The translations under genes and the position numbers were made by a program. 64,000 bases of DNA from Tubulanus polymorphus (Eukaryota > Nemertea > Palaeonemertea > Tubulaniformes > Tubulanidae): NCBI RefSeq assembly GCF_964204645.1, contig NC_134033.1:2663631-2727630 (forward strand). The letters run 5' to 3'. Below, in pieces: positions 1-64,000 of the stretch. Position 1 is the first letter of the stretch. Each line of letters opens with the position of its first letter. The notes under the pieces were generated by a model that saw only the letters and a program-made list of their open reading frames with translations, did not search any database and was not told the DNA's origin.

Positions 1-294
1 GTACTAGTAATGCCATACGCTATATGTGACTGTACGGACAAGTTGGCCATTTTGGTGTCCTCGTTAGCGCGTCGAATAAATGGCTTCAAAATCACTTTTA
101 GAGAAACCCCCATCATTTTCTTCTTTGTTAGGATACTGTGGAATATATTAGCCCGGATATTAACGTTTCCTCGACAGTGCGTTTTCTGCGTGAATTTCTT
201 TATATACGTAACAACGCTGAGAGTTTTCCGACACAAACTTGTCGGTGTTTTCCGCTGCAACTGTCGCCGAACGGTTCCGCGTCAGTCCCAGTAG
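1..294 (+). CDS. Class-A GPCR copy A, 3' end only (window edge)
   Basis: This is the last ~97 codons of a rhodopsin-like GPCR whose 5' part lies before the window. It opens in TM6 (VLVMPYAICDC, with the P6.50 equivalent), continues through the third extracellular loop, TM7 (CVFCVNFFIYVTT, an NPxxY variant reading NFFIY) and the short basic tail (HKLVGVFRCNCRR). It ends SVPVAQ-frame aside at RQSQ-stop, where the TAG comes from the tRNA-like sequence that begins the 3' flank. It matches the other copies almost base for base, so it is the preceding member of the tandem array. Whether its 5' half is intact cannot be known here. Confidence 0.88.
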   Translation, partial: VLVMPYAICDCTDKLAILVSSLARRINGFKITFRETPIIFFFVRILWNILARILTFPRQCVFCVNFFIYVTTLRVFRHKLVGVFRCNCRRTVPRQSQ

Positions 295-1425
295 CTCAGT
301 GGGGTAAGGCGAGATGCATTCACTATCAGTATTGAGCGGCATCGGGTTCGAGTTCTGCTGCCTGCTTATAGCGTGTGCGGGCTTCGAGTCCTGCTGGCTG
401 CTTATAGAGTGTGCGGGCAACACTTCGCAGACCTTGGTCCGGTCGGGATAGAATCTCGGGGGGGGGGGGGGGCAGACTTGGGAAAACCAATCCGGTGTTG
501 AATCACAAATCCAGCTTCCCATCCTAATGTAAACGATGGTAATAATTAACCCAACAGGGTTAGTGTGGTGAAATTAAGATCCAACTGACGTAAAGCGCTG
601 AGGTACAAGCAGGTTCTAGTCCTGCTGGCTGTGTACAGTGTACGGGTCCTTAATCCCATCCTGAAGGAAAACCGTGTTAAATGAACCCAACAGGGTTAGT
701 ATGTGGTGAAACCAAGATCCAACTCTAAAGCAAGATGAACTCTTATTTGAAATAAAACTTTATTAATATCACTAAAACTGTACCATTTAATCAATTCTCT
801 TCACTTGATATTAATGTTGTTGAAACTTTAAACAAGAAAACTAACTAACTCAGTTTATTGAAGCCTTGAACGATAAAATGCATTGCTTAATATTGTCGAA
901 AATGAATTACTGAGCGTTTTTGTTAAAAACAGGGCGGATTTGACGAAAATATGGTCAATATACCAGGTCTAAACCGCATCTGCGGTGCATATCGCATTCA
1001 GATTTCAATGGTCACATTTAGGTAGTGAATTTATATCGACAATTTAATGTTGTCCTAATTGCGATCGAAATTCATTTTAAAGAAGACATAGAAATTCATC
1101 AGATAGAAAATAATATTCGGGCCACATTCAGCAAGATACGACGCTCGATAATCACTAATCATTTTTTTTTTACATTTTTACACTATTCGTTTTAACGCCA
1201 CGTTACAACCAACCTTTCGGGGAGACCAACTCAAAAAATCAAACGAAATCATCGACCAATCAAATAAATTATAGGGTCAATCCGTATTTTAATATATAGA
1301 AAGAATTAGCCTTTCGTTTTTACTTCGAATCAGCAAATATGGTTTCAACAAAAAAAAACAGGTTAAACCCGAAAAGACCACGTTACAACGAACAACTGAT
1401 CTTTCTTAAAATTTTTAAGTAGTGA
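295..1425 (+). repeat. Type-1 3' flank of copy A (tRNA-derived SINE-like block plus intergenic repeat)
   Basis: No gene is seen. The block starts with a tRNA-like A box (TAGCTCAGTGGGGTAAGG) and a B box (GGGTTCGAGTTCTG), followed by a B-box-like echo (GGGCTTCGAGTCCTGCTGG) and a poly-G run at 458-472. Then comes a ~140-bp direct duplication: AACCCAACAGGGTTAGT occurs at about 550 and again at about 673 on either side of another B-box-like sequence (GGTTCTAGTCCTGCTGG). An AATAAA at ~751 is a candidate poly(A) signal. The remainder is the AT-rich array spacer. It ends at 1425, where the spacer is joined directly to the interior of GPCR copy B. Confidence 0.75.
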
Positions 1426-1957
1426 CCACGAGTTCTACTGTAGTCATTACAGTAATATTGACAACACTGTCATGGTTCAAATATACAGATCTGTTGCGGT
1501 ATTTATTCGGGATATAGTCCCGGCTTTGATTGTAGTAACAACATCAGTGGCAACTGCTAGAATTCGCCGGGGAGGTAAAACACGTATTGGCGCCTCAGTC
1601 GGCAACAGTCGTCATAAAACTGAAACCAGTAAAACACTCCTACTAATACTTCTTGTTTATCTGGTACTAGTTCTACCATACGCTATATGTGACTGTACGG
1701 ACAAGTTGGCCAGTTTGGTGTCCTCGTTAGTGCAGAAAATTAATGGCTTCAAAATCACTTTTAGAACAACCCCCATCATTTTCTTCTTTGTTAGGATGCT
1801 GTGGAATATATTAGCCCGGATATTAACGCTTCCTCGACAGTGCGTTTTCTGCGTGAATTTCTTTATATACGTAACAACGCTGAAAGTTTTCCGACACAAA
1901 CTTGTCGGTGTTTTCCGCTGTAACTGTCGCCGAACGGTTCCGAGTCAGTCCCAGTAG
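1426..1957 (+). pseudogene. GPCR copy B, 5'-truncated remnant (TM5-TM7)
   Basis: Only the 3' half of a receptor is present. The sequence jumps from upstream spacer (ending AAGTAGTGA at 1425) straight into the second extracellular loop (HEFYCSHYSN) and reads in frame through TM5 (IVPALIVVTTSVATARI), ICL3, TM6, ECL3, TM7 and the tail to SQSQ-stop. TM1-TM4, the ERF motif and the promoter-proximal leader are missing. The first ATG is at 1472 (MVQIYRSV). A receptor lacking four helices should not function as a GPCR. Exactly the same breakpoint occurs in copy H at 21,397, so the two remnants share one deletion event. The ECL2 residues resemble copy M (YHEFYCSYYS). Confidence 0.85.
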
Positions 1958-3983
1958 TCAGTGGGATAAGGCGAGATGCATTCACTATCAGTGTTGAGCG
2001 GTATCGGGTTCGAGTCCTGCTGCCTGCTTATAGTGTGTGCGGGCTTCGAGTCCTGCTGGCTGCTTATAGAGTGTGCGGGCAACACTTCGCGGACCTTGGT
2101 CCCGTCGGAATAGAATCTCGGGGGGGGGGGGCAGTCTTGGGAAAACCAATCCGGTGTTGAATCACAAATCCAGCTTCCCATCCTAATGTAAACGATAGTA
2201 ATAATTAACCCAACAGGGTTAGTGTGGTGAAATTAAGATCCAACTGACGTAAAGCGCTGAGTTACAAGCAGGTTCTAGTCCTGCTGGCTGTGTACAGTGT
2301 ACGGGGCCTTAATCCCATCCTGAAGGTAAACCGTGTTAAATGAACCCAACAGGGTTAGTATGTGGTGAAACCAAGATCCAACTCTAAAGCAAGATAAACT
2401 CTTATTTGAAATAAAACGTTATTAATATCGCTAAAACTGTACCATTTAATCAATTCTCTTCACTTGATATTAATGTTGTTGAAGCTTTAAACAAGAAAAC
2501 TAACTAGCTCAGTTTATTGAAGCCTTGAACGATAAAATGCATTGCTTAATATTGTCGAAAATGAATTACTGAGCGTTTTTGTTAAAAACAGGGCGGATTT
2601 GACGAAAATATGGTCAATATACCAGGTCTAAACCGCATCTGCGGTGCATATCGCATTCAGATTTCGATGGTCACATTTAGGTAGTGAATTTATATCGACA
2701 ATTCAATGTTGTCCTAATTGCGATCGAAATTCATTTTAAAGAAGACATAAAAATTCATCAGATAGAAAATAATATTCGGGCCACATTCAACAAGATACGA
2801 CGCTCGATAATCACTAATCATTTTTTTTTTTACATTTTTACACTATTCGTTTTAACGCCACGTTACAACCAACCTTTCGGGGAGACCAACTCAAAAAAAT
2901 CAAACGAAATCATCGACCAATCAAATAAATTATAGGGTCAATCCGTATTTTAATATATAGAAAGAATTAGCCTTTCGTTTTTACTGCGAATCAGCAAATA
3001 TGGTTTCAACAAAACAAAAACAAGTTAAACCCGAAAAGACCACGTTACAACGAACAACTGATCTTTCTTAAAATTTTTAAGTAGTGATTGACCCTGAAGT
3101 TCATTTAATTGATAGATTTCGCTTGATTTGTTTCGATTTGATCGGTGTCCCTTACAGACCCACCCACGACACCTGCCGGGAACGAAACAGGGGGTTCGAA
3201 TTAGAAATCAGCAATCGAAGTACAGATATAGTTGGCGATATATATCCGATCGGTTGTCGGATTTACAGAATTTTTTCGTTTAAATCGGAGTTCGTAATTG
3301 GAACTGGTTTAAACATGGCTCAAAACGAGAAAAATGTGGCGTTATGGCGGCTAGAAACTTTAAAACGGTTACTGAATCTTACATTCAACGCGCGCTCTTT
3401 CAGTTACTTTTTACTTTCTTGGTCATATCTCTGTAAACTAGCTGTCAATAAATTTGTTGCGAAGTTAGACATTTTTCGCGAAATGGATCCTCGGACACAC
3501 TGGTGATTCAAAGAGTTTCCGATTGCGACAACAAGAAACTAGGGTTTGGATTTTGAAAATCGATCGGAAATCGAAGCACGGATAGCTGGACGTTTTAGCA
3601 TTGGTTCTGGATATTCAAAGTTATGCTGCAGCTTTAGTAGTGAATATATATAGTTTAAATTCCTTTCATATTGTCGCATCAAACCACGAAATAGAACATG
3701 TTATATGTATATACATATTTCTGCGCGTGATTTCAAAAATAATACACGACGAGAAATATGTTCACAGTTCGTCTGTAATTTGCATGTTGCTGCATAAAGC
3801 CGACAGATTCGAAGCGCGTTCGACAACCATGTACGGAAAAAAACAGGGAGTGTCAATCTAAAGAGCTTACCGGCAGTCTGACGTGAGGGAATGAGAGAGG
3901 GAGGAGAGATATTGTAAACTCGATGCTACGTAGAACTGAATCAGTTGACGCGAAGGAGGAAAACAAGTGATTTCTCAAACGCG
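1958..3983 (+). repeat. Array spacer B-C (type-1 3' flank, then upstream block of copy C)
   Basis: No complete gene is seen. The left half is the SINE-like 3' flank (A box abutting the stop, B box GGGTTCGAGTCCTG at ~2005, poly-G at ~2120-2130, duplicated AACCCAACAGGGTTAG). The right half, from ~3080, is the upstream block shared by full-length copies. It holds an ATGGCGGCTAG-like or TTATGGCGGCTAG motif near 3345, a small conserved open frame (see findings), the AAATATGTTCACAGTTCG element, the octamer at 3778-3785, an upstream ATG at 3829 in ACCATGTACGG context, and a purine-rich GAGAGAGGGAGGAGAG leader. Confidence 0.7.
3778..3785 (+). promoter_or_regulatory. Octamer (POU/Oct-type) motif upstream of copy C
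   Basis: The sequence ATTTGCAT, the reverse complement of the octamer ATGCAAAT bound by POU-domain factors, lies ~199 bp before the ATG of copy C, inside a strongly conserved block followed by GCTGCATAAAGCC, where CATAAA could serve as a weak TATA element. It recurs at the same place upstream of copies D, E, G, I, K, L and N. Binding is inferred from the motif only. Confidence 0.5.
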
Positions 3984-5183
3984 ATGAGAAACTTTACGCT
4001 ACCGACGCGGCCGCCACCTCCGACACCGCCGCCGTTTATCATGGCTTTCGTATATTTTCTCAACGAATACAATGTTGTATGGCGCGTTAAAAACGCTGAA
4101 GTATTGTTCCTGTATCCGCTGGGAAGCGTGTTCAACTTTCTGACGATCATTTTACTGATAAAGTGTCGCAGATTTCAGTCAGTTCGTTACACGTTCCCCT
4201 ATCTCATAACTATAGCGTTTTCGGATCAACTTGTCGTATTGTTTGGTTTAAGATCATTCGCCGACACCATCGTGTTATCCATTACCCGTGGATTAGGATA
4301 CTATCCGGAATGCAAGAGTTGGACTCTACTTGGGCGTCAAAAGGGCATCGCATCATGTCCATCGATTTACTATTATTGGCATTATTTCTATCGTGTAATT
4401 GAACGGAATACTCCGGTTTGTTACATCGATAATTTGTTCAATAATCAAGCGATCACTGTGTCTAATTATATCATTGTTGTGATTTCTATTGAGAGATTTG
4501 TCTCCGTTCGTTTTCCTTTTTTTCACATGCAACATTTCACAGAAACTCGCCGTAGATTCGCCATCCTAATTGTGATCGTTTTTGCGACCGTTTTGAACTT
4601 GGATCTGCCGATAATATATCGAATTAGGTTAATAAAAAGGAATGATGGTGGCTTCTATGAGTTCTACTGTAGTTATAATGATCCTGACATTATTTTAACG
4701 GTTCAAACATACAGATCTGTTGCGGTATTTATTCGGGATATAGTCCCGGCTTTCATTGTAGTAACAACATCAGTGGCAACTGCTAGAATTCGCCGGGGAG
4801 GTAAAACACGTATTGGCGCCTCAGTCGGCAACAGTCGTCATAAAACTGAAACCAGTAAAACACTTCTACTAATAGTTCTTGTTTATCTGGTACTAGTAAT
4901 GCCATACGCTATATGTGACTGTACGAACAAGTTGGGCAGTTTGGTGTCCTTGTTAGTGCAGAGAATTAATGGCTCCAAAACCAATCGTAGAGAAACCCCC
5001 ATCATTCGATTCTTTGTTAGGATGCTGTGGAATATATTAGCCCGGATATTAACGTTTCCTCGACAGTGCGTTTTCAGCGTGAATTTCTTTATATACGTAA
5101 CAACACAGAGAGTTTTCCGACGCAAACTTGTCGGTGTTTTCCGCTGCACCTGTCGGCGAACGGTTCCGAGTCAGTCCCAGTAG
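3984..5183 (+). CDS. Class-A (rhodopsin-like) GPCR, array copy C
   Basis: A 399-aa single-exon seven-transmembrane receptor. The start is the ATG of MRNFTLP, conserved across the array and carrying an N-glycosylation sequon (N3-F-T); in-frame sequence upstream has only a TTG. TM1 ~39-60 has GSVFN (N51, position 1.50). TM2 ~70-92 has AFSDQ (D81, 2.50). TM3 ~150-174 has Cys146 exactly 25 residues before R171 of IERF (DRY equivalent). TM4 is ~192-212, ECL2 has Cys229, TM5 has P255, TM6 has P307, and TM7 has N367-FFI-Y371. ECL1 (~93-148) is about 55 residues, far longer than usual, with Cys110 and Cys125. The tail is short and basic, and the TAG stop lies in a tRNA-like A box. TM7 has S in place of C (CVFSVNFF), shared only with copy K. 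The ligand is unknown; a chemosensory or peptide receptor role is inference. Confidence 0.92.
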   Translation: MRNFTLPTRPPPPTPPPFIMAFVYFLNEYNVVWRVKNAEVLFLYPLGSVFNFLTIILLIKCRRFQSVRYTFPYLITIAFSDQLVVLFGLRSFADTIVLSITRGLGYYPECKSWTLLGRQKGIASCPSIYYYWHYFYRVIERNTPVCYIDNLFNNQAITVSNYIIVVISIERFVSVRFPFFHMQHFTETRRRFAILIVIVFATVLNLDLPIIYRIRLIKRNDGGFYEFYCSYNDPDIILTVQTYRSVAVFIRDIVPAFIVVTTSVATARIRRGGKTRIGASVGNSRHKTETSKTLLLIVLVYLVLVMPYAICDCTNKLGSLVSLLVQRINGSKTNRRETPIIRFFVRMLWNILARILTFPRQCVFSVNFFIYVTTQRVFRRKLVGVFRCTCRRTVPSQSQ

Positions 5184-7235
5184 TCAGTGGGATAAGGCGA
5201 GATGCATTCACTATCAGTGTTGAACGGCATCGGGTTCGAGTCCTACTGCCTGCTTATAGCGTGTGCGGGCTTCGAGTCCTGCTGGCTGCTCATAGAGTGT
5301 GCGGGCAACACTTCGCAGACCTTGGTCCCGTCGGGATAGAATCTCGGGGGGGGGGGGGGCAGTCTTGGGAAAACCAATCCGGTGTTGAATCACAAATCAA
5401 GCTTCCCATCCTAATGTAAACGATGGTAATAATTAACCCAACAGGGTTAGTGTGGTGAAATTAAGATCCAACTGACGTAAAGCGCTGAGTTACAAGCAGG
5501 TTCTAGTCCTGCTGGCTGTGTACAGTGTACGGGGCCTTAATCCCATCCTGAAGGTAAACCGTGTTAAATGAACCCAACAGGGTTAGTATGTGGTGAAACC
5601 AAGATCCAACTCTAAAGCAAGACAAACACTAATTTGAAATAAAACGTTATCAATATCACTAAAACTGTACCATTTAATCAATTCTCTTCACTTGATATTA
5701 ATGTTGTTGAAGCTTTAAACAAGAAAACTAACTAACTCAGTTTATTGAAGCCTTAAACGATAAAATGCATTGCTTTATATTGTCGATAATGAATAACTGA
5801 GCGTTTGTGTTAAAACAGGGGGATTAAACGAATATGATACCAGGACTCAACTACATCGGCGGTGCATGTCGTATTCAGATTTCACACTGGTTGCATTTTG
5901 GTAGTAAATTTATATCGAATATTCAATTCAATGTTGTCCTAATTGCGATCGAAATTCATCTTAAAGAGAACATAAAAATTCATCAGAAAGACAATAAGAT
6001 TCGGGCCATATTAAATAAGATACGACACTCGACCTTCACTAATCTTTTTTTTTACATTTTTACACTATTCGTTTTAACGCCACGTTAAAACCACCAACCT
6101 TTCGAGGAGACCAACTCAAACAAAAACAAACAAACGAAATCGACCGATCAAGTTATAGGGTCAATCCGTATTTTCAGATGAAGAAAATTCTAACCTATCG
6201 TTTTTTACTGCGAATTAAGAAAATATCGTTTCAATAAAAAAAACCAGGTTAAACCCGAAAAGACCACGTTACAACGAACAACTGATCTTTCTTAAAATCT
6301 TAAAGTAGTGATGAACCCTGATGTTCATTTAATTAGGTAGATTTCACTTGATTTGTTTCGATTTGATCAGTGTCCCTTACAGACCCACCCACGACAACTG
6401 CCGGGAACGAAACAGGGGGTTCGAATTAGAAATCAGCAAAGCAATCGAAGTGCAGATATAGTTGGCGATATATATCCGATCGGTTGTCGGATTTACAGAT
6501 TTTTTTCGTTTAAATCGGAGTTCGTAATTGGAACTGGTTTAAACATGGCTCAAAACGAGAAAAAATGTGGCGTCATGGCGGCTAGAAACTTTAAAACGGT
6601 TACTAAATCTTACATTCAACGAGCGCTCTTTCAGTTACTTTTTACTTACTTGGCCATATCTCTGTAAACTAACTGTCGATAAATTTGTAGCGAAGGTAGA
6701 CATTTTTCGCGAAATGGATCCTCGGACACACTGGTGGTTCAAAGAGTTTTCGATTGCGACAACAAGAAACTAAGGTTTGGATTTTGAAAATCGATCGGAA
6801 ATCGAAGCACGGATAGCTGGACGTTTTAGCATCGGTTCTGGATATTCAAAGTTATGCTGCAGCTTTAGTAGTGAATATATATAGTTTAAATTCCTTTCAT
6901 ATTGTCGCATCAAACCACGAAATAGAACATGTTATATGTATATACATATTTCTGCGCGTGATTTCAAAAATAATACACGACGAGAAATATGTTCACAGTT
7001 CGTCTGTAATTTGCATGTTGCTGCATAAAGCCGACAGATTCGAAGCGCGTTCAACAACCATGTACGGAAAAAACAGGGAGTGTCAATCTAAAGAGCTTAC
7101 CGGCAGTCTGACGTGAGGGAATGAGAGAGGGAGGAGAGATATTGTAAACTCGATGTTACGTAGAACTGAATCCGTTGACGCAAAGGAAGAAAACTTCAAG
7201 TTATTTCTCAAACGCTCGTGAGAGATTTATATACG
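5184..7235 (+). repeat. Array spacer C-D (type-1 3' flank, upstream block of copy D)
   Basis: No gene is seen. The SINE-like tRNA block starts at the stop codon, with poly-G at ~5347-5359. The duplicated AACCCAACAGGGTTAG segments follow, and AATAAA at 5638-5643 is the likely poly(A) signal of copy C. From ~6300 the copy-D upstream block contains the ATGGCGGCTAG motif (~6575), the octamer (7009-7016), a short upstream ORF (7060-7116, 18 codons, ACCATGTACGG context) and a GA-rich leader. Confidence 0.7.
7009..7016 (+). promoter_or_regulatory. Octamer motif upstream of copy D
   Basis: ATTTGCAT lies ~220 bp before the start of copy D in the same conserved context (TCGTCTGTA-octamer-GTTGCTGCATAAAGCC) as in the other copies. 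Confidence 0.5.
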
Positions 7236-8492
7236 ATGAGAAATTTTACGCTGCAGCCGCTACCGCAGCTACTACCGACACGACAGCTACTACCGACACG
7301 ACAGCTACTACCGACACGGCAACCACCTTCGCTGCCGCCGCCGTTTATCAGGGCTTTCGATAAATTTCTCAACGAATACAATGTTTTAATACGCGTTGAT
7401 ATCGCCGAAGTATTGTTCCTGTATCCGTTAGGAAGCGTGTTCAACTTTCTGACAATCATTTTACTGATAAAGTGTCGCAGATATCAGTCAGTTCGTTACA
7501 CGTTCCCCTATCTCATAACACTAGCGTTTTCGGATCAACTTGTCGTGTTGTTTGGTTTAAGATCATTCGCTCACACCATTGTGTTAAACATAACCCGTGG
7601 ATTAGGATACTATCCGGAATGTAAAAGTTGGACACTACTTTTGCGTCAAAAGGGCGTCGCATCATGTCCATCGATTTACTATTATTGGCATTATTTCTAT
7701 CGTGTAATTGAACGGTATACTCCGGTTTGTTACATCGATAATTTGTTCAAAAATCAAGCGATCACTGTGTCTAATTATATCATTGTTGTGATTTCTATCG
7801 AGAGATTTGTCTCCGTTCGTTTTCCTTTTTTTCACATGCAACATTTCACAGAAACACGACGTAGATTCGCCGTAATAATTGTAGTCGCTTTTGCCTTCAT
7901 TTTAAACTTGGATTTACCGATGTTTAATCGAATTAGGTTATCAAAGATTGGCTTATACTTATGTAGGTATAATAATCCCGACAACACTCTCATGGTTCAA
8001 ACATACAGATCTGTTGCGGTATTTATTCGGGATATAGTCCCGGCTTTGATTGTAGTAATAACATCAGTGGCAACTGCTAGAATTCGCCGGGGAGGTAAAA
8101 CACGTATTGGCGCCTCAGTCGGCAACAGTCGTCATAAAACTGAAACCAGTAAAACACTTCTACTAATAGTTCTTGTTTATCTGTTACTAGTAATGCCATA
8201 CGCTATATGTGACTGTACGAACAAGTTGAGCAGTTTGGTGTCCTCGTTAGTGTATAGAATTAATGGCTTTGAAATCACTTTTAGAACAACCCCGATCATT
8301 TTCTTCTTTGTTAGGATGCTGTGGGATATATTAGCCCAGATATTAACGCTTCCTCGACAGTGCGTTTTCTGCGTGAATTTCTTTATATACGTAACAACGC
8401 TGAGAGTTTTTCGACGCAAACTTGTCGGTGTTTTCCGCTGTAACTGTCGCCGAACGATTCTGAGTCAGTCCCGCGGTAGCTCAGCGGGATAA
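7236..8492 (+). CDS. Class-A GPCR, array copy D (N-terminal LLPTRQ repeats)
   Basis: A 418-aa intronless receptor beginning MRNFTLQPLPQ. The extracellular N-terminus carries three tandem copies of an 18-nt repeat encoding LLPTRQ (7269-7322) before the conserved proline stretch. TM1 GSVFN, TM2 AFSDQ, TM3 ISIERF, TM5 IVPALIVVITSV, TM6 VMPYAICDC and TM7 CVNFFIYV are all present. ECL1 is of the SWTLLLRQKGVASCP type. ECL2 is shortened (RLSKIGLYLCRYNN), as in copies G and N. The 3' end reads into a type-2 flank (SQSRGSSAG-stop): the tRNA-like GCGGTAGCTCAGCGGGATAAG is translated for several codons until its TAA. An in-frame GTG at 7218 was not chosen because the ATG at 7236 is conserved. Confidence 0.92.
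   Translation: MRNFTLQPLPQLLPTRQLLPTRQLLPTRQPPSLPPPFIRAFDKFLNEYNVLIRVDIAEVLFLYPLGSVFNFLTIILLIKCRRYQSVRYTFPYLITLAFSDQLVVLFGLRSFAHTIVLNITRGLGYYPECKSWTLLLRQKGVASCPSIYYYWHYFYRVIERYTPVCYIDNLFKNQAITVSNYIIVVISIERFVSVRFPFFHMQHFTETRRRFAVIIVVAFAFILNLDLPMFNRIRLSKIGLYLCRYNNPDNTLMVQTYRSVAVFIRDIVPALIVVITSVATARIRRGGKTRIGASVGNSRHKTETSKTLLLIVLVYLLLVMPYAICDCTNKLSSLVSSLVYRINGFEITFRTTPIIFFFVRMLWDILAQILTLPRQCVFCVNFFIYVTTLRVFRRKLVGVFRCNCRRTILSQSRGSSAG
7269..7322 (+). repeat. Coding 18-bp minisatellite, three units, in copy D
   Basis: Three near-perfect tandem units of CTACTACCGACACGACAG encode LLPTRQ in the receptor's extracellular N-terminus. Copy G (16,756-16,809) has three units and copy N (43,584-43,655) has four, each with the last unit ending LLPTRP, so unit number varies between paralogues. 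Confidence 0.9.
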
Positions 8493-9802
8493 GGCGACGA
8501 TTCCCTTAAAAAGTCCTAAGCTTTGTTCGTATATGGACGATTCCACACTCTGTAGGAAGGTCGAAACATTGTCTCTGTTTCATTACAAGTTAGAAGAAAT
8601 ATTTCCATTTAAAAAGCGAGCGTGAAGTAAAAAATGCAGTGAAAACAACATTTGCCGGTCAAAAATGGTTGCGCTTTAAAACAAACAGAAATCCTACTTA
8701 CCAAACAATGATTATTGCCAACGACCTTCAGACTTCTGTGCGCACTTCCTTTTATGGTTTCCAGATTCAGTTGATGAGATAATCCCGAGTCTAATTTCCT
8801 CAAGTTATGGATGGAAAACGTTAGCGAACTTTAAAAATGTATATTCCGATAAGGTAACTCGCTTGTCGTGTGGACTGAAGACCGCGGGAACAACATTGAA
8901 TAACACCGCGTCAAAATAACTATATTCGAAATTGAGAACACTGAAATTGTAGGCGTGATTCAAGAAGTCGTCAGTTGTTTTCAATCGCTCTCATGTCGCG
9001 TAGTTGCAAATTAGCGAAATGAATTTCATCTCCCTGAAAACTAGACATTAACGCGATTTTGAATGCGACCAGTTTGAAAATAGTTTTAAAAATCGATCTC
9101 GGGACCTATGAAATATAAATAAACACGTGGTACAAATATTTTCTCAAAAGAAACGGCACAACAAACAGGGTCTTGTTCGACAGTCATGAGTAAGAGTTAA
9201 CTCTGAGTTAAAATCAGTTCATTTTCAATGAGTTAACTCTGAGTCAGGTACTGAATCCAGGACAGAAGTACCCTAACAAAATGGCGGCTAGTAATTGGTT
9301 ACTAAAACTTATATCCAATGCGCGCTCATTCAAATACTTTTTCCTTACTTGGCTATCTCTATCTAAACTGTCTGTACATTTGTTGCGAGCGTCAATTTTA
9401 TTTCAAAACACCATATTATACGTTTTAGGAAGGACAGTGTTCTGTGTCGTGGTTCGTGTAGTTGAATGCAGCGGTGAAGGATATATGAGGGACTGGTACA
9501 AAGTGACCGGTCACCTGTTTATTGTAATAATGCGACAAACACGACCGAGCATCTGGCGAAACGTCCAGTGTGGCGAAAACGCGGCCGATTTTAAAAATCG
9601 CGAAAACATCTCTAAAAATTGTCAAGTCAGATTATCGAATCAAATAAACAAAGTTCTACAAGATTATTCTCAATATTTCAGGTATATTGATTATAAATCA
9701 ATTTTCAACCACGTGTGACCGTTATAACGACAGTTGGGATAACATCAATCACGACAGATCATTCAGATGTCACCCGATGCCTCGAAGCGAAATTGATGAC
9801 AA

Positions 9803-9875
9803 GCCTCCATAGCTGAGGGGTTAGAGTACTGGTCTTGTAAACCGGGGGTCGAGAGTTTAAATCTCTCTGTGGGAA
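9803..9875 (+). pseudogene. Degenerate tRNA-Thr(TGT) copy
   Basis: This aligns along its whole length with the intact tRNA-Thr at 16,061 and keeps the anticodon loop CTTGTAA (TGT). It has substitutions in the D arm (AGCTGAGG), anticodon stem, T arm (GAGTTTAAAT) and acceptor 3' strand (CTGTGGGAA), which break acceptor pairing. It is probably a relic carried with the type-2 flank. Confidence 0.8.
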
Positions 9876-9920
9876 TTTGTTTAGACTGGTGGTTCAAAGA
9901 GTTGTCGATTGCGGGAATGA

Positions 9921-9980
9921 ACGCTAGGGGTCGACTGTGAACGCTAGGGGTCGACTGTGAACGCTAGGGGTCGACTGTGA
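9921..9980 (+). repeat. 20-bp tandem repeat, three exact units
   Basis: ACGCTAGGGGTCGACTGTGA is repeated three times without change. It lies between the tRNA-Thr relic and the (TA)n tract and has no obvious function. Confidence 0.95.
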
Positions 9981-10041
9981 AAATCGAAGTGCGTATAGCG
10001 AGAAGCTATACGTATAAAGTGATGATGTAGGTTTAATGGTG

Positions 10042-10193
<152 letters not shown>

Positions 10194-10299
10194 ACATATA
10201 GTTAAATTCCTCTCATATTGTCGCATGTATATACATATATCTGCGTGTGATTTAAAAAAAAAAATACACGACGAGAAATATGTTCACCGTTCGTCTGTA

Positions 10300-10307
10300 A
10301 TTTGCAT
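10300..10307 (+). promoter_or_regulatory. Octamer motif upstream of copy E
   Basis: ATTTGCAT lies ~170 bp before the copy-E start codon, in the conserved block shared by the array promoters. Confidence 0.5.
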
Positions 10308-10476
10308 GTTGCTGCATAAAGCCGACAGATTCGAAGTGCATTTAACTACCATGTACGGGAAAAACAGGGAGTGTCAATCTAAAGAGCTTATCGGTGGAGA
10401 GATATCGTAAACTCGATGCTACGTAGAACTGAATCAGTTGATGCGAAGGAGGAAAACAAGTTATTTCTCAAACGCG

Positions 10477-11697
10477 ATGAGAAACTTTACGCTACCGACG
10501 CGGCCGCCACATCCGCCACGGCCACAATCGCCGCCGTTTATCAGGGCTTTCGTACATTTTCTCAACGAATACAATGTTGTATGGCGCGTTAAAATCGCTG
10601 AAGTATTATTAATATATCCACTGGGAAGCGTGTTTAACTTTCTGACGATCATTTTACTGATAGTGTGTCGCAGATTTCAGTCAGTTCGTTACACAATCCC
10701 CTATCTCATAACTCTCGCGTTTTCGGATCAACTTGTCGTATTGTTTGGTTTACGATCATTTGCTCACATCATCGTGTTAACCATAACAGATGGATTAGGA
10801 TATCATCCGGATTGTAAAAGTTGGACTCTATTTGGGCGTCAAAAGGGCGTCGCATCATGTCCATCGATTTACTATTATTGGCATTATTTCTATCGAGTAA
10901 TTGAACGGTATACTCCAGTTTGTTACATCGATAATTTGTTCAATAATCAAGCGATCACTGTGTCTAATTATATCATTGTTGTGATTTCTATCGAGAGATT
11001 TGTCTCCGTTCGTTTTCCTTTTTTTCACATGCAACATTTCACAGTAACTCGCCGCAGATTCGCCATCATAATTGTGATCGTTTTTGCGACCGTTTTGAAC
11101 TTGGATCTGCCGATACTATATCGGATTAGGTTAATAAAAAGGAATGATGGTGGCTTCTATGAGTTCTACTGTAGTTATAATGATCCTGACATTATTTTAA
11201 TGAAACAAACATACAGATCTGTCGCGGTATTTATTCGGGATATAGTCCCGGCTTTGATTGTAGTAATAACATCAGTGGCAACTGCTAGAATTCGCCGGGG
11301 AGGTAAAACACGTATTGGCGCCTCAGTCGGCAACAGTCGTCATAAAACTGAAACCAGTAAAACACTTCTACTAATAGTTCTTGTTTATCTGGTACTAGTA
11401 ATGCCATACGCTATATGTGACTGTACGGACAAGTTGGCCAGTTTGGTGTCCTTGTTAGTGCAGAGAATTAATGGCTCCAAAACCAATCGTAGAGAAACCC
11501 CCATCATTCGATTCTTTGTTAGGATGCTGTGGAATATATTAGCCCGGATATTAACGCTTCCTCGACAGTGCGTTTTCTGCGTGAATTTCTTTATATACGT
11601 AACAACGCTGAAAGTTTTCCGACACAAACTTGTCGGTGTTTTCCGCTGTAACTGTCGCCGAACGATTCCGAGTCAGTCCCATTTGTCAGTGGGATAA
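10477..11697 (+). CDS. Class-A GPCR, array copy E
   Basis: A 406-aa intronless receptor starting MRNFTLPTRPPH with the N-F-T sequon. An in-frame upstream ATG at 10,441 would add 12 residues (MRRRKTSYFSNA), but that extension is not conserved. All seven helices and key residues are present (GSVFN, AFSDQ, Cys before ISIERF, IVPAL, VMPYAI, NFFIY). TM1 ends LLIVCRR, with V in place of the usual K. ECL1 is slightly unusual (DGLGYHPDCKSWTLFGRQKG). ECL2 and ECL3 match copies C and K (RNDGGFYEFYC; NGSKTNRRETPIIR), but the TM7-tail segment matches copies such as B and G, a mosaic pattern expected from gene conversion. The A box is mutated (CATTTGTCAGTGGG), so the ORF reads on to SHLSVG-stop. Confidence 0.92.
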   Translation: MRNFTLPTRPPHPPRPQSPPFIRAFVHFLNEYNVVWRVKIAEVLLIYPLGSVFNFLTIILLIVCRRFQSVRYTIPYLITLAFSDQLVVLFGLRSFAHIIVLTITDGLGYHPDCKSWTLFGRQKGVASCPSIYYYWHYFYRVIERYTPVCYIDNLFNNQAITVSNYIIVVISIERFVSVRFPFFHMQHFTVTRRRFAIIIVIVFATVLNLDLPILYRIRLIKRNDGGFYEFYCSYNDPDIILMKQTYRSVAVFIRDIVPALIVVITSVATARIRRGGKTRIGASVGNSRHKTETSKTLLLIVLVYLVLVMPYAICDCTDKLASLVSLLVQRINGSKTNRRETPIIRFFVRMLWNILARILTLPRQCVFCVNFFIYVTTLKVFRHKLVGVFRCNCRRTIPSQSHLSVG

Positions 11698-13607
11698 GGC
11701 GAGATGCATTCACTATCAGTGTTGAGCGGTATCGGGTTCGAGTCCTGCTGCCTGCTTATAGCGTGTGCGGGCTTCGAGTCCTGCTGGCTGCTTATTGTGT
11801 GCGGGCAACACTTCGCAGACCTTGGTCCCGTCGGGTTATAATCCCGTGGGGTAAGCATTGGGAAAACTAATTCAGTGCTGAGTTACAAGCTGGTTCTAGT
11901 CCTGCTGGCTGTGTACAGTGTACGGGGCCTTAATCCCATCCTGAAGGTGAAACCATGATAAATGGATAACCCAACAGGGTTAGTATGTTGTGAAACCAAG
12001 ATCCAACTGACGTAAAGCAAGATAAACTCTCATTACAAATCAAACGTTATTAATATCACTAAAACTGTACCATTTAATCGATTCTCTTCACTTGATATCA
12101 ATGTTGTTGAAGCTTTAAACAAGAAAACTAACTAACTCAGTTTATTGAAGCCTTGAACGATAAAATACATTGCTTTATATTGTCGAAAATGAATAACTGA
12201 ACGTTTGTGTTAAAACAGGGGGATTAAACGAAAATGATACCAGGACTCAACTACATCGGCGGTGCATGTCGTATTCAGATTTCACACTGGTTGCATTTTG
12301 GTAGTAAATTTATATCGAATATTCAATTCAATGTTGTCCTTATTGCGATCGAAATTCATCTTAAAGAGAACATAAAAATTCATCAGAAAGACAATAAGAT
12401 TCGGGCCATATTAAAAAAGATACGACACTCGATATTCACTAATCTTTTTTTTACATTTTTACACTATTCGTTTTAACGCTGCGTTAAAACCAAACTTTCG
12501 GCGAGACCAACTCAAAAAAAAAAATCAAACCAAATCGACCAATCAAAAAAATTATAGGGTCAATCCGTAATTTCAGATAAAGAAAATTCTAACCTATCGT
12601 TTTTTACTGCGAATTAAGCAAATATGGTTTCAATAAAAAAAAACAGGTTAAACCCGAAAAGACCACGTTACAACGAACAACTGATCTTTCTTAAAATCTT
12701 AAAGCAGTCATTGACCCTGAAGTTCATTTAATAGGTAGATTTCGCTTAATTTGTTTCGATTTGATCAGTGTCCCTTACAGACCCATCCACCACACCTGCC
12801 GGGATCGAAACAAGGGGTTCGAATTAGCAATCGAAGTACAGATATAGTTGGCGATATATATCCGATCGGTTGTCGGATTTACAGAATTTTTTCGTTTAAA
12901 TCGAAGTACGTAATTGGAACTGGTTTACATGGCTCAAAACGAGAAAAATGTGGCGTTATGGCGGCTAGAAACTTTAAAACGGTTACTAAATCTTACATTC
13001 AACGAGCGCTCTTTCAGTTACTTGTTACTTACTTGGCCATATCTCTGTAAACTAGCTGTCAATAAATTTGTTGCGAAGTTAGACATTTTTGCGCGAAATG
13101 GATCCTCGGACACATTGGTGGTTCAAAGAGTTTTCGATTGCGACAACGAGAAACTAGGGTTTCGATTTTGAAAATCGATCGGAAACCGAAGCACGGATAG
13201 CTGGATGTTTTAGCATTGGTTCTGGATATTCAAAGTTATGCCGCGGCTTTAGTAGTGAATACATATAGTTTGAGTTCATCTCATATTGTCGCATCAAACC
13301 ACGAAATAGAATATGCATACATGTTACATGTATATACATATTTCTGCGCGTGATTTCAAAAATAATACACGACGAGAAATATGTTCACAGTTCGTCTGTA
13401 ATTTTCATGTTGCTGCATAAAGCCGACAGATTCGTAGCGCGTTCAGCAACCATGTACGGAAAAAACCGGGAGTGTCAATCTAAAGAGCTTACCGGAGGAG
13501 AGAGTGAGGAGAGATATCGTAAACTCGATGTTACATAGAACTGAATCAGTTTGTGCGAAGGGGAAAACTTCAAGTTATTTCTCAAACGCTCGTGAGATTA
13601 ATTTACG
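11698..13607 (+). repeat. Array spacer E-F (type-1 flank, upstream block of copy F)
   Basis: No gene is seen. The SINE-like block is shortened (one spacer lost and poly-G replaced by CCCGTGGGGTAAGC at ~11,840). The usual AT-rich spacer follows, then the upstream block from ~12,700 with an ATGGCGGCTAG motif at ~12,957 and an octamer position mutated to ATTTTCAT (13,401-13,408), then a short purine-rich leader. Confidence 0.65.
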
Positions 13608-14760
13608 ATGAGAAATCTAACCCTAACACCGCTACCCCCACCACGTCCGCTTCCACCGCCACAGTTTATCCGGGCGTTCGCGCAATTCCTCCGTGATTAC
13701 GATGTTTATAGACGCATGGATTTCGCTGAAGTATTGTTCCTGTATCCGCTGGGAAGCGTGTTCAACTTTCTGACAATCATTTTACTGATAAAGTGTCGCA
13801 GATTTCAGTCGGTTCGCTACACGTTTCCCTATCTCATAACTATAGCGTTTACGGATCAACTTGTCGTGTTGTTTGGTTTAAGAACATTCGCTGACACCAT
13901 TATGATAATTGTTATCGACGAATTAGGATATTATCCGGAATGTAAGAGTTGGATGGTGTTTGAAAGTAAAGAGGCAAGTGCATTATGTCCTTCGATTTAC
14001 TATTACTGGTACTATTTCTATAGTGTAATAGAACGGAATATTCCGATATGTTTCATCGAGAATTTGTTCAATAATCAAGCGATCACTGTGTCTAATAATA
14101 TCATCGTTGTGATTTCTATCGAGAGATTTGTCTCCGTTCGTTTTCCTTTTTTTCACATGCAACATTTTACCGTTACTCGACGTAGATTCGCCGTAATAAT
14201 TGTAGTCGTGTTTGCTACTATTTTACACATAGATTTACCGATATCACCGATACAATGTCATTGTTAAAACATACAGATCTGTTGCGGTATTTATTCGGGA
14301 TATAGTCCCGGCTTTGATTGTAGTAATAACATCAGTGGCAACTGCTAGAATTCGCCGGGGAGGTAAAACACGTATTGACGCCTCAGTCGGCAACAGTTGT
14401 CATAAAACTGAAACCAGTAAAACACTTCTACTAATTGTTCTTGTTTATCTGGTACTAGTAATACCATACGCTATATGTGACTGTACGAACAAGTTAAGTA
14501 ATTTGGTGAACTCGTTAGTGCATAGAATTAATGGCTTCAGAATCACTGAACAACGAACCCCCACCATTCACTTTTATACAGTAATGCTGTGGCCATTCTT
14601 TACGCAGATATTAACGATTCCTCGACAGTGCGTTTTCTGTGTGAATTTCTTTATATACGTAACAACGCTGAAAGTTTTCCGACACAAACTTGTCAGTTTT
14701 TTCCGCTGTAACTGTCGCCGAACGATTCTGAGTCAGTCCCGCGGTAGCTCAGTGGGATAA
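13608..14760 (+). pseudogene. GPCR copy F, frameshifted by a 59-nt deletion
   Basis: This closely resembles copy I. It starts MRNLTLTPLPPPRPLPPP and reads through TM1-TM4 with the MVFESKEASALCP-type ECL1. Just after DLPI (about 14,240) the second extracellular loop is cut by a net 59-nt deletion relative to copy I, which shifts the frame and gives a premature stop at 14,267. The rest of the gene (TM5 IVPALIVVITSV, ICL3, TM6 VIPYAICDC, TM7 and the SRGSSVG tail) stays open in the other frame to 14,760. The conserved ECL2 cysteine is lost. The octamer upstream is also mutated. The mostly intact remainder suggests recent loss. Confidence 0.88.
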
Positions 14761-16060
14761 GGCGACGATTCCCTTAAAAAGTCCTAAGCTTTGTTCGTAT
14801 ATGGACGATTCCACACTCTGTAGGAAGGTCGAAACATTGTCTCTGTTTCGTTACAAGTTAGAAGAAAGATTTCCATTTAAAAAGCGAGCGTGAAGTAAAA
14901 AATGCAGTGAAAACAACATTTGCATTTCAAAAATGGTTGCGCTTTAAAACAAACAGAAATCCTACTTACCAAACAATGATTATTGCCAACGACCTTCAGA
15001 CTTCTGTGCGCACTTCCTTTTATGGTTTCCGGATTCAGTTGATGAGATAATCCCGAGTCTAATTTCCTCAAGTTATGGATGGAAAACGTTAGCGAACTTT
15101 AGAAATGTATATTCCGATAAGGTAAATCGCTTGTCGTGTGGACTGAACACCGCGAGAACAACATTGAATAAAACCGCGTCAAAATAACTATATTCGAAGT
15201 TGAGAACACTGAAATTGTACGCGTGATTCAAGAAGTCGTCAGTTGTTTTCAATCGCTCTCATGTCGCGTAGTTGCAAATTAGCGAAATGAATTTCATCTC
15301 CCTGAAAACTAGACATTAACGCGATTTTGAATGTGACCAGTTTGAAAATAGTTTTAAAAATCGATCTCGGGACCTATGAAATATAAAGAAACACGTGGTA
15401 CAAATATTTTCTCAAAAGAAACGGCACAACAAACAGGGTCTTGTTCGACAGTCATGAGTTAGAGTTAACTCTGAGTTAAAATCAGTTCATTTCCAATGAG
15501 TTAACTCTGAGTCAGGTACTGAATCCAGGACAAAAGTACCCTAACAAAATGGCGGCTAGTAATTGGTTACTAAAACTTATATCCAATGCGCGCTCATTCA
15601 AATACTTATTCCTTACTTGGCCATCTCTATCTAAACTGTCTATACATTTGTTGCGAGGTTCCAGTTTATCGCAAAACGTCATAAACGTTCTAGGAAGGAC
15701 AGTGTTCTGTGTCGTGGTTCGTGTAGTTGAATGCAGCGGTGAAAGATATATGAGGGACTGGTACAAAGTGACCGGTCACCTGTTTATTGTAATGCGACAA
15801 ACACGACCGAGCATCTGGCGAAACCCAGTGTGGCGAAAACGCGGCCGATTTCAAAAATTGCGAAAACATCTCTTAAATTGTCAAGTCAGATTGTCGAATC
15901 TAATAAGCAAAGTTCTACAAGATAGGCTCAATGTTTCTGGTATATTGATTATAAATCAATTTTCAACCACGTGTGACCGTTATAACCACAGTTGGGGTAA
16001 TATCAATCACGACAGATCATCCAGATGTGACACGATGCCCCGAAGCAAACTTGACGACAA

Positions 16061-16133
16061 GCCTCCATAGCTCAGGGGTTAGAGCACTGGTCTTGTAAAC
16101 CAGGGGTCGAGAGTTCAAATCTCTCTGGGGGCA
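16061..16133 (+). tRNA. tRNA-Thr(TGT)
   Basis: A complete 73-nt cloverleaf including discriminator A. The acceptor GCCTCCA pairs with TGGGGGC, the A box is TAGCTCAGGGG, the anticodon stem is CTGGT/ACCAG with loop CTTGTAA (anticodon TGT, reading ACA), and the B box/T arm is GAGAGTTCAAATCTCTC. No intron. It is identical to the - strand gene at 52,890-52,962. It sits between two GPCR genes and recurs, more or less damaged, in every type-2 flank. Confidence 0.9.
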
Positions 16134-16437
16134 TGGCAGCAAATTTTTTCGCGAAATGATGGATCCTCGGACACTGGTGATTCAATGAAATGTAGGGGTT
16201 TGATTTGAAAAGTCGATCGGAAATCGAAGCACGGACAGTTGGATGGATTGGTTCTGGAAATTCTGGAAGTTATGCTGTAGCTTTAGTGGTGAATATATAT
16301 CTACAACAACATAGTTAAATTCCTCTCATATTGACGCATCAAACCACCAAATAGAACATGTTATATGTATATACATATTTATGCGTGTGATTTCAAAAAT
16401 AATACACGACGAGAAATATGTTCACAGTTCGTCTGTA

Positions 16438-16445
16438 ATTTGCAT
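16438..16445 (+). promoter_or_regulatory. Octamer motif upstream of copy G
   Basis: ATTTGCAT lies ~278 bp before the copy-G ATG. The extra distance is due to the expanded GA-rich tract in the leader. Confidence 0.5.
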
Positions 16446-16722
16446 GTTGCTGCATAAAGCCGACAGATTCGAAGCACGTTCAACAACCATGTATGGAAAA
16501 AGATAGTGAGTGTCAATTTAGAGAGCTTACCGGCAGTCTGACGTAAGGGAGTGAGAGAGGGAGGAGAGAGGGAGTAGAGAGTTGGAGAGAGAGAGGGAGG
16601 AGAGAGAGATGGCAGAGTGAGGGAGAGATATCGTAAACTCGATGTTACGTAGAACTGAATCAGTTGACGCGAAGGAGGAAAACTTCAGGTTATTTCTCAA
16701 ACGCTCGTGAGATTTATATACG

Positions 16723-17967
16723 ATGAGAAATTTTACGCTGTCGCCGCTACCGCAGCTACTACCGACACGGCAGCTACTACCGACACGACAGCTACTACCG
16801 ACACGGCCGCCACCTTCGCGGCCAATGCCGCAGTTTATCAGGGCTTTCAATAAATTCCTCTACGAAAACAATGTTTTTATGCGCGTTGATATCGCTGAAG
16901 TATTGTTCCTGTATCCGCTGGGAAGCGCGTTCAACTTTCTGACGATCATTTTACTGATGAAGTGTCGCAGATTTCAGTCGGTTCGTTACACGTTCCCCTA
17001 TCTCATAACACTAGCGTTTTCGGATCAACTTGTCGTATTGTTTGGTTTAAGGAAATTCGCGAACACCATTGTGTCAATCCTAACCCGTGGATTAGGATAC
17101 TATCCGGAATGTAAAAGTTGGACACTACTTGGGCGTCAAAAGGGCATCGCATCATGTCCATCGATTTATTATTATTGGCATTATTTCTATCGTGTAATTG
17201 AACGGTATACTCCGGTTTGTTACATCGATAATTTGTTCAATAATCAAGCGATCACTGTGTCTAATTATATCATCGTTGTGATTTCTATCGAGAGATTTGT
17301 TTCCGTTCGTTTTCCTTTTCTTCACATGCAACATTTCACAGAAACTCGACGTAGATTCGCCATAATAATTGTAGTCGTTTTTGCCTTCATTTTAAACTTG
17401 GATTTACCGATATTTAATCGAATTAGGTTATCAAAGATTGGCTTATACTTATGTAGTTATAATAATCCCGACAACACTCTCATGGTTCAAACATACAGAT
17501 CTGTTGCGGTATTTATTCGGGATATAGTCCCGGCTTTAATTGTATTAACAACATCAGTGGCAACTGCTAGAATTCGCCGTGGAGGTAAAACACGTATTGG
17601 CGCCTCAGTCGGCAACAGTCGTCATAAAACTGAAACCAGTAAAACACTTCTACTAATAGTTCTTGTTTATCTGTTACTAGTAATGCCATACGCTACATGT
17701 GACTGTACGGACAAGTTGAGCAGTTTGGTGCCCTTGTTGGTGCGTCGAATAAATGGCTTCAAAATCACTTTTAGAACAACCCCCATCATTTTCTTCTTTG
17801 TTAGGAAACTGTGGAATATATTAGCCCGGATATTAACGCTTCCTCGACAGTGCGTTTTCTGCGTGAATTTCTTTATATACGTAACAACGCTGAAAGTTTT
17901 CCGACACAAACTTGTCGGTGTTTTCCGCTGTAACTGTCGCCGAACGGTTCAGAGTCAGTCCCTGTAG
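16723..17967 (+). CDS. Class-A GPCR, array copy G (N-terminal repeats, LINE just downstream)
   Basis: A 414-aa intronless receptor starting MRNFTLSPLPQ followed by three LLPTRQ/P repeats, then the TM1-TM7 core with all motifs (GSAFN, AFSDQ, ISIERF, IVPALIVLTTSV, VMPYATCDC, CVNFFIYV). The ICL2 residue before HMQHF is L (RFPFLHMQHF), as in copy N. The ECL2 is the short RLSKIGLYLCSYNN form. The protein ends QSQSL-stop: the last codons and TAG lie at the junction with an inserted LINE (17,969-20,270), which has separated the gene from its SINE-like 3' flank. Its transcript would therefore run into antisense LINE sequence. Confidence 0.91.
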   Translation: MRNFTLSPLPQLLPTRQLLPTRQLLPTRPPPSRPMPQFIRAFNKFLYENNVFMRVDIAEVLFLYPLGSAFNFLTIILLMKCRRFQSVRYTFPYLITLAFSDQLVVLFGLRKFANTIVSILTRGLGYYPECKSWTLLGRQKGIASCPSIYYYWHYFYRVIERYTPVCYIDNLFNNQAITVSNYIIVVISIERFVSVRFPFLHMQHFTETRRRFAIIIVVVFAFILNLDLPIFNRIRLSKIGLYLCSYNNPDNTLMVQTYRSVAVFIRDIVPALIVLTTSVATARIRRGGKTRIGASVGNSRHKTETSKTLLLIVLVYLLLVMPYATCDCTDKLSSLVPLLVRRINGFKITFRTTPIIFFFVRKLWNILARILTLPRQCVFCVNFFIYVTTLKVFRHKLVGVFRCNCRRTVQSQSL

Positions 17968-17968
17968 T

Positions 17969-20270
17969 TTGATTTGTTTGATTTGAACACTTTATTTTTC
18001 AAATATAATTTACAGCATAGTGTACAAAGCATAATACAAAATACAGTAAATTAGACCTGGAGGGGCCTGTAGAAACTAAGGAATAGTTTGTATAAAACAG
18101 GTCCCTCAAAAGAGAAAAGAAAAAAAGAGAAATGCAATAAAGAAAATAATATGCTCACAGTCAACCCTTAACACACAAAATGCAATCAAAGTAAACTATG
18201 ATAACAGCTCGATTAAGATATAATCATTTAATAAGCCAGTTATTTTCTGAAATATTCCAAAAACAATAATTTTAGTTCGAATAACTGTATGATAAAATCA
18301 AGCACAAAGTTGCTTTCTATAATTTCTTAGGAACAGTTTAGAATTTCCATGTTTTTTAGATTTTCACTGATGTTATTCCAAAGTAAAGGGCCGGATACTT
18401 TTACTGAAAATTTTCTTCTTAGACTATTGAAAGAAAGTGTTTGTAAATCTTGACGTCGCCGAGTATCGTGACTGTGGATTTGAAAATTTTGGTTCCAATA
18501 ATTTTCGAATGATTTCGGTAATTCGGAGTGGACAGATCTGTAGATAAAAGTACCTAGCTGAAGTTTATTGATATCTTTGAGCTTGAGGATATTAAAAGCT
18601 TTGAATATAGGGTCAGTGTGCGCCAAATAATAGGAATTAGAAATTAGCCTGATAGCTCTTTTTTGCAATACAATTAATGGCTGAAGTTTATTTTCAAAAT
18701 TTCGTCCCCAAACTAAGTTACAATACTGGAGGTAAGGATCAATAAGCGACAAATAAAGGGTACGAAGAGAACTCACTGGCAGCTTATGTCTTACTCTATT
18801 TATTATACCAATGCTTCGAGAAACTTTTTTTTCAACTGATTTTATGTGATCGTCCCAGGTTAAATTTCTGTCAATAAAAACTCCAAGAAAATTTGTGACA
18901 TTGACTTGTTTGATCTCTATATTGTTAATTGATATTCTCAAGTTATGTTTCAATAGTTTACCGAACACCATAAATGACGTCTTCTTTACATTTAATGACA
19001 GCTTGTTTGTTTGAAACCAGGTATACAATTTTGATAATTCAATGTTTACTGTACGTACTAATCTGTCTAAATTAATGTCACTATAAAAGGCATTTGTGTC
19101 ATCGGCAAACAATATAAGTTTTAACACATTAGAAAATTTAATACAGTCGTTTACATATAATAAAAAAAGCAAGGGACCTAAAATTGAGCCTTGGGGTACT
19201 CCAGTTTTAACGGTACATAACGAGGATTTATAATTTTGAATTTGAACAAATTGTTTTCTATTCTTCAAATAGTTTTCAAACCAGTTGTTAGAGATGCCTC
19301 TTATTCCATAAAAACATAATTTTCTTAATAAGATTTCGTGATCAACGGTGTCAAAGGCTTTTGATAAATCTAAGAATACCCCAATAGTTGATTTGTTTTC
19401 TTCTAAATTTTGTGAAATTTCATCAGTTATCATTGTTAAGGCCATGGCAGTTGAATGGTTCTTTCGAAAGCCGAACTGGTTTGGTTGAATGATATGAAAC
19501 TTGTTACAATATTCGGTTAATCGATTATACACTATCTTTTCGAGAATTTTAGAAAAGCAAGGCAGTACGGATATCGGTCTGTAATTATCAAAAGAGTCAT
19601 TATTGCCAGCTTTATAGAGTGGACGTATTCGCGCTACCTTCAGTTCAGCCGGCACTATACCGGAATTTAAGCTACAGTTAAATATATGAGTTAGCGGGTA
19701 TTTTACAGAATCAATTATTTTCTTAACTACTTTTACAGAGAAACCATCAGCACCAGCGCCTTTGCTGGGTGAGAAATCATTTACAATCTGACTGATTTCA
19801 TCAGGGTGGGTCGGGAAAAAGAAAAAGTTTTCATTTACTGGATCTGTCAGATATTCACTGAAGTTGACACCTGTATCTGGTATTTGATTGGCTAGGTTGC
19901 TACCAATATTTACAAAGAAAGAATTAAATTCATTAGCGATATTTTCATAGCCGTTTACAACGATACCGTTTCTTTTGAAAGAGCAAGGTAATCTACACCG
20001 ATCATTGGAAGATTTTCCAATTAGACTGTTTAAGATATTCCATGATTTTTTCATGTCGGATTTGGCTGCAAGTAATTTAGTCTCATAATACTTTTTCTCG
20101 GCATATTTGAGTGTACGAGACAAGGTTCGTTTGTAATTCAAATAATTTTTCAAATGTGATCTATTACGCAAAGATTTTCTGTACAAGCGATTTTTGTGTT
20201 TAATACATTTCAATAATCCAGATGATAACCACGGTTTATGTAATTTATTTTCGTTTATTTTACGGGGAGT
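17969..20270 (-). mobile_element. 5'-truncated non-LTR retrotransposon (LINE, Jockey/CR1/L2-like group)
   Basis: A ~2.3-kb LINE in antisense orientation to the array, inserted between the 3' end of GPCR copy G and its tRNA-like flank (CAGTCCC on the left, AGTCAGTGGGATAAGG on the right). It carries the reverse-transcriptase half only. The ORF is open right up to the 5' junction (PRKINENKLHKPWLSSGLL on the - strand), so the endonuclease domain has been lost by 5' truncation, the usual LINE outcome. The 3' end, at the left, finishes in a short ATCAAACA-type repeat rather than a long poly(A). No clear target-site duplication could be read. Confidence 0.9.
18327..20270 (-). CDS. LINE reverse transcriptase, 5'-truncated ORF
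   Basis: A reverse-transcriptase ORF of 628+ residues, without a start codon of its own; the first in-frame TTG is at 20,213 and the frame stays open to the junction. Visible RT motifs are GADGFS (near the start of the RT fold), IRPLYKAG and NYRPISVLP, NQFGFRKNHST, FLDLSKAFDTVDH, TGVPQGSILGPLLF, and the catalytic FADDTNAF. The thumb region (TNFLGVFIDRNLTW) and C-terminal PLLWNNI follow. This order is typical of Jockey-superfamily LINEs (Jockey/CR1/L2/Rex group). No AP-endonuclease domain and no gag ORF are present. The stop after MEILNCS may be slightly premature. It is dead as an autonomous element because of the truncation, though the RT frame is intact. Confidence 0.9.
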   Translation of the reverse strand, partial: TPRKINENKLHKPWLSSGLLKCIKHKNRLYRKSLRNRSHLKNYLNYKRTLSRTLKYAEKKYYETKLLAAKSDMKKSWNILNSLIGKSSNDRCRLPCSFKRNGIVVNGYENIANEFNSFFVNIGSNLANQIPDTGVNFSEYLTDPVNENFFFFPTHPDEISQIVNDFSPSKGAGADGFSVKVVKKIIDSVKYPLTHIFNCSLNSGIVPAELKVARIRPLYKAGNNDSFDNYRPISVLPCFSKILEKIVYNRLTEYCNKFHIIQPNQFGFRKNHSTAMALTMITDEISQNLEENKSTIGVFLDLSKAFDTVDHEILLRKLCFYGIRGISNNWFENYLKNRKQFVQIQNYKSSLCTVKTGVPQGSILGPLLFLLYVNDCIKFSNVLKLILFADDTNAFYSDINLDRLVRTVNIELSKLYTWFQTNKLSLNVKKTSFMVFGKLLKHNLRISINNIEIKQVNVTNFLGVFIDRNLTWDDHIKSVEKKVSRSIGIINRVRHKLPVSSLRTLYLSLIDPYLQYCNLVWGRNFENKLQPLIVLQKRAIRLISNSYYLAHTDPIFKAFNILKLKDINKLQLGTFIYRSVHSELPKSFENYWNQNFQIHSHDTRRRQDLQTLSFNSLRRKFSVKVSGPLLWNNISENLKNMEILNCS

Positions 20271-21396
20271 TAGTCAGTGGGATAAGGCGAGATGCATTCA
20301 CTATCAGTGTTGAGCGGTATCGGGTTCGAGTCCTGCTGCCTGCAGCGTGTGCGGGCTTCGAGTCCTGCTGGCTGCTTATAGAGTGTGCGGGCAACACTTC
20401 GCGGACCTTGGTCCCGTCGGGATAGAATCTCGGGGGGGGGGGGCAGTCTTGGGAAAACCAATCCGGTGTAGAATCACAAATCCAGCTTCCCATCCTAATG
20501 TAAACGATGGTAATAATTAACCCAACAGGGTTAGTGTGGTGAAATTAAGATCCAACTGACGTAAAGCGCTGAGTTACAAGCAGGTTCTAGTCCTGCTGGC
20601 TGTGTACAGTGTACGGGGCCTTAATCCCATCCTGAAGGTAAAACCATGATAAATGAACCCAACAGGGTTAGTATGTGGTGAAACCAAGATCCAACTCTAA
20701 AGCAAGACAAACACTAATTTGAAATAAAACGTTATTAATATCACTAAAACTGTACCATTTAATCAATTCTCTTCACTTGATATTAATGTTGTTGAAGCTT
20801 TAAACAAGAAAACTAACTAACTCAGTTTATTGAAGCCTTGAACGATAAAATGCATTGCTTTATATTGTCGATAATGAATTACTGAGCGTTTTTGTTAAAA
20901 CAGGGCGGATTTGACGAAAATATGGTCAATATACCAGGTCTAAACCGCATCTGCGGTGCATATCGCATTCAGATTTCAATGGTCACATTTAGGTAGTGAA
21001 TTTATATCGACAATTCAATGTTGTCCTAATTGCGATCGAAATTCATTTTAAAGAAGACATAAAAATTCATCAGATAGAAAATAATATTCGGGCCACATTC
21101 AACAAGATACGACGCTCGATAATCACTAATCATTTTTTTTTAACATTTTTACACTATTCGTTTTAACGCCACGTTACAACCAACCTTTCGGGGAGACCAA
21201 CTCAAAAAATCAAACGAAATCATCGACCAATCAAATAAATTATAGGGTCAATCCGTATTTTAATATATAGAAAGAATTAGCCTTTCGTTTTTACTGCGAA
21301 TCAGCAAATATGGTTTCAACAAAAAAAAACAGGTTAAACCCGAAAAGACCACGTTACAACGAACAACTGATCTTTCTTAAAATTTTTAAGTAGTGA
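20271..21396 (+). repeat. Type-1 3' flank of copy G, displaced by the LINE
   Basis: No gene is seen. The SINE-like tRNA block resumes immediately after the LINE (AGTCAGTGGGATAAGG, B box GGGTTCGAGTCCTG at ~20,320, poly-G ~20,430-20,441). The duplicated AACCCAACAGGGTTAG segments and AT-rich spacer follow, nearly identical to 1,958-3,080. It ends at the same AAGTAGTGA breakpoint seen before copy B. Confidence 0.75.
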
Positions 21397-21928
21397 CCAC
21401 GAGTTCTACTGTAGTCATTACAGTAATATTGACAACACTGTCATGGTTCAAACATACAGATCTGTTGCGGTATTTATTCGGGTTATAGTCCCGGCTTTGA
21501 TTGTAGTAACAACATCAGTGGCAACTGCTAGAATTCGCCGGGGAGGTAAAACACGTATTGGCGCCTCAGTCGGCAACAGTCGTCATAAAACTGAAACCAG
21601 TAAAACACTCCTACTAATACTTCTTGTTTATCTGGTACTAGTTCTACCATACGCTATATGTGACTGTACGGACAAGTTGGCCAGTTTGGTGTCCTCGTTA
21701 GTGCAGAGAATTAATGGCTTCAAAATCACTTTTAGAACAATCCCCATCATTTTCTTCTTTGTTAGGATGCTGTGGAATATATTAGCCCGGATATTAACGC
21801 TTCCTCGACAGTGCGTTTTCTGCGTGAATTTCTTTATATACGTAACAACACTGAGAGTTTTCCGACACAAACTTGTCGGTGTTTTCCGCTGTAACTGTCG
21901 CCGAACGGTTCCGAGTCAGTCCCAGTAG
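21397..21928 (+). pseudogene. GPCR copy H, 5'-truncated remnant identical in structure to copy B
   Basis: The spacer is joined at AAGTAGTGA to CCACGAGTTCTACTG inside ECL2, exactly as at 1,425/1,426. The frame then runs through TM5-TM7 to SQSQ-stop, with the first ATG at 21,443 (MVQTYRSV). It differs from copy B at only a few positions (for example IRVIVPAL for IRDIVPAL, and QRINGF for QKINGF). TM1-TM4 are absent, so it is not a functional receptor. The shared breakpoint shows copies B and H descend from one truncated unit by segmental duplication. Confidence 0.87.
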
Positions 21929-23440
21929 TCAGTGGGATAAGGCGAGATGCATTCACTATCAGTGTTGAGCGGTATCGGGTTCGATTTCTGCTGCCTGCAT
22001 ATAGTGTGTGCGGGCTTCGAGTCCTGCTGGCTGCTTATAGAGTGTGCGGGCAACACTTTGCAGACCTTGGTCCCGTCGGGATAGAATCCCGCGGGGTTAG
22101 CCTTGGGAAAACCAGTTCAGCGCTAAGTTACAAGCTGGTTCTGCTGAGTCCTGCTGGCTGTGTACAGTGTACGGGGCCTTAATCCCATCCTGAAGGTGAA
22201 ACCATGATAAATGGATAACCCAACAGGGTTAGTATGTGGTGAAACCAAGATCCAACTCTAAAGCAAGATAAACTCTCATTACAAATAAACGATATTAATA
22301 TCGCTAAAACTGTACCATTTAATCAATTCTCTTCACTTGATAATAATGTTGTTGAAGCTTTAAACAAGAAAACTAACTAACTCAGTTTATTGAAGCCTTG
22401 AACGATAAAATGCATTGTTTTATATTGTCGAAAATGAATAACTGAACGTTTGTGTTAAAACAGGGGGATTAAACGAATATGATACCAGGACTCAACCGCA
22501 TCGGCGGTGCATTTCGTATTCAGATTTCACTGATCACATTTAGGTAGTAAATTTATATCGAATATTCAATTCAATGTTGTCCTAATTGCGATCGAAATTC
22601 ATCTTAAAGAGAACATAAAAATTCATCAGAAAGACAATAAGATTCGGGCCATATTAAAAAAGATACGACACTCGATATTCACTAATCTTTTTTATACATT
22701 TTTACACTATTCGTTTTAACGCCACGTTAAAACCACCAACCTTTCGAGGAGACCAACTCAAACAAAAACAAACAAACGAAATCGACCAATCAAATAAGTT
22801 ATAGGGTCAATCCGTATTTTCAGATAAAGAAAATTCTAACCTATCGTTTTTTACTGCGAATTAAGAAAATATCGTTTCAATAAAAAAAACCAGGTTAAAC
22901 CCGAAAAGACCACGTTACAACGAACAACTGATCTTTCTTAAGATCTTAAAGCAGTGATTGACCCTGGAGTTCATTTAATAGGTAGATTTCACTTGATTTG
23001 TTTCGATTTGATCAGTGTCCCTTACAGACCCATCCACGACACCTGCCAGGAACGAAACAGGGGGTTCGAATTAGAAATCAGCAAAGCAATCGAAGTACAG
23101 ATATAGTTGGCGATATATATCCGATCGGTTGTCCAATTTACAGATTTTCTTTGTTTAAATCGAAGTACGTAATTGGAACTGGTTTAAACATGGCTCAAAA
23201 CGACAAAAATGTGGCGTTATGGCGGCTAGAAACTTTAAAACGGTTACTAAATCTTACATTCAACGAGCGCTCTTTCAGTTACTTTTTACTTACTTGGCCA
23301 TATCTCTGTAAACTAGCCGCCAATAGATTTGTTGCGAAGTTAGACATTTTTCGCGAAATGGATCCTCGGACACATTGGTGGTTCAAAGAGTTTTCGATTG
23401 CGGGAACAAAAACTAGGGTTTCGTTCTGGACGTATTGGCC
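21929..23440 (+). repeat. Array spacer after copy H: 3' flank plus an upstream block with no gene
   Basis: Type-1 flank (poly-G replaced by CCCGCGGGGTTAGC near 22,090) is followed by a normal upstream block (from ~22,960, ATGGCGGCTAG motif at ~23,219). The block breaks off at GGGTTTCG/TTCTGGACGTATTGGCC (about 23,420-23,440) where a LINE remnant begins. The 13-bp ACGTATTGGCC stub matches the end of the ~660-bp element seen at 39,083, so an element once sat here. Confidence 0.65.
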
Positions 23441-23881
23441 CGAATACGAATACGAATACGAATACGAATATTCATTACACTCCAACCATTCCCATGGTAA
23501 ATGGAGGAAAAAACAGTATTTACAATTATTTACAAAAACAGTAGATAAAAGCACTTTGAAACATAACAAACGTTATTTACAACACACTATTTACACACAC
23601 TACCGGAGGGATCTATATACAACCAGACCTAATTTGATAAATTTAGCAAGTTTAAAAGTTGGATTTTTTAAAACATCAAGATTCCGAAAGGTATTTGAAT
23701 TTAGGTAGCTTTCACGGAATACGGTAAGTAATTTACAGTCAAAAATGAAATGTAGTTCGTCGCCTAAAACGTTACAGGTGGGACATAATCTATCGGGTCT
23801 CGGTAGATGGAGATTTGACAATTTATTTACAGGTATGAGATAAGACCCAATCCTGAACTGGAATAAACTGGTCACTAAGTC
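23441..23881 (-). mobile_element. LINE 3'-end remnant with hexamer tail and CCHC motif
   Basis: A ~440-bp antisense fragment. On the - strand it encodes residues ending in CPTCNVLGDELHFIFDC, a CX2CX7HX4C zinc-knuckle-like motif typical of the C-terminus of some LINE polymerases, then about 35 more residues to a stop at ~23,600. The 3' end is a run of about five TATTCG hexamers (CGAATA on the + strand, 23,441-23,470), the short tandem tail used by poly(A)-less LINEs. The RT domain is absent. It belongs to a different family from the 17,969 LINE, which lacks this motif. Array spacer (GGGTCAATCCGTATTTTC) resumes directly after it. Confidence 0.8.
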
Positions 23882-24935
23882 GGGTCAATCCGTATTTTCA
23901 GATAAAGTAAAATCTAACCTTTCGTTTTCTACTGCGAATTAAGATCAAGAAAATATGGTTTCAACGAAAAACCAGGTAAAACCCGAAAAGACCACGTTAC
24001 AACGAAAAACTGATCTTTCTTAAACTCTTAAAGCAGTCATTGACCCTGAAGTTCATTTAATAGGTAGATTTCACTTGATTTGTTTCGATTTGATCAGTGT
24101 CCCTTACAGACCAAACCACCACACCTGTCGGGATCGAAACAGGGGGTTCGAATTAGAAATCAGCAATCGAAGTACAGATATAGTTGGCGATATATATCCG
24201 CTCGGTTGTCCAATTTACAGATTTTCATTGTTTAAATCGAAGTACGTAATTGGAACTGGTTTAAACATGGCTTAAAACGAGAAAAATGTGGCGTTATGGC
24301 GGCTAGAAACTTTAAAACGGTTACTGAATCTTACATTCAACGAGCACTCTTTCAGTTACTTGTTACTTTCTTGGCCTTATCTCTGTAAACTAGCTGCCAA
24401 TAGATTTGTTGCGAAGTTAGACATTTTTCGCGAAATGGATCCTCGGACACTGGTGGTTCAAAGAGTTTTCGATTGCGACAACGAGAAACTAGGGTTTCGA
24501 TTTTGAAAATCGATCGGAAACCGAAGCACGGATAGCTGGATGTTTTAGCATTGGTTCTGGATATTCAAAGTTATGCCGCGGCTTTAGTAGTGAATATATA
24601 TAGTTTGAGTTCATCTCATATTGTTGGATCAAACCACGAAATAGAACATGTTACATGTATATACATATTTCTGCGCGTGATTTCAAAAATAATACACGAC
24701 GAGAAATATGTTCACAGTTCGTCTGTAATTTGCATGTTGCTGCATAAAGCCGACAGATTCGAAGCGCGTTCAACAACCATGTACAGAAAAAACAGGGAGT
24801 GTCAATCTGAAGAGCTTACCAGAGGAGAGAGGCAGGCGAGATATCGTAAACTCGATGTTACATAGAACTGAATCAGTTTGTGCGAAGGGGGAAAACTTCA
24901 AGTTATTTCTCAAACGCTGGTGAGATTAATTTACG
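23882..24935 (+). repeat. Upstream block of copy I
   Basis: A second, complete upstream block directly following the LINE remnant. It has the ATGGCGGCTAG motif (~24,296; the preceding small frame is broken by TAA at ATGGCTTAA), the octamer at 24,728-24,735, and an upstream ORF at 24,779-24,865 (28 codons, beginning MYRKNRE). A short leader without the long GA tract follows. Confidence 0.7.
24728..24735 (+). promoter_or_regulatory. Octamer motif upstream of copy I
   Basis: ATTTGCAT lies ~200 bp before the copy-I ATG, in the conserved promoter block. Confidence 0.5.
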
Positions 24936-26147
24936 ATGAGTAATCTAACCCTAACACCGCTACCCCCACCACGTCCGCTTCCGCCGCCACAGTTTATCCG
25001 GGCGTTTGCGCAATTTCTCCGTGATTACGATGTTTATAGACGCATGGATTTCGCTATCGTATTGTTCCTGTATCCGCTGGGAAGCGTGTTCAACTTTCTG
25101 ACAATCATTTTACTGATACAGTGTCGCAGATTTCAGTCGGTTCGTTACACGTTCCCCTATCTCATAACTATAGCGTTTACGGATCAACTTATCGTGTTGT
25201 TTGGTTTAAGACCATTCCCTCACACCATTATGATAATTGTTATCTTCGAATTAGGAAACTATCCGGAATGTAAGAGTCGGATGGTGTTTGAAAGTAAAGA
25301 GGCAAGTGCATTATGTCCATTGATTTACTATTACTGGTATTATTTCTATAGTGTAATAGAACGGAATATTCCGATATGTTTCATCGAGAATTTGTTCAAA
25401 AATCAAGCGATCACTGTGTCTAATTATATCATTGTTGTGATTTCTATCGAGAGATTTCTCTCCGTTCGTTTTCCTTTTTTTCACATGCAACATTTTACCG
25501 TTACTCGACGTAGATTCGCCGTAATAATTGTAGTCGTGTTTGCTACTATTTTAAACATGGATTTACCGATATTCTATGATCGAATAGTGTTTTTAAGTGG
25601 TATCCAACAGTTCTTTTGTAGTACCCGTTATCAGGACAACAATGTCATTGTTAAAACATACAGATCTGTTGCGGTATTTATTCGTGATATAGTCCCGGCT
25701 TTCATTGTATTAACAACATCAGTGGCAACTGCTAGAATTCGCCGGGGAGGTAAAACACGTATTGGCGCTTCAGTCGGCAACAGTCGTCATAAAACTGAAA
25801 CCAGTAAAACACTTCTACTAATAGTTCTTGTTTATCTGGTACTAGTAATGCCATACGCTATATGCGACTGTACGAACAAGTTAAGTAATTTGGTGTTCTC
25901 GTTAGTGTATAGAATTAATGGCTTCAGAATCACTACACAACAAACCCCCACCATTCACTTTTATACAGTAATGCTTTGGCCATTCTTTACGCAGATATTA
26001 ACGCTTCCTCGACAGTGCGTTTTCTGCGTGAATTTCTTTATATACGTAACAACGCTGAGAGTTTTCCGACACAAACTTGTCGGTTTTTTCCGCTGTAACT
26101 GTCGCCGAACTATTCCCAGTCAGTCCCGCGGTAGCTCAGTGGGATAA
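24936..26147 (+). CDS. Class-A GPCR, array copy I (MVFESKEA subfamily)
   Basis: A 403-aa intronless receptor starting MSNLTLTPLPPPRP (sequon N3-L-T). It is the intact sister of pseudogene F. TM1 GSVFN, TM2 AFTDQ, Cys before TM3, IERFLSVRF, TM5 IVPAFIVLTTSV, TM6 VMPYAICDC and TM7 CVNFFIYV are present. It differs from the C/E/L group in the extracellular parts: ECL1 reads FELGNYPECKSRMVFESKEASALCP, ECL2 reads FYDRIVFLSGIQQFFC, and ECL3 reads NGFRITTQQTPTIHF, with TM7 entry MLWPFFTQILTLP. The tail reads through the tRNA-like GCGGTAGCTCAGTGGGATAA as SRGSSVG-stop. It has a type-2 3' flank. Confidence 0.92.
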   Translation: MSNLTLTPLPPPRPLPPPQFIRAFAQFLRDYDVYRRMDFAIVLFLYPLGSVFNFLTIILLIQCRRFQSVRYTFPYLITIAFTDQLIVLFGLRPFPHTIMIIVIFELGNYPECKSRMVFESKEASALCPLIYYYWYYFYSVIERNIPICFIENLFKNQAITVSNYIIVVISIERFLSVRFPFFHMQHFTVTRRRFAVIIVVVFATILNMDLPIFYDRIVFLSGIQQFFCSTRYQDNNVIVKTYRSVAVFIRDIVPAFIVLTTSVATARIRRGGKTRIGASVGNSRHKTETSKTLLLIVLVYLVLVMPYAICDCTNKLSNLVFSLVYRINGFRITTQQTPTIHFYTVMLWPFFTQILTLPRQCVFCVNFFIYVTTLRVFRHKLVGFFRCNCRRTIPSQSRGSSVG

Positions 26148-27225
26148 GGCGACGATTCCCTTAAAAAGTCCTAAGCTTTGTTCGTATATGGACGATTCCA
26201 CACTCTGTAGGGAGGTCGAAACATTGTCTCTGTTTCATTACAAGTTAGAAGAAAGATTTCCATTTAAAAAGCGGGCGTTAAACAAAAAAATGCAGTGAAA
26301 ACAACATTTGCCGGTCAAAAATGGTTGCGCTTTAAAACAAACAGAAATCCTACTTACCAAACAATGATTATTGCCAACGACCTTCAGACTCCCGCGCGCA
26401 CTTCCTTGTATGGTTTCCGGATTCAGTTGATGAGATAATCCCGAGTCTAATGTCCTCAAGTTATGGATAGAAAACGCGAGCGAACTTTAAACATGTATAT
26501 TCCGATATGTTAAATCGCTTGTCGTGTGGACTGAACACCGCGAGAACAACATTGCATAACACCGCGTCAGAATAACTATATTCGAAGTTGAGAACACTGA
26601 AATTGTACGCGTGATTTTAAGGAGTTGTTAGTTTTTTCAATCGCTCTCATGTTGAATAGTTGCAAATTTGTGAAATGAATTTCATATCCCTGAAAACTAG
26701 AGATTAACGCGGTTTTGCATGTGACCAGTTTGAAAATAGTTTTTTAAATCGATCTCGGGACCGACGAAATAAATATGAAGAAAATCGTGACACAAATATT
26801 TTCTTAAAAGAAACGGCCCAAAAAACAGGGTCCAGTTCGACAGTCATGAGTTAGAGTTAACTCTGAGTTACATAAAGTCAGTTCATTTTCAATGAGTTAA
26901 CTCTGAGCCAGGTACTGGATCAAGGACAAAAGTACCCTAACAAAAAGGCGGCTAGCAACTTGATTGAAAATGGTTACAAAAACTTATATCCAATGCGCGC
27001 TCATTCAAATACTTACTTGGCCATCTCTATCTAAACTGTCCGTACATTTGTTGCGAGCTTCCAGTTTATCGCAAAACGTCATAAACGTTCTAGGAAGGAC
27101 AGTGTTCTGTGTCGTGGTTCGTGTAGTTGAATGCAGCGGTGAAAGATATATGAGGGACTGGTACAAAGTGACCGGTCACCTGTTTATTGTAATGCGACAA
27201 ACACGACCGAGCATCTGGCGAAACC
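26148..27225 (+). repeat. Type-2 3' flank of copy I
   Basis: No gene is seen. The tRNA-like start is followed by the shared type-2 repeat, a MITE-like GAGTTAACTCTGAGTTA segment (~26,851-26,925), and a damaged ATGGCGGC motif (AAAAAGGCGGCTAG at ~26,943). The block is interrupted at GCATCTGGCGAAACC by the ~660-bp element. Confidence 0.65.
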
Positions 27226-27893
27226 AAGCCACTAAATATTTGGATGGATATATGAAAGCTGTGGGTACTGGAGTGTGTAATGGGTAGTGTAGTGTGATCT
27301 GTGTGCATTTTGGTGGCCAGCACACAGATCACATTGTTCATTGGGGTTAAGTCCAGGACTCGCGAGATTTTCAACAACATGGAAGTAACGTGTAATAAAT
27401 GATGACTTGAATTGCATGACTACCTATCACCCCTCATTATTGTTGGAAAACTAAACGTTCCGCACTGACTAAAAATTAGTAATAATAATCAATAACATTT
27501 TAGAAATGGCCAGAATTTTAACTTAGGTTCTATCTCATTTTTATTTTACAATTGCGATTGGTATAATTTTTTTTTTAAACGGCCGTTAAGGCTTCATGTT
27601 TCGTCTGCAATTCACTGCAAATAGTTACTCAACTACGCACATTTCAGTGTTTTTGGCAGCTGTACACTCAATCGGCACCGTTCGTGACTAGCTTCACTGC
27701 GGAATTATCATTAATTAACATCGCCATATCACATCATCAACTTATATTGTGCCTTAAAAACCTAACAACCGAAATAATTGAAATACACACACGATTTCTA
27801 TCATTGAAAATTGCGAGAATGGCCGTGTTTGTGTTCTGCTGCTTCGCCTTAATCCCGAGGGTGGCGCCACCGCGCGGAGTGGGGCCGAAACGT
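27226..27893 (+). mobile_element. Unclassified ~660-bp repeated element, copy 1
   Basis: It begins near CACTAAATATTTGGATGG and ends CGCGCGGAGTGGGGCCGAAACGT, directly followed by CCAG of the host repeat. Two further copies lie at 37,104-37,769 (+) and 39,083-39,743 (-). Near the right end is a GC-rich hairpin (in copy 2, CCGCGCGG...CCGCGCGG). A short frame on the - strand (NPNEQCDLCAGH) is shared with copy 2 but shifts in length, so coding is doubtful. No terminal inverted repeats, poly(A) tail or recognised domain. The class is unknown. Confidence 0.75.
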
Positions 27894-28719
27894 CCAGTGT
27901 GGCGAAAACGCGGCCGATTTTAAAAATCGCGAAAACATCTCTAAAAATTGTCAAGTCAGGTTATCGAATCAAATAAACAAAGTTCTACAAGATTATTCTC
28001 AATATTTCTGGTATATTGATTATAAATCAATTTTCAACCACATGTGACCGTTATAACAACAGTTGGGGTAACATCAATCACGACAGATCATCCAGATGTG
28101 ACACGATGCCCCGAAGCAAACTTGACGACAAGCCTCCATAGGGGTTAGAGCACTGGTCTTGTAAACCAGGGGTCGAGAGTTCAAATCTCTCTGGGGGCAT
28201 AGCTGCAAACATTTTTGCAAAATCGATCCTCGGAAAGAGCGATCGGAAATCGAAGCCCGTATAGTTGGATGGATTGGTTCTGCATACTCAGAATTTTGCA
28301 CCAGCTTTAGTGGTGAATATATATCTACAACAACATCGTTCAGTTCCTCTCATTTCGCATCAAACCACGAAATACATGCATATTCATATATATATTACAT
28401 GTATATACATATTTCTGCGCGTGATTTCAAAAATAAAACACGACGAGAAATATGTTCACAGTTCGTCTGTAATGTGCATGTTGCTGCATAAAGCCGACAG
28501 ATTCGAAGCGCGTTCAACTATACCACGTATGGAAAAAACAGGGAGTGTCAATCTGAAGAGCATACCGTTAGTCCGACGTAAGAGAGATAGAGAGGGAGGA
28601 GAGAGATACGGAGAGGGAGGAGAGATATCGTAAACTCGATGCTACATAGAACTGAATCAGTTGATGCGATGGAGGAAAACTTCAAGTTATTTCTCAAACG
28701 CTCGTGAGATTTATATACG
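27894..28719 (+). repeat. Type-2 flank resumed, tRNA-Thr relic, promoter of copy J
   Basis: The host type-2 repeat resumes at CCAGTGTGGCGAAAACGCGGCC, followed by a tRNA-Thr relic (28,132-28,199). The upstream region of copy J follows, with the octamer position mutated to ATGTGCAT (28,472-28,479) and a GA-rich leader. Confidence 0.7.
28132..28199 (+). pseudogene. tRNA-Thr copy with 5-nt deletion in the D arm
   Basis: Identical to the intact tRNA-Thr except that GCTCA is missing (GCCTCCATA-GGGGTTAGAG), which destroys the A box and D stem. The anticodon arm (TGT), T arm and acceptor 3' strand are intact. The A-box loss should abolish normal Pol III transcription. Confidence 0.88.
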
Positions 28720-30042
28720 ATGAGAAACTTTACGCTACCTCCGCTACCTCTGCTACCGCTGCCACCTCCGACGCGGCCGACACCTCCGCCACGGCCGCAG
28801 TTTATCCTGGCTTTCTTACAATTCATCCGCGAATACAAAGTTTTTATGCGCGTTGATATCGCTGAAGTATTCTTCCTGTATCCGTTGGGAAGCGCGTTCA
28901 ACTTTCTGACGATCATTTTGCTGATAAAGTGTCGCAGATTTCAGTCAGTTCGTTACACGTTCCCTTATCTCATAACTCTCGCGTTTTCGGATCAACTTGT
29001 CGTGTTGTTTGGTTTAAGACAATTCGCTAACAAACTATTGATAAACATAATCAACGAATTAGGATACTATCCGGAATGTAAGATGTTTGGCGCGTTAAGA
29101 AGTAAAGAAGATATTGCACCATGTCCTTCAATTTACTATTATTGGTTCTATTTCTATAGTGTAATTGAACGGTATACTCCGGTTTGTTTCATCGAGTATT
29201 TGTTCAAAAATCAAGCGATCACTGTGTCTAATTATATCATCGTTGTGATTTCTATCGAGAGATTTGTCTCCGTTCGTTTTCCATTTTTTCACATGAAACA
29301 TTTCACCGTAACTCGACGTAGATTTGCCCTAATAATTGTAGTCGTTTTTGCAATCATTTTGAACTTGGATCAGCCGATATTTAATCGAATTAGGTTAGCA
29401 AAAAGAATTAAAGGTGGCTACTATGAGTTTTACTGTAAAAGTAATATCAACATCACTCTCATGGTTCAAACATACAGATCTGTTGCGGTATTTATTCGGG
29501 ATATAGTCCCGGTTTTGATTGTAGTTACAGCATCGGTGGCAACTGCTAGAATTCGCCGGGGAGGTAAAACACGTATTGGCGCCTCAGTCGGCAACAGTCG
29601 TCATAAAACTGAAACCAGTAAAACACTTATTCTAATAGTTCTTGTTTATCTGGTACTAGTAATGCCATACGCTATATGTGAATGTTGGGACAAGTTGTAC
29701 TATTTGGTGAACTCGTTAGTGCATAGAATTAATGGCTTCAAAGTCGATTTAAGAGAAAACCCCATCATTTTCTTCTATGTAAAGATGCTATGGGAAATAT
29801 TAGCCAAGATATTAACGCTTCCTCGACAGTGCGTTTTCTGCGTGAATTTCTTTATATACGTAACAACGCTGAAAGTTTTCCGACACAAACTTGTCGGTGT
29901 TTTCCGCTGTAGTCCGCTTGTCAGTCCCAGTAGCTCAGTCAGGATAAGGCGACGATTCCCTTCAAAAATACTATGCTCTGTTTGTATAAGGACGATTCCG
30001 CCTACTGTACGACGGTCGAAACATTGTCCCTGTTTCATATAA
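28720..30042 (+). CDS. Class-A GPCR, array copy J (longest tail)
   Basis: A 440-aa intronless receptor starting MRNFTLPPLPLLPLPPP. The core motifs are present: GSAFN, AFSDQ, Cys before ISIERF, IVPVLIVVTASV, VMPYAICEC, CVNFFIYV. Its ECL1 is a third type (NKLLINIINELGYYPECK, then FGALRSKEDIAPCP). ECL2 is AKRIKGGYYEFYCKSN and ECL3 is NGFKVDLRENPIIFF. TM4 ends NLDQPIF instead of NLDLPIF. After FRCSPLVS the frame differs from other copies and passes through the tRNA-like block and ~100 nt of type-2 flank, adding about 40 residues (RIRRRFPSKIL...PCFI). In copy O the same frame stops at SSSVG because GTGGGATAA is intact; in J a TCAGTCAGGATAAGG change removes that stop. Confidence 0.9.
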   Translation: MRNFTLPPLPLLPLPPPTRPTPPPRPQFILAFLQFIREYKVFMRVDIAEVFFLYPLGSAFNFLTIILLIKCRRFQSVRYTFPYLITLAFSDQLVVLFGLRQFANKLLINIINELGYYPECKMFGALRSKEDIAPCPSIYYYWFYFYSVIERYTPVCFIEYLFKNQAITVSNYIIVVISIERFVSVRFPFFHMKHFTVTRRRFALIIVVVFAIILNLDQPIFNRIRLAKRIKGGYYEFYCKSNINITLMVQTYRSVAVFIRDIVPVLIVVTASVATARIRRGGKTRIGASVGNSRHKTETSKTLILIVLVYLVLVMPYAICECWDKLYYLVNSLVHRINGFKVDLRENPIIFFYVKMLWEILAKILTLPRQCVFCVNFFIYVTTLKVFRHKLVGVFRCSPLVSPSSSVRIRRRFPSKILCSVCIRTIPPTVRRSKHCPCFI

Positions 30043-31244
30043 GACTGAAGAAATATTTCAATTCAAAAAAACGAGCGCCAAGTAAAAAATGCAGTGAAAT
30101 TCATCATTTGCCGATCGAAAAATTGAAACTCTACTTACCAAACAATCATTAATTGCCAACTACTTTCAGACTTCCGCGCGCACTTCCTTTTATGGTTTCC
30201 GGATTCAGTTGATCAGATAATCCCGAGTCTAATTCCTCAAGTTATGGATTGAAACGCGAGCGAACTTCAAACAAGTATATTCCGATAAGATAAATCGTTT
30301 GTCGTGTGGACTGAAGACCGCGGGAACAACATTGAATAACACCGCGTCAAAATAACTATATTCGATGTTGTGAACACTGAAATTGTACGCGTGATTCAAG
30401 AAGTCGTCAGTTGTTTTCAATCGCTCTCTTGTCGCATAGTTGTAAATTAGTGAGATGAATTTCATATCCCTGAAGACTAGAGATTAACGCGATTTTGAAT
30501 GTGACCAGTTTGAAAATAGTTTTAAAAATCGATCTCGGGACCGATGAAACATAAAGAAACACGTGGCACAAAATATTTTCTCAAAAGAAACGGCCCAAAA
30601 AACAGGGTCCAGTTCGACAGTCATGAGTTAGAGTTAACTCTGAGTTAAATAAAGTCAGTTCATTTTCAATGAGTTAACTCTTGAGTCAGGTACTGGATCC
30701 AGGACAAAAGTACCCAAACAAAATGGCGGCTAGTAATTGGTTACTAAAACTTACATCCAAGGCGCGGTCATTCAAATACTTTTTCCTTACTTGGCTATCT
30801 CTATCTAAACTGTCGATGAATTTGTTGCGAAGCTTCCAGATTATCGCAAAACGTCATAAACGTTCTAGGAAGGACAGTGTTCTGTGTCGTGGTTCGTGTA
30901 GTTGAATGCAGCGGTGAAGGATATATGAGGGACTGGTACAAAGTGACCGGTCACCTGTTTATTGTAATGCGACAAACACGACCGAGCATCTGGCGAAACC
31001 CAGTGTGGCGAAAACGCGGCCGATTTTAAAATCGTGAAAACATCTTTAAATTTAAATCTTAAAATTTGTAATTCAAATTTATTTATTGACTAAAGAGAAC
31101 ATGTGCTACAGGATTATACACAATATATCCGGCGTATTGATAACAAATCAATTTTCGACCATGTGCGGCAACGACTGTTGGTAACGTTTATCGCAACAGA
31201 TCATTCAGATTTGACAACAAGTTTCCATTCTAAAGCGACAATAA

Positions 31245-31317
31245 GCTTCCATAGCTCAGGGGTTAGAGCACTGGTCTTGTAAACCAGGGGTCGAGAGTTC
31301 AAATCTCTCTGGGGGCA
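31245..31317 (+). tRNA. tRNA-Thr(TGT), one acceptor substitution
   Basis: 73 nt, identical to the 16,061 gene except position 3 is T (GCTTCCA), giving a tolerated T-G pair in the acceptor stem. Anticodon loop CTTGTAA, A box TAGCTCAGGGG and B box GAGTTCAAATC are intact. It is probably a usable gene but could be a young relic. Confidence 0.8.
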
Positions 31318-31589
31318 TAGCTGCAAACATTTTTGCAAAATCGATCCTCGGAAAGAGCGATCAGAAATCGAAGCCCGTATAGTTGGATGGATTGGTTCTG
31401 CATACTCAAAATTTTGCACCAGCTTAAGTGATGAATATATATCTACAACAACATCGTTCAGTTCCTCTCATTTCGCATCACACCACGAAATACATGCATA
31501 TTCATATATATATTACATGTATATACATATTTCTGCGCGTGATTTCAAAAATAAAACACGACGAGAAATATGTTCACAGTTCGTCTGTA

Positions 31590-31597
31590 ATTTGCAT
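31590..31597 (+). promoter_or_regulatory. Octamer motif upstream of copy K
   Basis: ATTTGCAT lies ~234 bp before the start of the frameshifted copy K, in the conserved promoter context. Confidence 0.5.
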
Positions 31598-31830
31598 GTT
31601 GCTGCATAAAGCCGACAGATTCGAAGCGCGTTCAACTATAACACGTATGGAAAAAACAGGGAGTGTCAATCTATAGAGGATACTGGCGGTCAGAAGTAAG
31701 AGAGACGGAGAGAGGGAGAGAGATACGGAGAGGGGGGAGAGATATCGTAAACCCGATGCTACTGAACTAACTCAGTTTGCGCGAAGGAGGAAAACTTCAA
31801 GTTATTTCTCAAACGCTCGCGAAATAACCG

Positions 31831-33017
31831 ATGAGAAATTCTACACTACCGTCGCTTCCGCCGACACAGCTTATCGATGCATTCTTTCAATTCCTCTACG
31901 AATACAAAGTTTTTATGCGCGTCGATATCGCTGAAGTATTGTTCCTGTATCCGTTGGAAGCGTGTTCAACTTTCTGACGATCATTTTACTGATAAAGTGT
32001 CGCAGATTTCAGTCGGTTCGTTACACGTTCCCCTATCTCATAACACTAGCGTTTTCGGATCAACTTGTCGTGTTGTTTGGTTTAAGAACATTCGCGAACA
32101 CCATTGTGTCAATCCTAACCCGTGGATTAGGATACTATCCGGAATGCAAAAGTTGGACACTACTTGGGCGTCAAAAGGGCGTCGCATCATGTCCGTCGAT
32201 TTACTATTATTGGCATTATTTCTATCGTGTAATTGAACGGAATACTCCAGTTTGTTACATCGAGAATTTGTTCAATAATCAAGCGATCACTGTGTCTAAT
32301 TATATCATTGTTGTGATTTCTATCGAGAGATTTGTCTCCGTTCGTTTTCCTTTTTTTCACATGCAACATTTCACAGAATCTCGACGTAGATTCGCCATCA
32401 TAATTGTTGTCGCTTTTGCGACCGTTTTGAACTTGGATCTGCCGATACTATATCGAATTAGGTTAATAAAAAGGAATGATGGTGGCTTCTATGAGTTCTA
32501 CTGTAGTTATAATGATCCTGACATTATCTTAACGGTTCAAACATACAGATCTGTTGCGGTATTTATTCGGGATATAGTCGCGGTTTTGATTGTAGTAACA
32601 ACATCAGTGGTAACAGCTAGAATTCGCCGTGGAGGTAAAACACGTATTGGCGCCTCAGTCGGCAACAGTCGTCATAAAACTGAAACCAGTAAAACACTTC
32701 TACTAATAGTTCTTGTTTATCTGGTACTAGTAATGCCATACGCTATATGTGACTGTACGGACAAGTTGAGCAGTTTGGTGTCCTTGTTAGTGCAGAGAAT
32801 TAATGGCTCCAAAACCAATCGTAGAGAAACCCCCATCATTCGATTCTTTGTTAGGATGCGGTGGAATATATTAGCCCGGATATTAACGTTTCCTCGACAG
32901 TGCGTTTTCAGCGTGAATTTCTTTATATACGTAACAACACAGAGAGTTTTCCGACGCAAACTTGTCGGTGTTTTCCGCTGCACCTGTCGGCGAACGGTTC
33001 CGAGTCAGTCCCAGTAG
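31831..33017 (+). pseudogene. GPCR copy K, 1-nt deletion in TM1
   Basis: The conserved start gives MRNSTLPSLPPTQLIDAF and continues into TM1 (VDIAEVLFLYPL). There CCGTTGGAAGCG replaces CCGCTGGGAAGCG: one G of a GGG run at 31,956-31,957 is missing. The frame then reads EACSTF-stop. From 31,962 the other frame is open (VFNFLTIILL) all the way through TM7 to SQSQ-stop at 33,017 with every motif intact. The 3' end matches copy C (NGSKTNRRETPIIR, CVFSVNFF, TQRVFRRKL), and ECL1 matches G/N (ANTIVSILTRGLGYYP). It is either a very recent pseudogene or an assembly error in a short G run. Confidence 0.85.
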
Positions 33018-34813
33018 TCAGTGGGATAAGGCGAGATGCATTCACTATCAGTGTTGAACGGCATCGGGTTCGAGTCCTGCTGCCTGCTTATAGCGTGTGC
33101 GGGCTTCGAGTCCTGCTGGCTGCTTATAGAGTGTGCGGGCAACACTTCGCAGACCTTGGTCCCGTCGGGATATAATCTCGGGGGGGGGGGCAGTCTTGGG
33201 AAAACCAATCTGGTGTCGAATCACAAATCCAGCTTCCCATCCTAATGTAAACGATGGTAATAATTAACCCAACAGGGTTAGTGTGGTGAAATTAAGATCC
33301 AACTGACGTAAAGCGCTGAGTTACAAGCAGGTTCTAGTCCTGCTGGCTGTGTACAGTGTGCGGGGCCTTAATCCCATCCTGAAGGTAAACCGTGTTAAAT
33401 GAACCCAACAGGGTTAGTATGTGGTGAAACCAAGATCCAACTCTAAAGCAAGACAAACTCTCATTACAAATAAACGATATTAATATCGCTAAAACTGTAC
33501 CATTTAATCAATTCTCTTCACTTGATATTAATGTTGTTGAAGCTTTAAACAAGAAAACTAACTAACTCAGTTTATTGAAGCCTTGAACGATAAATTGCAT
33601 TGCTTTATATTGTCGAAAATGAATAACTGAACGTTTTTGTTAAAACAGGGAGGATTAAACGAATATGATACCAGGATTCAACTGCATCTGCGGTGCATAT
33701 TTCACTGGACACATTTAGGTAGTAAATTTATATCGACAATTTAATGTTGTCCTAATTGCGATCGAAATTCATTTTAAAGAAGACATAAAAATTCATCAGA
33801 TAGAAAATAAGATTCGGGCCACATTAAAAAGATATGACGCTCGATATTCATCATTCAGTTTTTTTTTTACATTTTGTACTTTTCGTTTTAACGCCACGTT
33901 ACAACCAACCTTTCGAGGAGACCAACTCAAACAAAAACAAACAAACGAAATCGACCAATCAAATAAGTTATAGGGTCAATCCGTATTTTCAGATAAAGAA
34001 AATTCTAACCTTTCGTATTTTACTGCGAATTAAGATCAAGAAAATATGGTTTCAACGAAAAACCAGGTTTAACCAGAAAAGACCACGTTAGAACGAACAA
34101 CTGTTCTTTCTTTAAATCTTAAAGCAGTGATTGACCCTGAAGTTCATTTAATAGGTAGATTTCGCTTAATTTGTTTCGATTTGATCAGTGTCCCTTACAA
34201 ACCCACCCACGACACCTGTCGGGATCGAAACAGGGGCTTCGAATTAGCAATCAGCAATCGAAGTACAGATATAGTTGGCGATATATATCCGATCGGTTGT
34301 CGGATTTACAGATTTTTTTCGTTTTAATCGGAGTACGTAATTGGAACTGGTTTAAACATGGCCCAAAACGAGAAAAACGTGGCGTTATGGCGGCTAGAAA
34401 CTTTAAAACGGTTACTGAATCTTACATTCAACGCGCGCTCTTTCAGTTACTTTTTACTTACTTGGCCTTATCTCTGTAAGCTAGCAGTCAATAAATTTGT
34501 TCCGAAGTTACACATTTTTCGCGAAATGGATCCTCGGACACTGGTGGTTCAAAGAGTTTTCGATTGCGACAACAAGAAACTAGGGTTTAGAATTTGAAAA
34601 TCGATCGGAAATCGAAGCACGGATAGCTGGATGTTTTAGGATTGGTTCTGGATATTCAAAGTTATGCTGCAGCTTTTGAATATATATAGTTTAAATTCCT
34701 TTCATATTGTTCCGTCAAACCACGAAATAGAACATGTTATATGTATATACATATTTCTGCGCGTGATTTCAAAAATAATACACGACGAGAAATATGTTCA
34801 CAGTTCGTCTGTA

Positions 34814-34821
34814 ATTTGCAT
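34814..34821 (+). promoter_or_regulatory. Octamer motif upstream of copy L
   Basis: ATTTGCAT lies ~200 bp before the copy-L ATG. Confidence 0.5.
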
Positions 34822-34864
34822 GTTGCTGCATAAAGCCGACAGATTCGAAGCGCGTTCAACAACC

Positions 34865-34951
34865 ATGTACGGAAAAAACAGGGAGTGTCAATCTAAAGAG
34901 CTTACCGGAGGAGAGAGGCAGGAGAGATATCGTAAACTCGATGTTACATAG
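34865..34951 (+). other. Conserved upstream ORF (28 codons) before copy L
   Basis: An ATG in ACCATGTACGG context opens [16 protein letters not shown] and ends at TAG before the receptor start. The same upstream ATG exists in copies C (3,829), D (7,060), I (24,779) and others, although the downstream length of the uORF varies. If transcription starts near the CATAAA element, this uORF would be in the 5' leader. That transcript start is inferred. Confidence 0.4.
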
Positions 34952-35021
34952 AACTGAATTGGTTTGTGCGAAGGAGGAAAACTTCAAGTTATTTCTCAAA
35001 CGCGCCTGAGATTTAAACACG

Positions 35022-36227
35022 ATGAGAAACTTTACGCTACCTCCGCTACCGACACGGCCTACTCCACCAATGCCGCAGTTTATCAGGGCTTTCGTACATT
35101 TTCTCAGCGAGTACAATGTTGTATGGCGCGTTAAAATCGCTGAAGTATTATTAATATATCCGCTGGGAAGCGCGTTTAACTTTCTAACAATCATTTTACT
35201 GATAAAGTGTCGCAGATTTCAGTCAGTTCGTTACACGTTCCCCTATCTTATAACACTAGCGTTTTCGGATCAACTTGTCGTATTGTTTGGATTACGATCA
35301 TTTGCTCACATCATCGTGTTAACCATAACCCGTGGATTAGGATACTATCCGGAATGTAAAAGTTGGACTCTATTAGGGCATCAAAAGGGCATCGCATCAT
35401 GTCCATCGATTTACTATTATTGGCATTATTTCTATCGAGTAATTGAACGGTATACTCCGGTTTGTTACATCGAGAATTTGTTCAATAATCAAGCGATCAC
35501 TGTGTCTAATTATATCATTGTTGTGATTTCTATCGAGAGATTTGTCTCCGTTCGTTTTCCTTTTTTTCACATGCAACATTTTACCGAAATTCGACGTAGA
35601 TTTGCCGTAATAATTGCAGTCACTTTTGCCGTCATTTTGAACTTGGATCTGCCGATAATAAATCGAATTAGGTTAATAGAAAGGAATGATGGTGGCTTTG
35701 ATGAGTTTATCTGTAGTTATAATAATCCTGACAACATTTTAACGGTTCAAACATACAGATCTGTTGCGGTATTTATTCGGGATATAGTCCCGGCTTTCAT
35801 TGTAGTAACAACATCAGTGGCAACTGCTAGAATTCGCCGGGGAGGTAAAACACGTATTGGCGCCTCAGTCGGCAACAGTCGTCATAAAACTGAAACCAGT
35901 AAAACACTTCTACTAATAGTTCTTGTTTATCTGTTACTAGTAATGCCATACGCTATATGTGAATGTACGGACAAGTTGAGCAGTTTGGTGCCCTTTTTAG
36001 TGCGTCGAATTAATGGCTTTGAAATCACTATCGGAGAAACCCCCATCCTACAATTCTTTGTTAGGATACTGTGGAATATATTAGCCCGGATATTAACGCT
36101 TCCTCGACAGTGCGTTTTCTGCGTGAATTTCTTTATATACGTAACAACGCTGAGAGTTTTCCGACACAAACTTGTCGGTGTTTTCCGCTGTAACTGTCGC
36201 CGAACGATTCCGAGTCAGTCCCAGTAG
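35022..36227 (+). CDS. Class-A GPCR, array copy L
   Basis: A 401-aa intronless receptor starting MRNFTLPPLPTRPTPP (sequon N3-F-T). The full set of helices and motifs is present (GSAFN, AFSDQ, Cys before ISIERF, IVPAFIVVTTSV, VMPYAICEC, CVNFFIYV). ECL1 is of the SWTLLGHQKGIASCP type. ECL2 is RLIERNDGGFDEFICSYNN. ECL3 is unusual (NGFEITIGETPILQF). The stop TAG lies in the tRNA-like block (SQSQ). Downstream, the type-1 flank is degraded after ~100 bp. Confidence 0.92.
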   Translation: MRNFTLPPLPTRPTPPMPQFIRAFVHFLSEYNVVWRVKIAEVLLIYPLGSAFNFLTIILLIKCRRFQSVRYTFPYLITLAFSDQLVVLFGLRSFAHIIVLTITRGLGYYPECKSWTLLGHQKGIASCPSIYYYWHYFYRVIERYTPVCYIENLFNNQAITVSNYIIVVISIERFVSVRFPFFHMQHFTEIRRRFAVIIAVTFAVILNLDLPIINRIRLIERNDGGFDEFICSYNNPDNILTVQTYRSVAVFIRDIVPAFIVVTTSVATARIRRGGKTRIGASVGNSRHKTETSKTLLLIVLVYLLLVMPYAICECTDKLSSLVPFLVRRINGFEITIGETPILQFFVRILWNILARILTLPRQCVFCVNFFIYVTTLRVFRHKLVGVFRCNCRRTIPSQSQ

Positions 36228-37103
36228 TCAGTGGGGTAAGGCGTGATGCTGTTGCATTCATTCACTACCCTATCAGTGTCGAGTGGCAAACGGGTTTGAG
36301 TTCTGCTGGCTGCTTACAGTGCGTGCGGGGCTGTTGTCCAATCGTGACGGTAGATGATGGTAAATCAATGATCCAAAAGGATTGAAATAAATGATATTAA
36401 TATCACTTAAGCTGTACCATTTAATCAATTACCTAAACTTGATATTTAATGTCGTGGAAGCTAGGAACAAGGAAATTAACTTAGTTTTATTGAAGCCTCG
36501 ATCGATGAAATATATTGATTAATGTTTTCGATAATGAATAACTGAATGACAATGGGAACAGCATTAAACGAATATGATACCAAGATTCATTCGCATCTGC
36601 GATGTACGGCGTATTCAGATCTCACTGGCCATGTTTTGGTAGAAAAAAAACATATCATCAATTCAATCCATTGAATCGATAATATTGATCGGCAACTAAT
36701 ATTGCCCCAATGGAATCCTAGTAGTCAATTAAGATTCATTACCAAAAATATAATTCACAAAATTTTGCTTATTGTAAAATAATGGCCAAAATGTTCTCAA
36801 CTGTATTTTATATTGACGCCGGTTTGTGAAACGCCAATATCGATGACGTAGTGCACGTCATCGACACACACACTACCCTAACCCCTCCCTTTTCGGAAAA
36901 ACCGCAAAAGGTTGAAGCTCATTTTTGCTTTTTTCTCAAAAAGATAAACCTGCTTGTCTTAACTCTCAAGTTCATCGATATCCATCAGATATTCCAGTCT
37001 GTATCGTGCTGAACAAGAAATCCAAGATGGCTACCCTGGTGGCCATATTTGACGTCTGACCTCCATTTAGAAAGTGTTGGGCATTGAAACGACTGTAAGA
37101 CAT
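36228..37103 (+). repeat. Degraded 3' flank of copy L and unique spacer
   Basis: The SINE-like block is recognisable only to ~36,340 and lacks the poly-G. Divergent spacer (AATATCACTTAAGCTGTACC) follows, then ~500 bp of sequence not seen elsewhere in the array, including a palindromic GATGACGTAGTGCACGTCATCG at ~36,842. No gene is seen. Confidence 0.55.
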
Positions 37104-37769
37104 CCAGGAAGAAAGATACTCTAAATATTTGGATGGATATATGAAAGCTGTGGGTACTGGAGTGTGTAATGGGTAGTGTAGTGTGATCTGTGTGCATTTG
37201 TGGCCAGCACACAGATCACATTGTTCATTGGGGTTTGGTCCAGGACTCGCAAGATTTTCAACAACACGGAAGTAACGTGTAATAAATGATGACTTGAATT
37301 GCATGACTACCTACCACCCCTCATTATTGTTGGAAAACTAAACGTTCGGCACTGACTAAAAATGAGTAATAACATTTTAGAAATTGCCAGAATTTTAACT
37401 TAGGTTCTATCTCTTTTTTATTTTACAATTGCGATTGGTATAATTTTTTTTTAAACGGCCGTTAAGGCTTCATGTTTCGTCTGCAATTCACTGCAAATAG
37501 TTACGCAACTACGCACATTTCAGTGTTTTTGGCAGCTGTACACTCAATCGGCACCGTTCGTGACTAGCTTCACTGCGGAATTATCATTAACTAACATCGC
37601 CATATCACATCATCAACTTATATTGAGCCTTAAAACTCTAACAGCCGAAATAATTGAAATGCACACACGATTTCTATCATTGAAAATTGAGAGAGTGGCC
37701 ATGTTTGTGTTTGCTGCTTCGCGTAAATCCCGCGCGGTGGCGCAACCGCGCGGAGTGGGGCCGATACGT
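37104..37769 (+). mobile_element. Unclassified ~660-bp repeated element, copy 2
   Basis: Begins CCAGGAAGAAAGATACTCTAAAT and ends GGGGCCGATACGT, followed by CCAG of type-1 flank sequence. It is close to copy 1 throughout, with a few indels, and has a clear GC-rich hairpin near the right end. Here it replaces the first part of a type-1 flank, whose remainder (TTCAGCGCTGAGTTACAAGC) resumes at 37,774. Confidence 0.75.
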
Positions 37770-39082
37770 CCAGTTCAGCGCTGAGTTACAAGCTGGTTCT
37801 AGTCCTGCTGGCTGTGTACAGTGTACGGGGCCTTAATCCCATCCTGAAGGTGAAACCATGATAAATGGATAACCCAACAGGGTCAGTATGTGGTGAAACC
37901 AAGATCCAACTCTAAAGCAAGATAAACTCTCATTACAAATAAAACGTTATTAATATCACTAAAACTGTACCATTTAATCAATTCTCTGCACTTGATATCA
38001 ATGTTGTTGAAGCTTTAAACAAGAAAACTAACTAACTCAGTTTATTGAAGCCTTGAACGATAAAATGCATTGCTTAATATTGTCGATAATGAATAACTGA
38101 ACGTTTGTGTTAAAACACGGAGGATTAAACGAAAATATGATACCAAGACTCAACTGCATCCGCGGTGCATTTCGTATTCAGATTTCACTGATCACATTTA
38201 GGTAGTAAATTTATATCGACAATTTAATGTTGTGCTAATTGCGATCGAAATTCATTTTAAAGAAGAAATAAAAATTCACCAGATAGAAAATAAGGATCGG
38301 GCCACATCAAAAAAGATACGACACTCGATATTCATCATTCATTTTTTTGTTTACATTTTGTACTTTTCGTGTTAACGCCACGTTACAACCAACCTTTCGG
38401 GGAGACCAACTCAAACAAAAACAAACAAACGAAATCGACCAATCAAATAAGTTATAGGGTCAATCAGTATTTTCAGATGAAGAAAATTCTAACCTATCGT
38501 TTTTACTGCGAATTAAGAAAATATGGTTTTAACAAAAAAAAACAGGTTAAACCCGAAAAGACCACGTTACAACGAACAACTGATCTTTCTTAAAATCTTA
38601 AAGCAGTGATTGACCCTGATGTTCATTTAATTAGGTAGATTTCACTTGATTTGTTTCGATTTGATCAGTGTCCCTTACAGACCCACCCACGACACCTGCC
38701 GGGAACGAAACAGGGGGTTCGAATTAGAAATCAGCAAAGCAATCGAAGTACAGATATAGTTGGCGATATATATCCGATCGGTTGTCCAATTTACAGATTT
38801 TCTTTGTTTGAATCGAAGTACGTAATTGGAACTGGTTTAAAAATGGCTCAAAACGAGAAAAATGTGGCGTTATGGCGGCTAGAAACTTTAAAACGGTTAC
38901 TAAATCTTACATTCAACGAGCGCTCTTTCAGTTAATTTTTGCTTTCTTGGCCTTATCTCTGTAAACTAGCTGCCAATAGATTTGTTGCGAAGTTAGACAT
39001 TTTTCGCGAAATGGATCCTCGGACACATTGGTGGTTCAAAGAGTTTTCGACTGCGGGAACAAAAACTAGGGTTTCGTTCTGG
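37770..39082 (+). repeat. Orphan type-1 flank and upstream block without a gene
   Basis: It resumes inside the 3' flank (GGTTCTAGTCCTGCTGG), passes through spacer and a normal upstream block (ATGGCGGCTAG at ~38,872), and stops at GGGTTTCGTTCTGG where the inverted third element copy begins. The break is at the same position as at ~23,427, so these two units share an ancestral insertion. Confidence 0.65.
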
Positions 39083-39743
39083 ACGTATCGGCCCCACGCC
39101 ACGCGGTTGCGCCACCGCGCGGGATTTATGCGAAGCAGCAGAACACAAACATGGCCACTCTCTCAATTTTCAATGATAGAAATCGTGTGTGCATTTCAAT
39201 TATTTCGGCTGTTAGGGTTTTAAGGCACAATACTAGTTGATGATGTGATATGGCGATGTTAATTAATGATAATTCCGCAGTGAAGCTAGTCACGAACGGT
39301 GCCGATTGAGTGTACAGCTGCCAATAACACTGAAATGTGCGTAGTTGCGTAACTATTTCCAGTGAATTGCAGACGAAACATGAAGCCTTAACGGCCGTTT
39401 AAAAAAAATTATACCAATCGCAATTGTAAAATAAAAATGAGATAGAACCTAAGTTAAGCTGGCCATTTCTAAAATGTTATTACTTATTTTTAGTCAGTGC
39501 GGAACGTTTAGTTTTCCAACAATAATGAGGGGTGGTAGGTAGTCATGCAATTCAAGTCATCATTTATTACACGTTACTTCCGTGTCGTTGAAAATCTCGC
39601 GAGTCCTGGACCAAACCCCAATGAACAATGTGATCTGTGTGCTGGCCACAAATGCACACAGATCACACTACACTACCCTATACACACTCCAGTACCCACA
39701 GCTTTCATATATCCATCCAAATATTTAGTGTCTTTCTTCCTGG
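39083..39743 (-). mobile_element. Unclassified ~660-bp repeated element, copy 3 (inverted)
   Basis: The reverse complement of copies 1 and 2, starting ACGTATCGGCCCC and ending near TGTCTTTCTTCCTGG. It forms an inverted pair with copy 2, separated by ~1.3 kb. The flank next to its right end is again CCAG (read on its own strand), as in the other two copies. Confidence 0.75.
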
Positions 39744-40287
39744 GTACTATTTTTGGGGCCCGGCCCTACGCACCTTCGAGCTGCTAACCTAATTGTTGTC
39801 TGATGCCAGCAAGATATTCACACGGTTAGAATTTTACCAAATGTTGTCAAAATCGATTATAGGACCGATCAAATATGAATAAACACGCAACACAAATATT
39901 TGTTTTTATTTAAGAGAAAATATGGCTCAACCAACCGGACGAAAAGTATCCTAACAAAACGGCGGCAAGCAACTTTAAAATGGTTTCTAAAACTTACATT
40001 CAAAGCGCGCTCGTTCTCTGCGTTCTCAGTTCGTCTGTAATGTGCCTACGGCTGCATAAAGCCGACAGATTCGAAGCGCGTTCAACTACCATGTACGGAA
40101 AAGAAAAAAAAACAGGGAGTGTCAATCTAGAGAGCTTACCGGCAGTCTGCCGTGAGAGAGACAGACAGAGAGAGGGGAGAGAGAGGGAGGAGAGATATCG
40201 TAAACTCGATGCTACTGAACTGGCTCAGTTTGTGCGAAGGAGGAAAACTTCAGGTTATCGCTCAAACGCTCGTGAGATTTATGTACG
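39744..40287 (+). repeat. Short, divergent upstream region of copy M
   Basis: This holds a shortened version of the upstream block: AAAACGGCGGCAAGC in place of ATGGCGGCTAG (~39,957), and TCGTCTGTAATGTGCCTA where the octamer should be, so copy M lacks a good octamer. GCTGCATAAAGCC, ACCATGTACGG and a GA-rich leader (~40,155-40,195) are kept. Confidence 0.6.
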
Positions 40288-41511
40288 ATGAGAAACTTGA
40301 CGCTGCCGTCGTTACCAACGCCCCCTGCAACACGGCCGCTACCTGCGTCGCCACCTCAGTTTATCAGGGCTTTCTTACATTTTCTCCATGAATACAATGT
40401 TGTATGGCGCGTTAAAATCGCTGAAGTATTGTTCATATATCCGCTGGGAAGCGTGTTCAACTTTCTGACAATCATTTTACTGATAAAGTGTCGCAGATAT
40501 CAGTCAGTTCGTTACACGTTCCCCTATCTCATAACTCTAGCGTTTTCGGATCAACTTGTCGTGTTGTTTGGTTTAAGATCATTCGCTCACACCATCGTGT
40601 CAACCATAACCCGTGGATTAGGATACTATCCGGAATGTAAAAGTTGGACTCTACTTGGGCGTCAAAAGGGCATCGCATCATGTCCATCGATTTACTATTA
40701 TTGGCATTATTTCTATCGAGTAATTGAACGGTATACTCCAGTTTGTTACATCGATAATTTGTTTAAAAATCAATCGATCACTGTGTCTAATTATATCATT
40801 GTTGTGATTTCTATCGAGAGATTTGTCTCCGTTCGTTTTCCTTTTTTTCACATGAAACATTTCACCGTAACTCGCCGTAGATTCGCCGTAATAATTGTAG
40901 TCGCTTTTGCCGTCATTTTAAACTTGGATTTACCGATATTCAATAGAATTAGGTTATCAAAAAGGCGTAATGGTGGCTACCACGAGTTCTACTGTAGTTA
41001 TTATAGCAATCGTGACAACGCTGTCATGATTCGTACATACAGATCTGTTGCGGTATTTATTCGGGATATAGTCCCGGTTTTGATTGTAGTTACAACATCA
41101 GTGGCAACTGCTAGAATTCGCCGGGGAGGTAAAACACGTATTGGCGCCTCAGTCGGCAACAGTCGTCATAAAACTGAAACCAGTAAAACACTTCTACTAA
41201 TAGTTCTTGTTTATCTGGTACTAGTAATGCCATACGCTATATGTGACTGTTGGGACAAGTTGTACAATTTGGTGTTCTCGTTAGTGCGTCGATTAAATGG
41301 CTTTGAAATCACTCCTACAGAAACCCCCATCGTTTTCTTTTTTGCTATAATGCTGTGGAATATATTAGCCAAGATATTAACGTTTCCTCGACAGTGCGTT
41401 TTCTGCGTGAATTTCTTCATATACGTAACAACGCTGAGAGTTTTCCGACACAAACTTGTCGGTGTTTTACGCTGTAACTGTCGCCGAACGATTCTGAGTA
41501 AGTCCCAGTAG
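40288..41511 (+). CDS. Class-A GPCR, array copy M
   Basis: A 407-aa intronless receptor starting MRNLTLPSLPTPPATRP (sequon N3-L-T). Motifs are GSVFN, AFSDQ, Cys before ISIERF, IVPVLIVVTTSV, VMPYAICDC and CVNFFIYV. It combines the common SWTLLGRQKGIASCP ECL1 with a distinctive ECL2 (RLSKRRNGGYHEFYCSYYSN) and ECL3 (NGFEITPTETPIVFF). The TM7 entry is MLWNILAKILTFP. The ECL2 is the closest intact match to truncated copies B and H. An out-of-frame ATG lies 7 nt before the start (ATGTACGATGAG), which could reduce initiation. It ends SKSQ-stop, with TAG in the tRNA-like block. Confidence 0.92.
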   Translation: MRNLTLPSLPTPPATRPLPASPPQFIRAFLHFLHEYNVVWRVKIAEVLFIYPLGSVFNFLTIILLIKCRRYQSVRYTFPYLITLAFSDQLVVLFGLRSFAHTIVSTITRGLGYYPECKSWTLLGRQKGIASCPSIYYYWHYFYRVIERYTPVCYIDNLFKNQSITVSNYIIVVISIERFVSVRFPFFHMKHFTVTRRRFAVIIVVAFAVILNLDLPIFNRIRLSKRRNGGYHEFYCSYYSNRDNAVMIRTYRSVAVFIRDIVPVLIVVTTSVATARIRRGGKTRIGASVGNSRHKTETSKTLLLIVLVYLVLVMPYAICDCWDKLYNLVFSLVRRLNGFEITPTETPIVFFFAIMLWNILAKILTFPRQCVFCVNFFIYVTTLRVFRHKLVGVLRCNCRRTILSKSQ

Positions 41512-43550
41512 TCAGTGGGATAAGGCGAGATGCATTCACTATCAGTGTTGAGCGGTATCGGGTTCGAGTCCTGCTGCCTGCTTATAGCGTGTGCGGGCTT
41601 CGAGTCCTGCTGGCTGCTTATAGAGTGTGCAGCAACACTTCGCAGACCTTGGTCCCGTCGGGATAGAATCTCAGGGGGGGGGGGGCAGACTTGGGAAAAC
41701 CAATCCGGTGTTGAATCACAAATCCAGCTTCCCATCCTAATGTAAACGATGGTAATAATTAACCCAACAGGGTTAGTGTGGTGAAATTAAGATCCAACTG
41801 ACGTAAAGCGCTGAGTAACAAGCAGGTTCTAGTCCTGCTGGCTGTGTACAGTGTACGGGGCCTTAATCCCATCCTGAAGGTGAAACCATGATAAATGAAC
41901 CCAACAGGGTTAGTTTGTGGTAAAACCAAGATCCAACTCTAAAGCAAGACAAACACTAATTTGAAATAAAACGTTATTAATATCACTAAAACTGTACCAT
42001 TTAATCAATTCTCTTCACTTGATATCAATGTTGTTGAAGCTTTAAACAAGAAAACTAACTAACTCAGTTTATTGAAGCCTTGAACGATAAAATGCATTGC
42101 TTTATATTGTCGATAATGAATAACTGAACGTTTGTGTTAAAACACGGAGGATTAAACGAATATCATACCAGGACTCAACCGCATCCGCGGTGCATATTTC
42201 ACTGATCACATTTAGGTAGTAAATATATATCGACAATTTAATGTTGTCTTAATTGCGATCGAAATTCATTTTAAAGAAGAAATAAAAATTCACCAGATAG
42301 AAAATAAGGATCGGGCCACATCAAAAAAGATACGACACTCGATATTCATCATTCATTTTTTTGTTTACATTTTGTACTTTTCGTGTTAACGCCACGTTAC
42401 AACCAACCTTTCGGGGAGACCAACTCAAACAAAAACAAACAAACGAAATCGACCAATCAAATAAGTTATAGGGTCAATCAGTATTTTCAGATAAAGAAAA
42501 TTCTAACCTATCGTTTTTTACTGCGAATTAAGAAAATATGGTTTCAACAAAAAAAAACAGGTTAAACCCGAAAAGACCACGTTACAACGAACAACCGATC
42601 TTTCTTAAAATCTTAAAGTAGTGATTGACCCTGAAGTTCATTTAATTAGGTTCACTTGATTTGTTTCGATTTGATCAGTGTCCCTTACAGACCCACCCAC
42701 GACAACTGCCGGGAACGAAACAGGGGGTTCGAATTAGAAATCAGCAATCGAAGTACAGATATAGCTGGCGATATATATCCGATCGGTTGTCGAATTTACA
42801 GATTTTTTTCGTTTAAATCGGAGTTCGTAATTGGAACTGGTTTAAACATGGCTCAAAACGAGAAAAATGTGGCGTTATGGCGGCTAGAAACTTTAAAACG
42901 GTTACTGAATCTTACATTCAACGAGCGCTCTTTCAGTTACTTTTTACTTACTTGGTCATATCTCTGTAAACTAACTGTCGATAAATTTGTAGCGAAGGTA
43001 GACATTTTTCGCGAAATGGATCCTCGGACACACTGGTGGTTCAAAGAGTTTTCGATTGCGACAACAAGAAACTAGGGTTTGGATTTTGAAAATCGATCGA
43101 AAATCGAAGCACGGATAGCTGGATGTTTTAGCATTGGTTCTGGATATTCAAAGTTATGCTGCAGCTTTAGTAGTGAATATATATAGTTTAAATTTCTTTC
43201 ATATTGTCGCATCAAACCACGAAATAGAACATGTTATATGTATATACATATTTCTGCGCGTGATTTCAAAAATAATACACGACGAGAAATATGTTCACAG
43301 TTCGTCTGTAATTTGCATGTTGCTGCATAAAGCCGACAGATTCGAAGCGCGTTCAACAACCATGTACGGAAAAAACAGGGAGTGTCAATTTAGAGAGCTT
43401 ACCGGCAGTCTGACGTAAGGGAGTGAGAGAGGGAGGAGAGAGGAAGTAGAGAGTTGGAGAGAGAGAGGGAGAGAGAGAGGAAGGAGAGAGAGATGGCAGA
43501 GTGAGGGAGAGATATCGTAAACTCGTAAACGCTCGTGAGATTTATATACG
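41512..43550 (+). repeat. Array spacer M-N (type-1 flank, upstream block of copy N)
   Basis: SINE-like tRNA block (B box ~41,566, poly-G ~41,674-41,684), duplicated AACCCAACAGGGTTAG, and spacer. The upstream block runs from ~42,620 with ATGGCGGCTAG at ~42,877, octamer 43,311-43,318 and a long GA-rich tract (~43,420-43,512). Compared with copy G, about 60 nt of leader between the GA tract and the ATG have been lost. Confidence 0.7.
43311..43318 (+). promoter_or_regulatory. Octamer motif upstream of copy N
   Basis: ATTTGCAT lies ~233 bp before the copy-N ATG in the conserved context. Confidence 0.5.
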
Positions 43551-44813
43551 ATGAGAAATTTTACGCTGTCGCCACTACCGCAGCTACTACCGACACGACA
43601 GCTACTACCGACACGACAGCTACTACCGACACGACAGCTACTACCGACACGGCCGCCACCTTCGCTGCCAATGCCGCAGTTTATCAGGGCTTTCAATAAA
43701 TTTCTCTACGAAAACAATGTTTTTAGGCGCGTTGATATCGCTGAAGTATTGTTCCTGTATCCGCTGGGAAGCGTGTTCAACTTTCTGACGATCATTTCAC
43801 TGATAAAGTGTCGCAGATATCAGTCGGTTCGTTACACGTTCCCCTATCTCATAACACTAGCGTTTTCGGATCAACTTGTCGTGTTGTTTGGTTTAAGGAA
43901 ATTCGCGAACACCATTGTGTCAATCCTAACCCGTGGATTAGGATACTATCCGGAATGTAAAAGTTGGACTCTACTTGGGCGTCAAAAGGGCATCGCATCA
44001 TGTCCATCGATTTACTATTATTGGCATTATTTCTATCGTGTAATTGAACGGTATACTCCGGTTTGTTACATCGAGAATTTGTTCAATAATCAAGCGATCA
44101 CTGTGTCTAATTATATCATTGTTGTGATTTCTATCGAGAGATTTGTCTCCGTTCGGTTTCCTTTTCTTCACATGCAACATTTCACTGGAACTCGACGTAG
44201 ATTTGCCGTAATAATTGTAGTCGTTTTTGCAACCATTTTAAACTTGGATTTACCGATATTTAATCGAATTAGGTTATCAACGATTGGCTTATACTTATGT
44301 AGTTATAATAATCCCGACAACACTCTCATGGTTCGTACATACAGATCTGTTGCGGTATTTATTCGGGATATAGTCCCGGCTTTCATTGTATTAACAACAT
44401 CAGTGGCAACTGCTAGAATTCGCCGTGGAGGTAAAACACGTATTGGCGCCTCAGTCGGCAACAGTCGTCATAAAACTGAAACCAGTAAAACACTTCTACT
44501 AATAGTTCTTGTTTATCTGTTACTAGTAATGCCATACGCTACATGTGACTGTACGGACAAGTTGAGCAGTTTGGTGCCCTTGTTGGTGCGTCGAATAAAT
44601 GGCTTCAAAATCACTTTTAGAACAACCCCCATCATTTTCTTCTTTGTTAGGATACTGTGGAATATATTAGCCCGGATATTAACGCTTCCTCGACAATGCG
44701 TTTTCTGCGTGAATTTCTTTATATACGTAACAACGCTGAGAGTTTTCCGACACAAACTTGTCGGTGTTTTCCGCTGTAACTGTCGCCGAACGATTCCGAG
44801 TCAGTCCCAGTAG
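43551..44813 (+). CDS. Class-A GPCR, array copy N (four N-terminal repeats)
   Basis: A 420-aa intronless receptor starting MRNFTLSPLPQ followed by four LLPTRQ/P units (43,584-43,655), one more than its close relative copy G. Core motifs are all present (GSVFN, AFSDQ, ISIERF, IVPAFIVLTTSV, VMPYATCDC, CVNFFIYV). It shares with G the RFPFLHMQHF loop, short ECL2 (RLSTIGLYLCSYNN), RKFANTIVSILTRG loop and ATCDC. The G/N pair is thus a recent duplicate in which the minisatellite has changed length. It ends SQSQ-stop in the tRNA-like block and has a type-1 flank. Confidence 0.92.
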   Translation: MRNFTLSPLPQLLPTRQLLPTRQLLPTRQLLPTRPPPSLPMPQFIRAFNKFLYENNVFRRVDIAEVLFLYPLGSVFNFLTIISLIKCRRYQSVRYTFPYLITLAFSDQLVVLFGLRKFANTIVSILTRGLGYYPECKSWTLLGRQKGIASCPSIYYYWHYFYRVIERYTPVCYIENLFNNQAITVSNYIIVVISIERFVSVRFPFLHMQHFTGTRRRFAVIIVVVFATILNLDLPIFNRIRLSTIGLYLCSYNNPDNTLMVRTYRSVAVFIRDIVPAFIVLTTSVATARIRRGGKTRIGASVGNSRHKTETSKTLLLIVLVYLLLVMPYATCDCTDKLSSLVPLLVRRINGFKITFRTTPIIFFFVRILWNILARILTLPRQCVFCVNFFIYVTTLRVFRHKLVGVFRCNCRRTIPSQSQ

Positions 44814-46860
44814 TCAGTGGGATAAGGCGAGATGCATTTACTATCAGTGTTGAGCGGTATCGGGTTCGAGTCCTGCTGCCTGCAGCGTGTGCGGGCTTCG
44901 AGTCCTGCTGGCTGCTTATAGAGTGTGCGGGCAACACTTCGCGGACCTTGGTCCCGTCGGGATAGAATCTCGGGGGGGGGGGGCAGTCTTGGGAAAACCA
45001 ATCCGGTGTAGAATCACAAATCCATCTTCCCATCCTAATGTAAACGATGGTAATAATTAACCCAACAGGGTTAGTGTGGTGAAATTAAGATCCAACTGAC
45101 GTAAAGCGCTGAGTTACAAGCAGGTTCTAGTCCTGCTGGCTGTGTACAGTGTACGGGGCCTTAATCCCATCCTGAAGGTAAACCGTGTTAAATGAAACCA
45201 ACAGGGTTAGTATGTGGTGAAACCAAGATCCAACTCTAAAGCAAGATAAACTCTTATTTGAAATAAAACGTTATTAATATCGCTAAAACTGTACCATTTA
45301 ATCAATTCTCTTCACTTGATATTAATGTTGTTGAAGCTTTAAACAAGAAAACTAACTAACTCAGTTTATTGAAGCCTTGAACGATAAAATGCATTGCTTA
45401 ATATTGTCGAAAATGAATTACTGAGCGTTTTTGTTAAAAACAGGGCGGATTTGACGAAAATATGGTCAATATACCAGGTCTAAACCGCATCTGCGGTGCA
45501 TATCGCATTCAGATTTCAATGGTCACATTTAGGTAGTGAATTTATATCGACAATTCAATGTTGTCCTAATTGCGATCGAAATTCATTTTAAAGAAGACAT
45601 AAAAATTCATCAGATAGAAAATAATATTCGGGCCACATTCAACAAGATACGACGCTCGATAATCACTAATCATTTTTTTTTTTACATTTTTACACTATTC
45701 GTTTTAACGCCACGTTACAACCAACCTTTCGGGGAGACCAACTCAAAAAATCAAACGAAATCATTGACCAATCAAATAAATTATAGGGTCAATCCGTATT
45801 TTAATATATAGAAAGAATTAGCCTTTCGTTTTTACTGCGAATCAGCAAATATGGTTTCAACAAAAAAAAAACAGGTTAAACCCGAAAAGACCACGTTACA
45901 ACGAACAACTGATCTTTCTTAAAATTCTTAAGTAGTGATTGACCCTGAAGTTCATTTAATTGATAGATTTCGCTTGATTTGTTTCGATTTGATCGGTGTC
46001 CCTTACAGACCCACCCACGACACCTGCCGGGAACGAAACAGGGGGTTCAAATTAGAAATCAGCAATCGAAGTACAGATATAGTTGGCGATATATATCCGA
46101 TCGGTTGTCGGATTTACAGAATTTTTTCGTTTAAATCGGAGTTCGTAATTGGAACTGGTTTAAACATGGCTCAAAACGAGAAAAATGTGGCGTTATGGCG
46201 GCTAGGAACTTTAAAACGGTTACTGAATCTTACATTCAACGCGCGCTCTTTCAGTTACTTTTTACTTACTTGGCCATATCTCTGTAAACTAGCCGCCAAT
46301 AAATTTGTTGCGAAGTTAGACATTTTTCGCGAAATGGATCCTCGGACACTGGTGGTTCAATGAGTTTTCGATTGCGACAACAAGAAACTAGGGTTTGGAT
46401 TTTGAAAATCGATCGAAAATCGAAGCACGGATAGCTGGATGTTTTAGCATTGGTTCTAGACTGGATATTCAAAGTTAGGCTGCAGCTTTAGTAGTGAATA
46501 TATATAGTTTAAATTCCTTTCATATTGTCGCGTCAAACCACGAAATACATACATATACATTTATTACATGTATATACATGTTACATGTATATACATATTT
46601 CTGCGCGTGATTTCAAAAATAATACACGACGAGAAATATGTTCACAGTTCGTCTGTAATGTGCGTATTGCTGCATAAAGCCGACAGATTCGAAGCGCATT
46701 CAACAACCATGTACAAACAGGGAGTGTCAATCTGAAGAGCTTACCGGAGGAGAGAGGCAGGAGAGATATCGTAAACTCGATGTAACATAGAACTGAATCA
46801 GTTGACGCGAAGGAGGAAAACTTCAAGTTAATTCTCAAGCGCTCGTGAGATTAATTTACG
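44814..46860 (+). repeat. Array spacer N-O (type-1 flank, upstream block of copy O)
   Basis: SINE-like tRNA block with poly-G (~44,970-44,981), duplicated AACCCAACAGGGTTAG, and spacer almost identical to 1,958-3,080 and 20,271-21,396. The upstream block follows, with GTTATGGCGGCTAGG at ~46,192 and the octamer position altered to ATGTGCGT (~46,658). The upstream ATG is kept (ACCATGTACAAAC). Confidence 0.7.
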
Positions 46861-48072
46861 ATGAGAAATTTAACCCTAACCCCGCTACCTCCGCCACGTC
46901 CAGTTCCACTGCTGCAGTTTATCCGGGCGTTCGCGCAATTTTTCCGTGATAACGGTGTTTATAGACGCATGGATTTTGCTAAAGCATTGTTCCTGTATCC
47001 GCTGGGAAGCGTGTTCAACTTTCTGACAATCATTTTACTGATAAAGTGTCGCAAATATCAGTCGGTTCGTTACACGTTCCCCTATCTCATAACACTAGCG
47101 TTTTCGGATCAACTTGTCGTGTTGTTTGGTTTAAGAACATTCGCTGTAACCATCAGGACATTGGTTATCTACGAATTAGGATATCATCCGGAATGTAAGA
47201 GTCGGATGGTGTTTGAAAGTAAAGAGGCAAGTGCATTATGTCCATCGATTTACTATTACTGGTATTATTTCTATAGTGTAATAGAACGGAATATTCCGAT
47301 ATGTTACATCGAGAATTTGTTCAATAATCAAGCGATCACTGTGTCTAATTATATCATTGTTGTGATTTCTATCGAGAGATTTGTCTCCGTTCGTTTTCCA
47401 TTTTTTCACATGAAAAATTTCACCGCAACTAACCGTAGATATGCCCTAATAATTGTGGTCGTTTTTGCAATCATTTTGAACTTAGATCTACCGATATTCA
47501 ATAGAATTAGGTTAGTAAAAACAATTTATGGTGGCTACGATGTGTTCTCCTGTAGTCATAGTAGTTTTAATTTCGACATCATTGTCGTGATTCGTACATA
47601 CAGATCTGTTGCGGTATTTATTCGGGATATAGTCCCGGTTTTGATTGTAGTAACGACATCAGTAGCAACTGCTACAATTCGCCGGGGAGGTAAAACACGT
47701 ATTGGCGCCTCAGTCGGCAACAGTCGTCATAAAACTGAAACCAGTAAAACACTTCTACTAATAGTTCTTGTTTATCTGGTACTAGTAATGCCATACGCTA
47801 TATGTGAATGTTGGAACAATTTGTTCCATTTGGTGTTCTCGTTATCGATTATGATTAATCGCTTCGTAATCACTCCTACAGAAAACCCCATCATTTTCTT
47901 CTTTGTTTTAACGTTGTGGAACACATTATCCAATATGTTAACACTTCCTCGACAGTGCGTTTTCTGCGTGAATTTCTTTATATACGTAACAACGCTGAGA
48001 GTTTTCCGACACAAACTTGTCGGTGTTTTCCGCTGTAGTCCGCTTGTCAGTCCCAGTAGCTCAGTGGGATAA
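46861..48072 (+). CDS. Class-A GPCR, array copy O (last and most divergent)
   Basis: A 403-aa intronless receptor starting MRNLTLTPLPPPRPVP (sequon N3-L-T). Motifs are GSVFN, AFSDQ, Cys before ISIERF, IVPVLIVVTTSV, VMPYAICEC and CVNFFIYV. ECL1 is of the MVFESKEASALCP type with its own YELGYHPECKSR; ECL2 is RLVKTIYGGYDVFSCSHSS. ECL3 and the TM7 entry are the most divergent in the array (SIMINRFVITPTENPIIFF, TLWNTLSNMLTLP). ICL2 is MKNFTATNRR and ICL3 has ATATIRRGG (T for R). The tail is FRCSPLVSPSSSVG-stop, related to copy J. This is the last receptor of the array. Confidence 0.91.
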   Translation: MRNLTLTPLPPPRPVPLLQFIRAFAQFFRDNGVYRRMDFAKALFLYPLGSVFNFLTIILLIKCRKYQSVRYTFPYLITLAFSDQLVVLFGLRTFAVTIRTLVIYELGYHPECKSRMVFESKEASALCPSIYYYWYYFYSVIERNIPICYIENLFNNQAITVSNYIIVVISIERFVSVRFPFFHMKNFTATNRRYALIIVVVFAIILNLDLPIFNRIRLVKTIYGGYDVFSCSHSSFNFDIIVVIRTYRSVAVFIRDIVPVLIVVTTSVATATIRRGGKTRIGASVGNSRHKTETSKTLLLIVLVYLVLVMPYAICECWNNLFHLVFSLSIMINRFVITPTENPIIFFFVLTLWNTLSNMLTLPRQCVFCVNFFIYVTTLRVFRHKLVGVFRCSPLVSPSSSVG

Positions 48073-49352
48073 GGCGACGATTCCCTTCAAAAATACTGTT
48101 TGTATAAGGACGATTCCGCCTACTGTACGGCGGTCGAAACATTGTCCCTGTTTCATATAAGACTGAAGAAATATTTCAATTCAAAAAAACGAGCGTGAAG
48201 TAAAAAATGCAGTGAAATTCATCATTTGCCGATCGAAAAATAGAAACTCTACTTACCAAACAATCATCAATTGCCAACAACTTTCAGACTTCCGCGCGCA
48301 TTTCCTTTTATGGTTTCCGGATTCAGTTGATGAGATAATCCCGAGTCTAATTCCTCAAGTTATGGATAGAAAACGCGAGCGAACTTTAAACATGTATATT
48401 CCGATATGTTAAATCGCTTGTCGTGTGGACTGAACACCGCGAGAACAACATTGCATAACACCGCGTCAGAATAACTATATTCGAAGTTGAGAACACTGAA
48501 ATTGTACGCGTGATTTTAAGAAGTTGTTAGTTTTTTCAATCGCTCTCATGTTGAATAATTGCAAATTTGTGAAATGAATTTCATATCCCTGAAAACTAGA
48601 GATTAACGCGGTTTTGCATGTGACCAGTTTGAAAATAGTTTTTTAAATCGATCTCGGGACCGATGAAATAAATATGAAGCAACTCGTGACACAAATATTT
48701 TCTTAAAAGAAACGGCCCAAAAAACAGGGTCCAGTTCGACAGTCATGAGTTAGAGTTAACTCTGAGTTAAATAAAGTCAGTTCATTTTCAATGAGTTAAC
48801 TCTGAGCCAGGTACTGGATCAAGGACAATATACCCTAACAAAAGGCGGCTAGCAACTTGATTGAAAATGGTTACAAAAACTTATATCCAATGCGCGCTCA
48901 TTCAAATACTTACTTGGCCATCTCTATCTAAACTGTCTGTACATTTGTTGCGAGGTTCCAGTTAATCGCAAAACGTCATAAACGTTCTAGGAAGGACAGT
49001 GTTCTGTGTCGTGGTTCGTGTAGTTGAATGCAGCGGTGAAGGATATATGAGGGACTGGTACAAAGTGACCGGTGACCTGTTTATTGTAATAATGCGACAA
49101 ACACGACCGAGCATCTGGCGAAACCCAGTGTGGTGAAAACGCGGCCGATTTCAAAATCGTGAAAACATTAAAAATTGTCAATTCAAATTTATTTGTCCAC
49201 TAAAGAGAAACATGTGCTGCAAGATACTCAATATTTCCGGCGTATTGATTACAAATCAATTTTCGACCATGTGCGGCAACGACTGTTGGTAACGTTGAAC
49301 GCGACAGATCATTCAGATGTGACAAAAAGTTTCCATTCGATCGTGGCAAGAA

Positions 49353-49536
49353 GCCTCCATAGCTCAGGGGTTAGAGCACTGGACCCAGTTCCACAGTTGT
49401 GAGTTAAGATTTGACTCTGAGTTAACTCATTGAAAATGAACTAATTTCAACTCAGAGTTAACTCTAACTCACAACTGTGGAACTGGATCCTGGTCTTGTA
49501 AACCAGGGGTCGAGAGTTCAAATCTCTCTGGGGGCA
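49353..49536 (+). pseudogene. tRNA-Thr split by a 108-bp palindromic element
   Basis: The tRNA-Thr 5' part (49,353-49,382, through GAGCACTGG) and 3' part (49,491-49,536, TGGTCTTGTAAACC to GGGGGCA) are each perfect copies. A palindromic element is inserted in the anticodon stem, with TGG duplicated on both sides. The mature cloverleaf cannot form unless the hairpin is removed, so it is treated as inactivated. Confidence 0.88.
49383..49490 (+). mobile_element. Palindromic MITE inside tRNA-Thr
   Basis: A 108-bp element whose ends are inverted repeats: the left end CCCAGTTCCACAGTTGTGAG is matched by the right end CTCACAACTGTGGAACTGG. The interior GAGTTAACTC motifs and TCATTGAAAATGA are also palindromic. 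Related sequence appears in all type-2 flanks (for example ~9,190-9,262) and at 61,207-61,289, so this is a family of small non-autonomous DNA elements. Confidence 0.85.
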
Positions 49537-49660
49537 TGGCTCCAAACATTTTTGCAAAATCGATCCTCGGAAAAGCCGATCAGAAATCGAAGCGCGTATA
49601 GTTGGATGGATTGGTTCTGCATACTCAAAGTTTTGCCGCAGCTTCCGAGTCAGTCCCAGG

Positions 49661-50852
<1,192 letters not shown>

Positions 50853-52288
50853 AGGGTAACTGACACTTTTTAAAAGATTTTCTACTTTTTACACTAAACG
50901 ATATGTTATAGTATACAATAAGGCTAGGTGATTTCATAATTGGACAAATCTTTTCAATCTAGTCAGAATTGATGATTTTGATGTTCGCGCACCTGTTCAG
51001 TGTATACATTGCTTCTGCTGAACGCGTGGTACTGTGTCTATTAATAGAACTACGTCACTAAAGTAACGGCTCGGAAATGATGTCTATAGAAATGAATAGG
51101 AAATAAGCTACAAGAGCAATTCAACTTAATTTTATACCTATTTGGCATTCGAATTGAGACAAAATGCCTCTTGATTTTGAAAGTCTACATATTAATGATC
51201 ATACTTAACTGTTGAATGGACCATATCCGTTCCAACTAAGCGCAAAAATAGGATTTGAATAGCAATCCATGGCATTTTCTAGTAGACAGCAGGGAACACG
51301 GATGTTTAAATCATCGTTTTGTAATATCATTTAGTGATAGTAAGTAAGATCATGGTTAGATCTAAGAATATTTTGACTAATGAACTGATGATGAAACTTA
51401 GACAGAATTAGCCGCAAGAATAATTTCAATTCTTTTCTTGAAATATACCTCGTATTGGTAGCGGCTTTGGTCACAAAATAAGAATATTTCCTCATCCATC
51501 CTATTTTAAAACTTAGAAATAACATTTGTGAAAGATTTGTGATGTAATCTATCAAAACTCTTCTGCAGCGTGAAACTTTAATCGAAAAACATTATTCTTT
51601 GAATATTTGTTGTAAAGCTGTAGAAATTTATGAAAGTTTTTGTAGAGTTTTGAAGTGTTAGTTTTAAAACTAGGCCTACTTAGTCTTAAATGACTTTGAA
51701 AAATAGTAAACGAATATGAATCTATTTATTCTTTAGCGAGATCGAAATCTGTGATTACATAAGACACTGTAGTATGCTTGTGGTGCTGAACTATAGGTGA
51801 ACTATGGAGCAGCAGTAACAGTGCTGAGAGCTTAGCATAGTGTACTTTAAAATAGCTTCATAGCAGCGGATTGAAATCTGCATCTTCAATTTGATCGATT
51901 TAGCCTATTCAAATTACTCATTGATTCTTTGAAATAGGTTTATGCAATAGACAATAGATCCTTTTAACTCCCTGGCCAGTTTCAAAGCTGTAAAACAATC
52001 TGGCATTGAGATATAACAGAAAATACACGCAGTTTCCTCAAAATTCAACACATTTCTATAGACGCTATTTCTCAGCTCTGCCTGTAATGACGTTGCAGCG
52101 CGCACCTGCTGATTTAGCCGACGCTGAACAGTAAGCGATGTAAACAACGAAATGAGGTCAAAAATCTTGTTACAAAATCACAAATTGCGCGTTAACTAAA
52201 CATTTTGGAACAGAACGGTTGAAGATGAGTGTATAGATCAATAGAATACATCATATTTTGAAATAAAAAAAAAAGTGTCAGTTACCCT
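50853..52288. mobile_element. 1,436-bp TIR element flanked by TTAA (piggyBac-like target duplication, non-autonomous)
   Basis: The left end AGGGTAACTGACACTTTTT and right end AAAGTGTCAGTTACCCT are inverted repeats of ~17-19 bp, and each is flanked outside by TTAA (50,849-50,852 and 52,289-52,292). TTAA duplication is the signature of piggyBac-superfamily elements. No transposase-like ORF is visible (the longest frames are under 80 codons), so it is non-autonomous. It lies ~50 bp beyond the poly(A) signal of the chordin-like gene. The TIR lacks the CCC start common in piggyBac, so the family assignment is tentative. Confidence 0.7.
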
Positions 52289-52336
52289 TTAACCGTATGC
52301 GCAATCCGTATATGCGTAGTTTTCAGGCAACAGACG

Positions 52337-52342
52337 TTTATT
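52337..52342 (-). terminator. Poly(A) signal AATAAA of the chordin-like gene
   Basis: AATAAA on the - strand, starting 10 nt after the TAG stop at 52,352-52,354. If used, the 3' UTR is very short (cleavage expected at ~52,310-52,325), just before the TIR element. Confidence 0.55.
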
Positions 52343-52351
52343 GATCGGTTT

Positions 52352-55300
52352 CTAGCGAGTACCGTCTGCTTGTCGCTGCTGCTGTTGTCGCCTCTGTTTA
52401 GCGCACGCCGGTCCGTACAGAACGCTCGTCAATTTCAGGGTCTTCTCTTTGCGTCGCAGCGACCTCAAGCGGCAATTCTGACCGCATTTCCGGTACCATT
52501 TCGCCACACGACGCCTGTACCTTTCCACTCGGCCTGATACAAGAACAAGAAAATGATATGGTTACATTTTGTAGAAGTTTAATAAAAATTCAAAATTGTT
52601 TGTTTATTTTACGAAAAGGAGTTCAGATCCTTCGGAAATAGGACTCCTCCAGTAATTATCGTAAACCCACAAACCAAAAAATGCACCCTTGTATCAATCC
52701 AAAAGTCCTTTCCCTTAAGTACCCGGTCTTGGAGATCCAACTTCACATTAGAGGAGCTTTTTTAATTCTCAAAACTATTTCGGGCGGATAAACATAGCAT
52801 AAAAAAATTGTTGAAAAATTGAAATTCCAACAAGAGACTACTACGCTTCAGAATTCAATCTACAGCGAAGAAAAAATCGAAAAAAGCGTTGCCCCCAGAG
52901 AGATTTGAACTCTCGACCCCTGGTTTACAAGACCAGTGCTCTAACCCCTGAGCTATGGAGGCGCGTTGAGTCAGCGAGGCTCTGAGCTTCAAGTGATCGT
53001 TACGACGCAGTGTACGACGCGTTGGCTGTTGTAGGCTATTGTTAGAGATAGTAGTTCGAGGGTTTATTCTTTGATTTGACGTCCGCGCCTTGTAATTCGT
53101 TTTTACAAAATCATAGCGATCGTTGACTTCGAATAAAGGAATTAATCAATTCGATTTCTTTCGGATTAAAGCGCCCTATTAAGTTCCCGGCATGTGTCTT
53201 TTTGTTTTAAACGGACTCCTCGATAAATAGACATGCATAAGATTGTTTCCCCAAGCGAAAACACGGATAAGAATCGTTTAAAACTTTTTTTCTACCTTAT
53301 TCAGAATTCAAAAAGGGCCAAAAACTCACCTACTGTTGTGGCTCCGAGCAGTTTTACCGCCCCCTGGTGACGTGTCAATAAACTACCCAATTCGGGTACC
53401 GAAATGCACTTTTTATACATACTGGTCACATTTCTGCCTGAAAATGCAATAAGAACCGATTCTTGAAATTCATTTAGCGATTATTCAAAATATTGTTTAT
53501 CTTTTTTTTCAGATGCCGTCAAAGTTACAGAGGCGTCCCGCGGCAAATTTATGAGAAAGCATTATTCCGCGCGAGCTTAGTCGGAATAAACTAACAATTT
53601 ATCAGTTAAAAGTGATCTTTTAAGTTTATCCCGACTAACCGAAATCGGAACAGACCTACAGAATCACTTTTACTGGAAAAACTAGCATAACCCTAGTTTT
53701 AACTCGGAATTAATCTGGAAAATGGTTTTAACTGCCTGAAAAAACTAGTTTATTCCGAGGACTCTTACTTAACTGAGTGACACTTACTTAACTGAGAAAA
53801 CAAGTTAATCGCGACTTTGAACTCAGATTCGTTTTTTCGTAATATGTTCCCCTAGGACGCTGATCTATGGTGCAGATAAGCCGGCCATAAAAAAATATTT
53901 CTTGACAAAACGATATTTGTCTTTGAATAAAATTCCATAGCAAATTAATCGTTAGTAAAAATAATACTGCTATTGAAAATAAATCGCATTCAAAATGTAA
54001 CAGTCCCTAAAAATAATTTCGAAAATGAAAATTATTTCTGTGTTAACATATTTTGAATGCGATTTATTTTTGTCATAGCACAATCATTTTGACTTTTTGA
54101 CTCATTGTTTTCATATGCGAAAACAATTCGTTGGAAATTTATTTTCATGGCCCTTAACGGCCACCATACTGTAACGTATGACGTAAATTCTATCTTATTA
54201 CCTTTATTTCTCGTGTAGGTCCACTCGTAAACGGTGGCGCTGATCCGAAATTCGAACACCAGCAAAACGGCCGTACGATTCTGCCGATAGTAGACGAACG
54301 TATCCGTGCTCGGGGGTAGGCAGGCCGCGTTTCCGTCACTAGGGGACGTCACCGTCTGGTCGAACAGGGCGAACGGATCGTCCTCCTCGGTGTGATCGTC
54401 TGCTACGTCACTGACCAGCCGATCTTCTGCGCCGCCGAACAGATCCGGCGTCGTTTCGTCAGCGGCATTCACGTCTGATGTTTCGACAGCGGCTTCTGAA
54501 AATTGGGCACAAATGTCTTTGAAACTGGATTAGAAAAAGGCACAAGACACGCGAGACTTGATTCAACTCATCGACCGTGGACGAAACGACCTTGTAAATC
54601 GAAGCGAGTGGACGTTTTGGAGCCGGTTCCAGAATCAGTTTTTGAAAATTGATGAAAACAAAATTTACATGAATTTCGATCGATTCTCACCCGTATCTGG
54701 CCGACCGGAAGATGGCGGACATGTCTTACAACATTGACCTACTTCGAGCAGAGGTCGGCTGCACTTCAACTGTTCGTCGGGCGGGCACACCTGACGTTTA
54801 CACGTGACTTCACCGTTCTAAATAAAGAAAGAAATTTTCAATAAGAAATCAATTCAAGGGATTTCAGAATATTGACACCCAGTTCTGCTTCGTTTGGACA
54901 CTGAGAGAAAAAACGTTTGCCGTGACCAGGATTCGAACCTGGGTTATTGCGGCCACAACGCAATGTCCTAACCTCTAGACGATCACGGCTGCCACACGCG
55001 CCGGCGCGATTCATACGAGCAGATATGCAAGCTATAGAGTGGATCGTAGCGCACTGAATGGGTTTTAACGTTTAGATTAAGAGTTAAGCGTATGTTAAGG
55101 GTTTTCTTCTGTCATTGAGCTTAAATTTTGTATGTTGGGAGGGAATGTCAATGTTGTATGGTTGGTCAGTTGTTTTCAGAAAATAATTAAGGTGGAAAAA
55201 TGAAATGCCGTGACCTGGGTTATTGAACCTGGGTTATTGCGGCCACAACTCAATGTCCTAACCTCTAGACGATCACGGCCGTTGGTCTGCTAGGCTAAAT

Positions 55301-55942
55301 GTCAAAATCGTATCGGAAAACAATTTCTGAAACGCTGTATGAATAATAAACGGCCTCTTATTAATCCCCCAATGACGTAATCGGCGGAATTAATCTACAC
55401 TCAATTAACTATTACAGTATGTTAGAAATGTATGGAATGATTCGCTTACCAAACAACTGCAGGTAATACACGGTATTTGACCAACTGAATCTACGATCGG
55501 GTGCCACGTGGTTCCGTTCGTGTGCGTGTCTCCCAGATAATTACAATCTGAAACGAGTTAAACGACCTTTTATGATATCTTTTAAAAAGCGAGTTTTGCT
55601 TTTCATGAATTTGAAGGAGAAAAATCTATCATTTTCTTAATAATCAGTGTTAAGAAAATGAATTACGAGCTTTCGCTATAAGTGCACTAATAGTAAACGG
55701 GTCATCTTTGTAATAAAAAAGTTTCTTGACAATAAATCTGGATGGCGATACGAAGTTTTAAATAATAATAATAATAATAATTTATTTTCGTAAACCGGTT
55801 ACGAGGTATCCAGTGCAAGCCAACAGGCTGTACATAAAATTAAGGCGCTGGAACCTTGTGCAGAGTGCAGGGGAATGTGCAGTGATACTTATAAATAATG
55901 CTATTTATAATCTTAATGCTAACAATAATAATTATGCTAATC

Positions 55943-56003
<61 letters not shown>

Positions 56004-59000
56004 CTAACAATAATAATACATGTAATGCTAATCAATAATAATAACAATAATAATAATAATAATACAAATTCTAATAATAATGACAACAATAACTTATACA
56101 AATACAAATACAATGATAATCATAATTACGGCAATATACTAAAATGAATTCAAGTTGAAACTAGCAATGACACCGATTTTCATGAAGACATTCTACTAAA
56201 CGAGTCGTTTTAGAAGCTTTAGAAAGACACAAGAGTGAAAGTTGATTTCAGAGTTTATTTTAAAGGATTTTCCAGCTCACCTGCACAAACCGGGCAGCAG
56301 TCGTCCTTCCCTTGAGTTATCGTCTGGCACGAGTGTCGAATCTTGACGCGGCACGTTTTCAAACGACACAAAGTTTTCCCGTCCTTGGAAAAAACAAAAT
56401 CAGAATAGTTTGTCATGAAACAAAACCCGCAAAAAGTCAATTTTATATTTGAATGCGTTTGTTCTATGCTTACCACGCAAACGCACTGAACGCATTGATC
56501 GGCTTCCTGTGACGTCAGAGTCGTCTGCTCGCGATTAACGAACGTCTGCCCATCGTAGTAAACACTTCCGTCGTGTGTACAAGACCTACCGACGCTTAGC
56601 GCCGTTAGGGGGCGTCGGCGTCGGTTGCCGCCATTTCTCCTTGCCTTGCCGTCTTTGCGATCTATGATTTTAATTGAATTCAACAAATTAGAAGATTATT
56701 CAATTAAGATTGAAGATAATCGATTAAGAGCCGTTTTTCTGTTCAGTAACGTAGTTTTCTAAACAGGTAATCACAGTCAAATAATTGAAAAATATAATCA
56801 AAAAGTTGGTGTTTTTTTCATACGTTTTCATTGAATAAAGGTCACATGAAATCATGTTTTTTTTAAATCAATTTTGAAGAAACATTTTTGATCGTAATCG
56901 TAAGGCGGAAGAATGATATAACCATGATGGCCTCTGATACGAATTAGTTAAAACTCGATTTTAAGATTTCGTGTCATAGCGTTTACCTGGACAAATCGGG
57001 CAGCATTTTCCAGCTACGATCCTCGGATTTCGACAGTTGAGACGCGGACAAGACTTGCGCCAACAGGAGACTTTACCGTTCTAAAATCATAAATAAAAAA
57101 CCGTAAAAAAATAAATGCCGTGACCAGGATTCGAACCTGGGTTATTGCGGCCACAACGCAATGTCCTAACCTCTAGACGATCACGGCTGAGCTATACGCA
57201 GACGCGATTCATACAACCGAATTAAAATCGATTAATGTTTTATCGATTATCATAATGGATGAGTATCAATTATGCTTATGGCTTTAATACTATTGTTAAC
57301 GAAAACTACATTTATAATGCTCTCCAAATGCTCGTTACTATACTATGACCAATCGTCAAATAATCAAATTCAAAACTACGGTAATCAATGTCTTTTCCGG
57401 GATTTACCTCAATATTCAGATGTTTTAAACGAGTAAATATTTTCAACGATAGATAGATAGATGGATGAAAAAAATTCAAAATCCCATCACGGGTATCGGA
57501 TGGAGTTTAGGGTTCGTCTCCCAGAATAGATTGCAATGCAGTTATCAGAATCGGCCCATCCGCATAATTGTATTTTAGCGAGTTTTAAGCATAGAGTATA
57601 GAAACTAATGTCTATTTCAAATTCAGCTTGCATATCAGGTTGCCTAGCTCAGTTGGTAGTACACCTGAAACGTTTAATTAGGACCAGAAAGGACTGGCAG
57701 TTGACTTAAACATTGATTTTTAATCCATTTTAAACTTTATTTGAGGTTATCGAAAAAGTCCTTACTTTTCAAAAAGATGTTTTAGGTCAACTGCCAGTCC
57801 TTTCTGGTCCTAATAAGACTTTAATCAGGTAAGTACTACAAACAAAAACGACTAAGCTAGGCAACCTGATGTGCTCTCAAGTCAAGTTGAAATAGACTGG
57901 TCTAGTTTATACCGTTTTTACTTCAAAGGTTTGTTTCAACTCAAAAAATCAGTTCATTTTCAACAAGTTTCAGTCAAATTTGAACTCAGAACTGTCGAAT
58001 TGGGCCCAGGTTTTTAAGAAGGTCCCCATAGACAAAGGAGATAAAGATTAACTATCTTTCATTTCAAATGATAATCACGAAGCTTTTGAAATCATGAAAT
58101 AACGATACAAATCTACTTACTTCTTTACAATGACACGTGGTACAGTTCAGTTTACCGAACGGCTGCAGTTCGGGATGCCATTTTTCACCGACTTGGTAAA
58201 ACTTTCCTCCCAACATGCAACTTTCTAGTTGAACTACGACAGAAAAAAAAAACCAGAACGGAGACATTTTAAAAATCGCCTTTCTTAATTCGAACGTACA
58301 AACTTGAGACAAAATGCCACCTTTTATAGCGAACCCCCGATATACTGCCCTCCCATATACCGCCACCCCCGCCTACCCCCAGGTTTTCTCAAGGTACATC
58401 TCAATATAAATACATAGTAAAGTTACCCCGATATACCACCCTCCCATATACCGCCACCCCCCATATACCGCCACCCCCGCCTACCGCCAGGTTTTCTCAA
58501 TGTACATCTCTATACAAATACATAGTAAAACACCTCCAATATACCACCATACTCTCTATACCGCCAAAATCATTCTGCACCGATGTGGGCGGTATATCGT
58601 GGGTGACTGACAAAAAAGTGATTCGACGTTTCGCCTATCGTTATAATCATCTTCAGGAATACTGAATTCTGCTTTTGTATTGTAGGATTTTATTCTTTAA
58701 TGAACGCAGACACAGCATAACTGCAGAAATATAGACAATGAGTAACTTATGTTTCAATTTTATTTTATCCGGGTACTCGCATCAGTGGCTAGGCTTTGCT
58801 TGGCCATCATAGAAATGCAAATTGAAACCCGTTCATCTTTGTATAGCCTCTTTTACATATATCGATTAAAAATCATTATGTCGCACATGTTTCATTTCTA
58901 TGGAATAAATTAACTTGTTGCACTTGAACTCGATTTGTTTCATCGATAGTTAGCGTTCTACGATCGATAAGATGGCTAATTGATTTTACTCGTAAAGAAT

Positions 59001-59972
59001 CGACGCCAGGTGTGACGGCCGTGATCGTCTAGAGGTTAGGACATTGCGTTGTGGCCGCAATAACCCAGGTTCGAATCCTGGTCACGGCAAGATTTTTCTT
59101 AGCTGGGCCTAATAGATTTTTATCAAAATTCAGATCAGATTTTCAAGTGAGATGACAATTCTAATCATTTCAAGATTTCAAGAAGTAATGCATTCTAACC
59201 GACGTCGACGTCTCCAAAACTTACCTCTCGGTTTTCCGGGAGGACTTGCCAACAGTTGCTTCTCTTTGACAGGGTCGGCTGCGAATTCGACGATTCCGAA
59301 TTTTCTCGGATCGACAGAAGAAACTGATCCGGCAAAAACAGACAAAGCGACGAAAACAATCAAAGCGCCGAGTCTAAAATAAACGAAGGCGTAATCCGTA
59401 AGAACCAACTGCGTTGAATTAGTACATTATTCGATTTCAGATAAGTCAAAAATGATTTCAGATTAGTTAATAACTATTTCAGATTAGTTAATAATTTGTT
59501 ACAATTGAGCACAGAATATTCATTTTTCATGTATAATCAACACCTGATCCTCGTCCACGATCCAAAAAGGAAAGCTAGATATGCTAGTTACAGCAGGGGT
59601 GTACCACAGGGTTAAAATCTAAGGCTCTTGCCAAATATTTTCCATGGTAATTCGATAGGAAAAGGCTATTTGACCACCTATTTGACAAAATTTTTCCCTT
59701 TAAGGAAATGGGCATTCAGAATTGTGAGAGTCTTGCGGATGTCTCGAGACCCCTTGATCCGTCAATGAGTTAAGTAGTAAAATTATGATAACTTTGTTTT
59801 TCGTGTGGATATGACCCGACGGTCAGCAGTGTCAAGAAGAAAAACAAACCAGCTGCCAAAAATGTCGTTGAAAATATTCAACTCATCAAATTCAACTTTC
59901 AACGAATTCGAGAAAATTTCACATTAAAAAATCGAGAAATTTCTTTCGCAAAACTTACCTTGTTGTCTCCAT
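52352..59972 (-). CDS. CHRDL: Chordin-like secreted protein, three VWC domains, 11 exons, 489 aa
   Basis: Coding exons, in order on the - strand: 59959-59972, 59225-59373, 58121-58233, 56987-57080, 56474-56661, 56281-56383, 55450-55547, 54691-54817, 54202-54495, 53330-53437, 52352-52533. All introns are GT-AG, and phases join to 1,470 nt. Residues 1-24 are a signal peptide (METTRLGALIVFVALSV...). Three von Willebrand C (CR) domains follow at ~60-122 (CMLGGKFYQVGEKWHPELQP ... CCPICPG), 151-220 (CTHDGSVYYDGQTF ... DDCCPVCAG) and 222-286 (CNYLGDTHTNGTTWHP ... GQCCKTCP), each split by an intron at the same internal place. A basic linker (RRNGGNRRRRP) separates VWC1 and VWC2. An acidic stretch (~TEEDDPF) and a conserved C-terminal region (GSLLTRHQGAVKLLG; basic, Cys-poor end) follow. 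Architecture matches CHRDL1/2, extracellular BMP-binding modulators; function here is inferred by family. Other VWC proteins are the alternative. Confidence 0.88.
52890..52962 (-). tRNA. tRNA-Thr(TGT) in an intron of the chordin-like gene
   Basis: A perfect 73-nt copy of the 16,061 tRNA-Thr on the opposite strand, with paired acceptor, A box, B box and anticodon TGT. It lies in the last intron (52,534-53,329), in the same orientation as the host gene. It is probably the ancestral or functional locus from which the array relics derive, though direction cannot be proved. Confidence 0.92.
53975..54071. repeat. Fold-back repeat in intron 9
   Basis: The left arm AATAAATCGCATTCAAAATGT (53,977 on) is mirrored by the right arm ACATATTTTGAATGCGATTTATTTTTG ending 54,071, with a ~45-bp loop. 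It is a short non-autonomous palindromic element, with no coding capacity. Confidence 0.8.
54918..54989 (-). tRNA. tRNA-His(GTG), copy 1
   Basis: 72 nt including discriminator A. The acceptor GCCGTGA pairs with TCACGGC, the anticodon stem is TTGCG/CGCAA with loop TTGTGGC (anticodon GTG), and the T arm is CCAGGTTCGAATCCTGG. The extra G(-1) of tRNA-His is normally added after transcription. It lies in intron 7 of the chordin-like gene, co-oriented with it. Confidence 0.93.
55206..55279 (-). pseudogene. Damaged tRNA-His copy
   Basis: The 5' three-quarters match tRNA-His, including anticodon GTG, with one change in the anticodon stem. The T arm has been overwritten by a partial duplication of the neighbouring sequence (ACCTGGGTTATTG twice), destroying the T loop and B box. 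It is in intron 7, ~220 bp from the intact copy. Confidence 0.85.
55763..56070. repeat. (AAT)n-rich microsatellite in intron 6
   Basis: Several runs of AAT trinucleotides, the longest at ~55,946-56,002, separated by AATGCTAA spacers that are themselves repeated. Confidence 0.95.
57116..57187 (-). tRNA. tRNA-His(GTG), copy 2
   Basis: Identical to the 54,918 copy over all 72 nt, with full acceptor pairing, anticodon GTG and B box GGTTCGAATCC. It lies in intron 3 of the chordin-like gene, 36 bp upstream of exon 4 on the sense strand reading backwards, co-oriented with the host gene. Confidence 0.93.
57634..57870. mobile_element. 237-bp fold-back element with tRNA-like A box in its arms
   Basis: The arms are long inverted repeats: ATCAGGTTGCCTAGCT at the left end versus AGCTAGGCAACCTGAT at the right, and inner arms AGGACCAGAAAGGACTGGCA versus TGCCAGTCCTTTCTGGTCCT. 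The left arm contains TAGCTCAGTTGG, a good tRNA A box. It lies in intron 3 of the chordin-like gene. It resembles a MITE built from tRNA-like ends. Confidence 0.82.
58334..58603. repeat. TATACCGCC-rich element with inverted ends in intron 2
   Basis: The left end CCCCCGATATACTGCCC is inverted at the right end (GGGCGGTATATCGTGGG). Inside there are two tandem units of about 100-115 bp, each with CCCATATACCGCCACCCCC and GGTTTTCTCAA.GTACATCTC, plus a partial third. No coding capacity is seen. Confidence 0.75.
59018..59089 (+). tRNA. tRNA-His(GTG), copy 3, antisense to host gene
   Basis: A full-length identical copy of the tRNA-His on the + strand, in intron 2 of the chordin-like gene. It has the acceptor, anticodon GTG and B box intact. 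It is the only one of the intronic tRNAs transcribed against the host gene. Confidence 0.93.
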
Positions 59973-60277
59973 GATTTCCGATACTGTTTGAAAAGAATTG
60001 TTTACGAATTCTTGAAGCTCCGGGAACTTTCTAAAACGTTGACCGTTCACAGCGAAAAGCCGAGATACAGTTCGCGCGTGAAAATATTTTGTTTCTTATC
60101 GAAGTGAATTAATCCAAAAAATTTTCGCGGTGAAATTGTCTCTTCTCAGCGGTCGATCCACAAACTTCAACGACAAAAACTTTAAAAAAAAACTGTAGCT
60201 AGGGATGATCCGAGGGTAAGCTCTGTTTGAGTCCGCATCCACTCTCAATTGAATGAACTGATCGCTTTCATCCCCGC

Positions 60278-60284
60278 TTTATAT
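60278..60284 (-). promoter_or_regulatory. TATA box of the chordin-like gene
   Basis: TATATAAAG on the - strand, ~310 nt upstream of the ATG at 59,972. Transcription would start near 60,250, giving a 5' UTR of ~280 nt on the first exon. It is the only convincing TATA motif near the start. Confidence 0.5.
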
Positions 60285-62141
60285 ACTATATACTCCTCCA
60301 ACACACGTGCCAGTATAGTTATTAGTACAATATAATATTGGCGTCACTTTTGTAATACCATCAATATTATTATTGGAATAATTCGATTATACATCGTTTG
60401 GGGGGTGGATTCCGCGAAGATAAAACCGCCTTGACGCCAGCCATTCACTCAGCAGCGCCACTTGGTTTATATACAGGCCTACCTGGTTAATGTCACAGCC
60501 GAGATCGTCCAGATTTTTAGGGCCGGGTCTCTCCGCGTGCGACTGGACCTGATTTTATTTCCTTCAAATAAATTGAATGAAATTATCCGCGCGCCATCGT
60601 AAAAATTCAATTACGTCGAAAACTTAAATCGTAAAATTGCAACAACGGCAAAGATTTATTTGAAATAGTAATCAATAATGCGCGTAGTTCGTCTGCGTGT
60701 AAGTAAGTTAAATCACCATTATGGCGGCGGCCGCGGGCGCAGACGGATCTGTTTTTGCGCTGCCGCGTACGTTGCTTACACATACAAACAGGTAGAATTA
60801 TTAGCTGGCAAAATGAGAAATCGCGGCGTCAATCCGACGACAAGCCTAACGAGCCCACCTGCGTAAGTTCGCCAATTAGACGCTAGATTGGACCGATTAA
60901 GAACGGACATGGCGCTAGTCGGAGGACTAATTAGACGCGTCGACTCGGCGATAGAGATATGTGGAGAGAGATAGAGGGAGAGGGGGGTTGTGAGAGGGAG
61001 AGAAGAAAAAAAAATAGAGTGAAGAGGGTTGATGGAGACGGTGGTACAGCAAGAGTAGAGAGAGAATATAAGCTGATGCGTGAGTTGAGTGAAGGGAGGT
61101 AGAGGGAGGGGGTTAGGAAAAGTGAGAGGGCGGAAAGGGTTGAACGAGGTGCAGATGCTGGAGAGGGCGAGGGGCGCAGGGACACCGCGGGAGATAACGG
61201 AGGCACTTCAGAGTTAACTCATTGAAAATAAACTCATTTTCGAGTCTCAAGAGTTAACTCTAAATCACGACTGTGTGGAACTGAATCCTGAGATTTTAAG
61301 CCTGAAAGATAACTACGGAATGGGGTCAATAGTTGTTGTACCTGGAACATATAAAGAACCCGTTTTAATATCAGCCGATGTCTCAAGTCAGGGATATGAA
61401 TCTATATAGGCGTCGTTATTTAGTTAGATAATACGCCCGTACATATAAAATGGCGTCGAATTTTGAATATTGTCTCATTAGGCGAGGACTGATAGATCGT
61501 ATCTGGGCAGACGATCGGGCGGCGACCGGCTAGTGAGCGCCGCGCAGGAATTTAACGCGAGATATTTCTGAGAGATAATTTCGCTTTTCGGAGCCACCTT
61601 TATTAGCCGGCCACCGAACTATTGTCGATGGTATTCAAGTTTATTAGCGGCTTCGAAAAGTCGCCTTAAATCTGGTAAATATTTCAATTGGAAAGCTATA
61701 AAACTATCGCTAACTTTGTATACATATGTATTGGACTTTTCCCAAAATTTTATATAAGCTAGAATTAGCACGATTGTTACACCGATAAAAAAATTATCCA
61801 CGCAAAAATCCCCTTGGCAATAATCCCCTAGGTAAGATTAGCCTCTACCGGTATCTCCAATTGTCCGAGGTCATTTTCCAATTTTTAAAGAACATCATAT
61901 AGCAAGTCATCTCTCCAAATCAAGCCAGTAACCATAATACTGTGTTAGCATAAGTAATCTATGAGTTAGTTTACCATTCGCCTGGGCTTGAAATATAATT
62001 TAACTTGCGATCTTTAACCTGAAATGTATAATGATTTTCAATGTTAAAAAGTCTGGCCCAACTTTCAAATCCACATTATTTACAACACGTTTTATACTGT
62101 CGAGCCTATAGTAGCCTGAATCAAAAAGCCCATGTTTTATT
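60285..62141. other. Intergenic region, no supported gene
   Basis: This is upstream of the chordin-like gene. It holds a GA-rich low-complexity tract (60,951-61,200) and a relic of the palindromic MITE family (61,207-61,289, GAGTTAACTC and TGTGGAACTGAATCC). An antisense serine/proline frame over the GA tract and the short ORFs here look spurious. Confidence 0.6.
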
Positions 62142-62357
62142 TTATGTAATCAGATTTTGTTTGAGCACTTCCAATGCATCCAGTTCCGCAGTTGCATCTC
62201 CAAATAGTGGCTTCAAAAATACTGAATAAACAAAAATTAACACATTAAAAGCGTAAAATTCGCCACAAGCCTTTGGCACGTTTTTTTTTAAAACATTTCT
62301 TAAGCGTTGAATCGACTTGTATTTGGAAACCGGCGCGGCCCGACTGCCGAGCGCCAT
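62142..62357 (-). CDS. Possible small ORF or first exon, unknown function
   Basis: A 71-codon frame starting MALGSRAAPVSKYKSIQRLR in a fair initiation context (GCTAATGG). The basic, helical first half (KSIQRLRNVLKKNVPKACGEF) looks protein-like. The second half (FNVLIFVYSVFLKPLFG) coincides with TTTGTTTATTCAG, which could be an intron acceptor, so the true exon may be only the first part. No family recognised. It may equally be chance. Confidence 0.25.
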   Translation of the reverse strand: MALGSRAAPVSKYKSIQRLRNVLKKNVPKACGEFYAFNVLIFVYSVFLKPLFGDATAELDALEVLKQNLIT

Positions 62358-64000
62358 TAGCTGACAATCTAAAGATGATCAGAATAGATAAGATCGTAAT
62401 CTCTTTATTCGCCAATTTAGAATATTGGCGTACATAAATATTGTGACTCTGTCGCGGCCCGCGGCGGCACCGCGCTCTGTGTGTTATTCAGGAGGTGTCA
62501 CTCGCTGAGCGAAGAGACCTATACCTCCAGTGACGTTGCATTTACTTTACTTTGCTTTACAAATAGGGAGCTCAGGAATTTTTTTCTTTTTTTAGTGAAC
62601 TGTGAGTACATGTGAAATGTCTGGAGAAAGCGAAAACTCCGTTGATCCAGAGTCTCCTCCAGCTCATTAACTCACCTGATCCAGACTCCAGTTCTCAGAC
62701 TTTCGAACGAAAAAGATATATCTATTTCTCACCATGCCCCCTCCGGGACCCCGTACCCGGGCTCCGTAGTGTCGATTTTGTACGAGTCGTTTTACGGCTT
62801 ATTCTAACACTGGCCAGCTGTATTCGGCAATTGAGCTTATTTTTTGTAGATATTGTGAGTTCGGGAAAACGTTGACAATTTCTTTTTTCCACTGAATCCG
62901 GGCCGGGGCATATGCAGCACGGATTCGAATGTAATGACGAAACTAAGTAAACTGGATATCAAAATTTGAAATGTGGAACAGGGTAGGCCTGTTGCTGTGT
63001 ATATATCTCTTATTTTCTGTACTTCGGGTCTCCTATTAACGGATAAATAAAGTCTATTTTGAATTTGAATTCATGAAACAGTGAATCGATGGGTTTCGAA
63101 CCCAACGAGTCAACGATCGTTCGTCGACCAATCAGCGAGCGCCTGCACATCACCAATATGGCGGCCTCCATAGCTGGAAGGAAATCGCCGGTAAATTTAT
63201 CAGTTTTTAAGCCTTTAAGCAATCTACTATCGATCGTAGCGCCTTGAAAATAACGCCATCTGAAAGAGCGTGAAATAATCTTTATTTTTAGAATATTTGT
63301 TTCGTTATCGAACCACCAAAAACGGGTAAACTGCGCTTGAGAGTAAAATTTGATCCAGTCCGAACCCGGAAGTGTTTGCGTTTGGAATATATATATTGTC
63401 GTTTTAAGCAGGTTTTCAGCGCTGCTAGTTCCTCACTTGATTGTTGAAGGGAACATTTTGGAATTGTGAAGTAATTGCTATGACAGGCAAAGTGGTCTAT
63501 GTAGAAATTTGGGCTAGGCCAGGGGCCTAGGCTATGTCATGATAAATGATGGATTTGGCAACATTTAGAATCTTAAGCATAGCGGGTTGGGGGTTCCGGG
63601 TGTTAGTCAGTAGAAATGTGGTTGTAAGATCTTCTTGAGAAAGCTTTTTTACCTCTATGGTAATGGTTTCATACAACGGTTTTATTGGTTTCATTCAACA
63701 ATATCATTTAGGCCTAATTGTATTTTAGCTTTTATCGTATGTTCTAATATTGTGTTAAGCGCCTTAGAAATCTGAGGGTTAAGGCCATTAACCCTTTCAG
63801 TGCTGACTAATTAATACCCTATAGTGCTGGAGATTTTGAAAATTCCACACTTGTGTGTTGAACAACGGGAATACCACTATAGTGCGTCTACACCGTGGTG
63901 CGGTGTATCGTTAGTTACTAGTATTTCACTATGTTTCACTATGTATTTCAGGTGCTGCCATTTTTCACGAGAGATAACTACTAATTACAATATAATTAAT
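62358..64000. other. Terminal region, no supported gene
   Basis: It contains a hairpin at 62,491-62,528 (GGAGGTGTCACTCG ... CCTATACCTCC) and several short frames, none with recognisable domains. One - strand frame (63,010-63,222, MLKGLKTDKFTG) has no family resemblance that I can see. Confidence 0.5.

Follow-up and report, generated by a model that had tools for sequence, protein, structure and literature searches.

Tandem receptor genes of the nemertean Tubulanus polymorphus with old-looking extracellular segments and a young-looking signalling core

The window (the whole 64,000-nucleotide stretch of Tubulanus polymorphus DNA analysed) contains a tandem array of single-exon class A GPCR genes whose copies form a mosaic at synonymous sites. 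Where the amino acid is the same, synonymous divergence between copies is 0.243 (0.189–0.300) in the extracellular segments and 0.044 (0.026–0.064) in a core comprising TM3, TM5-ICL3-TM6 and TM7. The probable explanation is that gene conversion or unequal exchange homogenises the core and the flanks, while selection preserves old, divergent loops as a "peak of divergence". According to a theoretical study (PMC3924837), such a peak marks the selected sites under conversion.

A tblastn search with one copy as query located 15 gene bodies between positions 1 and 48072, all on the plus strand, bearing out the first-pass annotation of some 15 tandem single-exon class A receptors. Ten carry intact ORFs of 399–440 aa, and the remaining five comprise two broken copies, two 3' halves and one 3' end clipped by the window edge (Table 1). 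In both 3' halves, similarity starts at the identical residue (232). The array extends to the left of window base 1, with matches across C9:2601448-2711669 of the genome, and one query found 104 matching places genome-wide. Ten other ORFs of the window gave no Pfam match above cut-off. The CpG observed/expected ratio is 1.28, presumably indicating a genome that lacks CpG methylation.

Table 1 Receptor gene copies and related features in the window
Feature	Position	Strand	Basis
GPCR 3' end; open 380-aa gene starting left of the window	1..294	+	tblastn
Right-hand unit of a tandem segmental duplication, 99.82% identical, period ~50.9 kb in the assembly	1..49181	+	
Truncated GPCR copy, 3' half, ECL2 onwards	1400..1957	+	tblastn
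Intact GPCR, 399 aa	3984..5183	+	ORF, alignment
Intact GPCR, 418 aa; N-terminus with 18-bp repeat (LLPTRQ)	7236..8492	+	ORF, alignment
Intact GPCR; first ATG of the frame at 10441, likely start 10477 from the alignment	10477..11697	+	ORF, alignment
Broken GPCR copy, interruption in ECL2	13608..14760	+	tblastn
Intact GPCR, 414 aa	16723..17967	+	ORF, alignment
GPCR 3' half	21371..21928	+	tblastn
Intact GPCR, 403 aa	24936..26147	+	ORF, alignment
Intact GPCR, 440 aa	28720..30042	+	ORF, alignment
Broken GPCR copy, mosaic	31831..33017	+	tblastn, block similarity
Intact GPCR, 401 aa	35022..36227	+	ORF, alignment
Intact GPCR, 407 aa; residue-numbering reference	40288..41511	+	ORF, alignment
Putatively homogenised core of the reference copy, TM5-ICL3-TM6, 213 bp	41035..41247	+	
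Intact GPCR, 420 aa	43551..44813	+	ORF, alignment
Intact GPCR, 403 aa	46861..48072	+	ORF, alignment

Membership of the rhodopsin-like class, as first proposed, was upheld by Pfam 7tm_1, which matched all five copies scanned (E 1e-10 to 8.9e-15; 42–55 bits, curated cut-off 30.5). The landmarks named earlier (N1.50, D2.50, R3.50, P5.50, P6.50 and NFxxY) are all present in the alignment under generic residue numbering. D2.50, C3.25, E/D-R3.50, C45.50, P6.50 and Y7.53 occur in 43 of 43 family members, N1.50 in 42 and P5.50 in 41. The CWxP and NPxxY motifs are common in class A and not obligatory; here the class-typical W6.48 is absent, with V in 43/43 members, and P7.50 is replaced by F in 40/43. 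The combination of NFxxY and ERF resembles that of FMRFamide-receptor-like peptide GPCRs, a lead to a possible relationship. The nematode Srsx profile matched one of five copies, at 19.4 bits, below the Pfam cut-off of 24.1. A search of the PDB with the family profile returned no chain at E ≤ 0.01, and a single-copy search gave weak matches (best E 0.017). No encoded relative was found in viral contigs, genome contigs and phage records, collections that do not cover animal genomes as such. An AlphaFold model built from 10 similar alignment rows had a mean pLDDT of 36.6, too low to place helices or judge the fold.

Amino-acid variation is enriched on the extracellular side, with helix and loop limits set by motifs and hydropathy. 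There are 166 variable gap-free columns, and 102 of them fall in extracellular segments, 52 in helices, 8 in ICLs and 4 in the C-terminus; thus 102/149 extracellular columns vary versus 52/178 helical ones, and 63 of the 73 columns with at least three residues are extracellular. The first-pass annotation had described diversity as confined to this side; the enrichment stands and the confinement does not, as TM1 (12/27 columns) and TM4 (12/22) also vary. TM3, TM5, TM6 and TM7 vary little between array copies, the variation lying in loops instead. The near-uniformity reported for ICL3 holds, with 1 of 22 columns variable. ECL1 is long and includes a stretch between two cysteines.

The synonymous contrast between core and extracellular segments holds when segment boundaries are moved by as many as 8 residues, with the core grouping itself chosen post hoc, after the region-wise ω and dS results. 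Under the pre-set grouping (extracellular versus TM plus ICL), the contrast was significant by column permutation (0/5000) and not significant by circular shifts, 26 of 380 of which reached the observed value; the variance of synonymous variability along the gene was borderline (295/5000). Old-looking sequence is not exclusively extracellular, since TM1/2/4 with ICL1/2 diverge by 0.218. Fourfold sites at invariant residues are variable at 9/56 positions in the core and 23/40 elsewhere (6 C-terminal sites excluded), and at the DNA level pairs of intact copies differ by 0.5–5.6% across the TM5-ICL3-TM6 block of the reference copy. The 3' flanks, which are of at least two types, were compared by pairwise BLAST, so that 32 of 45 pairs dropped out. 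For the 13 alignable pairs, divergence was 0.062 in the flank, 0.046 in the core and 0.256 in the extracellular segments; the extracellular value exceeded the flank in 13/13 pairs and the core did so in 3/13.

The per-region dN/dS check proposed at the outset gave uneven values, with maximum-likelihood ω of 1.00 for ECL1-3, 0.56 for helices and 0.26 for ICLs. Values from the counting method overlap (extracellular 0.60, 0.46–0.77; TM 0.41, 0.27–0.61). An ω above 1 for ECL3 depends on the model, from 1.37 (p 0.19) to 2.20 (p 0.002), with 1.00 by NG86, and tests of this kind are biased by recombination. TM1/2/4 with ICL1/2 are under clear purifying selection (ω 0.42, p 1e-6). The core is a different case: its ω of 0.66 is indistinguishable from 1 (p 0.12; 0.05–0.19 in other models) and its copies are nearly identical at synonymous sites too, which does not support the expectation that the uniform segments reflect mainly purifying selection.

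It is very improbable that purifying selection alone, including synonymous constraint from an overlapping element, RNA structure or codon use, accounts for the identical core and ICL3. Such constraint would fit the near absence of synonymous change in ICL3 and TM6 within the array, the low ICL ω, and the low synonymous divergence of TM5 (0.22–0.28) even against and among dispersed relatives. Against it, the synonymous divergence of the core within the array roughly equals the divergence of the non-coding 3' flank, and the same core diverges freely outside the array: between C9, the array described here, and three dispersed relatives on C7, it reaches 0.429 (ICL3 0.49, TM6 0.55), compared with 0.444 for TM1/2/4 with ICL1/2. 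Because the core diverges by 0.43 from these relatives, it appears to be homogenised inside the array rather than constrained, and synonymous constraint as the whole cause was rejected. Dual coding of the core was likewise rejected, with stops in both other plus-strand frames and all three antisense frames in 10/10 copies.

Further genes of the same genome bear on whether targeted hypermutation of the loops could instead raise synonymous and non-synonymous change there. Both dN and dS are indeed elevated in the loops, and the ECL ω of C9 is about 1. Synonymous change is also somewhat higher outside the core in four C12 genes, which show a mild peak (0.283, 0.126 and 0.182), and in the dispersed C7 relatives (0.66 outside versus 0.39–0.43 within the core); together with the low TM5 values, these suggest a weak general gradient besides homogenisation. 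However, TM1/2/4 with ICL1/2 are equally divergent synonymously and yet under purifying selection, and in a second array, C6, there is hardly any synonymous rise in the loops (0.138, 0.135 and 0.104). Variable sites are informative, that is shared between copies, at 116/193 positions in ECLs versus 19/45 in the core, compared without a significance test; more sharing in the loops is as expected of old versions. We therefore disfavour hypermutation as a very unlikely explanation. In C6, ω is 1.34 for the ECLs (p 0.037 versus 1) and 0.57 for the helices; values for the N-terminus plus ECLs (1.17) and for ECL1 (1.31) do not differ from 1, and the ICL value of 1.24 derives from very few changes. 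Extracellular diversification thus replicates in the C6 array, and the strong synonymous peak does not.

Recombination between paralogues was detected by the PHI test (0/2000 permutations, z −11.4; the minimum z across 60 simulations without recombination was −2.1) and by AU tests, in which 26 of 30 cross-block topologies were rejected at 0.05. The broken copy at 31831 is itself a mosaic, its ECL1 being nearest to the copies at 16723 and 43551, ECL2 to that at 3984, and ECL3 to those at 3984 and 10477. Paralogue recombination and segmental synonymous divergence, both expected of a conversion array with selected peaks, are therefore present. Ordinary birth-and-death, with loops under relaxed constraint and core similarity due to recent duplication of whole units, would be consistent with the 5/15 broken or partial copies and with the very recent duplication of many units that is present. 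But whole-unit duplication predicts a single age, and the synonymous divergence of a given gene pair here varies about fivefold from segment to segment; the conflicting block trees and the C6 ECL ω above 1, which counts against mere relaxation, also make this account unlikely, if slightly less so than hypermutation.

Under the conversion model, neighbouring copies would swap DNA through ectopic gene conversion or unequal crossing over, and this exchange would keep the 3' flanks and the signalling core young and near-identical. Selection would remove conversion tracts that erase loop differences, so that the N-terminus, ECL1, TM4-ECL2 and ECL3 may retain old, divergent versions, which exchange within the array could reassort into new combinations. 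All copies would couple to one G protein via the common ICL3 and TM5-6, and their ligands would differ at the extracellular face, peptides, proteins or other cues that contact the receptor surface being the likeliest.

The array has the traits of chemosensory arrays (tandem, intronless, many copies, pseudogenes), and a chemosensory or other recognition role may be proposed on these grounds. The long ECL1 with its two-cysteine stretch, like a TM pocket that varies little, suggests that the cues are peptides or proteins and not odorants. More speculatively, and with only a small chance of being right, the TM5-ICL3-TM6 and TM3 blocks could act as recombination platforms, making the array a combinatorial generator of recognition surfaces on a fixed signalling chassis and not a small-molecule odorant set; if so, the surfaces might serve for peptides, symbionts or self/non-self. 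The array is an unusually clean natural experiment, in that adjacent 70–200 bp segments of one gene appear either old or young, mostly according to whether they belong to the outer surface or the signalling core. The mosaic would mark residues kept different by selection, without recourse to functional data, and supplies a set of loop positions for testing in an orphan family of GPCRs that occupies ~100 places in the genome. It also cautions that equating conserved helices with purifying selection can mislead where copies convert each other.

Several known systems are comparable. Nematode srz receptors belong to a separate Pfam family without a conserved potential disulfide, whereas three cysteines are invariant in 43/43 members here; "gene conversion" is absent from the main text of the srz paper. 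As described in PMC5442662, the ApOR genes of the crown-of-thorns starfish likewise form a tandem rhodopsin-class array in which the helices are conserved and the extracellular loops diverge, but they lie in both orientations, their ICL3 is almost without similarity and their C-terminus is divergent, whereas the 15 copies here share one strand and ICL3 is their most conserved part. Primate L/M opsins are also GPCR genes duplicated in tandem, and conversion has homogenised them except near functional sites (PMC3213168 and PMC3924837); there, two genes are homogenised mainly in introns, and here ten intact intronless copies in coding stretches and flanks. Tandem intronless arrays, conversion mosaics and pseudogenes are likewise features of mammalian odorant receptors and V1Rs (PMC1995454 and PMC11526382), and conversion has been inferred for V1Rs (PMC2644715). 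The hypervariable residues of mammalian odorant receptors lie on TM3-7 surfaces (PMC1995454), unlike the loop-sited variation of the array, a difference that somewhat favours larger ligands, for example peptides or proteins. The kind of system is thus already known from srz, starfish odorant receptors and opsin-type conversion, and the array is a clear new example of it.

The window (C9:2663631-2727630; genome of 267.8 Mb in 77 contigs) contains a single-exon gene repeated 15 times head to tail on the + strand, usually at a spacing of ~3.2 kb. Ten copies, named by their window start coordinates, are intact (399-440 aa; 74-86% identity to copy 40288), two are broken (13608 and 31831), two are 3' halves (1400 and 21371) whose similarity starts at one common ECL2 residue, and one, cut by the window edge at base 1, is the 3' end of an open gene starting farther left. 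Array matches extend leftwards, with a total range of C9:2601448-2711669. Bases 1-49181 are the right-hand unit of a segmental duplication in tandem (99.82% identity, 49,212 aligned positions, 27 mismatches), which either arose recently or is a haplotype that the assembly contains twice. Statistics are for window genes alone, except for a check with four other C9 genes and comparisons with other contigs. Among the remaining elements, the reverse transcriptase frame has the 16723 gene on one side and a truncated copy on the other, four of the five predicted tRNA-Thr genes lie between array genes, and seven gene copies are followed by a 36-bp tandem unit that carries a tRNA B-box-like motif. The LLPTRQ repeat differs among paralogues. 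CpG observed/expected for the whole window is 1.28, a value uncommon in animals whose genomes carry CpG methylation.

Features in and around the receptor array (window coordinates unless marked C9)
Feature	Position	Strand	Remark
Tandem duplication carrying array	C9:2612702-2661883 vs 2663631-2712811		period ~50.9 kb
Reverse transcriptase, 648-aa stop-to-stop frame	18327-20273	-	RVT_1 1e-36
tRNA-Thr(TGT), five predictions	9803-9875, 16061-16133, 28132-28199, 31245-31317, 52890-52962
tRNA-His(GTG), four predictions	54918-59089		identical Rfam scores in three
18-bp in-frame repeat (LLPTRQ), 2.9 to 3.9 copies	7266-7318, 16752-16807, 43581-43651		proline-rich N-terminus
Inverted repeat around 'gacccagttccacagttgtgagttaa'	about 49380-49491		like a foldback element (by eye)

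The class-A (rhodopsin-like) fit proposed in the first-pass annotation was borne out. Pfam 7tm_1 scored above cut-off in all five scanned copies, and a survey of 43 members of the family, spread over five contigs (10 window, 3 C33, 3+3 C7, 20 C6, 4 C12) found N3 of the N-terminus, D2.50, C3.25, E3.49-R3.50, C45.50, P6.50, N7.49 and Y7.53 in every one (generic numbering). Position 6.48 is V throughout and 7.50 is F in 40/43. The D2.50-C3.25 span of 65 residues is long for class-A GPCRs, and ECL1 holds a variable stretch flanked by C117 (38/43) and C132 (43/43). PDB searches with one copy and with a profile found no near relative among solved structures. A genome search with one copy gave at least 104 places at E<=1e-3, a lower bound from 102 of 1,022 candidates scored, which counts both duplication halves and some genes twice, as two pieces; a search with a C12 member gave 102, including new ones on C10 and C12. 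Arrays occur on C6, C7, C10, C12 and C33; C5 and C8 carry looser groups. The C6 array has 20 intact ORFs within 60 kb on the minus strand (C6:257749-314413; loci L017-L022), and 48 of the 50 ORFs >=330 aa in the genome stretches examined match the family profile.

Among the ten intact copies, 166 of 381 gap-free columns vary: 102/149 extracellular, 52/178 helical, 8/41 intracellular and 4/13 C-terminal, and of the 73 columns showing at least three residues, 63 are extracellular. Diversity had been described as confined to the extracellular side; the direction was right, but TM1 (12/27) and TM4 (12/22) also vary. Besides this amino-acid variation, synonymous sites are patterned along the gene, a new observation. 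Counted solely at codons encoding the identical amino acid in both genes of a pair, synonymous divergence is 0.243 in extracellular regions (bootstrap 0.189-0.300), 0.218 in TM1/2/4 with ICL1/2, and 0.044 (0.026-0.064) in a core of TM3, TM5-ICL3-TM6 and TM7, so that TM1/2/4, unlike TM3, seem to match the loops in age. In 20-residue windows it is 0.05 at residues 151-180, 0-0.08 at 251-320 and 0.05 from 361, and up to 0.36 between. The longest synonymously invariant run is 27 columns (permutation p 0.003), and variable fourfold sites number 9/56 in the core vs 23/40 elsewhere (Fisher p 3e-5), a grouping chosen after the first divergence results. Some results weigh against the pattern: the pre-set grouping, extracellular vs TM plus ICL, gave a ratio of 2.2, attained in 0/5000 column permutations but 26/380 circular shifts, and a variance test along the gene was borderline (295/5000). 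Four C9 genes wholly or mostly outside the window gave 0.219, 0.188 and 0.053 in the same order (6 pairs), a result that is not independent because three of them, in part or along their whole length, are near-copies of genes in the window.

Recombination between copies was detected by PHI (0.360 vs permuted mean 0.440; 0/2000 permutations, z -11.4). Sixty recombination-free simulations with the observed rate pattern reached a minimum z of -2.1; 10% fell below p 0.05, which makes PHI somewhat liberal for these data. At the 0.05 level, AU tests rejected 26 of the 30 trees applied across blocks; the TM3 data did not reject the trees from ECL3 or TM7-Ct, nor did the TM5-6 or ECL3 data reject the one from ICL2-ECL2. 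Mosaic structure is plain to see in the broken copy 31831: its ECL1 is 3.9% from 16723/43551, its ECL2 2.2% from 3984 and its ECL3 2.4% from 3984/10477, and its TM3 is identical to that of 35022.

A low core divergence could reflect youth or constraint. For the 13 of 45 pairs with >500 bp of aligned 3' flank (32 dropped), divergence was 0.062 in the flank, 0.046 at core synonymous sites and 0.256 at extracellular ones, extracellular exceeding flank in 13/13; the core thus behaves in evolution as non-coding flank does, and the loops appear roughly four times as old. Set against three dispersed C7 relatives, C9 genes show as much synonymous divergence in the core (0.429) as in TM1/2/4 with ICL1/2 (0.444); ICL3 stands at 0.49 and TM6 at 0.55, but TM5 at 0.22. 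Dual coding of the core was rejected, as stops interrupt the two other + frames and each of the three antisense frames in 10/10 copies. Together these results show that the core is not generally constrained at synonymous sites, and is homogenised within the C9 array.

Only C9 shows the fivefold contrast. Extracellular vs core values are 0.323 and 0.084 for C33 relatives, which partly share the pattern, 0.66 and 0.39-0.43 when C7 relatives form one or both sides of the comparison, 0.283 and 0.182 for C12 genes (6 pairs), 0.138 and 0.104 in the C6 array (190 pairs; hardly any synonymous peak), and 0.050 and 0.055 in the C7 array (3 pairs). Part of the C9 contrast may be a general trend, and this weaker gradient outside C9 is a point in favour of a targeted process hypermutating the loops. 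Because of it we hold that process to be improbable rather than negligible, and regard as probable, not certain, that ectopic conversion or unequal exchange homogenises core and flanks while selection retains divergent loops.

The unevenness of dN/dS across loops and helices that the first-pass annotation anticipated was found. Maximum-likelihood omega (GY model, F3X4; tests biased by recombination) in C9 is 1.00 for ECL1-3, 0.56 for helices and 0.26 for ICLs; against 1, it is 0.42 for TM1/2/4 with ICL1/2 (p 1e-6), 0.47 for the N-terminus (p 3e-4), 0.59 for ECL1 (p 0.03) and 0.66 for the core (p 0.12). ECL3 exceeds 1 in all four frequency models, significantly in three (2.05, 1.67 and 2.20; p 0.004, 0.033 and 0.002; fourth 1.37, p 0.19), and equals 1.00 by a counting method. 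For C6 (11 of 20 sequences, those >=97% identical removed; single-test p values), omega is 1.34 for ECLs (p 0.037), 1.77 for ECL2 (p 0.028), 1.81 for ECL3 (p 0.021), 1.31 for ECL1 (p 0.31), 1.17 for N-terminus plus ECLs (p 0.19), 0.57 for helices (p 2e-5) and 1.24 for ICLs (p 0.84; tree length 0.16). Both arrays thus show raised omega in ECL2-3; strong homogenisation of the core belongs to C9.

In theory, frequent conversion lets divergence persist near sites where selection keeps copies distinct (sections of PMC3924837), an argument also made for gibbon L/M opsins (PMC3213168) and GOT1 of a copepod (PMC3728101). Since such a pattern is predicted, the N-terminus, ECL1, TM4-ECL2 and ECL3 would constitute a selected recognition surface, and the remainder of the receptor a shared chassis. 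Mammalian ORs, as described in part of PMC1995454, vary on TM3/5/6/7 surfaces, where the array copies hardly differ; outer-surface ligands such as peptides or proteins therefore seem more likely than small odorants. Extracellular diversity in an expanded family is likewise described in portions of reports on nematode srz receptors (PMC2576165) and starfish ApOR arrays (PMC5442662), and conversion has been shown or suggested in OR and V1R clusters (OR: PMC1995454; V1R: PMC2644715). Tandem clusters are widespread among chemoreceptors, many of them intronless, according to sections of a review (PMC11526382). The array is of a known kind, and its interest lies in the sharp segmental ages inside an intronless GPCR.
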